From: Candidatus Stygibacter australis | GTDB lineage: Bacteria; Cloacimonadota; Cloacimonadia; Cloacimonadales; TCS61 | Direction: 5' to 3' | DNA length: 39,285 nucleotides | NCBI GenBank assembly: GCA_030765845.1 | Contig: JAVCDJ010000124.1 | Location: 1-39,285 of the forward strand | Shown here: piece by piece, positions 1 to 39,285 of the stretch | Layout of the letters: each line of letters starts with the position of its first letter | How positions within the stretch are numbered: the first letter of the stretch is position 1 | Notes under the pieces: model-generated | What the model was told of the DNA's origin: nothing | Seen by the model: the letters and a program-made list of their open reading frames with translations, nothing else | Database searches by the model: none | Position numbers and translations under genes: made by a program

Positions 1-558
1 AGTATAAAGAAAAATATTTATTTTGTTTTATTTTCAATTTTTTTGCTTGTTGCATCAAACATATATTCAGATGATATCCATTATAACAAAAATGGAATAT
101 CATTCTATTATCCTACAGATTTAAGTGAAATTGAAGTAAACGGATACATAGCTTTTATTAGTAATCAGGAAGGTTGTGACTTCCGTTTCAAAATTACAGC
201 CCCAATTAATGAATTATCAAAAGAGTTTTCATTTGATTTACTAGATGAAAAAAATTTACAAATATTCTTAGAAAATTATGCGGAATCTTTTCTTACTTCT
301 ATGCAAAATGATAGTGTTAATTATAAAAACATTACAATAAACGAATTTGATACACTAATGATTTCAGGTCATAAATTTACTAAATTCGTAATGAGGTATT
401 ATTTTGATTATGTTGGAGAAATTATGGAGAAGTGTGTTTTTACTCATATGGTAGAAGGCTATGTATTTGAAATCACATTGACTTATTTTGCGAGTGAACA
501 GGATTCTAAGAATAAATTAAAGAAAATTTTGCAGTCATTCTCATTTATAGATTACTAA
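1..558 (+). CDS. Small exported protein, 5' end outside window (PsbP/DcrB-like fold possible)
   Basis: The frame is open from base 1. The first in-window start codon (TTG at 43) lies inside a hydrophobic stretch, so the true start is almost certainly just upstream of the window. The visible N-terminus reads SIKKNIYFVLFSIFLLVASN, a signal peptide with two lysines and a hydrophobic core, with likely cleavage near NIYS/DD. The mature part, about 165 residues, begins with a 'NGISFYYPTDL' pattern and ends in a KIL-SFSF motif. That layout resembles small periplasmic proteins of the PsbP/DcrB type, but no catalytic motif is visible and the family is a guess. Codon use is very AT-rich (many ATA, TTA, AAT), unlike the purine operon to the right, which may mean a different origin. 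No function is proposed. Confidence 0.7.
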   Translation, partial: SIKKNIYFVLFSIFLLVASNIYSDDIHYNKNGISFYYPTDLSEIEVNGYIAFISNQEGCDFRFKITAPINELSKEFSFDLLDEKNLQIFLENYAESFLTSMQNDSVNYKNITINEFDTLMISGHKFTKFVMRYYFDYVGEIMEKCVFTHMVEGYVFEITLTYFASEQDSKNKLKKILQSFSFIDY

Positions 559-699
559 TAATGTAAAGTTATGAAAGCCCCTAACAAACATGCCCACAAT
601 AGGCAAGAAGAAAAGCAAGAAGAGCGTATCGCATTCCAACCTTTAGCAGCATGCGAATTCATGCTGAAACTACCATGAAATAATATAAGAAGGTTAAAG

Positions 700-869
700 A
701 TGTTCAAAATCGTGACAGCGTTTTGGGTGATTGTTTTTTTTTTGCAGGTTCATTTGTGCCTTTAGAAGGAATTGTCTATCATGTCGATTCGATTGATGGC
801 TCTGATAATGCCAACGGGCAATCACCGAAGAAGAGAGGGTGTGAAGGGGCGAAAAAATTGAAAATGTAA
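700..869 (+). pseudogene. Remnant of a secreted right-handed beta-helix (surface repeat) protein gene
   Basis: An ATG at 700 follows AAGG and opens a signal-peptide-like frame, MFKIVTAFWVIVFF. The frame stops at TAG 763-765. In the neighbouring frame, after a run of ten T (734-743), it continues as FFAGSFVPLEGIVYHVDSID and then GSDNANGQSP up to about 827. The pattern 'YxVDsxdGSDnaNGqSP' is the usual start of large secreted beta-helix proteins of FCB bacteria. One extra T in the run would join signal peptide and motif in a single frame. After about 830 the reading degenerates into repeat DNA and stops at 869, so the body of the gene is gone. It is a truncated, frameshifted relic. The protein class is inferred from about 20 residues. 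Confidence 0.6.
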
Positions 870-1245
870 TCAGCCATAGGCTGACAAGAATGTAAAATGT
901 AAAATTAAATGTAATGTAATCTAGAGCTGGGGAATAAACGAAGGGGCGAAGGGGTGAAAATGCGATGGTGTGAATAATTGAAAATTCAAAATTTAAAATT
1001 AAGTGTGTAATGTAATCCAGAGCTGGGGGAAAACGACGGTGGGAAGATGCGAAAGTGCGAAGGTTAGAGGGTTAGAAAATTAGAGAGTATAAAGAAAACT
1101 TGGCTAGTCTTAAAAAATTTGTTCGTTTTGTTAGTTTTGTTCGTTGCTTAATAATCTTATATTACATTTCTCTGTGAACTCTGTGGTTTAAATTGATTGA
1201 GGGGGTGAATAATTGAAAATTCAAAATTTAAAATTAAGTTTGGGT
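848..1245. repeat. AT-rich direct repeats (three partial copies)
   Basis: The block 'gtgaataattgaaaattc' followed by 'aaaatttaaaattaag' occurs near 971-1007 and again near 1204-1239 with essentially no change. A shorter, diverged copy (aattgaaaatgtaa... with 'atgtaaaattaaatgtaatg') lies at about 856-920. The phrase 'gtaatgtaatc(c/t)agagctgggg' also occurs twice, near 912-933 and 1006-1027. The copies are separated by G-rich 'gcgaagggg' DNA. They do not encode protein and look like a degenerate interspersed repeat. Confidence 0.6.
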
Positions 1246-1263
1246 ACGCATAATAAAAATCAA

Positions 1264-1293
1264 ACTCGCCAGATTATATATAACCTGGCGAGT
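1264..1293. terminator. Bidirectional rho-independent terminator
   Basis: A perfect 9-bp GC-rich stem, ACTCGCCAG (1264-1272) and CTGGCGAGT (1285-1293), closes a 12-nt AT loop. It is followed on the plus strand by GTTTTTGG and preceded by AATAAAAATCAA, which is a T-rich tail on the minus strand. It lies between convergent transcription units and could end both, including the long purine operon about 330 nt away. Confidence 0.75.
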
Positions 1294-1403
1294 GTTTTTG
1301 GTTATGACAGCTTTTTACTGCTATCGCTTTTTCAGGTGACATAATTTCATTTATTTTCCCCATTTACGTTCGTATCTCCCCGCATTTCAATCAGCTTTAA
1401 GCC

Positions 1404-1457
1404 GGAACAACAAAGCACATAGTGACGTTTTTTTGTTAGATAGTGCTAAGTTGTTCC
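1404..1457. repeat. Inverted-repeat element, copy 1 (GGAACAACAAAGCAC family)
   Basis: The left arm GGAACAACAAAGCAC (1404-1418) pairs with GTGCTAAGTTGTTCC (1443-1457), with two mismatches (AA opposite AA). The loop contains ATAGTGACGTTT. A homologous copy with a perfect stem lies at 21177-21228, at the other end of the purine operon. Similarity covers both arms, the start of the loop and a few flanking bases (gttcctc...ggg), so it is a repeat family and not a chance hairpin. Confidence 0.7.
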
Positions 1458-1546
1458 TCCTTAAGGGCGGTAAATTATTGCTGATTATGTGATTAAGGGT
1501 GATTATGGTGGTGAAATTGGTGGAAAATAGGGGGTTTTGGGGATTT

Positions 1547-1580
1547 TTGAAAAATATGGGTGTTATTTGATATTTTTCAA
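1547..1580. other. AT-rich hairpin just downstream of the operon end
   Basis: TTGAAAAATAT (1547-1557) and ATATTTTTCAA (1570-1580) form a perfect 11-bp stem with a 12-nt loop, about 43 nt past the stop codon of the last operon gene. There is no clear T tract after it on the minus strand, so it may stabilise the 3' end more than terminate transcription. Confidence 0.4.
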
Positions 1581-1623
1581 GTTTTGGGATGTTATACAGT
1601 TGTTATTATTAGATGAGAGGGAT

Positions 1624-2448
1624 TTATAATTTCTGAGCTTCGGTGAGGGATTTGATATTTGTAACTTTGTTATAGATGGCGAGTAATTCTGCTGTGATGC
1701 TGATGGCAATTTCCTGGGTAGTGGTTTTGGCAATATTCAGGCCGATGGGGGTGTGGATATTCTGGAGTTGCTGGTTGGAAATTCCGATATTTTTGAGTTG
1801 CTGCAGATTTTCGGCAGCTTTTTGATGGGAAGCTATCATGCCCAGATAGGTAAGATTTAAATTCCGCTGACAGATATTTAAGAGGATATCATAATCATTT
1901 GAATGAGCATGGGTGAAGATGATCACAGCATCCTGGGGAGCTGGGAGAAATTCTTTGGCAAACTGGAGGTAGTCCTGGCAGATAACATTATCTGCCTGAG
2001 GAAGTCTTTCTGAGCTGGCATATTCTTCTCTATTATCTATCACTACCAGGTGAAACTGGAGTGATTTCAGGATGGGCAAAATGCTTTTGCAGAGATGTCC
2101 GGCACCAAAAAGATAGATAGTTTTGGCAGGAGCAAAATATTCCAGAAATATTTTGGCATTACCTCCGCATTGCATTCCTATACCCATTTCTGCTTCTGTG
2201 AGTTCAAATTCCATCAGTTTATTTTCTTTAGTAGTAAATATCTCAAGGCAGGCAGCGCGTATTTTATGCTCAATAAGCCCACCGCCCACAGTACCTTCTG
2301 AAGAACCGTCGGGATATACTATCATTTTGAACCCGCTGCGGCAGGGGGTTCCACCTATCGATTCCAGTACAGTAGCCATCACGAACGGAGTATTTTTCTG
2401 GAGATTATCTGCTGCCTGGATAATTATCTGATTAAAAGAAGTTTCCAT
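1624..2448 (-). CDS. xdhC: XdhC/CoxI-family molybdenum hydroxylase maturation factor
   Basis: A 274-residue XdhC-type accessory protein. Members of this family bind molybdenum cofactor, help its sulfuration and pass it to xanthine-dehydrogenase-like enzymes. The N-terminal XdhC/CoxI domain shows VLESIGGTPCRSG, 'GTVGGGLIEH' and 'GIGMQCGGNAKIFLEYF'. A central Rossmann segment follows (YLFGAGHLCKSI, near residue 115). The C-terminal 'IGLNIAKTTTQEIAISITAE' is the family's typical end motif. Its ATG directly abuts the TAA of the upstream mocA-like gene, so the two are translationally coupled. It is the last gene of the purine operon, behind two molybdenum hydroxylases that could be its clients. 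Length is normal and it looks intact. The E. coli gene also called xdhC is a different protein (the 2Fe-2S subunit). Confidence 0.88.
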   Translation of the reverse strand: METSFNQIIIQAADNLQKNTPFVMATVLESIGGTPCRSGFKMIVYPDGSSEGTVGGGLIEHKIRAACLEIFTTKENKLMEFELTEAEMGIGMQCGGNAKIFLEYFAPAKTIYLFGAGHLCKSILPILKSLQFHLVVIDNREEYASSERLPQADNVICQDYLQFAKEFLPAPQDAVIIFTHAHSNDYDILLNICQRNLNLTYLGMIASHQKAAENLQQLKNIGISNQQLQNIHTPIGLNIAKTTTQEIAISITAELLAIYNKVTNIKSLTEAQKL

Positions 2449-3042
2449 TTAAGTTCCTGTTTCAGTTAATTTATCTTTCAATTCCTGAGGAGTATTGATA
2501 TTATCAAGGATATTGGGATCATCGACTGGAATGCGTTTGATGATACTTTCCGGCAGGGATTTAATAATTATACTGAGATTATCACTTACAGAAGCATTTA
2601 GAATGCGTCCACCTACCTGAGGAGAAATAATCAGAGGATGTCCAGTTCGATTTTGAGATGTAAGCACTGGTAAAAACAACTGGTGGTGATCATCAATAGC
2701 CGAGACCAGGATCTGATAGGTATCCAAAGCGATAAATGGCTGATCTATCAGGTGAATGAGATAATTAGTTGAAAGGGCATCAGCCTTGAGAGCTAATTTG
2801 AGAGATGAGAACATACCCAGTTCAGGTTGAGAGTTATTGACGAATTCCACATTTTGAGTAAAAAGATGTTCTTGCAGATTCTGATGATTTTCTCCAGTGA
2901 CAATAATGATCTTTGAGGAAAATTCCTGTAGTTTGCCTATTATTATATCCACAACCGCGATACCTTCTATCTGCAAAAGAGCTTTATCTGTGCCCATGCG
3001 GGTAGAATTTCCGGCAGCTAAGATAATGGAAGTGAGATTCAT
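2449..3042 (-). CDS. mocA: MocA/MobA-like molybdenum cofactor nucleotidyltransferase
   Basis: A 197-residue nucleotidyltransferase of the MobA-like group. The N-terminal LAAGNSTRMGTDKALLQIEG is the nucleotide-binding loop (LAAGxSxRMGxxK). 'IHLIDQPFIALDTYQ' corresponds to the metal-binding D-x-P region, and 'NRTGHPLIISPQ' matches the 'G.P..' motif of the CTP-using MocA subgroup. MocA makes molybdopterin cytosine dinucleotide, the cofactor form used by bacterial xanthine-dehydrogenase-family enzymes. E. coli carries the related ygfJ in the equivalent purine cluster. The start codon shares one base with the stop of the 2Fe-2S gene, and the stop touches the XdhC start. MobA (GTP, bis-MGD) cannot be fully excluded, but the neighbourhood favours MocA. 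Confidence 0.82.
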   Translation of the reverse strand: MNLTSIILAAGNSTRMGTDKALLQIEGIAVVDIIIGKLQEFSSKIIIVTGENHQNLQEHLFTQNVEFVNNSQPELGMFSSLKLALKADALSTNYLIHLIDQPFIALDTYQILVSAIDDHHQLFLPVLTSQNRTGHPLIISPQVGGRILNASVSDNLSIIIKSLPESIIKRIPVDDPNILDNINTPQELKDKLTETGT

Positions 3043-3515
3043 TAACTATCCTGGTGAAGAATATCAGCAGCCATTTGCACAGCTTCAATGATCTGAACGT
3101 AACCTGTGCAGCGGCAGAGATTACCTTCCAGGGCGGTTTTGATCTGCTCTTCTGAAGGTTGTAAATTTTCCAGAAGCAAAGCTTTGGCGCTCATGATCAT
3201 GCCCGGAGTGCAAAATCCGCACTGGACGGCACCGGTTTTCAAAAAACTATCCTGCAAAGTTTTAAGGATTTTATCCTGTTCAGCGTTTTCGATAGTTTCT
3301 ATATCAGTATCCATCACCTGACAGGAGAGTATCATACAAGAGCAGACAGCCTTACCATTCATCAAAACGGTGCAGGCACCACATTCACCCACAGAGCAGC
3401 CTTCTTTTGTGCCGGTAAGATTCAATTCGTCACGCAGAATATCTAAAAGCCTCATATTATCAGGAACATTTAATTCCTGCGGGAGATTATTAAGAGTAAA
3501 TTTAAGCTTGATCAT
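3042..3515 (-). CDS. 2Fe-2S subunit of the second molybdenum hydroxylase
   Basis: A two-cluster ferredoxin-type small subunit of the xanthine dehydrogenase/CO dehydrogenase family, about 157 residues. The plant-type cluster is CSVGECGACTVL with a fourth Cys in 'VCSC'. The second, helical-domain cluster is 'QCGFCTPGM' plus 'NLCRCTGY'. I chose the ATG at 3515 (protein MIKLKF...) over an upstream in-frame GTG at 3527, because GTGAG then lies at a ribosome-binding distance and the overlap with the upstream gene becomes 14 nt, the same as in the first hydroxylase set. It should carry electrons between the Mo centre and the FAD domain of the fused protein encoded just upstream (3502-6735), which has no Fe-S domain of its own. 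Confidence 0.9.
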   Translation of the reverse strand: MIKLKFTLNNLPQELNVPDNMRLLDILRDELNLTGTKEGCSVGECGACTVLMNGKAVCSCMILSCQVMDTDIETIENAEQDKILKTLQDSFLKTGAVQCGFCTPGMIMSAKALLLENLQPSEEQIKTALEGNLCRCTGYVQIIEAVQMAADILHQDS

Positions 3516-6500
3516 TTTTATACTCACTATATTGTTTTTTAAAATCAGCCATGGCAGCTATCACGAGATTGACAAACACGGGAATTTTGTAAGAGGCAGA
3601 CCATCTTTTGCCGATTTTGGGGTTAAGAATACTATTAAGCCTGTATTTCAAATCACGATAAAGTTTTTCATCAATCCAGCGCCCGATAATAAATTCTTCA
3701 AGTTCCGGGAGACGCCCGGGTTTTTCGAGAAGCGATCCGGCAACAATCCGGCAATTACAGATCTTTTTGTCCTGATCAAATTCTAAACTGGCGCAGATAC
3801 TGATCCGGGTGATATTAAGCGCTTTGCGTCTGCCAAGCTGGAAGTAATGCGAGAATGATTTTGGGGGCTGAGGCAGGGGGATATTAACTGCTGTGAGAAT
3901 CTCATCCGACTCAATTGCCGTATGATAACTTTTGATGATGAAATCTTTCATGGGAATAGTACGAGTGCCTTTGGCAGAACTAAGGCTCAACTCAGCATCA
4001 TAAAAGATGAGGGGTGGAATACTATCTGCACAGGGAGCAGCATTTACTATATTCCCGCCAATTGTGGCAATATTCCTGATCTGCGTAGAACCTATCTGCG
4101 AGCAGGCAGATGCCAGCACCGGAAAATGCGTATTCACCAGCGGATTAGCGATGATCTCAGCAAAAGTTGTGGTACTGCCAATCTGGAGGGTGTCATTTTC
4201 CAGCGAGACGTATTGCAGTTCTGAGAGTGGTTTGATATTGACCACCTGATGGGTTTCTGCTGAATTGCGCATCTTGATCATCAGGTCAGTACCTCCAGCC
4301 AGAATATTATGCTTACCATCTGCGAGCAGCTTTAATGCCTGCTTTAGTGTAGTTGGCGTTACAGTTTTAGCAGAGATCACAGAGAGGCTGGAGCTGGACT
4401 CAGTTTTGCAGGCTATCATACTCTGACGTTCAGGTTTTTTGAGATTATGATTCAGAAATACCTGTTCAAGTGATAATGGCAGAGCAGCAGAGCTTACGCC
4501 CATGGCATTATAAAGAGCGTTATTGATGGCAGCAGAGATCAATTCAAAGGTGGGTTCACCAAGGCTTTTCGCTCCAAAGGGACCTGCTTTATCTGGATTC
4601 TCTATCAATATGGGAGTAATCTTAGGAATATCCTGGATTGTGGGAATAAGATAAGTATCAAAATTATCAGACAGCACTTCTCCGGCGGAAATATTAAAAT
4701 CTTCTGTGCAGGCATATCCCATACCCTGCACAACACCACCATAGATTTGGCCCTGAGCTCCCAGAAGATTAATGGTTTGACCCACATCATGAGCGGCATA
4801 AACCTGATCAACGCTTATTTTGCCAGTAAAGGAATCAACAGTAACTTCAGCAATTTGACAACCATATACATAGGTGAAATAGGCATCTCCTTTACCGGTT
4901 TCTTCTTCCCAGGATACGTCAGGAGCTTTGAACCAGCCGTAAGCCGAAAGATTAATCCCAGCCTGTAGAGCTTTTTCTACTGCTTCCTTGAAACTGAGAG
5001 CAGATTTGGGTTTTTTGCCTGACTTTGTATAGATCATACCCTCTTTCCAGATAGTATCTTTGAGCGCTTTTACTTTGAGCTCAGCTTTGATGATCTCAAA
5101 GATGTCTTCTTTCAGCTTCTGAGCAGCATCATTTATGGCATTTCCACCGGCAATTGTACCGCGTGATGCCACCGTGGGACCACCATCAGCAATAGTAGAA
5201 GTTTGTGGTGCTAGGAAAATGGCATCAGCAAGTGGAACTCCTAATATTTCACAGGCGATCTGGCACATAGTAGTCTGCAGACCCTGTCCATTTTCAGATA
5301 CAGCGGTGATAATGATCAAACTGCCGTCAGCCTGGATAGATACAATTGCAGAGGATACATCAGTACCTTCTGCACCCAGAGAACAACCACGATAGCTGCA
5401 TGCCAGCCCGATACCTTTTCTGTAGCGGGGAGGTAATTTTATAAATTCTCTGTTTGCCTGCCATTTATTAACGAAATCTGCTTTTTCTACTGCAGTATTC
5501 AAAACCTGCCGCAGCGAAACTTTATGCTCAGATAACATCTGCCCGGAGGCAGTAATACTATCCTGCTTGAAGCCATTGATGAGTCGTACCTCAAGTGGGG
5601 TGAGTTCACAATGGACAGCAATTTCATCCATCAGCGATTCCTGAGCAAAAATTATCTGGGGAGAACCAAATCCCCTGAATGCTGCTGTATAACAATTATT
5701 AGTATAAACCGACCTGATATCGGTTTCTACATGCGGGATTTCATAAGGTCCAGTAGCTTGAACTACTGAACGCCAGGTGACAAAAAATGTCTGAGACGAA
5801 TAAGCTCCACTATCAGCCAGAATGTCAATTTTCATGGCTATTATTCTACCTTCTCTTGTGAAGCCGACTTTGTAATTCATGATATATGGATGTCTTTTGT
5901 AACTTTCACGCAGAGAATTTTCACGGGAATTTGTCATCTGAACAGGCTCCCCGGTCATCTGGCATAAAAGTGCAGCACGGCAGACCATATTATTGATAAT
6001 ATCATCTTTACCACCAAAAGATCCACCCAATACTGATGGTATCACATTTATCCTGTTCAAGGGCAGGTTCATATACATTGCTGCCACTTTACGGGTAGTA
6101 TAAGGATTTTGGATTGAGCCATAGATATTGAAACCGCCAGTTGAGTGATCAGGTTCCACCGTTACCGTTTCAGGTTCTATATAAGCATGTTCCTGGAAAC
6201 CAGTGGTATATGTTCTGGTAAGTATTGCATCAGCTACTTGAAATCCAATTTTGATGTTACCCTTGCGCAGTGGATAATGATTAACAATATTCGATTTATA
6301 TTCAGGATGAATAAGTCGTGCTTTGGGAGATACTGCCTTGCGCGGGTCAGTGAGGGGTTTGTATGGCTCATATTCCACTTTAATGGCATCTGCTGCTTTG
6401 AAGGCAGCTTCCCGGCTTTCTGCAGCAACCACTGCTATCACATCTCCAGTGAAGAATACCTCATCATTCACAATTGGCAGATAATCCTGCCGGATTGGTC

Positions 6501-6735
6501 CTACCTTTTGCGCTCCGGGTATATCTTTGTAGAGAGCAATTGTCTTCACACCCGGTATCTTTTCCGCGGCAGAGGTATCTATGGAAATTATTTTGCCAGT
6601 GACAATATCTGTGTATTTGCAGGCAGCATAGAGCATGTCATTTAATTTGATATCATTACCATAAATGGCTTTACCGGTAACCTTTTGATCACCGTCAATA
6701 CGGGTAACTTCTTTTCCTATCAGGTTCATTTTCAC
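3502..6735 (-). CDS. xdhD: Fused molybdopterin + FAD subunit of an XdhD-like molybdenum hydroxylase
   Basis: A 1,077-residue protein. Residues 1 to about 760 are the xanthine-dehydrogenase molybdopterin domain: 'GGSFGGKDD' near 237, 'AFRGFGSPQ' near 352, 'SENGQGLQTT' near 485 and 'GAKSLGEPTFE' near 723, which holds the expected catalytic Glu. Residues about 785-1077 are a complete FAD domain of the CO dehydrogenase medium-chain type: 'TPTTLKQALKLL', 'AGGTDL' near 813, and 'IRNIATIGGNIVNAAPCAD'. Normally these are separate polypeptides (E. coli xdhD and ygfM) or occur in the order FeS-FAD-Mo (eukaryotic XDH). Here the order is Mo-FAD and the 2Fe-2S domain is a separate downstream gene. The protein starts 8 nt after the first hydroxylase's FAD gene ends. 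Its substrate is probably a purine; XdhD is a named member of the E. coli purine cluster, but orthology is inferred from context. No stop interrupts the linker. Confidence 0.88.
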   Translation of the reverse strand: MKMNLIGKEVTRIDGDQKVTGKAIYGNDIKLNDMLYAACKYTDIVTGKIISIDTSAAEKIPGVKTIALYKDIPGAQKVGPIRQDYLPIVNDEVFFTGDVIAVVAAESREAAFKAADAIKVEYEPYKPLTDPRKAVSPKARLIHPEYKSNIVNHYPLRKGNIKIGFQVADAILTRTYTTGFQEHAYIEPETVTVEPDHSTGGFNIYGSIQNPYTTRKVAAMYMNLPLNRINVIPSVLGGSFGGKDDIINNMVCRAALLCQMTGEPVQMTNSRENSLRESYKRHPYIMNYKVGFTREGRIIAMKIDILADSGAYSSQTFFVTWRSVVQATGPYEIPHVETDIRSVYTNNCYTAAFRGFGSPQIIFAQESLMDEIAVHCELTPLEVRLINGFKQDSITASGQMLSEHKVSLRQVLNTAVEKADFVNKWQANREFIKLPPRYRKGIGLACSYRGCSLGAEGTDVSSAIVSIQADGSLIIITAVSENGQGLQTTMCQIACEILGVPLADAIFLAPQTSTIADGGPTVASRGTIAGGNAINDAAQKLKEDIFEIIKAELKVKALKDTIWKEGMIYTKSGKKPKSALSFKEAVEKALQAGINLSAYGWFKAPDVSWEEETGKGDAYFTYVYGCQIAEVTVDSFTGKISVDQVYAAHDVGQTINLLGAQGQIYGGVVQGMGYACTEDFNISAGEVLSDNFDTYLIPTIQDIPKITPILIENPDKAGPFGAKSLGEPTFELISAAINNALYNAMGVSSAALPLSLEQVFLNHNLKKPERQSMIACKTESSSSLSVISAKTVTPTTLKQALKLLADGKHNILAGGTDLMIKMRNSAETHQVVNIKPLSELQYVSLENDTLQIGSTTTFAEIIANPLVNTHFPVLASACSQIGSTQIRNIATIGGNIVNAAPCADSIPPLIFYDAELSLSSAKGTRTIPMKDFIIKSYHTAIESDEILTAVNIPLPQPPKSFSHYFQLGRRKALNITRISICASLEFDQDKKICNCRIVAGSLLEKPGRLPELEEFIIGRWIDEKLYRDLKYRLNSILNPKIGKRWSASYKIPVFVNLVIAAMADFKKQYSEYKNDQA

Positions 6736-6743
6736 ATCCAGTT

Positions 6744-7574
6744 TTAATCAGTATTAGCAGATTCAATAAATTTCTGCAGGTAATTAAAGCACACCTGCAG
6801 GCGATATTCTTTGTCCGAGCGGAAATCACTTATGGGCGTAACATCCTTTTTTAAGGCATTCATCAGATCAGTATCATTTAGATCTTGAGAATGTAAGGTG
6901 ATATATTCTTCAACGTTGTATAAACGTCGAGGATATTCATTCAAACTACCGGCAGCAATTTTGAAATTATCTTCATATTTCACAAAGGCAAGAGCGACTT
7001 TGGCGATTGTAAGAGCAGTGCGGGAGCCAATCTTGATGTATTGCGGCTGATATTTGCAGGCGAAATTCAAGGGAATTTCAATGGCAATTATCAGTTCATC
7101 ATCTCGGAGCACGGTTTTTTTATATCCGGTATAAAATTCAGATAAGGGTACTGTCCGGGTGGTAGTTATTGATTTCAATACCAATTTGGCTTCCAATACC
7201 AGCAGTAGTGGTACAGTGTCTGCAGTTGGTGATGAATTAGCAATATTTCCGGCAAGAGTGGCAAAATTCGCTATAGGTGGTGAAGCAAAATCAATCAGCG
7301 AATCAGATAGGTATGGGCAATACTCTTTAATAATTGCTGAGCTGGAAATTTCGCTGATCGTAGTTGTGGCACCTATGATCAATTTTGTGCTGCACATATC
7401 CACACCATGCAGTTCCGGTAAATGGTTGATAAATATTATCGCTTCATCTGATATCTTACCCAGTTTAATGAGAATATTCAGATCAGAGCCTCCAGCCAGC
7501 AGCAGTTTCTTATCCGGAAGCTCAGATAATAGATTTAAGACCTCCGACAAGTTTTCTGGTTTATATACTTTCAT
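6744..7574 (-). CDS. xdhB: FAD subunit of xanthine dehydrogenase-like enzyme
   Basis: A 276-residue medium (FAD) subunit. The FAD-contacting motifs are 'LLLAGGSDLNILIK' near residue 27 and 'PPIANFATLAGNIANSSPTAD' near 105, the family's (I)xNxATxGGNIxxxSPxxD. The C-terminal CO-dehydrogenase flavoprotein segment, 'IKIGSRTALTIAKVALA', is also visible. It overlaps the 2Fe-2S gene upstream by 14 nt and ends 8 nt before the fused Mo-FAD gene. With 8046-10199 (Mo) and 7561-8049 (2Fe-2S) it completes a standard three-subunit enzyme that would pass electrons from purine hydroxylation to NAD or ferredoxin. Length matches E. coli XdhB-type subunits. It is less similar to the FAD domain of the neighbouring fused protein than a recent duplicate would be. 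Confidence 0.9.
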   Translation of the reverse strand: MKVYKPENLSEVLNLLSELPDKKLLLAGGSDLNILIKLGKISDEAIIFINHLPELHGVDMCSTKLIIGATTTISEISSSAIIKEYCPYLSDSLIDFASPPIANFATLAGNIANSSPTADTVPLLLVLEAKLVLKSITTTRTVPLSEFYTGYKKTVLRDDELIIAIEIPLNFACKYQPQYIKIGSRTALTIAKVALAFVKYEDNFKIAAGSLNEYPRRLYNVEEYITLHSQDLNDTDLMNALKKDVTPISDFRSDKEYRLQVCFNYLQKFIESANTD

Positions 7575-8049
7575 GGTTCAGCTCCTGATCAGCTAATTTC
7601 CGGCAGACTAGCTGCACCGCATCAATGATCTTACGATAACCTGTGCAACGGCAGATATTACCTGATAATGCCCATTTGATCTTATCTTCATCAAGATCAG
7701 GATTATTGGCCAGATAATGATAGGAGGTTACCAGAAAACCCGGGAAACAAAAACCGCACTGTACTGCATTTGTTTCCTGATAGCAATCTGCTATCAGTTT
7801 ACCGAGTGGTGTTTCGGAAATTCCTTCAGCAGTGATCACGCTGCCACCATCTACCTGAATGATATTTATCAGGCAACTGGTTACAGGAATATCATTTAAA
7901 AGCACTGTGCAGGCTCCGCACTCTCCTTCACCGCAGGATTCTTTTACAGAAGTCAGTTTATAGTCTTCCCTGAGCACATCTAAAAGACGTCGCATGGGAT
8001 CAGTATCAATACTGGTTTCTTTGCCATTAAGATAGAAGTTTATTTTCAT
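7561..8049 (-). CDS. 2Fe-2S subunit of xanthine dehydrogenase-like enzyme
   Basis: A 162-residue small subunit with both [2Fe-2S] sites: C39, C44, C47 and C59 (SCGEGECGACTVL ... TSC) and C98, C101, C133 and C135 (QCGFCFPGF ... NICRCTGY). The second site has FCFPGF where most relatives have FCTPGM, a mild change next to a ligand. It overlaps the Mo subunit gene by 4 nt (ATGA) and the FAD gene by 14 nt, so the three are translated together. It relays electrons from the Mo centre to the FAD. Confidence 0.92.
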   Translation of the reverse strand: MKINFYLNGKETSIDTDPMRRLLDVLREDYKLTSVKESCGEGECGACTVLLNDIPVTSCLINIIQVDGGSVITAEGISETPLGKLIADCYQETNAVQCGFCFPGFLVTSYHYLANNPDLDEDKIKWALSGNICRCTGYRKIIDAVQLVCRKLADQELNHESI

Positions 8050-10199
8050 AATGAACTCCTGTTGATCTCTTGATAAATACGCTCAGGTGTGAGTGGCAGG
8101 TCATTAATGATAACTCCTGCTGCCTGGATAAGAGCATTGCGAACAGCGGGAGCAGGATAATCCATGGGGATTTCTCCTAATCCCTTTGCCACTGCAGAAT
8201 CCGTATGGATAAATTCCACTATCATCTCAGGCATATCCTCAGTAGTGGGTAAAGTGTAATCTGTGAAACCACGAGTTCGGGGATAACCCTTTTTATAGAT
8301 ATTCTCTGTAAGTGCCCAGCCCAAAGCCTGGGTAACGCCACCATAAACCTGACCCAGAGCAATATCGTGATTGATAACTCTGCCGATGTCAAGCACATTC
8401 CAGCATTTTGTCACTTTCGCTTTATATTGCAGGGGATCATAATCAATTTCCACTACGCAGGCAGCCCAGGAAAAATCATGATAAGCAGTACCCTGATTGG
8501 TTTTATCATCAAAATCATCATTGGGGTCTGGCTTAAAGCTGAGTTCGTAGTCTTTGGGGAATAGTTCCTGATGATCCTGGATATAACCCGCCAGATCATC
8601 ACATTTCAATTCATACTTAATCTTTGCAGCAAGTTTTTGCAGTAAGCTTCCCACAATATAAATTGTCCTGGAAGCTACAGTAGGTCCGCTGTTAGGGGTT
8701 TTTCCAGTATTGGGAATTTGAACATTTACCTTTTCCAGAGGGATATTAAATTCTTCATTTACCATCTGAGCAAGCGTTGTATGAGCCCCCTGTCCCATCT
8801 CCACATTGGCCACAAATATCTGGACATTAGCATTCTTATCCAACCGCATTTTTACTTTGGACTGCAAGTCCTTTTCACCATTACCGGTGTATCCGCCACC
8901 ATGCAGGGCCATTACAAGTCCAATCCCTTTTTTATCTTTATGATCCTTGTTATATTGCTCAAACTGTCTGTGTTTATTAGCATAATCAGAAATCTCCAGT
9001 ATTCGCTGCATACATTCATGGAGATGATCTTCTTTAACTACCTGTCCTGAAGGCATTTTGTCATTTTTTCTCAGAAGATTAATTTCACGCATTTCCAGCG
9101 GAGATTTACCTATTGCTCTGGCAATATTATCAAGATGAGATTCAATGGCAAATATTGCCTGAGGAGCACCAAATCCTCTAAAAGCTCCATTGGGTGGAGT
9201 ATTGCTTTGTTGCAGAAAACCGCTGATCTCGCAGCGTGGCAGGTTATAACCTCCACCGGCATGGAGAATCCCACGATGTAACACTACAGGTGACAGGGTT
9301 TGATATGCTCCCGCATCTAAGCGATAATTGATATTTACAGCTTTTATTTTACCTGTCTGGACATCTGTATAGGAGACAATTGCCACCCGTGATGGGTGTC
9401 TTTTTGTGGTTATCAGCAGATCATCGGCTCGCTCAAGTTTTATCTTCACTGGTTTGTGGGCTTTATAGGCAAGCAGAGCTGTAATCCCAGCCAGCAGATT
9501 AGGGAAATCTTCCTTTCCGCCAAATGCTCCACCAATCCCTTCAGATGTTTCCACGATCACTTTTTCTACAGCATTCCCCATGATCACTTTCACTGCTTCT
9601 TCCACGAAAAATGGGCATTGCATGGTACCAGTGATCTTTATCTTGCTGTTCTTTTGATCATATTCTGCCAGCATCCCTTGTGGTTCCAGATAAGCCTGCT
9701 CCTGGTGCTGGGTATAAAACACCTCTTCAATGTGTTTCAGATGCTCAGGATCAACTTTAGCACCATCCTTGTGACTTATGTGCATGCACTCGCCAAACTG
9801 AAATGCCTTATCATCGAGGCAAGTATCTACGTCAGTAATTGCCATTTCCTCTTCGTACTCAATTTTGATGGCAGAAATGAAACTCATAAGTGTTTTCAAT
9901 TCAGGATGTGCTATTCCCATGATCACCTGACCATAGTGCAGCACCTCTCCTTTGGTCATAAAGGGTTGGTCTGATACCGGCTCAGGAACTATATTCTCCC
10001 CTGGAATATCTGATGCCTGCACAATAGTAAATTCCTTCAGGTCATAATCCTGGGGATAAGATATATTTTTGATCTTTCCTTTGTCTATTGTGGCATAGAG
10101 CAAATAACCATGCAGCATATCTTCCAGGGAATAATCATCCAGAAAACGGCATTTCCCGATAATTTTTGCCAGACCATCTTTTCTTGGTTTAGATTTCAT
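8046..10199 (-). CDS. xdhA: Molybdopterin subunit of xanthine dehydrogenase-like enzyme
   Basis: A 717-residue molybdenum-binding subunit. Visible motifs are 'QEQAYLEPQ' near residue 173, 'GIGGAFGGKED' near 223, 'AFRGFGAPQ' near 338 (the Arg that contacts purines in xanthine oxidase), 'EMGQGAHT' near 470 and 'KGLGEIPMD' near 672, which holds the catalytic Glu equivalent. E. coli XdhA is 752 residues, so this is a slightly short full-length subunit. Products of this family hydroxylate hypoxanthine or xanthine at carbon using water. It starts 12 nt after the threonine-synthase-like gene. An in-frame selenocysteine codon is neither seen nor needed; some relatives use a labile selenium ligand instead, which sequence cannot show here. 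Confidence 0.9.
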   Translation of the reverse strand: MKSKPRKDGLAKIIGKCRFLDDYSLEDMLHGYLLYATIDKGKIKNISYPQDYDLKEFTIVQASDIPGENIVPEPVSDQPFMTKGEVLHYGQVIMGIAHPELKTLMSFISAIKIEYEEEMAITDVDTCLDDKAFQFGECMHISHKDGAKVDPEHLKHIEEVFYTQHQEQAYLEPQGMLAEYDQKNSKIKITGTMQCPFFVEEAVKVIMGNAVEKVIVETSEGIGGAFGGKEDFPNLLAGITALLAYKAHKPVKIKLERADDLLITTKRHPSRVAIVSYTDVQTGKIKAVNINYRLDAGAYQTLSPVVLHRGILHAGGGYNLPRCEISGFLQQSNTPPNGAFRGFGAPQAIFAIESHLDNIARAIGKSPLEMREINLLRKNDKMPSGQVVKEDHLHECMQRILEISDYANKHRQFEQYNKDHKDKKGIGLVMALHGGGYTGNGEKDLQSKVKMRLDKNANVQIFVANVEMGQGAHTTLAQMVNEEFNIPLEKVNVQIPNTGKTPNSGPTVASRTIYIVGSLLQKLAAKIKYELKCDDLAGYIQDHQELFPKDYELSFKPDPNDDFDDKTNQGTAYHDFSWAACVVEIDYDPLQYKAKVTKCWNVLDIGRVINHDIALGQVYGGVTQALGWALTENIYKKGYPRTRGFTDYTLPTTEDMPEMIVEFIHTDSAVAKGLGEIPMDYPAPAVRNALIQAAGVIINDLPLTPERIYQEINRSSL

Positions 10200-10211
10200 A
10201 TATTTCCCTCC

Positions 10212-11423
10212 TCAAATGTATCGGGATAATTTCTTTCTTAATGACGCCAGATCGGGCTCAATCGATTCCGGAATTTTGATCAGAGCTGATACTGCCTTGA
10301 TGTCTTTTAATCCAGAGCCGGTCAGTAATACCACATTCCGGCTGTTTTTTTCTAACTGATATTCTTCCATATAACTTAAATATCCGGCATAAGCTGCCGC
10401 TGCTGCGGGTTCGGCAAAAAGTCCAAATCTTGCAGCTAATATACTGCCTGCATGGAGGATGGAGTGATCTGATACCTTGATTGATTTCCCTTTGTATTTT
10501 TCCAGAAATTGCTTCGACATATAATAATTACGTGGGATTTTAACTGAAATGGAGTCTGCTATTGTTTCAGGATTTTCTGCCCTCACTGAGATGATCTCCG
10601 GGATATGATTGATTATACCCGTTTTAAGCAGGTCTTCAAAACCCTTATATATCCCGGCAATAATACATCCATCACCTACAGGTATAAATACCCTGTCAGG
10701 AAGCGTTTTTCCCATTTGACTGTAAATCTCATAAGCAGCAGTTTTTTTCCCTTCAATAGTAAAGGGGTTATAAGCAGTATTTCTATTATAGATACCCAGT
10801 TCTGCAGTAGCCTGCACAGAAAGATCAAAAGCATCATCATAGCTGCCACTTACGGGAATAATCTCTGCTCCGTACATTGCTATCTGAACCAGTTTGGCAA
10901 TTGGCGCTTTCTCTGGAACTAATATGATTATCTTCTGACCTTGAGCAGCACCAATTCCTGCCAGAGAAGAACCTGCATTACCAGTGGAAGCAGCAATAAT
11001 TGTATTGATACCTCTCTCCTTTGCTACAGCAGAGACCAGATTTGAAGCTCTATCCTTGTAAGAAAAAGTAGGATTCTGGCTATCATCTTTAAAGAGAAGT
11101 TTATGTGGCGGCTGTCTATTTTCAGGGATATTTATCTCATAGAGTGGAGTGTTGCCGACTTTCAAATATGATAATGATTGCCTTGAATTAATTGGTAATA
11201 GATCAATAAAACCGGTTTTTTCCAGATGGTTATGCAGCTCTGTTCCGTATTGATTTTTTAAGATTTCATAATCATATATAGTCTTCAATACTCCTTCTGG
11301 TGGCTGATCAGTAGTATTTTGAGCGCTGCAGGCAGGGCACAGATATTCCACTTCAGTTACAGAATAGTGCCTGCCACAATTTACGCACTCAAAAATGATC
11401 TTATCAGTTGATCCACTTTGCAT
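10212..11423 (-). CDS. Threonine synthase-like fold-type II PLP enzyme with zinc ribbon
   Basis: A 403-residue PLP enzyme of the threonine synthase group. The N-terminus carries a four-Cys zinc ribbon (C13, C16, C29, C32: FECVNCGRHY ... YLCPACS). The PLP lysine is K123 in 'NPTFSYKDRASNLV', followed by 'ASTGNAGSSLAGIGA' and a phosphate-binding glycine region 'PVGDGCIIAGIYKG'. By family it could be a real threonine synthase (O-phosphohomoserine to threonine), but it sits inside a purine-degradation operon, 8 nt after another PLP enzyme and 12 nt before a xanthine dehydrogenase subunit. No other threonine-pathway gene is nearby. An alternative is a beta-eliminating enzyme acting on a diamino or ureido amino acid from the pathway. 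Family assignment is firm; substrate is open. Confidence 0.75.
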   Translation of the reverse strand: MQSGSTDKIIFECVNCGRHYSVTEVEYLCPACSAQNTTDQPPEGVLKTIYDYEILKNQYGTELHNHLEKTGFIDLLPINSRQSLSYLKVGNTPLYEINIPENRQPPHKLLFKDDSQNPTFSYKDRASNLVSAVAKERGINTIIAASTGNAGSSLAGIGAAQGQKIIILVPEKAPIAKLVQIAMYGAEIIPVSGSYDDAFDLSVQATAELGIYNRNTAYNPFTIEGKKTAAYEIYSQMGKTLPDRVFIPVGDGCIIAGIYKGFEDLLKTGIINHIPEIISVRAENPETIADSISVKIPRNYYMSKQFLEKYKGKSIKVSDHSILHAGSILAARFGLFAEPAAAAAYAGYLSYMEEYQLEKNSRNVVLLTGSGLKDIKAVSALIKIPESIEPDLASLRKKLSRYI

Positions 11424-11431
11424 TTACATTC

Positions 11432-12901
11432 CTATTTCAGCTTTTCTAATAAACCCGTCCGGGCATTGAATTCATTTATCCTTTCATCCCATTCAAATAC
11501 TTTATTGAATTGTCTCTCCCAGTAATGCTCATCATACCACTGGGCATTAAGCTCTTCAACATCTTTGCCCTGCTGTTCTATCCAGGTAAAATATTTCAGA
11601 TTGTGCATTCTTCTGCGGTCATAATAAGAAAGCTCCAGCATATTATCTATACTTAATCCCATCAATGCCGCATTATAATCTATTGCTGCCTGAGTAAGAG
11701 AATATTCTCCCTGCTTTTCTCTGCTTTCTATTAAACGAGATCCATACATTTCCATGCTGTCTGTTGCCACGGTAAATATTATATCATTCTCATTCATTTC
11801 ATAATATTTAGCAGTCTTGATAGCCCCCATGATATTGGCAATAGAAGAAATACCTAATAATTCCAGCTTTTTGATCATCTCAGATGCCACGCCTTTATTT
11901 TGCAGGTATTCATGCCCCTTATCTTCATTAAATAATCTCATCAGGTCAATATTAGGATTATCATCAATAGCTATCACCAGATCGATATTACGCACATTCA
12001 TGATCCAGGGAACATGTTTATCGCCAATACCTTCTATCCTGTGTCCCCCATAACCATTATACAATAATGTGGGGCACTGCAAGGCTTCACCTGCACCAAC
12101 TATTATCCGGGGGAATTTTGTACGCAGATATTCTGCTGATCCCAGTGTTCCTCCTGAACCCTGCGTTAAAAATACGGAACTGAATCTGCTTTCTTCGGTT
12201 TTTATTTCATTAAACACTTCCTCCATGGCAGGTCCTGTTACTGCATAATGCCAGAGAGGATTCCCAATTTCACTGAACTGGTTCAAATTAACTATTTTAT
12301 TTCCCCGATCATGGCAAAGTTCTTTTGCCTTATCATATATTTCTTTCACATTGCTTTCACAGCCTGGAGTGGCAAAAACCTCAGCTCCCACTTCATGCAG
12401 CCAGTCAAAGCGTTCCTGACTCATCTCCTCCGGTAGTACTGCAATCGAATGACAGCCCAGCAGATAGGAATCATAAGCTCCTCCTCGACAGTAGTTGCCT
12501 GTGGAGGGCCATAAAGCTTTCTGGGTAGTGGGATCAAAATCACCAGCCACCAGTTTTTCCACCAGCGGGCCAAAAGTCGCTCCCACTTTGTGAGAACCTG
12601 TAGGGAAGTATTTACCGATCAATACTACTATCCGGGCTTTTACACCTGTCAATTCATAGGGCAATTCAATATAGTTGACTTTACCAAAACCACCACCGGT
12701 TTCTACTGGCTCATTTTTCCAGGTAAGGCGAAAAAGGTTATAGGGATGCAAATCCCATAAGCCAATATGCTTTAATTCTTCTTTAATTTTATCCGGCACA
12801 AGTTCAGGGTTACGCATCTGAGCATAAGTGGGAATGATAATATTCTTTTCAATACATCTTTGGACAGTATTTTTCAGTACTGCTTCTTTGTCTTTATTCA
12901 T
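11432..12901 (-). CDS. Fold-type II PLP-dependent lyase-like enzyme, possible stand-in for YgeX
   Basis: A 489-residue enzyme of the cysteine synthase/threonine dehydratase superfamily. The PLP lysine is K105 in 'KYFPTGSHKVGATFGPL', followed by 'WPSTGNYCRGGAYDSYLLG' (substrate loop) and the glycine-rich phosphate cup 'LTQGSGGTLGSAEYLR' near residue 246. It lies next to ygeW, where E. coli has ygeX (2,3-diaminopropionate ammonia-lyase). It is about 90 residues longer than YgeX and I see no close resemblance to it (YgeX's lysine sits in an 'RFGLNAFK' motif). By position it is the best candidate for the enzyme that releases ammonia and pyruvate from the pathway's amino acid. Family confident; reaction inferred from the operon only. 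Confidence 0.72.
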   Translation of the reverse strand: MNKDKEAVLKNTVQRCIEKNIIIPTYAQMRNPELVPDKIKEELKHIGLWDLHPYNLFRLTWKNEPVETGGGFGKVNYIELPYELTGVKARIVVLIGKYFPTGSHKVGATFGPLVEKLVAGDFDPTTQKALWPSTGNYCRGGAYDSYLLGCHSIAVLPEEMSQERFDWLHEVGAEVFATPGCESNVKEIYDKAKELCHDRGNKIVNLNQFSEIGNPLWHYAVTGPAMEEVFNEIKTEESRFSSVFLTQGSGGTLGSAEYLRTKFPRIIVGAGEALQCPTLLYNGYGGHRIEGIGDKHVPWIMNVRNIDLVIAIDDNPNIDLMRLFNEDKGHEYLQNKGVASEMIKKLELLGISSIANIMGAIKTAKYYEMNENDIIFTVATDSMEMYGSRLIESREKQGEYSLTQAAIDYNAALMGLSIDNMLELSYYDRRRMHNLKYFTWIEQQGKDVEELNAQWYDEHYWERQFNKVFEWDERINEFNARTGLLEKLK

Positions 12902-12922
12902 TTTATCCTCTCAAATTTATTT

Positions 12923-14113
12923 TTAATACTTTTTACGCAAGCTTCCATTTTGCAGAAGCTGCTGCAAGGCATCAACAGGTTTACGGGTTTTTGCCAACAG
13001 TATCATGGCTGCTATCACAAAAGGCTTATACCCTGCCTGCTGATATGTGTCCACCATATATTTATCAAATATTTCAGCCGATACTTCCCCGTGTTCACAA
13101 CTGACCCCGGTAATATCGGCAGGGAGGCAGTGCATATATAATGCCTTACCATCACGGGTAAGTCCCATTTTTTTCTGATTGCATTCCCAATCCATATGTT
13201 CGGCATTCATGATCAGGCATTTCTTTTCGAGCTCATCTAAACCCTTAAAATCCTTGTTCTGCATCAGTTCTGTACGGGTTCGCATAATACTCAAAGGTGC
13301 CCAGGATTTGGGGTATACTATATCTGCTCCTTCGAATGCCTGCTCCATATTATCGCAGATCATGAATTCTCCCCCGCTTTTAATTGTATTTTTCCTTGCC
13401 AGTTCTTCAATTTCGGGTAATAATTCATAACCTTTGGGGTACGCCAGATTAATCTTCATTCCCAGCCTGCTCATCAAGGCGATCAATCCCTGTGGTACAG
13501 ATAATGGTTTGCCATAGCTTGGTGAATATGCCCAACTCACAGCAATCTTTTTGCCTTTTAGTTTATCTATACCACCAAAATAATCTACCAGTTTTGACAG
13601 GTCCGCAAGAGACTGAGTAGGATGATCAAGGTCACTCTGCAGGTTTACTATAACGGGTTTTGATGCTAATATACCATTATCATATCCATATTGCACTGCT
13701 TTTGCAACCTCTCTTTGATAGCTGTCTCCCAGACCAGGATACATGTCATCCCGGATGCCTATAACCTCAGTTAGAAATGAGATCATATTAGCAGTTTCAC
13801 GTACAGTTTCACCATGAGCAATTTGAGATTTGCTCTCTTCCAGATCTTGCACGCTAAGACCCAGCAGATTTGCTGCAGATGCAAAGCTAAACCGTGTGCG
13901 CGTGGAATTATCACGGAAATTAGATACTGCCAGCCCTGACTCAAATATTTTTGCTGATATATTATTTTCAAAGAGCAATTGTAAAATCTTAGTGGTCAAA
14001 ACAGTTGCTTTGATCTCTTCCAGTGATTTTTCCCAGGTTAAAAGGAAGTTTTTACCATACATATCAGTTGTCAGATCTTTCAGCATATTTATTTCATCAT
14101 GGATTATCTTCAT
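12923..14113 (-). CDS. ygeW: YgeW-type carbamoyltransferase
   Basis: A 396-residue carbamoyltransferase of the aspartate/ornithine transcarbamoylase fold, the same length as E. coli YgeW. 'DNSTRTRFSF' (residues 68-77) is the carbamoyl-phosphate loop SxRTR. 'DLDHPTQSLADL' is the H-P-T-Q motif and 'MHCLPADITG' is the OTCase-type H-C-L-P motif. I chose the ATG at 14113 (MKIIHDEINM), because GAGGG lies 8 nt upstream. The longer frame from 14179 would overlap ygeY by 62 nt and adds residues unlike the family. In the E. coli cluster YgeW is proposed to transfer a carbamoyl group between ureido intermediates and phosphate; here it follows ygeY by 4 nt. Carbamoyl phosphate would then yield ATP if a carbamate kinase exists elsewhere, since none is in the operon. 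Confidence 0.9.
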   Translation of the reverse strand: MKIIHDEINMLKDLTTDMYGKNFLLTWEKSLEEIKATVLTTKILQLLFENNISAKIFESGLAVSNFRDNSTRTRFSFASAANLLGLSVQDLEESKSQIAHGETVRETANMISFLTEVIGIRDDMYPGLGDSYQREVAKAVQYGYDNGILASKPVIVNLQSDLDHPTQSLADLSKLVDYFGGIDKLKGKKIAVSWAYSPSYGKPLSVPQGLIALMSRLGMKINLAYPKGYELLPEIEELARKNTIKSGGEFMICDNMEQAFEGADIVYPKSWAPLSIMRTRTELMQNKDFKGLDELEKKCLIMNAEHMDWECNQKKMGLTRDGKALYMHCLPADITGVSCEHGEVSAEIFDKYMVDTYQQAGYKPFVIAAMILLAKTRKPVDALQQLLQNGSLRKKY

Positions 14114-14117
14114 ACTT

Positions 14118-15320
14118 CTATCCCTCATTAAGTTTCGCAACCAGTCCAGCATAAAATGCTGCTGCCTGCCAAAGGTCACTGATCTTCACACTCTCATTTA
14201 CGGCATGTGCCTGATCTTCATCTCCAGGACCCAGTCCCAGACATTTGATCTCAGGATGCTTGCCCATAATGAACACACAATTAGTGCTGAAAGTCCATTT
14301 ATCTATTTTGGGAGCTTTATCGAATAAATTAATATAAGCCTCTTCCGCACTTTTCAGCCATAGGGAATCTTTGGGTAATACCCAGGTTGGAAAATATTTC
14401 TCTACTGGATATATTTTACCAGTATATGCTTTTTCCTCGTATAGGGGAACCGTTATCTCAGCATCACTGATCCCTGCCCGATCACAACAGGCTCGCACTT
14501 CTGCCACAGAGCTTTCTTTATTTTCACCCACAGTAAGCCTTCTATCCAGCAGAATTCTTGCCCGGTCAGGTACAGAACACTGGCTGGCTGAATCTGATTT
14601 GAATATCGTAGTGGTAATTGTTCCTTTACCCAGGAAATCATCATCTTTTAGTTCGGCAGGTAATTTTTCGATTTCTTTCACGATAGATGCCATTTTATAA
14701 ATAGCATTAACTCCCCGCTCAGGTGCTGAACCATGGCAGGAAACGCCTTTCACTTCTACTTCTATCTCCATTCTGCCTCTATGACCACGATATATATTCA
14801 AACTCGTGGGCTCAGTGCTTACTACCAGCTCAGGCTTGATACCTTCTTCCTCAATCAGATATTCCCAGGCAATTCCATCACAATCTTCCTCCATCACAGT
14901 ACCGGTAAACAAAATTGTAAATTCTTTATTCAAACCCAGTTTCCTGATGATCTTCCCAGCTGTCAGCATGGCTGCCATGCCGCCTAACTGATCTGAGCTA
15001 CCACGTCCCCATACCCGATCCTTATCAATCATTCCTGAATGAGGTGGAAAATTCCAGTCTGCTGTATCTCCGGGATACACGGTATCTATATGAGCATCAA
15101 AAGCTATAATTCTCTTACCGTTTCCTATTTTACCAATAACACTGCCTAATCCGTCAATCCGCACATCATCAAATCCATGGTCTTCCATTTCACGCTTCAG
15201 AAGTTTTACCATATCAGCTTCTTTACCCGAAAATGATGGTGTCTGGATCATCCTGCTCAAGAGTTTTGCAGTTTCTTTTGTATAACTTTCTGCCAGATTT
15301 TTTATTGCCTTGTAATCCAT
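14118..15320 (-). CDS. ygeY: YgeY-type M20 metallo-amidohydrolase
   Basis: A 400-residue protein of the M20/ArgE/DapE group (E. coli YgeY has 403). Metal and catalytic residues are in place: H77 and D79 in 'FDAHIDT', D110 in 'WGRGSSDQLGG' (bridging), E144/E145 in 'TVMEEDCDG', Glu near 171 in 'STEPTSLN' and a late His in 'DQAHAVNE'. The dimerisation-domain motif 'RGRMEIEVEVKGVSCHGSAPERG' is also present. Family enzymes hydrolyse N-acyl or N-carbamoyl amino acids. In purine clusters YgeY is assigned to removal of a carbamoyl-type group before the PLP lyase step. It starts 12 nt after ygfK and ends 4 nt before ygeW. Intact and full length. Confidence 0.92.
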   Translation of the reverse strand: MDYKAIKNLAESYTKETAKLLSRMIQTPSFSGKEADMVKLLKREMEDHGFDDVRIDGLGSVIGKIGNGKRIIAFDAHIDTVYPGDTADWNFPPHSGMIDKDRVWGRGSSDQLGGMAAMLTAGKIIRKLGLNKEFTILFTGTVMEEDCDGIAWEYLIEEEGIKPELVVSTEPTSLNIYRGHRGRMEIEVEVKGVSCHGSAPERGVNAIYKMASIVKEIEKLPAELKDDDFLGKGTITTTIFKSDSASQCSVPDRARILLDRRLTVGENKESSVAEVRACCDRAGISDAEITVPLYEEKAYTGKIYPVEKYFPTWVLPKDSLWLKSAEEAYINLFDKAPKIDKWTFSTNCVFIMGKHPEIKCLGLGPGDEDQAHAVNESVKISDLWQAAAFYAGLVAKLNEG

Positions 15321-15332
15321 ATAATGTCCCTT

Positions 15333-18300
15333 CTATAATTTAATTAGATATCCATATTTTTCATTAATTGATTTGATCACTTCCACGGTTTCGGGAGAGA
15401 TGAACACCTCTTTCCCTGTTTTATCTTTCACCATAAATCCATCCTCATCAATAAACTCACCTTCTACTTCAAAATAACGTACAAGACCTTGATTATCACC
15501 GCTGAAATACACCCCATTATTATTGCTTTCGGCAAAATCTTCTGCTGAACTGAATAGATTGAATTTATCTTTATAAGGCTTCCCCTGATAGGGGCAGAAG
15601 GTCTCACAATTTCCGCATTCATTACATAATTTATCTAAATGGATGATCTGAAAATGATCTAACAATCGAGTTGAATTCACCCTGATAGCCACATTAGCCC
15701 GATTGGGACATACTTCCACGCATTTATTGCACAGATAATCGCATTTCAAGCAGCGCTCTGTTTCCAGCTTGATATCATCAGCTACTGGTTTTATCTTTCC
15801 TTTCTCTTTATGTAATTTATATATCTCGCTTTCAATTTCCAGGTAAGATTTTTCCACTTGATCAGTCTTATATTCTATCTTTTCTTTCTTCAAAATCTGC
15901 TCAGCAGCTTCAATCCCATCTGCCATTGACTGAACCACCGAAGAAGGCCCTCGCCTGGCATCTCCAGCTATATACACATTTTTGAGATTTGTTACACATT
16001 CATTTTTGGCGTCAATATGATTAGCCTTCAAATAATCCTGATCAACAATTTCACCAATTGCGGAAATCACCAGATCAGCAGGAATCAGAACCACCGGCTC
16101 AGCAGCAGGTATTGCCTGCCTGCGTCCAGAATTATCGATCTCACCCAATTTCATCGGCTGACAGATCAATTCTCCATTTTTATATGCCACTGGCTGTAAT
16201 AGTTCTCTGAATTCCACTCCATCTTTCAAAGCATTTTCAAATTCTTCTTTATCTGCCGGCATCTCAGCTTCTGTTCTGCGATAAACCAGGCTCACATTTT
16301 TCACTCCACCGCGCCTGATTGCTGCCCGGGCACTATCCATGGCAGAATTACCTCCACCTGTAACTACAATATTCTGAATTTCCTTCATGGGAAACTCATT
16401 TCGTTTATTTTTCCGCAAAAATTCCAGAGCATGGAAAACTTTATCATTATCACCCTTCAGTTTCAAATTCCTGCTCTTTCCTGCTCCAATTGCTAATATC
16501 ACATATTTATTTCCAGCTGAGAGCAATTCGTCGACCCCCACCTTTGAATTATAAATGATTTCCACACCACAACGTATGAGCATTTCCAGATCTTTATCAA
16601 TCACTTCTTCCGGTAGCCTGAAACCAGGTATCACCTGTCTTACCAATCCCCCGGCAGATGACTCCTTTTCATATATTTTCACCTGCATTCCCTGTCTTCG
16701 TAAATATAATGCTGCCGAAAGTCCTGCTGGCCCCGCTCCGATTATCGCCACGCTTGCTCCATTAATTTCACTGGCTGTTAAGCTCTCAAGATATTCATAA
16801 TATCCTTCCGCTGCTGCTTCCTTTTTTATTTCTCTGATTGATAACGGATATTCATAATCCACACGCACGCATTTTGTTTGACAGGGCTGTTCACATATAT
16901 AACCAGTAATATGGGGCAGAGCATTTCTTAAGTGAATAACCTGCAATGCTTCAGCATATTTTTCTTCCGCAACCAGTCTGATATATTCTGGAATATCTTG
17001 CTCGATTGGGCAACCTTTCTGACAGCCAGCTCCCGCACAGTCATAAATAGGTAACTTATTATTATTCTTTACACTGACGTTGAACTTACCATATCCATAA
17101 TCCTTGTTTACGGCACGATCAGCGAGTTCTGACAGCACTTGTTGATCTATCTGCTCCGGTAAAGAACTGTCATTGAGAATTTCACACAATTGAGCTATTC
17201 TTTTATATCCCCCCGGTTTCAGTAGATTTGTAGCCATTGTTACGGGTCTAATACCACTTGCAGCAATATCCTTGATATTCTCAAATTCTGCTCCTCCACA
17301 ATAAGAAATATTTAACTTCTGACCAAAATCCAGATGTAGTTTGTGTGCCAGATTGATAGTTAATGGAAAAAGTGCTTTCCCGCTCATATACATTTCGTTT
17401 CCTGGTAAAACCTGCTTAAGATTCTTTACTGGCAAAGTGTTTGAGAGCTTTACTCCAAACATCCTGTCCTGCTTCTCTGCGTAGGCCATAAGAGCAGACA
17501 CAATTTCTTTTGCTGCCCCATATTGCAGATCATGCGCAAAAGTATCTGGCTTCAATTCCAGATTAAACCCCAATTTCTGCATTGTTTCATGCACATATTC
17601 ATATCCTAGTAAAGTTGGATTCAATTTCAGAAATGTATGCAGTTTCTTTTCTCCCAGCAAATATCGGCAAATTGCTTCCTGATCTTCTGGAGGACAGCCA
17701 TGCATCGTCGATAGCGTTATTGAATTTGAGATTTGTGAAGGTATATTTATAATCTTATCACTCCATTTTTCCATGTCTAGTCGTTTACTGACAAAGTCTC
17801 TCAGCTCCCGCACGCATTGATTGAAATATGACTCATTACCTGCATCAACCAGGTTATTGATAAATTTATCAATTTTGGGAGACTTGATCCCCTTTAGATC
17901 ATAGCCCACACTCATATTAAAGATGAAACCTTCATCCTGTTCAGATAATTCCAGAAAATCCCTCAAAAAGTGCATTATAACCCAGGCTTTCACATATTCC
18001 TGATATGCCTCTTCTACGCTCAATTCTGTGCTCCACTCTGTATTATAACCTTCATATTCTGCTTCTATACAGGGCTTTTCTATATCAAGTTCATCCAGGA
18101 TCTGCACTGTTTTCAGTTCAAAAAATCTTGAACCGGTCAAATATGCTGAAATTATATTTTGAGCACACTGCGTATGAGGTCCTGCTGCTGGTCCTAATAT
18201 AGTCTCATAATCATGTCCCCCTGAACTAAAGTGATTCTTTCCCCGATTACGGAAAAAACTGGCATCATTTATCCCAAAAATGCTTCTCTGTTTTTCATAT

Positions 18301-18359
18301 TCGCTGCATATCCAGTTCAACAAATCCCCGAAAACGACTGGTTTCATCACCATACTCAT
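15333..18359 (-). CDS. ygfK: YgfK-type multi-domain flavin/iron-sulfur oxidoreductase
   Basis: A 1,008-residue protein, close to E. coli YgfK (1,032). Residues about 1-400 form a dihydroorotate/dihydropyrimidine dehydrogenase-like barrel ('STMHGCPPEDQ', 'FGVKLSNTLPV', 'ISYCGGAEFENIKDIAASGI'). Near 440 comes 'CAGAGCQKGCPIEQDIPEYI', the glutamate-synthase small-subunit-type Fe-S entry. Near 540 is the FAD site 'IIGAGPAGLSAALYLRRQG', then an NADPH-type site 'VVTGGGNSAMDSARAAIRRG' and 'YIAGDARRGPSSVVQSMADG'. The C-terminal Cys clusters are near 870 (CLKCDYLCNKCVEVCP) and 912 (CNECGNCETFCP). The name 'putative selenate reductase' used for this family is historical. The layout resembles dihydropyrimidine dehydrogenase and suits reduction or oxidation of a ring intermediate in purine breakdown. 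Its ATG overlaps the ssnA stop by one base (TGATG). Confidence 0.92.
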   Translation of the reverse strand: MSMVMKPVVFGDLLNWICSEYEKQRSIFGINDASFFRNRGKNHFSSGGHDYETILGPAAGPHTQCAQNIISAYLTGSRFFELKTVQILDELDIEKPCIEAEYEGYNTEWSTELSVEEAYQEYVKAWVIMHFLRDFLELSEQDEGFIFNMSVGYDLKGIKSPKIDKFINNLVDAGNESYFNQCVRELRDFVSKRLDMEKWSDKIINIPSQISNSITLSTMHGCPPEDQEAICRYLLGEKKLHTFLKLNPTLLGYEYVHETMQKLGFNLELKPDTFAHDLQYGAAKEIVSALMAYAEKQDRMFGVKLSNTLPVKNLKQVLPGNEMYMSGKALFPLTINLAHKLHLDFGQKLNISYCGGAEFENIKDIAASGIRPVTMATNLLKPGGYKRIAQLCEILNDSSLPEQIDQQVLSELADRAVNKDYGYGKFNVSVKNNNKLPIYDCAGAGCQKGCPIEQDIPEYIRLVAEEKYAEALQVIHLRNALPHITGYICEQPCQTKCVRVDYEYPLSIREIKKEAAAEGYYEYLESLTASEINGASVAIIGAGPAGLSAALYLRRQGMQVKIYEKESSAGGLVRQVIPGFRLPEEVIDKDLEMLIRCGVEIIYNSKVGVDELLSAGNKYVILAIGAGKSRNLKLKGDNDKVFHALEFLRKNKRNEFPMKEIQNIVVTGGGNSAMDSARAAIRRGGVKNVSLVYRRTEAEMPADKEEFENALKDGVEFRELLQPVAYKNGELICQPMKLGEIDNSGRRQAIPAAEPVVLIPADLVISAIGEIVDQDYLKANHIDAKNECVTNLKNVYIAGDARRGPSSVVQSMADGIEAAEQILKKEKIEYKTDQVEKSYLEIESEIYKLHKEKGKIKPVADDIKLETERCLKCDYLCNKCVEVCPNRANVAIRVNSTRLLDHFQIIHLDKLCNECGNCETFCPYQGKPYKDKFNLFSSAEDFAESNNNGVYFSGDNQGLVRYFEVEGEFIDEDGFMVKDKTGKEVFISPETVEVIKSINEKYGYLIKL

Positions 18360-19666
18360 CAGTTTTTCTCCTTCAATTCTATAAATCTTTCAAATAATCC
18401 CTTCGATATTTCTCCACTACGCTCCTTCAAATCTGCGTAGGGATCCAAAGTAACCTGATAATTATCCAGCAGTATATTGTCACCTTTTATCACATATTGA
18501 GCTCGGGATTCTGTGATCCCAAAAATAAAATGACCCAGAAAACTATCACTGTCAAACGGTGTAGCAGGAATATAATCAAAGATTGCCAGGTCTGCTGCAT
18601 CATCTTCCATAATCCCCAGATCATAACCATATGCCTGCTTCAATGCATAAGAATTCTTTAGAAGACCATTCATCTCAGAATAACCTTCATCAGCACTACC
18701 ATTTTGATATTTGCAGAAAATATAGGAATTTTTATATGATTTCATAATATTTGAACTCATCCCGTCTGTACCCACTGTCACTCTGATCTCCCTGACAGTA
18801 AGATCATGGATATTTGCCACATTCAGACCGTTATTCTGATTTGAATCCACTGCCTGAACTATCCATATATCTTCGTCATGCAATTTCTTCCAATCAGTTT
18901 TAGTCAGATTACTGCAATGTACCAGCAGTGAATTCTTTCTCAGTAATCCGTGTTTTTTTAATCGCTCAATTATAAATAGATTATATTTATCCATTGTTTC
19001 TCTCATATCAAGAATATCCTCAGATACATGTATATGGATTGGTAGATCATCTGAACTTTCAGCAATTTTTTGCAAGCTTTCATCGCTGAGTGTAAAAGAA
19101 GCATGCATCCCCAGCATTCCCTGCACAGAACTGTCCTTATGTTTTCGGGTAAATTCCAGATTCTCTCTTAACGATTCCTCAAAAACCTCCTTGCCATTCC
19201 GGTCGCTCATCTCAAATGCCAGCACACCTTGAATACCATAAGATTCAAAAACTTCTGCCATCAGATCCAATGATCCACTGATATAGGAAGCAGATATATG
19301 ATGATCAAATATCGTAGTTACACCCTGCTTCAGGCAGTCTTCCATTGTAAGTACTGTGGAAAGCTGTACACTTTCCTTATCAAGTGCTCTATCCAATGTC
19401 CACCACAAATTCTTAAGATTTCCCAGAAAATCACCAAATGGCACTTTGCAGGGTATGCCTTTGGATAGTGTAGAATATATGTGATGATGAGCATTTACTA
19501 ATCCTGGCATGATTATCTTACCCTCACAATCAATTTCCCTGTCCACATTATCATTTCCTGCTGTATATTTCACTTTGCCATCAATCACATATAGATCCTG
19601 CTTCTTAACTTCATATCCCACTTCGTCGGGATAGATCACATAACCACCCTTAATCAGATAATTCAT
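18359..19666 (-). CDS. ssnA: SsnA-type aminohydrolase
   Basis: A 435-residue amidohydrolase-superfamily protein (E. coli SsnA has 442) of the guanine deaminase/chlorohydrolase branch. Metal ligands: H60 and H62 in 'GLVNAHHHIYSTLSKG', a His in 'LPIHIHVSED', a His in 'LLVHCSNL' and an Asp in 'VTVGTDGMSSN'. The C-terminal 'DDAADLAIFDYIP' strand matches the small beta domain typical of these enzymes. It is a named member of the E. coli purine/urate cluster and is expected to deaminate or open a purine-derived ring. It overlaps hyuA by 17 nt and ygfK by 1 nt. Intact. Confidence 0.9.
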   Translation of the reverse strand: MNYLIKGGYVIYPDEVGYEVKKQDLYVIDGKVKYTAGNDNVDREIDCEGKIIMPGLVNAHHHIYSTLSKGIPCKVPFGDFLGNLKNLWWTLDRALDKESVQLSTVLTMEDCLKQGVTTIFDHHISASYISGSLDLMAEVFESYGIQGVLAFEMSDRNGKEVFEESLRENLEFTRKHKDSSVQGMLGMHASFTLSDESLQKIAESSDDLPIHIHVSEDILDMRETMDKYNLFIIERLKKHGLLRKNSLLVHCSNLTKTDWKKLHDEDIWIVQAVDSNQNNGLNVANIHDLTVREIRVTVGTDGMSSNIMKSYKNSYIFCKYQNGSADEGYSEMNGLLKNSYALKQAYGYDLGIMEDDAADLAIFDYIPATPFDSDSFLGHFIFGITESRAQYVIKGDNILLDNYQVTLDPYADLKERSGEISKGLFERFIELKEKN

Positions 19667-21005
19667 TTTTTTCTCCTTGCACTCTCACCATTTTACCACT
19701 CCCAGCTTCTGCTGTTATTCCTTTATCAAATTCAAATATTATCTCTCCACGCCTGATTGTTTTCACCACTTTTCCTTTGAAAACCTTTCCCTCAAAGGGT
19801 GTCATCCTGCCTTTAGACAAAAAATCTGCTCCGTGTACTACGTACTCCTTATCGGCATCTATCAAAACAAGATCTGCGTCATATCCCTCAGCTATTCTGC
19901 CCTTGATATTCGCTATTCCATACCGCTTAGCAGGATTTTCACAAATTATCTCCAGCAACCTTTTTAAACCTATTCGACCTTTCATATAACCTTCAGAAAA
20001 CAGATAAGGCAATAGCAGACCACTACCGGCTATTCCTCCATAATCATTCCAGATTGATCCCGTAGTCTTATCCTCTATTCTACTGGCTGCATGATCTGAA
20101 GTCACAAAACTGATCGTGCCATCTGCTACCAGATCCCACAAATTCTCTTGCTCATCCTGCTTGATTACCGGTGCCAATTTCAATACGCTTCCCTGCTTTC
20201 GAAAATCGTCCAGATTAAAGGCCAGATATTGCGGACAGGTTTCCACACTAACCCCATATTTTACTGCTACCTTTGCCGCTTCCCCTGTGCTGATATGCAC
20301 AATCTGCAGATCACCCCCTGTCTCCTCAGCCAGTTTTGCTGCCTGACTTACGGCAATTATCTCTGCTTCTTCCGGACGACTTTTGTAATAATTATCCACA
20401 CCTGAACCCAGCTTGCGCTGCACTTTCTCTGCTGTCAGTATATATGCCTCATCCTCTGCATGAAGCAGTATCGGAAGACCCAGCTCCCTGCTCATTAATA
20501 ATATTTCCCGCAATTCAGTATATGTCACACTGCCAAAGGTGTCCATACCCGATTTCAGATAGCACTTAAATCCTGCCACATAGGGAGCAAGCTCTCTCAT
20601 CCTCGTTCTGAAATCTCCCAGATCATTACCATTTACTCCCCCATAAAACATATAATCTACCACTGACTGCTGTTTAACCACTTCCAGCTTAATCTTCAGG
20701 TTTGCCAGACTTGTAACTGGAGGCAAACTCGTGCAGGGCATATCAAAAACAGTGGTTATTCCTCCACTTGCAGCAAAACTGCTTCCATGATAAAAATCCT
20801 CACGCAGTTCAAAGCCCGGGGTGTTAAAATGCACATGAGCATCTATTCCACCGGGAAGGACATAAAGCCCTTCAGCATCGATTATATCATCATCTGCCGG
20901 AATTGTATCCGTAAGCTCTTTGATTTTACCATCTTCTACGATGATGGATATTTTTTTTAATTCGTCCTCGCCTTTTAAAGCGACTAATCCATTCCTGATT
21001 ACCAT
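19650..21005 (-). CDS. hyuA: HyuA-type hydantoinase/allantoinase-like cyclic amidohydrolase
   Basis: A 451-residue binuclear metal amidohydrolase (E. coli YgeZ/HyuA has 461). Ligands are complete: H57 and H59 (GGIDAHVHF), carboxylated lysine K147 (AGFKCYL), H182 (LLHAED), H237 (IVHIST) and D304 (TSDHA). 'DAHVHFNTPGFELREDF' is closer to allantoinase ('DxHVHFNEPG') than to dihydropyrimidinase. The reaction is hydrolytic opening of a five- or six-membered cyclic amide (allantoin, hydantoin or related). It is the first gene of the thirteen-gene minus-strand operon. AGAAGGG lies 8 nt before the ATG at 21005 (minus-strand sense). The divergent region upstream holds the presumed promoter and a repeat hairpin. 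Confidence 0.9.
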   Translation of the reverse strand: MVIRNGLVALKGEDELKKISIIVEDGKIKELTDTIPADDDIIDAEGLYVLPGGIDAHVHFNTPGFELREDFYHGSSFAASGGITTVFDMPCTSLPPVTSLANLKIKLEVVKQQSVVDYMFYGGVNGNDLGDFRTRMRELAPYVAGFKCYLKSGMDTFGSVTYTELREILLMSRELGLPILLHAEDEAYILTAEKVQRKLGSGVDNYYKSRPEEAEIIAVSQAAKLAEETGGDLQIVHISTGEAAKVAVKYGVSVETCPQYLAFNLDDFRKQGSVLKLAPVIKQDEQENLWDLVADGTISFVTSDHAASRIEDKTTGSIWNDYGGIAGSGLLLPYLFSEGYMKGRIGLKRLLEIICENPAKRYGIANIKGRIAEGYDADLVLIDADKEYVVHGADFLSKGRMTPFEGKVFKGKVVKTIRRGEIIFEFDKGITAEAGSGKMVRVQGEKNELSD

Positions 21006-21045
21006 ATTTACAACCCTTCTATAATTTGCACTTAGCTGCTTTTAA

Positions 21046-21102
21046 TGTCAAACTTTTTCGCTTATACTGATATAAATTATTTTCTTTAGTAAAAATATTA
21101 TA
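21046..21102 (-). promoter_or_regulatory. Candidate promoter elements for the purine operon
   Basis: On the minus strand a perfect TATAAT lies at 21097-21102, about 95 nt before the hyuA start, but no good -35 box sits 17 nt upstream of it. A perfect TTGACA lies at 21046-21051, but its nearest TATAG is 22 nt away. Either could be part of a real promoter; neither is convincing alone. Sigma-factor preferences of this lineage are unknown to me. Confidence 0.25.
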
Positions 21103-21176
21103 TATTCATTTTACCAATTCCATCTTTATCCGCTTTCAAAATTTATCTCTACAGGCCTGATGGAAATCTTCCTCCA

Positions 21177-21228
21177 GAACAACAAAGCACATACTGACAT
21201 TTTAATGTGAGTACGTGCTTTGTTGTTC
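21177..21228. repeat. Inverted-repeat element, copy 2 (GAACAACAAAGCAC family)
   Basis: GAACAACAAAGCAC (21177-21190) pairs perfectly with GTGCTTTGTTGTTC (21215-21228). The loop itself folds (ACTgACAT-TTTA-ATGTgAGT), giving a nearly continuous long hairpin. Copy 1 is at 1404-1457. The two share the left arm, 'ATA(c/g)TGAC(a/g)TTT' in the loop and the flank 'gttcctc'. It could be a small transposable hairpin, a REP-like element or a terminator. Confidence 0.7.
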
Positions 21229-21355
21229 CTCTACAGGGGTGTTATATATCCAATAGAAGGGCGAGAGAGTAGAGTTGAATATCGATTCTCAGCTATTTTG
21301 TTTGTCAATAATTAGCAGATTTGCTTTAATGGTTTTGAATAAATCGGGAGTAAAA

Positions 21356-22336
21356 ATGAATATCTTTATTTATGGGGAATATACTGACTGGCAAAAAAAG
21401 TTTCTTTATGAAGGTCTGGATGATTCTATCAATATTCAATGGGGCACCACTCTGCCGGAAAAGCCTGATTATCAAATACTCATCTGGGGCAGACCGGAAG
21501 AAGAATTTATTTCTCAGGCTCCTGACCTGGAATATTTGATTGTTCCCTATGCGGGGATTTCAGCTCAAACTGCTGAAGTCGTCAGGAAATATCCTCATCT
21601 TAAATTGCATAATCTGCATCATAATGCCCTGCCTACTGCTGAAATGGCATTTACCCTGCTGCTTACCGCTGCAAAAAGTATTATCCCGGCACATAATAAA
21701 TTGCAGAAAGGTGACTGGACACCACGTTATGAAGGACTGGCAAACCGCTTGATCGCAGGCAGAAATGTTCTGATTATGGGGTATGGCTCAGTAGGCAGAC
21801 ATCTGGCGGAAATGTGCAGGGGGATGAAAACAAATATCTCTGCCACACGTCATTCGTGTCAGAAAATGTATCAGGAAAATGGCGTGGAAATCCATCCAGC
21901 ATCTGACCTGGAAATCCTCTTACCAAAAACTGATATACTTTTAGTGACTCTTCCTTTGACTACTCACACAGAAAATATCCTTGATCGTGAGAAACTGGAA
22001 TTATTACCTGAATCTGCTTTGCTGGTAAATATTGGCAGGGGAAAATTGATAGAAGAACAAGCTCTTTATGACCTGCTGAAATCCGGCAAAATTGCTGCTG
22101 CCGGGCTGGATGTGTGGTATAATTATCCCCACTCATCAGCAGATAGACAGCATACATATCCCGGGAACCTGCCGTTTCATGAACTGGAAAATGTGGTGCT
22201 TAGTCCACATCGGGGTGGTGCTTTTGCAAATTACGATACAGAACTTCTGCGGGTTCAGCATCTGGCTGACATGCTCAATGAATATTATAAAACCGGCAAA
22301 ATGCCTAATCAGGTTGATATAAATCGAGGTTATTAA
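21356..22336 (+). CDS. D-isomer-specific 2-hydroxyacid dehydrogenase
   Basis: A 326-residue NAD-dependent dehydrogenase of the D-lactate/glycerate/phosphoglycerate family. The dinucleotide site is 'VLIMGYGSVGRHLAEM' (GxGxxG). The catalytic Arg is in 'LLVNIGRGKLIEEQAL', an acidic position in 'AAGLDVWYNYP' and the catalytic His in 'VLSPHRGG'. I start it at ATG 21356 (MNIFIYGEYTD), because GGGAG lies 5 nt upstream; a longer frame from 21275 adds 27 residues unlike the family. It is transcribed away from the purine operon. It could reduce pyruvate, hydroxypyruvate or glyoxylate; a link to pyruvate made by purine breakdown is speculation. Confidence 0.85.
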   Translation: MNIFIYGEYTDWQKKFLYEGLDDSINIQWGTTLPEKPDYQILIWGRPEEEFISQAPDLEYLIVPYAGISAQTAEVVRKYPHLKLHNLHHNALPTAEMAFTLLLTAAKSIIPAHNKLQKGDWTPRYEGLANRLIAGRNVLIMGYGSVGRHLAEMCRGMKTNISATRHSCQKMYQENGVEIHPASDLEILLPKTDILLVTLPLTTHTENILDREKLELLPESALLVNIGRGKLIEEQALYDLLKSGKIAAAGLDVWYNYPHSSADRQHTYPGNLPFHELENVVLSPHRGGAFANYDTELLRVQHLADMLNEYYKTGKMPNQVDINRGY

Positions 22337-22340
22337 TATA

Positions 22341-22505
22341 ACCTAACCTGAGCGATTCTCATTTTCTCATATCACTAATCTTTTTGGCATCTTGAAGTTG
22401 CGAAAGGTTTTGAAATACCATTAAGGTATTCCTGCAATTTTTCGCAACTCAATCTGCTCAAAGATATTAGCAATCTGAAACAAAACAGAATCGCTCAGAT
22501 TAGGT
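22341..22505. repeat. 165-nt nested palindromic element
   Basis: Outer arms ACCTAACCTGAGCGATTCT (22341-22359) and AGAATCGCTCAGATTAGGT (22487-22505) are inverted repeats with one mismatch. Inside lie GTTGCGAAA/TTTCGCAAC (22397-22405 and 22440-22448) and AATACC/GGTATT (22414-22419 and 22425-22430). The layers are nested and in register, so the whole segment can fold into one long hairpin. It begins 4 nt after a stop codon and ends 17 nt before the next start. It looks like a miniature inverted-repeat element or an intergenic folding RNA. No transposase is present. Confidence 0.7.
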
Positions 22506-22522
22506 ATAATTTAGAGGAAATT

Positions 22523-22840
22523 ATGAGCTCTTATGAAAAGATCTATCAGGTTGTGAGAAAAATACCCCCTGGAAAGGTGGCAACCTATGGGCAGATAGCT
22601 GAACTGGCTGGATTGCCGAGACAGGCAAGGCTGGTTGGTTATGCCCTTCACAATACCCCTTCCGGTTCGGATATCCCCTGGCATCGCGTGCTCAATGCCA
22701 AAGGTGAGATCAGTCAATATGGTGATGATCAATGGACGGAATATCACCGTTCCCTGCTGGAATCAGAAGGTGTGGTTTTTAATAAAAATGGCAAAATATC
22801 TCTTAAAGCCTTCCGCTGGCTGCCAGGAGAAAATCATTGA
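22523..22840 (+). CDS. atl: Alkyltransferase-like protein (ATL), catalytically dead MGMT homologue
   Basis: A 105-residue protein matching the DNA-binding domain of O6-alkylguanine-DNA methyltransferase: 'PPGKVATYGQIAELAGLPRQARLVGYALHN' with the helix-turn-helix and arginine finger, and 'IPWHRVLNAKG'. The active-site Cys of PCHR is replaced by W53 (PWHR), the signature of ATL proteins. These flag bulky O6-alkylguanine lesions for nucleotide excision repair rather than repairing them directly. AGAGGAAA precedes the ATG. The next gene begins 50 nt later, so they may be co-transcribed. The palindromic element upstream separates it from the dehydrogenase. Confidence 0.9.
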   Translation: MSSYEKIYQVVRKIPPGKVATYGQIAELAGLPRQARLVGYALHNTPSGSDIPWHRVLNAKGEISQYGDDQWTEYHRSLLESEGVVFNKNGKISLKAFRWLPGENH

Positions 22841-22890
22841 CGGATGATTGCTGATAATAAGTTTAAGAAAAAATCAAAAAGAGAGAAATT

Positions 22891-24282
22891 ATGGCAAAGA
22901 TTACCTTTCATGGCGCTACCGGTACAGTAACCGGCTCCCGATTCCAGTTAGAAATTGATGATAAAAATATCATGGTAGATTGTGGCATGTTCCAGGGTAG
23001 AAGAGAAAACCGTAGAAAGAACTGGGATCCTTTTGCAGTGCCTCCGGCAAGTTTTGATCATATATTTATCACTCATTCTCATATAGATCACTGTGGCTAT
23101 CTGCCCCGCTTTGTGAAAGAGGGATTCCATGGCAGGATAATCTCATCTCAAGCCACGGCAGATCTTTGTGAAGTGGTGCTGCGCGATAGTGCACATCTTC
23201 AGGAAGAAGACGCCAAATGGGCAAATAAAAAGGGATTCAGTAAGCATTCTCCAGCAGAACCGCTTTATAATGGCGAAGATGCTGAAAAAACTATTCCTCT
23301 CTTTAAACCTATATTTTATGGTGATATTTATCAGTTATCAGAAAATACCCGGGTTAGATTTCATGATTCAGGGCACATTCTGGGAGCTTCTCTAATCGAT
23401 TTTAAGACTACAAAAAATGATGCTTCCCGCAAAATTCTCTTTTCTGGTGATCTGGGACGCCCGGAAATTCCGGTGCTTAATGATCCAGACCAGGTTTATA
23501 ACGTAGATTATCTGATCCTGGAATCTACTTATGGAGATCGCACTCACTCTGATGTGGATGCTGCTGCTGACCTGGAAAGGGTGATCAATGAAAGCCATCA
23601 GCGTGGTGGAGTACTGGTGATCCCGGCATTCTCTGTGGGGCGTACCCAGACATTACTTTATCTCATCCGCGAGCTGGAAGAAGATGGAAAAATCCCCAAA
23701 ATGCCGGTTTACGTGGACTCACCGATGGCAATTGAAGCTTTACAGATCTTTAATAATCATATCCAGGATTTTGATCTTTTTGCCCGGATGCAGAAAATGC
23801 AGGGTAAAGATATTTTCCGCACCGCTGATCTGCATATCTGCCGCTCTAAAGAAGAATCCATGAGCATAAATAAAGTGAGATCAAATGCTATTATCATTTC
23901 TGCCAGTGGTATGGTTTCTGGTGGTCGCATTTTGCATCATCTGGCAAGAACTCTGCCTGATGCCAAAAACACTGTGCTCCTGATCGGCTACCAGGCTGAA
24001 GGTACTCGTGGCAGAACCCTGCAGGAAAAAAAGGAAACAGTTACTATACACGGCAAACATGTGCCCATTACGGCAAAAGTGGAAATGATAGATGGCTTCT
24101 CAGGACATGCAGATTATTTTGAAATGCTCGCCTGGCTGATGGCTTTTAATAAAGCACCTAAAAAAGTATTCATAGTTCACGGTAACCCAGAAGCATCCGC
24201 AGCCATGGCAGACCACATCCGAGAAACCTATAACTGGGAAGTAGTAATCCCCCAATTAGGTGATAGTTTCCAGCTGGATTAA
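22891..24282 (+). CDS. Beta-CASP metallo-beta-lactamase-fold ribonuclease
   Basis: A 463-residue protein of the CPSF73/YSH1-like family. Visible motifs: H62, H64, D66 and H67 in 'THSHIDHCGY' (motif 2), 'DSGHILGAS' (motif 3), 'LFSGDLGRPE' (motif 4), then the beta-CASP insert with 'LESTYGDRTH' (motif A), 'DGFSGHADYFEML' (motif B) and 'FIVHGNPEASAAMADHI' (motif C). The RNA-metabolising beta-CASP part is complete, so an endo- or exoribonuclease role in the cytoplasm is likely. No KH domain is seen. AGAGAG precedes the ATG at 22891. It sits behind the ATL gene; there is no clear functional link. Confidence 0.9.
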   Translation: MAKITFHGATGTVTGSRFQLEIDDKNIMVDCGMFQGRRENRRKNWDPFAVPPASFDHIFITHSHIDHCGYLPRFVKEGFHGRIISSQATADLCEVVLRDSAHLQEEDAKWANKKGFSKHSPAEPLYNGEDAEKTIPLFKPIFYGDIYQLSENTRVRFHDSGHILGASLIDFKTTKNDASRKILFSGDLGRPEIPVLNDPDQVYNVDYLILESTYGDRTHSDVDAAADLERVINESHQRGGVLVIPAFSVGRTQTLLYLIRELEEDGKIPKMPVYVDSPMAIEALQIFNNHIQDFDLFARMQKMQGKDIFRTADLHICRSKEESMSINKVRSNAIIISASGMVSGGRILHHLARTLPDAKNTVLLIGYQAEGTRGRTLQEKKETVTIHGKHVPITAKVEMIDGFSGHADYFEMLAWLMAFNKAPKKVFIVHGNPEASAAMADHIRETYNWEVVIPQLGDSFQLD

Positions 24283-24304
24283 GTACTTAGAATAAATATA
24301 AACT

Positions 24305-24420
24305 ACCTTGCGGATGGTCTTGCACCTCCGCAATGGTGGTGACCAGACCCGACAACTTATTTATACCTTAATTATCTTAAAGTCAACCATTGCGGAGGTT
24401 TAGCAACCATTCGCAAGGTT
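24305..24420. repeat. 116-nt imperfect palindromic intergenic element
   Basis: The left arm (24305-24337, ACCTTGCGGATGGT...CCTCCGCAATGGT) pairs with the right arm (24386-24420, ACCATTGCGGAGGT...CAACCATTCGCAAGGT), with a few mismatches and small bulges. The 48-nt centre is AT-rich and includes GTGACCAGACCCG. It starts about 20 nt after the nuclease stop codon and ends 26 nt before the tetR promoter. Its sequence differs from the 22341-22505 element, so this is a second palindrome type. Confidence 0.7.
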
Positions 24421-24446
24421 TTAGCTGGGCCTCAAATTAAAAAAAC

Positions 24447-24475
24447 TTGACATTAGTTAGCGTTCACTAACTATT
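24447..24475 (+). promoter_or_regulatory. tetR promoter with overlapping operator
   Basis: A perfect -35 TTGACA (24447-24452) is followed by the dyad TAGTTAGCGTTCACTAACTA (24454-24473), arms TAGTTAG(C/T)G. The dyad fills the spacer and runs into the weak -10 (about 24469-24475, AACTATT). Bound repressor would cover the promoter. A sister site with the same core lies at 25105-25123 ahead of the Fe-S gene. The shared core, read on one strand, is GTTAGTGAA-N3-TAACTA. Confidence 0.75.
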
Positions 24476-24503
24476 GGCACGCATTAAGAAACAGGAGGTT
24501 CAG

Positions 24504-25082
24504 ATGGAACTTACGGAAAGACAGCAGCAGATAGTAAATATCTCAATCGATCTGATCGCCGGTCAAGGTATCCAGAACCTCACTATCAAAAATATATCAA
24601 AAGAAGTCGGGTTTTCTGAACCAGCCATCTATCGTCACTTTGATTCCAAATATGATATTATCATGGCAATGCTCGATAGTTTCCAGGATATCTCACGCTT
24701 TGTGCTTACTGAAACTGAAAAGCAGGAACTCGATAGCATGGACAAAATAAAAAAATTCTTATTTGACCGCTATCAGAGATTTTCTGCCAACCCCTCAGCA
24801 GCCAAAGTAATGTTTGCTGAAGGTATCTTTAGAGACGATCCCCGCTATTCCCAAAAAATGCTGGATATCATGCACCAGCATGCCAGCACTATGCAGAATA
24901 TCATCCGCGAAGGACAGTTCAAAGGCGAATTGCGTGCCGATATTCCCGCCCGGGAAATGTTTCGTATCATCTTTGGTTCTCTGCGCCTGCTGATCAATCA
25001 ATGGTGTCTGGCAGACTGTAATTTTGACCTTAATCTGGAAGGTGAACTGCTTTGGAATGCGGTTAAGAAAATGATCACCTGA
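24504..25082 (+). CDS. TetR/AcrR-family transcriptional regulator
   Basis: A 192-residue regulator. The N-terminal helix-turn-helix reads 'IVNISIDLIAGQGIQNLTIKNISKEVGFSEPAIYRHFDSK' in pattern (residues about 10-49), the classic TetR DNA-binding domain. The remainder is an all-helical ligand/dimer domain. I start it at ATG 24504 (MELTERQ), because AGGAGG lies 6 nt upstream; a TTG at 24474 would start inside the operator. It most likely represses itself and the Fe-S/cupin/hcp genes 50 nt downstream, because both upstream regions carry the same palindrome. The inducer is unknown; a redox or nitrogen-oxide signal would fit the regulated genes. Confidence 0.9.
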   Translation: MELTERQQQIVNISIDLIAGQGIQNLTIKNISKEVGFSEPAIYRHFDSKYDIIMAMLDSFQDISRFVLTETEKQELDSMDKIKKFLFDRYQRFSANPSAAKVMFAEGIFRDDPRYSQKMLDIMHQHASTMQNIIREGQFKGELRADIPAREMFRIIFGSLRLLINQWCLADCNFDLNLEGELLWNAVKKMIT

Positions 25083-25104
25083 GTTATATTTTTTTATTTA
25101 TTAT

Positions 25105-25123
25105 GTTAGTGAATATTAACTAA
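25105..25123 (+). promoter_or_regulatory. Second TetR-type operator, ahead of the Fe-S/cupin/hcp genes
   Basis: GTTAGTGAATATTAACTAA is an almost perfect palindrome (TTAGTgAATATTaACTAA, one mismatched pair). It shares GTTAGTGAA-N3-TAACTA with the reverse strand of the site in the tetR promoter. It ends at the ribosome-binding sequence AAGGAGAG (25122-25129), just before the ATG at 25133. Repressor here would block transcription entry into the operon. Confidence 0.72.
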
Positions 25124-25132
25124 GGAGAGATA

Positions 25133-25948
25133 ATGAAAAGAGAGATTATTTATATTGATGAGAATAAATGCAATGGCTGCGGGAACTGTATTCCCGGCTG
25201 TCCAGAAGGAGCATTGCAGATAATTGACGGTAAAGCCAGACTGGTGAGTGACCTTTTTTGCGATGGACTGGGTGCCTGCATTGGTGATTGTCCACTGGGT
25301 GCTATTTCCGTAACTACTCGAGAAGCTGAGGCTTATGATGAGGCGATAGTGCTGGAAAATATCATCAAAGCCGGACCTAATACGATCAAGGCACATCTGA
25401 AACACCTGCGTGATCATGATCAGAAGGAATATTTTGAACAGGCTTTGGCAATTTTACTTCGCAAAGGCATGCCAATCCCCAAAATTAATGAGGATACCTG
25501 CCCTTCAGGAGGCTGTCCTTCTACTCAGACTCAGACTATTGACCGCATACCACCAAAGGTAGTAGAAAAAACTGTTGCTCAGCCGGAATTACAGACCTGG
25601 CCAGTTCAACTGCACTTGCTTAATGCATCTGCACCCTATCTGGAAAATGCTGACCTTTTGATAGCAGCTACCTGTGTTCCGTTTGCTTATCCTGATTTTC
25701 ACGCTAAATTTATTAAAGGACGGGTTCCTATCGTTTTGTGTCCCAAACTTGATAAAGATATAGATCAATATATAGAGAAACTGGCAATGATCTTTCAAAC
25801 CCACAAGATAAATTCCGTAACTATTGCCCGCATGGAAGTTCCCTGCTGCGGTGGTACAGAATTCATCATCCAGAAAGCGCTGGAGAAAGCTCAGAAATTT
25901 ATGATGGTAAAAGTAAATGTGATCTCAATCAAAGGAGAGATAATCTAA
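25133..25948 (+). CDS. 4Fe-4S ferredoxin-domain protein linked to hcp
   Basis: A 271-residue cytoplasmic protein. The N-terminal cluster motif is C13-x2-C16-x2-C19-x3-C23-P (NKCNGCGNCIPGCPEGAL). A second, shorter Cys motif follows, 'FCDGLGACIGDCPLGAI' (C43, C49, C53). After a helical linker come further cysteines ('DTCPSGGCPST') and a C-terminal region with 'AATCVPFAYPDFH' and 'VPCCGGTEFI'. Proteins of this design often neighbour hybrid-cluster protein in anaerobes and are thought to pass electrons to it. AAGGAGAG precedes the ATG, and the last base overlaps the cupin start (TAATG). The exact role is inferred from context. Confidence 0.82.
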   Translation: MKREIIYIDENKCNGCGNCIPGCPEGALQIIDGKARLVSDLFCDGLGACIGDCPLGAISVTTREAEAYDEAIVLENIIKAGPNTIKAHLKHLRDHDQKEYFEQALAILLRKGMPIPKINEDTCPSGGCPSTQTQTIDRIPPKVVEKTVAQPELQTWPVQLHLLNASAPYLENADLLIAATCVPFAYPDFHAKFIKGRVPIVLCPKLDKDIDQYIEKLAMIFQTHKINSVTIARMEVPCCGGTEFIIQKALEKAQKFMMVKVNVISIKGEII

Positions 25949-26301
25949 TGATTATTAATAATTATCACAATCTGCCTCAGGCAGCCAATCCCCATGGTAT
26001 CCAAAGCTTCAAACTGCATGACTCACAGTATGCCCAGATCATGCACCTGCTCCTGATGCCCGGAGAAGAACTAAAACCCCATATCACACCTGTAGATGTA
26101 ACCTTCTACGTTTTGGAAGGCAGACCTAATATCTTAGTAGGTGAGGAAAATATTCAGGTAGAAACCGATGATCTGGTGGAAAGTCCCAAAAATATCGTGC
26201 ACTGTATTTACAATAAGACGGAAGCAAATGTCCGGGTTCTGGTAATGAAGCTTCCCAAACCAAGTGCTGCTACAATTATACTTGATCCAAATAAAAAATA
26301 A
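25948..26301 (+). CDS. Small single-domain cupin
   Basis: A 117-residue cupin barrel: '[22 protein letters not shown]' matches motif 1 (G-x5-H-x-H-like, here with 'KPHITPVD') and '[22 protein letters not shown]' matches motif 2. The metal-binding pattern is partly altered: one His of motif 1 is Thr-Pro. So metal binding is likely but not certain. It is translationally coupled to the Fe-S gene (TAATG) and lies 14 nt before hcp. It may bind a small ligand or metal in the same stress response; no substrate can be read from the sequence. Confidence 0.75.
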
Positions 26302-26315
26302 ATAAGGAGATTATT

Positions 26316-27977
26316 ATGAGTATGTTTTGTTTTCAATGTCAGGAAACTATCGGTAACAAAGGCTGTACAATTAACGGAGCTTGTGGGAAAAAGCAGGATG
26401 TTGCTAATCTGCAAGACCTTTTGATCTATTCACTGAAAGGATTAGCTATTTTCCGCGCTAAGATTCCACTCGCTATCAGGAAAAAATATGCTGAACCCTG
26501 TAATGAAATGGATAAGTTCATCGTAGAAAACCTTTTCTCTACTATCACTAATGCTAATTTTGACCACAATTACTTCATCAAGGCAATCAAAGAAACTATC
26601 AAAACACGTGATATTCTGAAGAGCAAAGTTGCTAAAATGGGTCTTAATGCCGGCAAATTTGCCACGCATGATGCTGCTAATTTCACAGTTACTGATGAAG
26701 ATATCGATGCCAAAGCTACTGCTGTAGGCATTCTCACAACTGAAAATGAAGATGTCCGTTCATTGCGTGAACTCAGTATCATTGGCGTGAAAGGTATGGC
26801 TGCTTATGCAGACCACGCTATCCGCTTAGGCAAAGAGATCAAAGAAATCGTCATATTCATCGAAAAGGCACTCATCTCTACTTTAGATGACAGCTTAAGT
26901 GTGGATGAACTGATCGCTCTGGTAATGGAAACCGGAAAGTATTCTGTAGATGCCATGGCTGTATTAGATGCTGCCAATACTGAAACTTATGGTCACCCGG
27001 AACTCACTAATGTTAATATTGGAGTACGTAAAAATCCTGCTATCCTGATTTCCGGTCATGATCTTAAGGACATGGAAGAATTACTTGAGCAGACTAAAGG
27101 TACTGGCGTAGATATCTATACTCACGGCGAAATGCTGCCAGCCAATTATTATCCTGCCTTCAAGAAATACGATAATTTTGTAGGAAATTATGGAAATTCC
27201 TGGTGGTTGCAGGGTGAAGAATTTGAAAAGTTCAATGGTGCGATCATCCTGACTACAAACTGCTTAGTAACCCCGAAGAATTCTTATAAAGACCGCATAT
27301 TTACCACCAATAATGTTGGTTTTGACGGCGTGAAACACATTGCTGCTGCAGAAAAAGGACAGGCAAAAGACTTCTCTGCTGTTATCGCTCTGGCAAAAAC
27401 CTTACCAGCACCTACGGAAATTGAAACCGGTAGTATAGTTGGCGGATTTGCTCATAATCAGGTATTGGCTCTGGCTGATAAAGTGGTAGCAGCCGTAAAA
27501 TCTGGTGCTATCAAGAAGTTTGTAGTAATGGCTGGCTGCGATGGACGCCATAAAAGCAGAAACTATTATACAGATTTTGCTGAAGCTTTACCCAAAGATA
27601 CTGTGATCCTCACTGCCGGCTGCGCCAAGTTCCGCTATAATAAACTGAACCTGGGTGACATCGGTGGCATCCCGCGCGTTCTGGATGCTGGTCAGTGTAA
27701 TGACAGCTATTCTCTGGCACTAATTGCCCTCAAGCTCAAAGAAGTCTTTGGACTGGACGACATCAATGACCTGCCCATAGTCTATAACATCGCCTGGTAT
27801 GAACAAAAAGCCGTCACAGTACTGCTTGCCCTCTTATATTTAGGAGTAAAGAATATCCATCTGGGACCAACTTTACCAGCTTTCCTTTCACCTACAGTTG
27901 TAGATGTATTAGTTAAAAACTTCAATATCGCCCCTATCACCAATGTGGAAGACGACATCAAATCCATGATAGGATAA
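26316..27977 (+). CDS. hcp: Hybrid-cluster protein (hydroxylamine/NO reductase), class I
   Basis: A 553-residue prismane protein. The N-terminal [4Fe-4S] motif is C5-x2-C8-x8-C17-x5-C23 ([21 protein letters not shown]), the spacing of class I Hcp of strict anaerobes. Hybrid-cluster ligand regions are visible: '[15 protein letters not shown]', '[11 protein letters not shown]', '[20 protein letters not shown]', '[14 protein letters not shown]', '[12 protein letters not shown]' and '[12 protein letters not shown]'. Hcp detoxifies NO or hydroxylamine and takes part in S-nitrosylation chemistry. AAGGAG lies before the ATG. It is the last gene of the operon and is followed by a strong hairpin terminator at 27989. 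Confidence 0.95.
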
Positions 27978-27988
27978 ATAAGATAACC

Positions 27989-28023
27989 ATGGGCTTCCAA
28001 GGTAACAAGCTTTGGAAGCCCAT
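27989..28023 (+). terminator. Terminator after hcp
   Basis: ATGGGCTTCCAA (27989-28000) and TTGGAAGCCCAT (28012-28023) form a perfect 12-bp stem with an 11-nt loop, 12 nt after the hcp stop. A modest T-rich tail (TACTATTTTC) follows. Confidence 0.75.
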
Positions 28024-28035
28024 TACTATTTTCAA

Positions 28036-28066
28036 TTAGTATCTGCTTGAGATCAGCAGATACTAA
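28036..28066. other. Second perfect hairpin downstream of hcp
   Basis: TTAGTATCTGCT (28036-28047) and AGCAGATACTAA (28055-28066) form a 12-bp stem with loop TGAGATC, only 12 nt after the hcp terminator. There is no T tract on the plus strand; on the minus strand TTGAAAATAG follows. It could be a backup 3' structure, a minus-strand terminator or an operator-like dyad. Confidence 0.5.
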
Positions 28067-28498
28067 AGATAACAATCACATTCAATTGAAGAAAAACTTT
28101 CAGAAATGACTAAACTAATGTTATCAATCAAAGCCATAACTATCAAAATTTTAAACTCAAGCCACAGGGAACCAACAGGGAGGGTGCAGGGGGGGTCAAC
28201 CTGATACTGTTAGAAAGACATAATTCTTTTATTTATAAAAGTTTAGATGTAATATTGTAAGAAAATTTCCCGGTTTTTTAATTTAAAAGTATTTATGAGA
28301 TTTAAATAGTTTTATTTCAAAACGAACAATAGATTATTTATCAAAGAATATAGCTTTTCATTTAATAAATTCTGGTTGTGCCCCTGCCCGGTCTTAAGTC
28401 CCCGATACATCGGGGCAGGCGTTTCCGGGAATACCGTCCTAACCCAATACCTTTTTTGTGTAGATTTTCAGGCTTTATTACTGGTTATAGTAAAAAAA

Positions 28499-28608
28499 GT
28501 CTTGACTAACAAAAGGACATTTCCTGCTTTAATATTAGAAATATTAAGCAGGAGTCCTATGAAAAGAAGGAGATTCTTAGACCTTGACAGGGAGGGGTTT
28601 TCAATAGG
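28499..28608 (+). promoter_or_regulatory. Conserved structured leader element, copy A
   Basis: This 110-nt block is 95/110 identical, without gaps, to 33764-33873. Both lie 117 +/- 1 nt before the ATG of a C25-like gene. It begins GTCTTGACTAA. A hairpin has an outer stem AGGAC/GTCCT (28514-28518 and 28554-28558) and an inner stem CCTGCTTTAATATT/AATATTAAGCAGG (28523-28536 and 28540-28552, one bulged T). Differences in copy B mostly keep pairing in the outer and lower stem (A-U to G-U, G-C to G-U, C-G to U-G). The 3' arm contains AGGAG, the ribosome-binding site of a 20-codon frame. It may be a cis-regulatory RNA controlling the secreted protein. Confidence 0.65.
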
Positions 28609-28621
28609 TGGTATGCCTTAA
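28559..28621 (+). CDS. Possible 20-residue leader peptide A
   Basis: ATG 28559 follows AGGAG by 5 nt and encodes MKRRRFLDLDREGFSIGGMP. Copy B encodes the same core, MKxRxFLDLxxEGFSIG. The changed codons between copies all alter the amino acid, usually at codon position 1 or 2, so the pair gives no sign of selection on the peptide. The frame may be incidental to an RNA element. Confidence 0.3.
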   Translation: MKRRRFLDLDREGFSIGGMP

Positions 28622-28725
28622 GGCTAATAAGTATTCAACTATCATATCGTTACTAGAACTGGGGAAGTCCCCAAAAATAAATATGCGCACAAGAATGAAA
28701 AAATATTTTTAAGAAGGATGTAAAA

Positions 28726-31700
28726 ATGAAAAAAAAATTGTTTTTAATTTTTTTACTTATGGCATTCACCGTTTTGACAGCAGCGTGGGTAGAAATCCAA
28801 AGTAATCAATCAACAGAGCTTTATACCTGTGACCAGCAAAGTCGTAGTGCGGCGTCAATTGAATTTAATTTAGATGGTTATGAAGTAGAAACTAAAACTT
28901 ATGATGGGATTGATTATACCTATATAACTTATCCAGAATCCAGTGACCTGCTTGAGACGGGATATCCAGATGTTCCTGTATTTACCAGGGCATTGATAAT
29001 CCCAGATCAGGGTACACCGGAGCTGAGAATTGTAAGTTTCGAAAAGACAGTGATCAATGACGTGATAATCTATCCGGAAGAAGAGATGCATCATGATGGC
29101 GAGGGGAATGTAGATAGATTTGCAATCAATGAAGAATTTTATGGAAGCAGGGGAGTATTTCCTGAAACTATTGCCTGGGCAGGTGAGCCGGCAATCATGC
29201 GAGATTATCGTCTTGTACCGATAACCTTCTGTCCTTTCCAGTATAATGCAGGCGACCGCAGTTTAACGATATACAGCAATCTAGTAGTAGAAGTGGAAAC
29301 CAAGGGCAGAGGCGGAATCAATGCCAAGACCAGAAGTGGTAAAATATCACGTAGTTTTGAGGGCATGTATAAAGCAAATACGTTGAATTATGATCAGGTG
29401 GCAATACGTGATGATTATCAGGTGCCAACATTGTTATATATCTGCAATGATAATGATGATGTACTCGAAAATCTTGATTACCTGGTTGAGTGGAGAATTC
29501 AGAAGGGATACCAGGTAACAGTAGCCACTACAACCCAGACCGGAACAACCACGAATTCCATCAAGAATTATATCCAGAATGCTTATGATAACTGGGATAC
29601 CCCGCCAGATTATGTAACAATTATTGGAGATAGCGGCGGTACATTTTCAATCCCAACCTGGTATTCATCAGGTGGTGAAGGAGATCATGCATACAGCCAG
29701 TTAGAAGGAAATGATATATTAGGCGATCTGATATTAGGCAGGATCACATTTAGCACCATTGGAACATTCCAGGTGCAGCTTAATAAAATATTACATTATG
29801 AGCAGGACCCATATATGGGCGATACATCATGGTATAGCCGGGCATTATTGACAGGTGATCCAGCTCATTCGGGATATTCTACCATAACAGCATGTCAGGC
29901 AACTAAGGAATTGATGCTTGATTATCCGGGTAATTTCTGGGGTGATGATAATTTTGTGGAAGTATATGCTCCAAACTTTGCTTCTCAGATGAACAATGCG
30001 ATAAATCTGGGAGTTTCATATTTTGGTTATCGCGGTTATCTCTATATGTCAGGCTGGGATCCTGGCAATACCACTAATGGTTATATGATGCCATTTGCTG
30101 TAATACCGACTTGTGGTTCAAACGATTGGGATAATGGATTAGGCACTGCAGAGCAATTTGCCCAGATGGGAAGTTTAACATTACCTAGTGGAGGAATTGG
30201 AGCAGTTGGAACAGCGACTTGGGGAACTCATACCCCTTTCAACAATGCTTTTGCTTTGGGAACCTGGGGTGGAATCTTCCGTGATGACATCTTCAGCATG
30301 GGTGGAGCAATTTTACAGGGAAAATATTATTTATGGTTAACTTTCCCGCAGAACCCCGGCAATAATGTGGATAAATTCTCAGTCTTGAATACTCTGATGG
30401 GTGAAGCCGCTGTGGACTTGTGGACAGGGGTTCCTCAGACAATTAGTGCTATATATGATGAAGTAATCCCTGAAGGCGCTAATTATTATCAGGTAGCCGT
30501 ATTGGACTCAATTGGTAATCCGGCAGAAGGTGCCTGGGTGACCTTGACATCAGAAGATTTGGAATTTAAAGCAACCGAGTTCTGCAATACCAGTGGAACA
30601 GTGCTGCTTGATTTGGAAGGTGCAGCCAATGGGGATTATACTTTAGTAGTAACCAAGCATGATCATATTCCAATTATTGAAGATGTATCAATTGAGCAAG
30701 TGGATTATTTTGTTGATATCAGTGAAGTAAGTTATGATGATGCAGCCGGAAACGGTAATGGCATGGTAAATCCTGATGAATCGATAGATATCATGCTCAC
30801 TTTGGAAAACACTGGAAATATGGCATTAAGTGGCGTTACAGCCAGTGTGGAATGCAATAATGACCAGATAACCATAATTGGTGATGAAATCAGTTTTGGT
30901 GATATTGCAGCCGGCGGAACAGCCAGTTCTACCACAGGTTTTGAGATAGAGACAGCCGCAACTATTCAAGGTGGCGTGGATGTAAGAATGGATATCACAA
31001 TCACAGATAGTGATGATAATGAATGGGATACCTGGCTGATAGTTCCAATCGAAGCACCCAGTCTTTATGCCAGTGCTTATACAATAGCCGGAAATGGCAT
31101 AATTGATCCAGGTGAGACAGAAGACATCTATTTCACGTTGACCAATAATGGTAATATGACAGCCAGTAATGTAGATGGTCTGCTTAGTTGCAATAATCAA
31201 CGCATTACTATTACGGATGATACTGGCAATTTTGGCAATATATCAGGTGGCGGCAGTGGAAATAATTCTACGAACCGGTTTACGATAACTGCCAGCAATG
31301 CAATTTTGCCAGGGACTTATATTCCATTTATTATTCATCTCACTAATGCCGATGGATATGATGGATTTGTGACCATGAATGTTCCGATTGGTGAAGCAGA
31401 TGAAACTGATCCTTTTGGACCGGATGAATATGGTTACTGGTGTTATGATGATGGCGATGTGGATTATGATAAATGCCCTGATTATGACTGGGTGGAAATA
31501 GATCCTAACTTTGATGGAGATGGAGAAGCTTTTGACTGGGTAAATGATGTTGACACAGGTCATGGTGCTGGCGAGGGAATATATTCTAATCTGGAACTTC
31601 CCGATGATTTCTCATTTACATTTTACGGTGAAGAATATGATGAAATCACGGTTTGTACTAATGGCTGGATTGCTCCCGGCTACCACGAAACCGGAAACTT

Positions 31701-33516
31701 TATGAACTATCAGATACCAGGACCACAGGGACCAAGCCCGATGATCGCTATTTTCTGGGATGATCTGGCAGCTTATGATAATGAATTATTCTGGTATTAT
31801 GATGATGACCTGCATTATCTGGTAATAGAATGGTCTGACATTGTTAATGGAGATACAGGTTCAAGTGATACATTTGAAATTATCCTTTATGATCCAATCT
31901 TTTATCCCACCACTACAGGTGACAGCGAGATAAAATTTCAGTATCTGGAAGTGAATAATGATAATGTTGGACAGTATCCCAGTAATCATGGTCAGTATGC
32001 CACAGTAGGTCTGGAAAATGAAGATTCTATGATTGGCTTGCAATATACTTTTAATAATACTTATCCTGAGGCTTGTAAGACTTTGCAGGATGAGATGGCA
32101 ATCCTTTTTACTCCTCCTCCAATCCCACCAGATGGACCTTTCCTGAGCGTTAATAATTACTATGTATATTCAGGGGATGATGTCTTTATCGAAGCAGGAG
32201 AAACTGCTGTGCTTTCCATGGTACTGGAGAATATGGGTGGAGATTCTGCCAGTAATATTAATGTAGAAATTTCTATAAATGATCCCTATGTGACTGTGAT
32301 AGAAAATAGTGGCAGTTATGGCATGATAGCACCTAATGGTTTTGGAACCCTGGAAGATGAATTTACTTTTGAAGTATCAGCCAGTGTTCCAGATTTCTAT
32401 GTATTCTATTTAGAAGCGATAATAAGCTGTGATGAAGACAGTTGGAACTGGATGCTTCCATTCACAGCGTATCTGCCTAATACCTTTGATGTAGATCAGG
32501 ACAGCATTCATTTTGAGATGATACCGCTATCAACAGACAGTGAAACCTTTACCCTGAGCAATATTGGTGACCTGCCGGTTAATTTTTATGTGCGAACAGA
32601 TGAGACAACACCTATGCAGCGTGATGTAACTGGTTCTGTGATCACCTGTGACACAGATTCCTTTACACCAGGTGAAGAAGTAACCTGGACATTTAACGTA
32701 TATAATGCAGCTTCAGATAATGAATGGGTTTCTGATGTATGGCTGGATTTCCCGCTGGGAGTAACTGTGCTGGATGCCAGTGATGTGGTTGGCGGTTCCG
32801 GTGGTGATATGATCTGGGATAATACTACTGGTGCCGGACAGCGAGTAAACTGGCACGGTTTGACAGGTAATGACTGGGGAGTTCTTCACAATGGTGAAAT
32901 AGGCGTATGGGAAGTAGATGTGCTGCTCAGCACAGAATTTGCCGGTGATATGTCATTTGGCTGGGAAGTTGGCGGAGATGGATATGGAGAAGAGCCTCAT
33001 AACGTAACTGGCGAAATCTATATGCTGTATCCTTTGAGATGGATAAATCTGGATACTTCATCAGGCACATTAGAAGATGGTGATAATCAGGAAATAATCA
33101 TTAATTTTGATACTAATGATGTGGAAATTGGTACTCATTCCTGCGATATCGTGATCACCTGTGATAGCTGGGATACCAAAATAGTGAACGTAGTATTAGA
33201 AGTGGCTGCTGATGAAACTGAAGTGGAAGAACTGCCAGAAGCAGTTACGCTGAATGGCAATTATCCTAATCCCTTCAATCCCGAAACAGAGATCATGTTC
33301 CAATTGCCGGATAATACTGATATCAGCCTTTCAGTTTATAACCTGAAAGGACAGCTTGTGAGAACACTGGTGGACAGTTATCTGCCGGGTGGATCACATT
33401 CAATTATCTGGGATGGAAAGGCTAATAATGGCGAAATGGTGGGTAGTGGAGTTTATTTCTATAAACTGACTGCTGGAGAAACCAGTGAAACCAGAAAAAT
33501 GATCTTACTAAAATAA
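28726..33516 (+). CDS. Secreted gingipain-like (C25) protein with T9SS tail, copy 1
   Basis: A 1,596-residue protein. Signal peptide MKKKLFLIFLLMAFTVLTAA. Propeptide-like region about 20-225 ('GYPDVPVFTRALIIPD'). C25-like peptidase domain about 230-560, with Cys463 in 'IPTCGSNDW' and the closing 'LMGEAAVDLW'. Where gingipains have the catalytic His in 'GHG', this has R436 in 'YFGYRGYLYMSGW'. Then an Ig-like domain (about 565-660), CARDB/COG1470-like repeats ('GNGMVNPDESIDI' near 675, 'GNGIIDPGETEDI' near 790), a beta-sandwich domain about 890-1130, more Ig-like domains, and a FlgD-like C-terminal sorting tail starting 'NGNYPNPFNPETEI' near 1510. It would be exported by Sec and then the type IX system to the surface. 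AAGGAT precedes the ATG. Activity is uncertain because of the His-to-Arg change; H502 in 'THTPFNN' is conserved between copies. Confidence 0.88.
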   Translation: MKKKLFLIFLLMAFTVLTAAWVEIQSNQSTELYTCDQQSRSAASIEFNLDGYEVETKTYDGIDYTYITYPESSDLLETGYPDVPVFTRALIIPDQGTPELRIVSFEKTVINDVIIYPEEEMHHDGEGNVDRFAINEEFYGSRGVFPETIAWAGEPAIMRDYRLVPITFCPFQYNAGDRSLTIYSNLVVEVETKGRGGINAKTRSGKISRSFEGMYKANTLNYDQVAIRDDYQVPTLLYICNDNDDVLENLDYLVEWRIQKGYQVTVATTTQTGTTTNSIKNYIQNAYDNWDTPPDYVTIIGDSGGTFSIPTWYSSGGEGDHAYSQLEGNDILGDLILGRITFSTIGTFQVQLNKILHYEQDPYMGDTSWYSRALLTGDPAHSGYSTITACQATKELMLDYPGNFWGDDNFVEVYAPNFASQMNNAINLGVSYFGYRGYLYMSGWDPGNTTNGYMMPFAVIPTCGSNDWDNGLGTAEQFAQMGSLTLPSGGIGAVGTATWGTHTPFNNAFALGTWGGIFRDDIFSMGGAILQGKYYLWLTFPQNPGNNVDKFSVLNTLMGEAAVDLWTGVPQTISAIYDEVIPEGANYYQVAVLDSIGNPAEGAWVTLTSEDLEFKATEFCNTSGTVLLDLEGAANGDYTLVVTKHDHIPIIEDVSIEQVDYFVDISEVSYDDAAGNGNGMVNPDESIDIMLTLENTGNMALSGVTASVECNNDQITIIGDEISFGDIAAGGTASSTTGFEIETAATIQGGVDVRMDITITDSDDNEWDTWLIVPIEAPSLYASAYTIAGNGIIDPGETEDIYFTLTNNGNMTASNVDGLLSCNNQRITITDDTGNFGNISGGGSGNNSTNRFTITASNAILPGTYIPFIIHLTNADGYDGFVTMNVPIGEADETDPFGPDEYGYWCYDDGDVDYDKCPDYDWVEIDPNFDGDGEAFDWVNDVDTGHGAGEGIYSNLELPDDFSFTFYGEEYDEITVCTNGWIAPGYHETGNFMNYQIPGPQGPSPMIAIFWDDLAAYDNELFWYYDDDLHYLVIEWSDIVNGDTGSSDTFEIILYDPIFYPTTTGDSEIKFQYLEVNNDNVGQYPSNHGQYATVGLENEDSMIGLQYTFNNTYPEACKTLQDEMAILFTPPPIPPDGPFLSVNNYYVYSGDDVFIEAGETAVLSMVLENMGGDSASNINVEISINDPYVTVIENSGSYGMIAPNGFGTLEDEFTFEVSASVPDFYVFYLEAIISCDEDSWNWMLPFTAYLPNTFDVDQDSIHFEMIPLSTDSETFTLSNIGDLPVNFYVRTDETTPMQRDVTGSVITCDTDSFTPGEEVTWTFNVYNAASDNEWVSDVWLDFPLGVTVLDASDVVGGSGGDMIWDNTTGAGQRVNWHGLTGNDWGVLHNGEIGVWEVDVLLSTEFAGDMSFGWEVGGDGYGEEPHNVTGEIYMLYPLRWINLDTSSGTLEDGDNQEIIINFDTNDVEIGTHSCDIVITCDSWDTKIVNVVLEVAADETEVEELPEAVTLNGNYPNPFNPETEIMFQLPDNTDISLSVYNLKGQLVRTLVDSYLPGGSHSIIWDGKANNGEMVGSGVYFYKLTAGETSETRKMILLK

Positions 33517-33535
33517 ACTGAATAACTTTTGATAT

Positions 33536-33569
33536 AAAAATCCCCGTTTTCTTTAACGGGGATTTTTTT
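33536..33569 (+). terminator. Terminator after C25-like copy 1
   Basis: AAAAATCCCCGTT (33536-33548) and AACGGGGATTTTT (33555-33567) form a 13-bp stem with loop TTCTTT and a T7 tail. It is a textbook rho-independent terminator starting 20 nt after the stop codon, so copy 2 needs its own promoter. Confidence 0.92.
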
Positions 33570-33763
33570 GTCATATTTTCATTATATTGTCAGTAGTAAA
33601 CAGCTCCTCTGATGCAAATCTGTATTAGGCATATTATCTGGGAATATTTGTCTGGTTGACAGGATTTATATTTTAAGTTACAGGTGATAAACAATTAAAA
33701 GCATTTATCAGTAATCCTGCCAATAGTAAAACAACCAGAAAGTGGAGTATAAAGATTAAAAAT

Positions 33764-33873
33764 GTCTTGACTAAGAAAGGGACATTTTCTGCCTTAATTA
33801 TAGAAATATATAGTAGGAGTCTTATGAAACAAAGGAAATTCTTAGACCTTTACTGGGAGGGGTTTTCAATAGG
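33764..33873 (+). promoter_or_regulatory. Conserved structured leader element, copy B
   Basis: Homologous to 28499-28608 (86% identical over 110 nt, no gaps). The hairpin is kept by wobble pairs: outer stem GGGAC/GTCTT, lower inner stem TCTGC/GTAGG. The upper inner stem is weaker than in copy A. AGGAG again lies in the 3' arm, 5 nt before an ATG. Conserved TTGACT at the 5' edge could be a -35 box, but no -10 at 16-18 nt spacing is evident. Confidence 0.62.
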
Positions 33874-33976
33874 ATTATACCTGCGAACTAGTAACTTATT
33901 ATCAACCTTATCGATAATAAAAATAAGAAATCATATAAGTTTAAATATGCTAACAAGAAAAAAAAAATCATCTTAA
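33824..33976 (+). CDS. Possible leader peptide B (50 codons)
   Basis: ATG 33824 behind AGGAG encodes MKQRKFLDLYWEGFSIGLYL and continues for 50 residues to a TAA 13 nt before the C25 ATG. Only the first 17 residues resemble copy A; the rest is lysine- and isoleucine-rich and looks random. The core differs from copy A only by amino-acid-changing substitutions, so coding is doubtful. Confidence 0.25.
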   Translation: MKQRKFLDLYWEGFSIGLYLRTSNLLSTLSIIKIRNHISLNMLTRKKKSS

Positions 33977-33989
33977 TAAGGAAGTTAAA

Positions 33990-36900
33990 ATGAAAAAAAG
34001 TTTGTTTTTAATTTTTTTACTGATGTCATTCACATTATTGATGGCAGAATGGGTAGAAATCCAGGGCAATCAGGCAACAGAGCGTTATACCTGTGATCAG
34101 CAAAGTCGCGGTGCGGCATCAATTGAATTTAATTTAGATGGTTATGACATAGTAACCAAAACTTATAATGGGATTGATTATACCTATATAACTTACCCAA
34201 AATCCAGTGATCTGCTTGAGACGGGATATCCGGATGTTCCTGTATTTACCAGGGCATTGATAATTCCAGATCAGGGTACACCGGAACTGAGAATAGTAAG
34301 TTTTGAAAAGACAGTGATCAATGACGTAATAATCTATCCGGAAGAAGAGATGCATCATGATGGCGAGGGCAATGTAGATAGATTTGCAATCAATGAAGAA
34401 TTTTATGGAAGCAGGGGAGTATTTCCTGAAACTATTGCCTGGGCAGGTGAACCGGCAATCATGCGTGATTATCGTCTTGTACCGATAACATTCTGTCCTT
34501 TCCAGTACAATGCAGGCGACCACAGTTTAACGATATACAGCAATATAGTTATAGAAGTGGAAACCAAGGGTAGAGGCGGAATCAATGCCAAGACCAGAAG
34601 TGGCAAAATATCACGCAGTTTTGAAGGCGTGTATAAAGCAAATACCTTGAATTATGATCAGGTGGCAGTACGTGATGATTACCAGATTCCCACATTGTTA
34701 TTTATCTGCAATGATAATGATGATGTACTCGAAAATCTTGATTACCTGGTGGAATGGCGCGAGCAGAAGGGATATCAGGTAACAGTAGCCACTACAACCC
34801 AGACCGGAACATCCACGGCCTCCATCAAAAATTATATCCAGGATGCCTATGATAACTGGGATGATCCACCAGAATATGTTACAATATTAGGGGATGCCAA
34901 TGGATCCTTTACCATACCAACCTGGACTTTGTCAGGCGGTGAGGGAGATCATCCTTACTGCCAATTAGAAGGTAATGATGTACTGGGAGATCTGTTCCTG
35001 GGCAGAATAACCTTCAGTTCGATCAATACATTCCAGGTTCAGTTAAACAAGATATTGGGTTATGAAAAGACTCCTTATATGGGAAATACAAACTGGTATA
35101 GCCGGGCATTATTAACGGGTGATCCCGCTCATAATTCAGGTTATTCCACTATAACTGTAATGAAGGCAGCCAAGGAATTGATGCTTGATTATCCGGGAAA
35201 CTTCTGGGGAGATGATAATTTTGAAGAAGTATATGGCGGATCTTTTGCGACCCAGATGGACAATGCTATCAATGAGGGTGTCTTGTATTTTTGTTATCGT
35301 GGTTATATTGGTATGTCAGGATGGGGACCAGGAAATACCAGCAATGGGTATATGTTACCATTTGCCATAATTCCTACCTGTGCTTCAAACAGTTGGGCAG
35401 GAAATGGAACCTGCGAACAATTCGTACAACAGGGATCAATAACAATGCCAAGTGGAGGCATTGCCGGATATGGAACTACAACAGCCTCAACTCATACACC
35501 ATTTAATAATGCCCTTGCCCTGGGAGTCTGGGGTGCAATATTCCGTGATGATCTATTTGAAGCCGGCGCTGTTATGCTGCAGGGAAAATATTATCTCTGG
35601 TTGACCTTTCCTCAGAATCCGGGTAGTTGGGTAGATTCGTTCTCTCACTGGAGCACTCTTATGGGAGATGCGGCATTAGAATTATGGACAAGAGTGCCGC
35701 AGCAGTTGTCTGCAATCTATGAAGATACGATCCCCTCGGGGTCAAACTACTATCAGGTGGCAGTAATGGATTCCATTGGCAATCCGGCAGAAGGCGCCTG
35801 GGTAACTCTTACATCAGATGATCTGGATTTTAAGGCAACAGGATATTGCAATGCCGGCGGAACAATCCTGCTTGATCTTGATGGAGCAGAAGATGGTGAT
35901 TATAATTTAGTTGTTACCAAGCATGATCATGTTCCAATAACAGAAGAAGTTTCTATTGAGCAGGTGGATTATTTTGTTGATATCAGTGAGGTAAGTTATG
36001 ATGATGCAGCCGGTAATGGCAATGGAATAATCAATCCTGGTGAGACTGTGGACGTAATGGTTACATTGGCTAATACCGGAAATATGGCACTGAGTGGTGT
36101 GACAGCAAGCGCGGAATGCAGCAATGATCTGGTGACAGTACTTAGTGATGAGATCACTTTTGGTGATATCGCTGCCGGTGGAACAGCCACAGGAGCAGCA
36201 GGATTTGAGATAGAGGTAGCAGCAGCCTTCCAGGGTGGAGTAGATATTAGAATGGATATTACTATCAATGACAGTGATGATAATGAGTGGACAACCTGGC
36301 TGATGGCACCCGTGGAAGCACCGAATCTATATGCCAGTTCATTTTCTATTGATGGAGATGGTGTGATAGATCCGGGAGAAACAGAAGAAATATATTTCAC
36401 ATTGACCAATAATGGTAATCTGGGCGCAGATGATGTGAGTGGATTATTGATGTGCAATAACCTCAGGATCACCATTGTCGACAGTATTGGGAGCTTTGGT
36501 AATATCGCCGGTGGCGGAACAGGAAATAATGCCACAAACCGCTTTACAGTGACAGCAAGTGCTTCAATATTACCTGGTACTTATATCCCCTTTATCTTAA
36601 ATCTGACCAGTCCTGATGGATACGATGGATATGTAACCATCAACGTGCCAATTGGCGAAGCAGGACTAACAGACCCATATGGACCTGATGAATATGGCTA
36701 CTGGTGTTATGATGATGGAGATGTGGATTATGATAAATGTCCCGAATATGACTGGATAGAAGCTGATCCATCTTTTGGTGGAGACGGAACGGGATTATCT
36801 ATCAGTGCTGGAGGTGGAACTGGAGATTATGAGATGTTTGACTTACCAGCAGATTTCTCTTTTGTATATTATGGAGAAGAATATGATGAAATCTGCATTT

Positions 36901-38765
36901 GTTCAAACGGCTGGATAGCTCCAGGATACCATGAGACAGGGAACTTTATGAATTATCAAATACCTGGACCACAGGGACCAAGTCCGATGATCGCAATTTT
37001 CTGGGATGATCTAGCTGTGAGCAATAATGATGTTTGCTGGTTATACGATGAAGATCTTCATTACCTGGTAATAGAATGGTCACGCATAACGAATGGAGAT
37101 ACCGGAGTGGGAGAAACTTTTGAGATCATCTTATATGACCCTGTATATTACCCCACCACTACTGGCGACAGCGAGATAAAATTCCAGTATCTGGATGTAA
37201 ATAATAATAATGCAGGTCAATATCCCAATAACCATGGGCAATATGCTACTGTAGGCCTGGAGAATGAAGATTCCCAGATCGGTTTGCAATATACCTTTAA
37301 TAATAGTTATCCCGATGCCTGTAAAACTTTGCAGGATGAGATGGCAATTCTCTTTACACCTCCTCCAATCCCACCAGATGGTCCTTTCCTGAGTGTTAAT
37401 AATTATTATGTATATTCTGGTGATGATGCCTTTATCGAAGCAGGAGAAACTGCTGATCTTTCTATGGTTCTGGAAAATATGGGTGGTAATACAGCCACGA
37501 ATATTAATGTGGAAGTATCAGTCACCGATCCTTATGTGACGGTTACAGAAAATAGTGGCAGTTATACAATGATCCCAGCCAATGGATTTGGGACATTGGA
37601 AAATGAATTTACTTTCGAGGTTTCGGGGAATGTTCCCGATTTCTATGTTTTCTATCTGGAAGCAATAATTTCCAGTGATGAAAATAGCTGGAACTGGATG
37701 CTGCCTTTTACTGCTTATCTGCCAAACACATTTGCAGTAGATCAGGACAGCATTTATTATGAAATAGCACCATTATCGACAGACAGTTATACATTTACTT
37801 TGAGCAATATTGGAGATCTGCCGGTGAATTTCTATGTACGGACAGATGAGACTACACCCGTTGGACGTGATATCACCGGGTCTGTGATCACCTGTGATAC
37901 AGATTCATTCACACCGGGAGAAGAAACAACCTGGACATTTAACGTATACAATGCTGCTTCAGATAATGAATGGGTTTCTGATGTATGGCTGGATTTCCCA
38001 CTGGGAGTAACTGTGCTGGATGCCAGTGACGTGGAAGGAGGTTCTGGTGGTGATATGATCTGGGACAACACTACCGGGGTTGGACAGAGAGTGAACTGGC
38101 ATGGCATGACTGCTAATGACTGGGGAGTTCTTCACAATGGTGAAATAGGCGTGTGGGAAGTAGATGTGCTGCTCAGCACAGAATTTGTAGGTGACATGGC
38201 ATTTGGCTGGGAGATTGGTGGAGATGGTTATGGAGAGGAACCACATAATGTAACTGGTGAAATATATATGCTTTATCCCTTGAGATGGATCAATCTTGAT
38301 ACATCATCAGGAAATCTGGAAGATGGTGAAGATATGGAAATCACGATGAATTTTGATACTAATGACATCGAAGAGGGTATTCATACCTGTGACGTTGTGA
38401 TCACCTGTGACAGCTGGGATACTAAAATAATTAATGTGGTCTTAAACGTAACGAATGGAGATGATAATGACAGCAGTGAATTACCAGAAGCAGTAACTTT
38501 GAATGGTAATTATCCCAATCCATTTAATCCCGAAACAGAGATCAAGTTCCAGTTACCGGATAATACTGAAATCAACCTTTCTGTCTATAATCTGAAGGGA
38601 CAGCTTGTGAGAATCCTGATGGATAATTATCTGCCAAGTGGATCACATTCAGTTATCTGGGATGGAAAAACCAATAATGGTGAAATGGTGGGTAGTGGAG
38701 TTTATTTCTATAAGCTGACTGCTGGAGAAACCAGTGAAACCAGAAAAATGATCTTACTCAAATAA
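33990..38765 (+). CDS. Secreted gingipain-like (C25) protein with T9SS tail, copy 2
   Basis: A 1,591-residue paralogue of copy 1 with the same domain order: signal peptide MKKSLFLIFLLMSFTLLMAE, propeptide-like region, C25-like domain, Ig and CARDB-like repeats, a beta-sandwich domain and the 'NGNYPNPFNPETEI' sorting tail. The expected catalytic His is again Arg (R437 in 'YFCYRGYIGMSGW'); Cys464 in 'IPTCASNSW' and the His in 'STHTPFNN' are kept. The first ~260 residues and the 'TCDTDSFTPGEE...' to C-terminus part are almost identical to copy 1. The peptidase region (about 290-570) and the segment around 925-945 ('LSISAGGGTGDYEM') differ most. The second half of the peptidase domain has many substitutions but no frame damage. 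AAGGAAG precedes the ATG. Confidence 0.88.
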   Translation: MKKSLFLIFLLMSFTLLMAEWVEIQGNQATERYTCDQQSRGAASIEFNLDGYDIVTKTYNGIDYTYITYPKSSDLLETGYPDVPVFTRALIIPDQGTPELRIVSFEKTVINDVIIYPEEEMHHDGEGNVDRFAINEEFYGSRGVFPETIAWAGEPAIMRDYRLVPITFCPFQYNAGDHSLTIYSNIVIEVETKGRGGINAKTRSGKISRSFEGVYKANTLNYDQVAVRDDYQIPTLLFICNDNDDVLENLDYLVEWREQKGYQVTVATTTQTGTSTASIKNYIQDAYDNWDDPPEYVTILGDANGSFTIPTWTLSGGEGDHPYCQLEGNDVLGDLFLGRITFSSINTFQVQLNKILGYEKTPYMGNTNWYSRALLTGDPAHNSGYSTITVMKAAKELMLDYPGNFWGDDNFEEVYGGSFATQMDNAINEGVLYFCYRGYIGMSGWGPGNTSNGYMLPFAIIPTCASNSWAGNGTCEQFVQQGSITMPSGGIAGYGTTTASTHTPFNNALALGVWGAIFRDDLFEAGAVMLQGKYYLWLTFPQNPGSWVDSFSHWSTLMGDAALELWTRVPQQLSAIYEDTIPSGSNYYQVAVMDSIGNPAEGAWVTLTSDDLDFKATGYCNAGGTILLDLDGAEDGDYNLVVTKHDHVPITEEVSIEQVDYFVDISEVSYDDAAGNGNGIINPGETVDVMVTLANTGNMALSGVTASAECSNDLVTVLSDEITFGDIAAGGTATGAAGFEIEVAAAFQGGVDIRMDITINDSDDNEWTTWLMAPVEAPNLYASSFSIDGDGVIDPGETEEIYFTLTNNGNLGADDVSGLLMCNNLRITIVDSIGSFGNIAGGGTGNNATNRFTVTASASILPGTYIPFILNLTSPDGYDGYVTINVPIGEAGLTDPYGPDEYGYWCYDDGDVDYDKCPEYDWIEADPSFGGDGTGLSISAGGGTGDYEMFDLPADFSFVYYGEEYDEICICSNGWIAPGYHETGNFMNYQIPGPQGPSPMIAIFWDDLAVSNNDVCWLYDEDLHYLVIEWSRITNGDTGVGETFEIILYDPVYYPTTTGDSEIKFQYLDVNNNNAGQYPNNHGQYATVGLENEDSQIGLQYTFNNSYPDACKTLQDEMAILFTPPPIPPDGPFLSVNNYYVYSGDDAFIEAGETADLSMVLENMGGNTATNINVEVSVTDPYVTVTENSGSYTMIPANGFGTLENEFTFEVSGNVPDFYVFYLEAIISSDENSWNWMLPFTAYLPNTFAVDQDSIYYEIAPLSTDSYTFTLSNIGDLPVNFYVRTDETTPVGRDITGSVITCDTDSFTPGEETTWTFNVYNAASDNEWVSDVWLDFPLGVTVLDASDVEGGSGGDMIWDNTTGVGQRVNWHGMTANDWGVLHNGEIGVWEVDVLLSTEFVGDMAFGWEIGGDGYGEEPHNVTGEIYMLYPLRWINLDTSSGNLEDGEDMEITMNFDTNDIEEGIHTCDVVITCDSWDTKIINVVLNVTNGDDNDSSELPEAVTLNGNYPNPFNPETEIKFQLPDNTEINLSVYNLKGQLVRILMDNYLPSGSHSVIWDGKTNNGEMVGSGVYFYKLTAGETSETRKMILLK

Positions 38766-38781
38766 ACTGCAAAATTTTAAA

Positions 38782-38820
38782 GATAAAAATCCCTGTTTGT
38801 TCAACAGGGATTTTTTTATC
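38782..38820 (+). terminator. Terminator after C25-like copy 2
   Basis: GATAAAAATCCCTGTT and AACAGGGATTTTTTTATC form a long stem, with a GC core TCCCTGTT/AACAGGGA and a T7 run, starting 16 nt after the stop codon. It is the same design as the terminator after copy 1 but with changed bases. Confidence 0.9.
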
Positions 38821-38844
38821 AACAATGACTTAATTTTCAAATAT

Positions 38845-38862
38845 TTGGCACAATTATTGCTT
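38845..38862 (+). promoter_or_regulatory. Sigma-54-type promoter ahead of C25-like copy 3
   Basis: TTGGCACAATTATTGCTT matches the -24/-12 consensus TGGCAC-N5-TTGCW exactly, with correct GG-to-GC spacing. It lies 45 nt before the ATG at 38907. Copies 1 and 2 lack such a site and instead have the leader element. An upstream activator site cannot be recognised. Confidence 0.65.
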
Positions 38863-38906
38863 CCTAAATCAATAAGTAAAAGTAATTAATGTAAAAGGAA
38901 GTTAAA

Positions 38907-39285
38907 ATGAAAAAAGGGTTCTTTTTAATTTTTTTACTGATGGCATTCACGCTATTGACAGCAGCTTGGGTAGAAATCCAAAGTAATCAAGCAACAGAGC
39001 TTTATACCTGTGACCAGCAAAGTCGTGGTGCGGCGTCAATTGAATTTAATTTAGATGGTTATGACATAGTAACTAAAACTTATGATGGAATTGATTATAC
39101 CTATATAACTTATCCAGAATCCAGTGACCTGCTTGAGACGGGATATCCAGATGTTCCGGTATTTACCAGGGCATTGATAATCCCAGATCAGGGTACACCG
39201 GAGCTGAGAATTGTAAGTTTCGAAAAGACAGTGATCAATGACGTGATAATCTATCCGGAAGAAGAGATGCATCATGATGGCGAGG
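38907..39285 (+). CDS. Gingipain-like protein, copy 3 (cut by window end)
   Basis: The first 126 codons of a third paralogue. Signal peptide MKKGFFLIFLLMAFTLLTAA, then the same propeptide-like start as copies 1 and 2 ('WVEIQSNQATELYTCDQQSR'). At DNA level it matches copy 1 more than copy 2 in several places (for example 'agagctttatacctgtgacc'). AAAGGAAG precedes the ATG. The frame is open to the last base of the window, so completeness cannot be judged. Confidence 0.85.
   Translation, partial: MKKGFFLIFLLMAFTLLTAAWVEIQSNQATELYTCDQQSRGAASIEFNLDGYDIVTKTYDGIDYTYITYPESSDLLETGYPDVPVFTRALIIPDQGTPELRIVSFEKTVINDVIIYPEEEMHHDGE

Follow-up and report, generated by a model that had tools for sequence, protein, structure and literature searches.

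Oxygen-independent, reductive degradation of purines and urate was already described in 2023-2025, and in E. coli the reductive uric-acid cluster has the order ygeW-ygeX-ygeY-hyuA-yqeA ... ygfK-ssnA-ygfM-xdhD (Li et al. 2025, PMC12507026). The YgfK, SsnA and HyuA steps have been demonstrated biochemically by others in E. coli and C. difficile (PMC12507026). The reductive breakdown of urate has been presented as a property of the gut with a bearing on gout, and one commentary raises adaptation to the gut as its possible origin (PMC12990295). Cloacimonadota are missing from the published list of phyla with SsnA, and our literature search found no paper tying this phylum to the pathway, in agreement with an earlier reading made from the DNA letters only (the sequence-only reading). 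Here we describe an operon that we read as a new, widespread variant of this already known pathway. It comes from Candidatus Stygibacter australis, a poorly known and oxygen-avoiding member of the Cloacimonadota.

The operon and its genes

The window, by which we mean the whole 39,285 nt stretch of DNA analysed, carries 14 genes at positions 1624-21005, all on the minus strand and all real open reading frames at the coordinates below (listed in gene order), which form a single tight predicted operon with intergenic distances of -62 to +21 nt.

19650..21005, minus strand: cyclic amidohydrolase of the allantoinase/hydantoinase family in the HyuA slot, proposed from homology and position to hydrolyse ureidomethyl-hydantoin
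18359..19666, minus strand: SsnA-family amidohydrolase, proposed to open the ring of dihydro-yanthine, from homology and position
15333..18359, minus strand: YgfK, flavin/Fe-S reductase predicted to dearomatise yanthine (TIGR03315, 1250 bits, cut-off 835)
14118..15320, minus strand: YgeY, M20-type ureido hydrolase (529 bits, cut-off 321; 50% identical to E. coli YgeY)
12923..14179, minus strand: YgeW, knotted carbamoyltransferase, predicted ureido phosphorolysis to carbamoyl phosphate (624 bits, cut-off 453)
11432..12901, minus strand: PALPcys, 489-aa PLP enzyme with a CysK fold, an extra enzyme constant among clusters of this type
10212..11423, minus strand: PALPthr, 403-aa PLP enzyme resembling threonine synthase, with CxxC..CxxC near its N-terminus (match to NF004170 below cut-off, 196 bits)
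8046..10199, minus strand: Mo1, molybdenum-binding subunit of an enzyme of the xanthine dehydrogenase type (retains GGKE and the purine-binding Arg)
7561..8049, minus strand: FeS1, 2Fe-2S subunit of the Mo1 enzyme (family models)
6744..7574, minus strand: FAD1, FAD subunit of the Mo1 enzyme (family models)
3502..6735, minus strand: Mo-FAD2, subunit of a second hydroxylase in which the molybdenum- and FAD-binding parts are fused (MoCoBD residues 142-704, FAD domain 791-1062)
3042..3527, minus strand: FeS2, 2Fe-2S subunit of the Mo-FAD2 enzyme (family models)
2449..3042, minus strand: MocA-like molybdenum-cofactor nucleotidyltransferase (TIGR03310, 115 bits, below cut-off)
1624..2448, minus strand: XdhC-family maturation factor (Pfam XdhC_C and XdhC_CoxI exceed their cut-offs, NF045664 at 220 bits does not)
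1264..1293, minus strand: terminator-like 13-bp stem-loop with a T-rich tail, some 330 nt past the end of the operon's last gene (consensus match only)

A promoter scan upstream of HyuA found none and a comparison with Rfam gave no matches. Nine operon genes compared with a third species of the genus exhibited dN/dS of 0.05-0.28. A second species of the genus (L049) has all 14 genes in the same order, and another genus (L031) has nearly the whole set, with the order conserved over the 13 genes compared, which argues that the operon is not a chance arrangement and answers the call of the sequence-only reading for conserved synteny. The FCB-type origin claimed there also stands, as the contig belongs to the Cloacimonadota, within the FCB group, and a genome of the same genus (G001) is "Candidatus Cloacimonadota bacterium Tobar13.5m-G52"; contamination, or an origin in another phylum, was ruled out, since the same-genus contig L049 is Cloacimonadota with conserved gene order. 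Its maximum gap of 21 nt was exact and its tight co-directional cluster is real, whilst its count of thirteen genes must be corrected to 14.

Family models were judged against their curated cut-offs. YgfK (45% identity with the E. coli protein along nearly its whole length), YgeY and YgeW (58% identical to E. coli YgeW) exceed theirs and are, by sequence comparison, clearly orthologous to the enzymes of reductive uric-acid breakdown in E. coli, so these three of the names proposed earlier hold. The other two fall below: SsnA scores 358 bits with PRK07203 (cut-off 444; 33% identity to E. coli SsnA), and the HyuA-slot protein, 31% identical to E. coli HyuA, has allantoinase as its best model (352 bits, cut-off 358), thus both names rest on homology plus position. 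SsnA adjoins YgfK in most syntenic relatives.

The proposed pathway and its substrate

We read the operon as one for anaerobic reductive purine/urate degradation of the YgfK-SsnA type whose first and last steps have been remodelled, at a probability of about three in four; the operon type matches the oxygen-independent pathway (PMC12507026) to which the sequence-only reading had linked it. In the roles we infer for them, one xanthine-dehydrogenase-type enzyme would make urate from xanthine/hypoxanthine by oxidation, and its partner would reduce that urate to yanthine (2,8-dioxopurine), both molybdenum enzymes together shuttling electrons within the purine. YgfK would then reduce and dearomatise yanthine, as its orthology suggests; ring opening by SsnA (six-membered ring) and then by HyuA (hydantoin ring) may give 2,3-diureidopropionate, two steps for which the homology is weaker. 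YgeW would strip one ureido group as carbamoyl phosphate, from which the carbamate kinase of this genome could make ATP, YgeY would take off the second to leave 2,3-diaminopropionate, and PALPthr, in the role of YgeX, may act as an ammonia-lyase yielding pyruvate and ammonia, as positional exchange suggests. PALPcys may provide an added CysK-type step on diaminopropionate or ureido-alanine, e.g. on the other stereoisomer or as a beta-replacement. The operon thus predicts, at most, that the bacterium can grow on purines.

Only two molybdenum hydroxylases were detected in the window's genome (G000), both inside the operon. No XdhD-type enzyme was found in this genome at E<=1e-150 (11 of 59 relatives carry one), and Mo1 and Mo-FAD2 share 22-27% identity with XdhD, neither being its orthologue; Mo1 is 27% identical to E. 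coli XdhA. Mo-FAD2 is proposed as the urate-to-yanthine reductase standing in for XdhD-YgfM. Either Mo-FAD2 or an XdhD-type enzyme occurs in 16 of 17 good YgfK-positive genomes, and strict mutual exclusion of the two was rejected, as both are present in G023, G026, G028 and G031. Glu606 of XdhD was dropped as a specificity marker because the alignment was too gappy.

The absence of XdhD, together with the affinity of HyuA to allantoinase, the SsnA score under its model's cut-off and the YgfK-less version found in other Cloacimonadota families, could instead mean that the operon acts on another N-heterocycle or hydantoin (a pyrimidine, a hydantoin or a non-urate xanthine-derived compound), with YgeW, YgeY and the PALP enzymes acting on a related ureido amino acid. 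We consider this unlikely, given the close orthology of YgfK, YgeW and YgeY to enzymes of uric-acid breakdown and their occurrence beside SsnA, as in the proven clusters, and given that purine-site residues are retained in both molybdenum subunits: the purine-site Arg of bovine XDH aligns in Mo1 and Mo-FAD2, and the Glu is also kept in Mo1. The presence of xanthine dehydrogenases and amidohydrolases would also fit genes that are accessories to the clostridial xanthinase pathway, in which xanthine is cleaved hydrolytically and degraded to glycine; this is highly improbable, as no xanthinase gene was recognised within the operon, which instead carries YgfK and the YgeW/YgeY module, not used by that pathway (PMC12507026).

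The two PLP enzymes

The two PLP-enzyme genes at 10212-12901 were absent from the sequence-only reading. PALPcys has a predicted structure similar to CysK (AlphaFold pLDDT 91.5), with K105 (the PLP lysine) and the HxIxGIG and GISS motifs conserved, and carries about 100 additional C-terminal residues compared with CysK. The fold and PLP lysine agree with CysK, but the enzyme does not classify as a cysteine synthase, scoring 108 bits with the curated cysK model (cut-off 351). It is present across about 15 phyla and is without a counterpart in the E. coli cluster. Identity as OrtB (2-amino-4-oxopentanoate thiolase, ornithine fermentation) was ruled out by neighbourhood and model score, the best match to NF040741 (cut-off 550 bits) in this genome being 53 bits, on PALPthr.

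PALPthr is probably a diaminopropionate ammonia-lyase in the place of YgeX, because a genuine YgeX occupies exactly its slot in two other phyla: in L090 and L119, YgeX directly follows PALPcys, the usual PALPthr position, and PALPthr is missing. No YgeX was found in the window's genome, where the best match to PRK08206 (46 bits, cut-off 276) is PALPthr itself; a point against the proposed role is that PALPthr lacks the YgeX motif, having STGNAG instead of TDGNHG (D120 to T, D189 to N). YgeX in G012 and G029 was down-weighted as proof of exchange, as it lies in an unrelated neighbourhood adjoining an arsenic efflux gene; the PALPcys contigs of these genomes stop short of the PALPthr slot.

The nearest characterised relatives of the pair are threonine synthase (PALPthr) and CysK/CBS (PALPcys), and PALPcys stands by itself in some contigs, hence both may be passengers of threonine or cysteine synthesis or salvage, with another enzyme clearing diaminopropionate. 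That would be rather unlikely: in many phyla both enzymes go together with the YgeW/YgeY module, PALPthr lies far under the ThrC equivalog cut-offs in most models, and the exchange with YgeX in L090 and L119, like the lack of YgeX here, argues for a role in the pathway. The two occur together in 37 of 59 relatives, against PALPcys alone in 3, PALPthr alone in 5 and neither in 14 (Fisher 4e-7, the relatives not being independent samples).

Distribution and comparison with known systems

YgfK is present in 43 of 125 Cloacimonadota genomes, concentrated in two families. A cluster with the same SsnA, YgeY, YgeW and PALP genes and no YgfK exists in other families of the phylum, therefore the later steps can do without input from YgfK. 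YgeW and YgeY give way to two carbamoyltransferases and a carbamate kinase in Cloacimonadota relatives, Bipolaricaulota and Caldisericota (YgeY is kept in 0 of 12 such loci), with G020 and G121 among the genomes that have the two carbamoyltransferases; phosphorolysis would then act on both ureido groups, and two ATP per purine are predicted. The carbamate kinase of the window's genome lies on another contig (G000:C146:9472-10398; 382 bits, cut-off 358), and in G020 and G004 it lies within the operon. A search for the NCS2 purine/urate permease family (PF00860) found none in G000, G001, G015, G019, G004 and G020.

Close versions in uncultured anaerobes of the Cloacimonadota, Bacteroidota, Neomarinimicrobiota, Chloroflexota, Atribacterota and others indicate a broad environmental distribution. 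We suggest tentatively, with the balance slightly against it, that environmental anaerobes of many phyla hold a distinct, widespread branch of the pathway in which a threonine-synthase-like enzyme replaces YgeX and PALPcys adds a step, and in which, among Cloacimonadota relatives, Bipolaricaulota and Caldisericota, the double carbamoyltransferases yield two ATP rather than one. The PLP pair and the double-carbamoyltransferase form offer concrete candidate enzymes, and supposed "amino-acid fermenters" gain purines as a new predicted food source. In PMC12507026 (Fig. 3g legend) every protein assigned to PF00291 is scored as YgeX, and the YgeX/PALPthr exchange would escape surveys scored in this way.

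The clostridial xanthinase pathway likewise breaks down purines without oxygen, but uses other enzymes after xanthine and lacks the YgfK/YgeW/YgeY module. The neighbourhood of the Se-dependent molybdenum hydroxylase (YgfK/SsnA/YgeY/YgeW/YqeB; PMC2276186) has the same gene names as here, where nothing seen in the analysis points to the selenium cofactor genes. With the E. coli cluster the operon shares orthologues of YgfK, YgeY and YgeW, homologues of SsnA and HyuA, maturation genes of the MocA and XdhC/YqeB types and two molybdenum hydroxylases at the locus. The claim of an identical gene set nevertheless fails, since YgeX, XdhD/YgfM and an NCS2-type purine permease are missing from operon and genome and two other PLP enzymes, PALPthr and PALPcys, are added; the carbamate kinase also lies outside the operon, and here all 14 genes are transcribed in one direction. 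The C. difficile variant (UacX, UacY; PMC12507026) likewise shows single steps swapped between lineages, yet there YgfK and YgeW are exchanged, whereas Candidatus Stygibacter australis keeps YgfK and YgeW and exchanges YgeX and XdhD.

The operon and its conservation

On the minus strand, fourteen open-reading frames follow one another head-to-tail between 21005 and 1624, with junctions of -62 to +21 nt; the sequence-only reading had proposed a 13-gene, one-direction operon with gaps of at most 21 nt, of which the direction and packing stand and the count does not. Its gene list left out two PLP enzymes, PALPcys and PALPthr, both central in the operon. Family searches placed YgfK, YgeY and YgeW above curated cut-offs, with SsnA, a cyclic amidohydrolase in the HyuA slot, a MocA-like protein, an XdhC-like factor and two complete xanthine-dehydrogenase-type enzymes as homologues below cut-off. 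A terminator-like hairpin lies ~330 nt past the last gene, and the promoter scan gave no promoter-like site upstream of the first gene and no match in the 269-nt gap beyond the operon start.

Features in and beside the operon
10212-11423 (-), PALPthr, PLP enzyme, 403 aa, operon middle
11432-12901 (-), PALPcys, PLP enzyme, 489 aa, operon middle
within 1624-21005 (-), first Mo enzyme, three separate genes: Mo1 (Mo subunit), FeS and FAD
within 1624-21005 (-), second Mo enzyme: fused Mo-FAD protein (Mo-FAD2) and FeS
21275-22336 (+), D-2-hydroxyacid dehydrogenase-like gene, divergent, upstream of the operon and 269 nt from its start

The contig (C124) belongs to a 3.82 Mb genome, 95% complete, of the phylum Cloacimonadota, which is a member of the FCB group, so the host is of FCB type as first read. 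Synteny, proposed as a check, is conserved: same-genus Candidatus Cloacimonadota bacterium Tobar13.5m-G52 (G001, JAIPGP010000058.1; PALPcys 90% identical) has all 14 genes in identical order, G015, from another genus, has 13 in window order from HyuA to MocA, inside which the fetched piece stops, and same-genus G002 has nine in order (dN/dS 0.05-0.28 against the window's genome, G000). YgfK is present in 43 of 125 Cloacimonadota genomes, two families holding most. This is a genuine operon, conserved among relatives and subject to selection, and it very probably functions in anaerobic purine/urate breakdown.

Elsewhere in the window, two gingipain-like proteases of family C25, encoded in tandem (28726-33516 and 33990-38765, both +) and both carrying type IX secretion sorting domains, share 82% identity across 1589 aligned residues, a recent duplication that fits extracellular protein use. 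One run at 24474-27977 (+), comprising a TetR regulator, a ferredoxin-domain protein, a cupin and a hybrid-cluster (prismane) protein, may serve in nitrosative or redox stress, and a Beta-CASP metallo-beta-lactamase RNase at 22891-24282 (+) matches the aCPSF1 and 'type VII Cas14' models, both below cut-offs.

The PALPthr/PALPcys pair

Both PLP genes occur in 37 of 59 relatives, PALPcys alone in three, PALPthr alone in five and neither in 14 (Fisher 4e-7 for co-occurrence, uncorrected for kinship). Scanning named genomes turned up PALPcys in some 15 phyla; of the 80 loci kept, 55 held at least one other pathway gene and 37 held PALPthr. At one Bacteroidota locus (L119) and one of Ca. Euphemobacter, Auribacterota (L090), YgeX (42-46% identity to E. 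coli YgeX) follows PALPcys after 92 or 168 nt, in the usual place of PALPthr, which is missing. Owing to this exchange of slots, the best evidence on the point, PALPthr is a candidate YgeX substitute and PALPcys would have another role. Against this substitution, PALPthr reads STGNAG where YgeX reads TDGNHG; D120 and D189 are important residues in YgeX.

The predicted fold of PALPcys is that of CysK (AlphaFold pLDDT 91.5, pTM 0.93), its Foldseek matches are cysteine synthases (most of the leading hits at a by-target TM of ~0.80-0.84), and its PLP lysine, K105, is invariant in 47 sequences; its score lies far under the cysK cut-off. The OrtB model score ruled out an identity as OrtB. Phyla are intermixed in the PALPcys tree, with Cloacimonadota at several positions, a pattern compatible with transfer or old paralogy.

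Variant loci and molybdenum hydroxylases

Other Cloacimonadota families carry SsnA-YgeY-PALPthr-amidohydrolase-Mo-FeS without YgfK (L147, L148, L150-L154), in most cases with YgeW and PALPcys next; the single-contig genome G043 (2,246,820 bp) has this form with PALPcys located elsewhere. Many YgfK-positive relatives carry two carbamoyltransferases, A and B (81-89% and 77-84% identity among relatives, respectively; ~30% to YgeW), with an adjoining carbamate kinase, and several relatives hold a third Mo hydroxylase directly behind PALPcys (XdhD-like at 35-36%, FeS and a YgfM-like subunit), which is absent in G000, G001 and G015 and missing from the window's genus.

Variant loci in relatives
L038:13971-16143, A, B and carbamate kinase
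L155:5535-7825, A, B and carbamate kinase
L156:6826-9135, A, B and carbamate kinase
L048:6647-8639, A, B and carbamate kinase
L166:3258-6825, third Mo hydroxylase, inside the cluster
L160:5907-7845, third Mo hydroxylase, inside the cluster
L161:6512-8287, third Mo hydroxylase, inside the cluster

YgeY was found in 0 of 12 A+B loci (A counted at ≥50% identity) vs 17 of 22 YgeW loci (Fisher 2e-5), and a local carbamate kinase in 21 of 22 B loci vs 3 of 22 YgeW loci, counts that are tendencies because the contigs are finite and related. They suggest that A and B, together with carbamate kinase, replace YgeW and YgeY, in which case both ureido groups would be phosphorolysed, giving two carbamoyl phosphates and two ATP per purine.

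The Mo1 and Mo-FAD2 enzymes are the sole Mo hydroxylases found in the window's genome. In an alignment to bovine xanthine oxidase, GGKE and the purine-site Arg are retained in Mo1, and Mo-FAD2 has GGKD with the same Arg; these positions are E802 and R880 in the bovine enzyme. A hand count found the Mo-FAD2 or XdhD type in 16 of 17 YgfK-positive genomes (completeness ≥90%, contamination ≤5%), from which we infer that Mo-FAD2 would take urate to yanthine (2,8-dioxopurine) and Mo1 xanthine to urate, roles that could be swapped.

Novelty and comparison with E. coli

The phyla of a published SsnA survey are Pseudomonadota, Bacillota, Chloroflexota, Actinomycetota, Spirochaetota and Elusimicrobiota (PMC12507026). 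Full-text literature, with subscription papers and preprints beyond reach, returned nothing for Cloacimonadota with uric acid or for Cloacimonetes with xanthine dehydrogenase; passages of a Black Sea study that report xanthine dehydrogenases in most of its genomes and count Cloacimonadota among its fermenters do not describe this cluster (PMC11129491). Cloacimonadota is therefore likely, though not proven, to be a newly recorded host phylum.

In E. coli, XdhD-YgfM reduces urate, giving yanthine, YgfK and SsnA dearomatise and open it, HyuA yields diureidopropionate, which loses its ureido groups to YgeW and YgeY, and YgeX gives pyruvate (PMC12507026; commentary PMC12990295). Identities of the window proteins to E. 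coli MG1655 are 58% for YgeW, 50% for YgeY, 45% for YgfK, 33% for SsnA and 31% for HyuA, and the Mo subunits reach ~27% to XdhA and 22-27% to XdhD; E. coli YgeX matches the window in short fragments only. Searches of the whole genome found neither YgeX (top PRK08206 score 46 bits vs a cut-off of 276) nor NCS2 permeases. The earlier claim of the same gene set as in E. coli therefore fails: the E. coli cluster has YgeX, XdhD and an NCS2-type permease, whereas the window's genome is without all three and adds the PALPthr/PALPcys pair. Carbamate kinase is encoded outside the operon, beside ruvB, and within it in two relatives (G020 and G004). The kind of pathway is itself already known; new relative to it are the loss of these three components, the PLP pair, the altered versions of the cluster seen in relatives and, in all likelihood, the host phylum.

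Follow-up and report, generated by a model that had tools for sequence, protein, structure and literature searches.

The window, that is the whole stretch of DNA that was analysed, comprises 39,285 nucleotides of contig JAVCDJ010000124.1 from Candidatus Stygibacter australis. It contains a reductive uric-acid operon of 14 genes, all encoded on the minus strand and separated by intergenic gaps of -26 to +21 bases, a range computed with position 14113 as likely start of YgeW instead of the listed 14179. The genes are:

1624..2448, minus strand, XdhC-like maturation protein (domain match)
2449..3042, minus strand, MobA-like cytidylyltransferase (domain match)
3042..3527, minus strand, second [2Fe-2S] subunit (domain match)
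3502..6735, minus strand, second molybdopterin subunit fused to an FAD-binding domain (domain match)
6744..7574, minus strand, FAD-binding subunit (domain match)
7561..8049, minus strand, [2Fe-2S] subunit (domain match)
8046..10199, minus strand, xanthine-dehydrogenase-type molybdopterin subunit (NCBIfam, below cut-off)
10212..11423, minus strand, TSL403, zinc-ribbon threonine-synthase-like fold-type II PLP enzyme (K123, 403 aa), proposed YgeX replacement
11432..12901, minus strand, PLP489, cysteine-synthase-like fold-type II PLP enzyme (K105, 489 aa) with N- and C-terminal extensions, pathway-linked
12923..14113, minus strand, YgeW carbamoyltransferase (624 bits, cut-off 453)
14118..15320, minus strand, YgeY M20 hydrolase (529 bits, cut-off 321)
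15333..18359, minus strand, YgfK reductase (1250 bits, cut-off 835)
18359..19666, minus strand, SsnA-like aminohydrolase (358 bits, below the cut-off of 444)
19650..21005, minus strand, cyclic amidohydrolase in the HyuA position (allantoinase/dihydropyrimidinase-type models, below cut-offs)

The listed reading frame of YgeW starts with a GTG at 14179, and the ATG at 14113 matches the start of the family. The NCBIfam cut-offs are exceeded by YgeW, YgeY and YgfK but not reached by the SsnA-, HyuA- and XDH-like genes. The set of YgfK, SsnA, HyuA, YgeW/UacY, YgeY and an XDH homologue is complete in the operon, and YgeX, the 2,3-diaminopropionate ammonia-lyase, is missing. The preliminary description of the window had reported two reading frames for PLP enzymes next to ygeW and no visible YgeX. 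Both frames are found on the minus strand with the lysine motifs around K105 and K123 confirmed, and the absence of YgeX extends from the operon to the genome, which is 95% complete. A query with E. coli YgeX returned no match at 1e-8, and a genome-wide search for the PALP family, whose Pfam model PLP489 and TSL403 both match above cut-off, detected only three places, namely these two proteins and, on contig C70, a class II threonine synthase; the two results together rule out a YgeX elsewhere in the genome. Neither PLP489 nor TSL403 is thus a housekeeping protein. The YgeX family model NF006058 (cut-off 276 bits) assigns 21.3 bits to PLP489 and is absent among the best 25 families listed for TSL403.

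In TSL403, the motif SYKDR identifies K123 as the Schiff-base lysine, which is invariant in 32 aligned sequences. Four cysteines read from the sequence (C13, C16, C29 and C32) define the zinc ribbon, with C13, C16 and C29 being at least 90% conserved. The copy in the window carries a genus-specific deletion of a 17-residue loop. The protein shares the fold of threonine synthases (Z 41.4, rmsd 2.3 over 356 residues to 2c2b from Arabidopsis) but scores below the cut-offs of the respective models TIGR00260 (159.1, cut-off 167.1), NF004170 (196.4, cut-off 421) and NF006050 (194.3, cut-off 303), and the best threonine/serine dehydratase model reaches 99.8 bits with a cut-off of 331. In a phylogenetic tree, whose TSL403 rows were in part picked for containing KDRA and GDG motifs, these proteins form a clade with support 99/97 on the threonine-synthase side, and the YgeX proteins are placed elsewhere, in a clade of 12 rows (100/100) that contains neither TSL403 nor PLP489. 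The phylogeny proposed as a check in the preliminary description separates TSL403 from YgeX, threonine synthases and dehydratases alike. Neither of the two findings named there as speaking against a replacement, a YgeX elsewhere in the genome and a placement of 10212-11423 among housekeeping threonine synthases, was obtained.

TSL403 also differs in single residues (given in window numbering). Position 222 is an arginine in 5/5 threonine synthases, as it is in four solved bacterial enzymes, and in 0/34 TSL403 sequences. Ala150 is found in 34/34 TSL403 proteins at a place occupied by threonine in threonine synthases (Thr/Met overall). Asp251 and Asp290 are likewise present in 34/34, position 251 being Asn/Ser in threonine synthases, where the conservation of residues 126 and 251-252 follows from the selection of rows by the KDRA and GDG motifs and that of 150, 214, 222, 226 and 290 is unaffected by it. 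We take positions 222 (Arg), 150 (Thr) and 251 (Asn) to be the phosphate site of threonine synthase. A further difference concerns Asp120 of YgeX, described as potential catalytic residue in the accessible part of PMC4000059, which resides in a TDGN motif in 12/12 YgeX sequences; the equivalent motif is STGN, with threonine at the aspartate position, in 32/32 TSL403 and 49/49 PLP489 rows.

PLP489 carries its Schiff-base lysine, by motif, at K105 (SHK), which is found in 49/49 aligned sequences, and its mean column identity of 72% compares to 51% in TSL403. With 108.2 bits it scores far under the cut-off of 351 for the cysteine synthase model TIGR01139. Its nearest solved relatives in structure comparison are beta-replacing enzymes and not racemases, with Z-scores of 33-38 (best 37.8) to the cysteine-synthase group. 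Because the scores of many members of this group differ by only a few Z units, the substrate cannot be read from the structure. The matches also include hydrogen-sulfide-producing enzymes.

Both genes are widespread. Among 124 Cloacimonadota genomes, PLP489 is encoded in 86, TSL403 in 89 and both in 80, and among 393 genomes of a Bacteroidota order the numbers are 97, 91 and 86, although Fisher values on this co-occurrence overstate it, since genomes from the same phylum or order do not count as independent. This spread rules out that the gene pair is a local accident, and the pair extends to Chloroflexota, Spirochaetota, Neomarinimicrobiota and others. In the 45 Cloacimonadota genomes with a strictly defined YgeW, we find PLP489 in 45, TSL403 in 44 (at 1e-40) and YgeX in 2, and in the 45th (G063) TSL403 is present in locus L225. 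The proposed restriction to purine clusters holds for TSL403, which has purine or XDH-type genes no more than 10 kb away in 87 of 89 Cloacimonadota genomes, and for the most part for PLP489 (64 of 68 examined and, across phyla, 61 of 80 named loci), whereas none of six examined loci of true YgeX showed such neighbours within this distance. An XDH-type gene is contained in the stretch at only 41 of 80 PLP489 loci. PLP489 directly follows YgeW in 32 Cloacimonadota loci and precedes MobA in 16, and in many loci YgeY adjoins TSL403. No family of PLP489 neighbours other than the purine and XDH-type ones is found in more than 4 of 77 clustered loci. Single neighbours include a 387-aa protein read as amidinotransferase-like (with no NCBIfam match), genes read as glycine-cleavage, carbamate kinase and a YgeY-like hydrolase.

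An exchange of YgeX and TSL403 in the same slot is observed in the Bacteroidota order, where YgeX is found in 4 of the 11 PLP489 genomes that lack TSL403. In G142, G388 and G462, it directly follows PLP489 in the usual position of TSL403; these are the only three clear exchanges, and two of the genomes are close relatives. The YgeX copies beside PLP489 keep Asp120. One genome (G233) contains both TSL403 and YgeX, with its YgeX in a stretch without purine neighbours. Purine clusters with YgeX and without PLP489 are found in G517 and E. coli. Conversely, PLP489 occurs together with YgeX and also in genomes in which neither TSL403 nor YgeX was detected, among them a complete Aminicenantes chromosome. 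Since PLP489 is kept when YgeX is present, it is not simply the lyase.

Taken together, the sequence data favor, with a probability of about 0.6, an assignment of TSL403 as non-orthologous replacement of YgeX and of PLP489 as separate, pathway-linked protein that is not the terminal lyase. The earlier suggestion that one of the two enzymes is such a replacement thus gains good support for TSL403 specifically, from its own clade, the lost arginine, the purine linkage and the three slot exchanges. TSL403 would derive from the threonine-synthase branch of the fold-type II PLP enzymes, having lost the arginine and acquired Asp251, an acidic residue that could bind the positively charged beta-amino group of the substrate. 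We infer that diaminopropionate released by YgeY would bind at K123 and that elimination of its beta-amine would yield aminoacrylate, which would hydrolyse to pyruvate and ammonia. The enzyme is predicted to accept only L-diaminopropionate because it is devoid of YgeX Asp120. PLP489 would be a cysteine-synthase-like enzyme of the same pathway, distinct from the last lyase step. Many uncultured anaerobic bacteria appear to finish uric acid breakdown with TSL403 instead of YgeX, accompanied by PLP489 as second enzyme, and the operon would be a new variant of the known reductive uric-acid pathway.

A role of both proteins in a joint reaction, as the preliminary description had considered, is possible and would fit their strong co-occurrence. 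In its general form, which we consider unlikely but the most plausible of the alternatives, a module of PLP489 and TSL403 would replace YgeX with new chemistry, where PLP489 acts on an amino-acid intermediate by isomer inversion, or by a beta-replacement retaining either the C3 unit or the ureido nitrogen, and TSL403 completes a pathway whose end differs from that in E. coli. Slightly less probable is the version in which PLP489 provides an L-specific TSL403 with usable substrate by converting D-diaminopropionate (or some other isomer or derivative), the two together covering the range of the E. coli enzyme. Besides the tight pairing, the absence of PLP489 from purine clusters containing only YgeX and the threonine at the Asp120 position of both proteins speak for this version, as do the activity of YgeX on both isomers (PMC12507026) and the proposed R-configured intermediates (PMC12990295), both described in the available parts of these papers. 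It is at odds with the retention of PLP489 beside an Asp120-bearing YgeX, where a racemase should be superfluous, with its presence in genomes that yielded neither TSL403 nor YgeX and with its beta-replacing closest relatives.

The molybdenum hydroxylases of the cluster offer another potential destination for PLP489, which might use cysteine or selenocysteine as source of sulfide or selenide for the Mo center and have no role in diaminopropionate turnover. The XDH-type locus of G184, which combines XDH subunits, XdhC, PLP489 and 8-oxoguanine deaminase in a genome that has neither TSL403 nor YgeX, the position before MobA and the mentioned structure matches point in this direction, but the presence of XDH-type genes at only about half of the PLP489 loci and the tie to TSL403 (PLP489 in 86 of 91 TSL403 genomes of the Bacteroidota order) make it improbable. 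We give a little less credence still to PLP489 as diaminopropionate lyase, with TSL403 engaged otherwise, for instance in a side activity towards serine or threonine. Relatives of cysteine synthase are capable of beta-eliminations, and PLP489 is the better conserved protein and directly follows YgeW in the 32 loci mentioned; against this stand the replacement of TSL403, and not of PLP489, by YgeX and the proximity of TSL403 to YgeY as maker of diaminopropionate. Finally, the top named models and structures for TSL403 are threonine synthases. A housekeeping function of this kind is ruled out by the C70 copy, the missed cut-offs, the separate clade and the residue changes, and with the loss of Arg222 and the location in purine clusters, even a second threonine synthase is very unlikely.

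The pathway, worked out only in 2025 and of medical interest with respect to gout, has been published with the role of YgeX (PMC12507026, available part). Our literature search found no report of a YgeX replacement, which includes the accessible parts of PMC12507026, PMC12990295, PMC12542679 and PMC2276186, and no work pairing a diaminopropionate lyase with threonine synthase; ygeX does not occur in PMC11448449. Surveys, as far as the available text of PMC12542679 and PMC12507026 describes them, use as marker of the pathway either ygeX or the broad PALP family standing in for YgeX. The former would miss TSL403 clusters, and the latter would count them and hide the different enzyme. A distinct terminal lyase, as new enzyme family, would add further phyla to the known distribution of the pathway, and the stereochemistry of diaminopropionate (D or L) becomes testable because TSL403 does not contain an aspartate at the Asp120 position.

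Compared to the uric-acid clusters of E. coli and C. difficile, which consist of XdhD, YgfK or UacX, SsnA, HyuA, YgeW or UacY, YgeY and YgeX, the operon shares XDH-type enzymes, YgfK, SsnA-like and HyuA-like proteins, YgeY and YgeW but contains TSL403 and PLP489 in place of YgeX. With YgeX (PDB 4d9g), TSL403 has in common the fold-type II PLP architecture, the pathway slot and the proposed reaction, whereas it differs in its branch of the superfamily, its zinc ribbon and the exchange of TDGN for STGN. With threonine synthases (2c2b, 1uim, 6cgq), it shares fold and core motifs at 32-36% identity to the bacterial chains, while the scores below model cut-offs, the replacement of Arg222, Thr/Met150 and Asn/Ser251 and the location in purine clusters set it apart. 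PLP489, in turn, resembles the group of cysteine synthase, cystathionine beta-synthase and beta-cyanoalanine synthase in its fold, catalytic lysine, STGN and GSAGT loops and a DS near the pyridine nitrogen, but is distinguished from it by a long branch, extensions of about 70 residues at the N-terminus and 100 at the C-terminus and the invariant motifs CRGG and EGIG-KH-PW.

The operon that holds the two PLP enzymes lies in a Cloacimonadota genome of 3.8 Mb (278 contigs, 95% complete) and consists of 14 genes on one strand, running from 21005 down to 1624 with intergenic gaps of -26 to +21 bases. Its order is HyuA-like, SsnA-like, YgfK, YgeY, YgeW, PLP489, TSL403, an XDH-type trio, a second XDH-type enzyme, MobA-like and XdhC-like. 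YgfK, YgeY and YgeW score above their NCBIfam cut-offs, and the SsnA-like and HyuA-like proteins and the XDH subunits fall under theirs. PLP489 follows YgeW after 21 bases and TSL403 follows PLP489 after eight, and the window sequence agrees with the preliminary description of both proteins and both catalytic lysines:

11432-12901, minus strand: PLP489, a 489-residue cysteine-synthase-like fold-type II PLP protein (K105)
10212-11423, minus strand: TSL403, a 403-residue zinc-ribbon threonine-synthase-like PLP protein (K123)

Elsewhere in the window, a hybrid-cluster (prismane) gene (26316-27977) is followed by two large open frames in a row, one of 1596 residues (28726-33516) and one of 1591 (33990-38765).

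As the available text of PMC12507026 and PMC12990295 shows, work on E. coli and C. difficile has established the reductive uric-acid pathway with YgeX, 2,3-diaminopropionate ammonia-lyase, as last enzyme. The preliminary observation that YgeX is not visible beside ygeW extends to the whole genome, where the PALP family is found in three places, namely TSL403, PLP489 and a 456-residue class II threonine synthase on another contig (C70), and where E. coli YgeX as query has no match at 1e-8. The enzyme on C70 clusters with E. coli ThrC in our tree; a housekeeping role of TSL403 or PLP489 was rejected, as the genome has this threonine synthase of its own. Across Cloacimonadota, the YgeX query matches in 12 of 124 genomes. 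Seven of these contain true YgeX (40-49% identity over at least 326 residues), and the other five matches (26-29% over about 155 residues) coincide with TSL403. No purine or XDH-type gene was found within 10 kb of true YgeX at the six loci read of seven known (L089-L094), and because these sit away from purine genes, the few true YgeX proteins of the phylum may serve another pathway.

Both PLP enzymes are linked to purine genes in the phylum. PLP489 (threshold 1e-30) occurs in 86 and TSL403 (1e-40) in 89 of the 124 genomes, with both present in 80 (Fisher 9e-15, which is not a true probability as the genomes are related). YgeW scores above cut-off in 45 genomes, all containing PLP489; TSL403 was found in 44, the 45th (G063) carrying it in locus L225, and YgeX in two. 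In the neighbourhoods of all 89 TSL403 genomes and of 68 of the 86 PLP489 genomes, a core purine gene lies within 10 kb of TSL403 in 68/89 and of PLP489 in 60/68, numbers that rise to 87/89 and 64/68 if XDH-type genes are included; several of the loci missing such neighbours are on short contigs. Gene order is variable, yet both proteins remain in the cluster: the order is HyuA-SsnA-YgfK-YgeY-YgeW-PLP489-TSL403 in the window's genus and SsnA-YgeY-TSL403-HyuA-Mo enzyme-YgeW-PLP489 in family f10, and in family f13 PLP489 adjoins HyuA with TSL403 on a separate contig. Twelve Cloacimonadota loci (L038, L041, L042, L045, L065, L066, L073, L074, L075, L078, L178, L193) encode divergent YgeW-like carbamoyltransferases, two or three in tandem, together with a YqeA-type carbamate kinase, and ten of them show no YgeY in the stretch. 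Phosphorolysis may there remove both ureido groups, in which case the gain of carbamoyl phosphate would be doubled.

The preliminary description had proposed a phylogeny against YgeX, threonine synthase and dehydratase. We compared 86 fold-type II proteins in a tree with 34 TSL403 rows (chosen by similarity, and some of them by the motifs KDRA and GDG as well), 12 YgeX rows and 9 PLP489 rows. TSL403 forms its own clade (99/97) beside the threonine synthases. YgeX forms one clade (100/100) on the opposite side with dehydratases and cysteine synthases, and PLP489 a clade (100/100) on a long branch within the cysteine-synthase group. Of the two predicted models, that of TSL403 (pLDDT 92.7) is closest to threonine synthases (Z 41.4 to 2c2b), and that of PLP489 (pLDDT 91.7) resembles beta-cyanoalanine synthase, O-acetylserine sulfhydrylase, hydrogen-sulfide-producing enzymes and O-ureidoserine synthase (Z 33-38).

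All 34 TSL403 proteins differ from five class I threonine synthases at Ala126, Ala150, Arg214, Lys226, Asp251, Asp290 and Ser291, and an arginine found in all five and in four solved bacterial enzymes is replaced by Thr, Met or Leu. In the Thermus threonine synthase, these positions bind the phosphate group of O-phosphohomoserine. Loss of the phosphate site and gain of Asp251 would fit a substrate whose distal group is positively charged, for example diaminopropionate. In YgeX, Asp120 of the TDGN motif is described as a potential catalytic residue (PMC4000059, available text), whereas TSL403 and PLP489 both contain STGN; Lys77, Asp120 and Asp189 are kept in 12/12 YgeX copies, including those adjacent to PLP489. 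The TSL403 loop after about residue 279 has 4 residues in the window's genus compared to 21 or 22 in 65 of 68 measured relatives, a deletion of about 17 residues shared by all three genomes of the genus (window 10212-11423; loci L035 and L036).

The exchange of TSL403 and YgeX was examined in the Bacteroidota order of genome G142, where among 393 genomes PLP489 is found in 97, TSL403 in 91, both in 86 (within 7 kb of each other in 57) and YgeX in 17. Eleven genomes contain PLP489 without TSL403, four of them with YgeX and seven with neither lyase. YgeX directly follows PLP489 in G142, G388 and G462, within flanks resembling those of TSL403 clusters (YgfK upstream in G142, a Mo enzyme downstream in G388 and G462), and in G517 it adjoins HyuA, SsnA and a Mo enzyme in a genome without PLP489. 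Thus, YgeX takes the place of TSL403 and not of PLP489, and a YgeX cluster can dispense with PLP489. In G273, PLP489 and YgeX are both present but apart; G233 has TSL403 and a YgeX without purine neighbours, and purine genes are missing from most YgeX stretches of the 12 genomes with YgeX but neither PLP489 nor TSL403. In G184, where the search found neither TSL403 nor YgeX, PLP489 is flanked by XdhC on one side and by an 8-oxoguanine deaminase that scores above its cut-off on the other (locus L306, 4429-8169).

The suggestion of a non-orthologous replacement is supported for TSL403, in light of its own clade, purine linkage and exchange with YgeX, and is unlikely for PLP489, which YgeX does not substitute. 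We consider it likely, with a probability of about 0.62, that TSL403 replaces YgeX. PLP489 is a genuine second enzyme linked to the pathway, and it is of the cysteine-synthase type. That the two would act in two steps is less likely: PLP489 tracks TSL403 far more closely than it tracks YgeX, but it also persists next to YgeX and in genomes where neither lyase was found. A pattern scan with PLP489 found at least 80 named loci, and the matches listed include Bacteroidota, Chloroflexota (Anaerolineae), Spirochaetota, Neomarinimicrobiota, Aminicenantes, Caldisericota, Bipolaricaulota, Elusimicrobia and others; among the 80 listed, 61 have core purine or XDH-type genes in the stretch, 36 have TSL403 there and 2 have YgeX. 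A genome-wide search for the PALP family and both lyases in 22 genomes whose PLP489 stretch contains no TSL403 found TSL403 with its signature motifs elsewhere in 16, one of which (G125) also has YgeX, YgeX only in G142, and neither in G126, G127, G130, G143 and G144. Neither lyase thus has to be present for PLP489 to occur; G126 is a complete Aminicenantes chromosome that carries PLP489 in two copies. In two Aminicenantes loci (L131, 8752-9912; L133, 8748-9908), PLP489 follows a 387-residue gene that looks amidinotransferase-like by eye and whose L131 copy has no NCBIfam match, and in Euphemobacter frigidus (L127, 11774-15118) it precedes genes that look like those for the H and P subunits of the glycine-cleavage system.

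We found no description of an exchange of the last lyase in the available text of the literature on this pathway. In the variants known from the available text of PMC12507026, YgfK gives way to UacX or to a putative F420 enzyme, and YgeW to UacY. The operon would be a new variant form of the known uric-acid pathway. As far as its available text describes, the survey in PMC12507026 scored YgeX by Pfam PF00291, a family that is matched also by TSL403 and PLP489.

Follow-up and report, generated by a model that had tools for sequence, protein, structure and literature searches.

A conserved leader block with a short upstream frame precedes orthologous C25-family genes in Candidatus Stygibacter

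Two copies of a leader block, constrained at the nucleotide level as judged from rates across species, stand before two tandem C25-family genes in an uncultured lake-dwelling bacterium of the genus Candidatus (Ca.) Stygibacter. All three species of the genus carry the block 5' of orthologous C25 genes. We propose, at about even confidence, that it is the promoter and upstream-ORF leader of a small group of C25 orthologues, the regulation being read from its sequence layout. In the proposed mechanism, a CTTGACT box would start transcription a few dozen bases 3', and the mRNA would open with a short frame having its own Shine-Dalgarno and start codon, with the C25 gene following 115-165 nt later. 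The short frame would most likely act by being translated. Ribosomes would complete it at the C25 start or slightly 5' of it in copy 2, in Ca. Stygibacter frigidus and in two genes of the genus g14, and translation of the short frame would set how well the C25 start is used. On the best reading, the leader thus joins a known class, the upstream-ORF leaders, and is not a demonstrated structured RNA.

The leader block and its distribution

The window is the whole stretch analysed, contig C124 (39,285 nucleotides) of a 3.8 Mb Cloacimonadota genome. Two congeners were compared, Candidatus Stygibacter frigidus (MAG 3300035698_198, here G002) and a Cloacimonadota MAG from Tobar (G001). Passages of PMC8542988 describe both Ca. 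Stygibacter frigidus and Ca. Stygibacter australis from Ace Lake. The C25 genes 1 and 2 are gingipain-like, carry a secretion-type C-terminal domain and lie in tandem, followed by a third C25 gene that runs into the contig end and has no leader block (Table 1). The same passages of PMC8542988 list a C25 peptidase among the dockerin-bearing enzymes of a cellulosome-like complex proposed for Ca. Stygibacter, and say nothing on the regulation of these C25 genes. The genus and the protein family are the same as those of the downstream genes here, whereas the peptidase described there bears a dockerin and neither of the two proteins here gave a dockerin match. The C25 arrays of G001:C96 and G000:C171 seem syntenic, with the leader gene first and sigma-54-type genes next, and contigs end at the edges of C25 arrays, as expected of repeats.

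Table 1. Coordinates of the features in the window, with the evidence for each
Feature	Position	Strand	Basis or remark
Leader block, copy 1	28493..28608	+	Pairwise identity with copy 2
Leader block, copy 2	33758..33873	+	Pairwise identity with copy 1 (86%)
CTTGACT, promoter-like -35 box, copy 1	28501..28507	+	Pattern counts against reversed pattern
CTTGACT, promoter-like -35 box, copy 2	33766..33772	+	Pattern counts against reversed pattern
Predicted hairpin 1, copy 1 (AGGAC...GTCCT plus inner stem)	28514..28558	+	-20 kcal/mol, z -6.2; not upheld in copy 2
AGGAG, Shine-Dalgarno of short frame, copy 1	28550..28554	+	4 nt before ATG 28559; (A/G)GGAG in four leaders
AGGAG, Shine-Dalgarno of short frame, copy 2	33815..33819	+	4 nt before ATG 33824
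Short upstream ORF, copy 1, 20 codons	28559..28621	+	Closed early by 1-nt insertion relative to Ca. S. frigidus
Short upstream ORF, copy 2, 50 codons	33824..33976	+	Ends 13 nt before C25 ATG; chance in shuffles 0.007
GGGAGGGGTTTTCAAT, best conserved stretch within short frame, copy 1	28590..28605	+	Kept in all four leaders
GGGAGGGGTTTTCAAT, copy 2	33855..33870	+	Kept in all four leaders
Gene 1, C25-family protein, 1596 aa	28726..33516	+	Propeptide_C25, Peptidase_C25, FlgD_ig/Por_Secre_tail C-terminus
Gene 2, second C25-family protein, 1591 aa	33990..38765	+	Propeptide_C25, Peptidase_C25, FlgD_ig/Por_Secre_tail C-terminus
TGGCACAATTATTGC, sigma-54-like promoter of third tandem gene	38846..38860	+	Sequence match; sigma-54 DNA-binding domain in genome
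Gene 3, start of third tandem C25 gene, cut by contig end	38907..39285	+	

The initial annotation had described two gapless copies, 86% identical and at an equal distance of 117-118 nt from the start codon. Both points were confirmed: the copies are 86% identical over 116 nt (16 of 113 sites differ), and the distance to the ATG is 117 nt for copy 1 (ATG 28726) and 116 nt for copy 2 (ATG 33990). The block as such is real, but its start had been put at 28499 and lies a few bases earlier, at 28493.

BLAST found no further copy in this genome beyond the two, and the sole strong match among 148 related genomes was an 89% identical copy before the orthologous gene of Ca. S. frigidus. A diverged version precedes the orthologous C25 gene of G001, so that the search of the genome and its relatives with both copies, as the annotation had advised, led to two further leaders. 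A sequence-only model gave the four leaders 84-105 bits and everything else in 59 genomes at most 21 bits; as the model was trained on all four leaders, G001 included, the score of the G001 leader is partly by construction. The tree of C25 domains places G001 first, followed by the gene of copy 1, the third gene, and then the gene of copy 2 together with Ca. S. frigidus, suggesting that the block predates the duplications and that the third gene lost or exchanged it. The block is therefore not merely a recent duplication carried along with its gene, as it occurs in three species and is older in this tree than the duplication giving copies 1 and 2. A phage or mobile origin was also rejected, with no match among phage records.

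Two other elements were seen around the leaders. Copies of a palindromic repeat (GGAACAACAAAGCAC...GTGCTTTGTTGTTCC; about 55-74 nt) are scattered through the genus, for example at 1402-1475 and 21174-21247 of the window and at G002:C225:4437-4484, with one copy just 5' of the Ca. S. frigidus leader. Its matches number 78 here and 46 in Ca. S. frigidus; both strands are included in these counts, so the places are roughly half as many. Odd sequence also lies before copy 1 (28180-28200 and 28385-28425), namely AGGGTGCAGGGGGGGTCAACC and CGGTCTTAAGTCCCCGATACATCGGGGCAGGCG, the latter being a hairpin without a T run.

Promoter-like box and short upstream frame

A CTTGACT box followed after 30-46 nt by AGGAG and a start codon was matched 20 times in four genomes against 3 times for the reversed pattern, making it about 7 times commoner, and the TTGACT version of the pattern gave 157 matches against 32 reversed in ten genomes. 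Among 18 CTTGACT matches examined, 13 open frames of 121 to more than 500 codons. The other five are short: four are C25 leaders, two of them in genus g14, and the fifth is seemingly a start codon shortly ahead of an ordinary gene's ATG. At its start, the block therefore resembles the ordinary promoters and gene starts of the same genomes, with the same boxes and spacing (about 40 nt from CTTGACT to AGGAG), except that the ordinary CTTGACT starts open long genes whereas the leaders open a frame of 20-50 codons. The G001 leader has TTGTCA instead of TTGACT. In the leaders, no clear -10 box was found at the usual spacing of 16-18 nt, and ordinary promoters gave no more than a weak peak, at 16 nt. 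The idea of a -10 box at constant spacing was rejected on these grounds. If CTTGACT is the -35 box, transcription would start near 28535-28545, and the 5' arm of the predicted hairpin 1 (28514-28536) would lie largely outside the RNA.

The Shine-Dalgarno and start codon of the short frame are present in four of the four leaders and in two g14 genes, and in G001 the same layout reads GGGAGTCCG-ATG. They lie about 165 nt 5' of the C25 gene, and the C25 genes have an A-rich start region of their own. Relative to the C25 start, the frame ends at -13 nt in copy 2, -19 nt in Ca. S. frigidus, and -17 and +34 nt in the two g14 genes. The frame is longer than in shuffled sequences in copy 2 (P 0.007) and Ca. 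S. frigidus (P 0.013), with a range of 0.007-0.06 over four frames. However, it stops 104 nt short in copy 1 and 64 nt short in G001, and the putative coupling would not be identical across leaders. The two g14 genes (G015:C18 and G015:C69) share the layout with TTG starts, while their peptides and predicted folds differ; it is the layout only that suggests kinship with the Ca. Stygibacter leaders.

The leader peptides look alike (MKRRRFLDLDREGFSIG.., MKQRKFLDLYWEGFSIG.., MKIRKFLDLYGEGFSIG.., MNSKKCINFDGEGVPII..). A conserved peptide was nevertheless rejected, as the codon differences look neutral: 5 of the 6 between copies 1 and 2 over the first 17 codons change the residue, as do 15 of 18 between Ca. 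S. frigidus and G001. Together with the frameshift in copy 1, these differences indicate a peptide with no detectable purifying selection. This agrees with the initial view that the frame is not constrained as protein, although the differences described there as all amino-acid-changing are mostly, not all, of this kind.

Control might also act on DNA only, through a promoter and operator in which proteins would bind the near-palindrome of copy 1 and the G-rich stretch, the short frame being incidental. We regard this as somewhat unlikely. Upstream CTTGACT boxes are indeed typical of genes in these genomes, hairpin 1 sits where the spacer, the -10 box and the transcription start would fall, and the tandem paralogues swap promoter types, the third gene having a sigma-54-like one. 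However, a pure promoter predicts neither the AGGAG or GGGAG with a start codon kept in four leaders and two g14 genes, nor open frames that are long more often than in shuffles.

Predicted RNA fold

The initial annotation had taken RNA structure as the more likely constrained feature and the element as a possible undescribed cis-regulatory RNA. As a thermosensor, riboswitch or protein-bound leader, such an RNA would hide AGGAG in hairpin 1 and include the G-rich stretch in hairpin 2. Folded over 54 nt, copy 1 gives a hairpin 1 far more stable than its composition would predict, and the versions of Ca. S. frigidus and G001 do slightly better than their shuffles (z -2.0 and -1.8, respectively). 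In addition, none of the four lower-stem differences among the close copies disrupts pairing, which G-U maintains, as had been pointed out. Against this, hairpin 1 of copy 2 reaches -7.2 kcal/mol (z -0.1), and the full 110 nt of copy 2 has z +0.6, with 152 of 200 shuffles folding as well. Copy 1 is thus the one copy that folds clearly better than shuffles.

The covariation test advised in that annotation gave 2 double-change pairs against 1.6 expected from shuffles and a score of 0.17 against 0.20, at low power with four sequences, and the share of paired cells over the four sequences (79.4%) equals that of shuffles. The upper part of hairpin 1 loses pairs in other copies, and a conserved hairpin 2 (28569-28602) was rejected, because in G001 the complementarity between its 5' arm and the G-rich arm is lost. 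Hence further copies do break the upper part of hairpin 1 and hairpin 2. Conserved RNA structure is not supported, four sequences being weak evidence either way. We consider a structured cis-regulatory RNA unlikely, also because transcription would be expected to start only after the 5' arm. Of the suggestion of an undescribed cis-regulatory RNA, the constraint, the leader-like placement and the absence from Rfam hold, while the conserved fold does not. A known RNA family was rejected, since Rfam 15 gave no match at the gathering threshold and otherwise chance-level matches only. Control by CsrA, suggested by the many GGA triplets, was likewise rejected: no PF02599 match was found in four genomes, with three control genomes positive.

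In the predicted fold of copy 1, AGGAG is paired as in the hairpins of RNA thermosensors and translational riboswitches that hide a Shine-Dalgarno. The statement that the ribosome-binding AGGAG lies in the hairpin therefore stands for the prediction, but this AGGAG serves the short frame and not the C25 gene, unlike in those hairpins. The pairing is also not upheld in the other copies, and the 5' arm may be untranscribed. Among precedents, the ilvB-II motif of Corynebacterium comes closest in outline: it was first a candidate structured RNA and was later shown to carry a short frame, and its peptides are enriched in branched-chain amino acids and act by transcription attenuation (PMC10272879). 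Both are conserved stretches before a gene that at first resembled a structured RNA and contain a start codon and a short frame. Unlike in ilvB-II, the leader peptide here has no conserved sequence by the tests made, and no terminator was seen in the leader. Between leader and gene, no intrinsic terminator was found on the + strand by a scan, which also missed the hairpin at 33537-33569, or by eye. More generally, a conserved hairpin over a promoter can be mistaken for a riboswitch-like element.

Nucleotide constraint and putative promoter types of the tandem genes

Rates were compared with those at fourfold sites from the first 360 codons of the C25 genes. Between this genome and Ca. S. frigidus, 13% of block sites differ for copy 1 against 36% of fourfold sites (P 7e-5), and 10% against 35% for copy 2 (P 3e-6), so that across species the block evolves 2.7-3.6 times slower, which argues for constraint. 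Copies 1 and 2 do not differ significantly less in the block (14%) than at fourfold sites (23%; P 0.13), which gene conversion between tandem copies might explain. Just 3' of the block, identity drops to 63% for copy 2, whereas for copy 1 against Ca. S. frigidus it is 83%, like the block itself (P 0.46). As these two contrasts, copy 1 against copy 2 and copy 1 against its downstream stretch, are not significant, it is chiefly the cross-species rates and copy 2 that speak for constraint. Under passive carry-over, the flanks would be alike through recombination between tandem paralogues, and nothing but the start site would have a selected function. This would explain why the copies of one array are as similar as their genes (86% against 86-89%) and why the block is not significantly slower between them. 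We hold it very unlikely, as it is already weakened by the slow rate across species, by the far greater divergence of the stretch adjoining copy 2, and by the recognisable version that persists in G001, where the first 190 residues of the protein share only 67% identity.

The stretch GGGAGGGGTTTTCAAT within the frame, which appears as GGGAAGGGGTTCCAAT in G001, is not explained by the promoter, the Shine-Dalgarno or the start codon. Ribosomes might be slowed at its Shine-Dalgarno-like GGAGG, or the stretch may bind a protein. A more specific form of the upstream-frame leader, which we consider quite unlikely, is that translation of the short frame, free in its peptide sequence and slowed at the Shine-Dalgarno-like G-rich GGGAGGGG, would set the expression of the tandem C25 genes, with the frame and the pausing mattering and not the peptide or the fold.

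Hairpins resembling intrinsic terminators (ATCCCCGTT..AACGGGGATTTTTTT) were seen by eye 3' of each tandem C25 gene (33537-33569 and 38780-38818), and so each gene would probably need its own promoter. The region 5' of the third gene has TGGCACAATTATTGC at -62 and resembles that of sigma-54-type C25 genes (G000:C171 and G002:C281). A sigma-54 factor is encoded in the genome, as indicated by a match to its DNA-binding domain. Sigma-54-like promoters (TGG-N9-TTGC) were also noted about 50-65 nt before several C25 genes of the family (L068, L074, L067, L093 and L094). No paper on riboswitches or sigma-54 promoters in Cloacimonadota was found among the open-access papers searched. If these assignments are true, tandem gingipain-like genes would be driven by different promoter types, either CTTGACT with an upstream frame or a sigma-54-like promoter, and this difference would be a simple means to use paralogues under different conditions.
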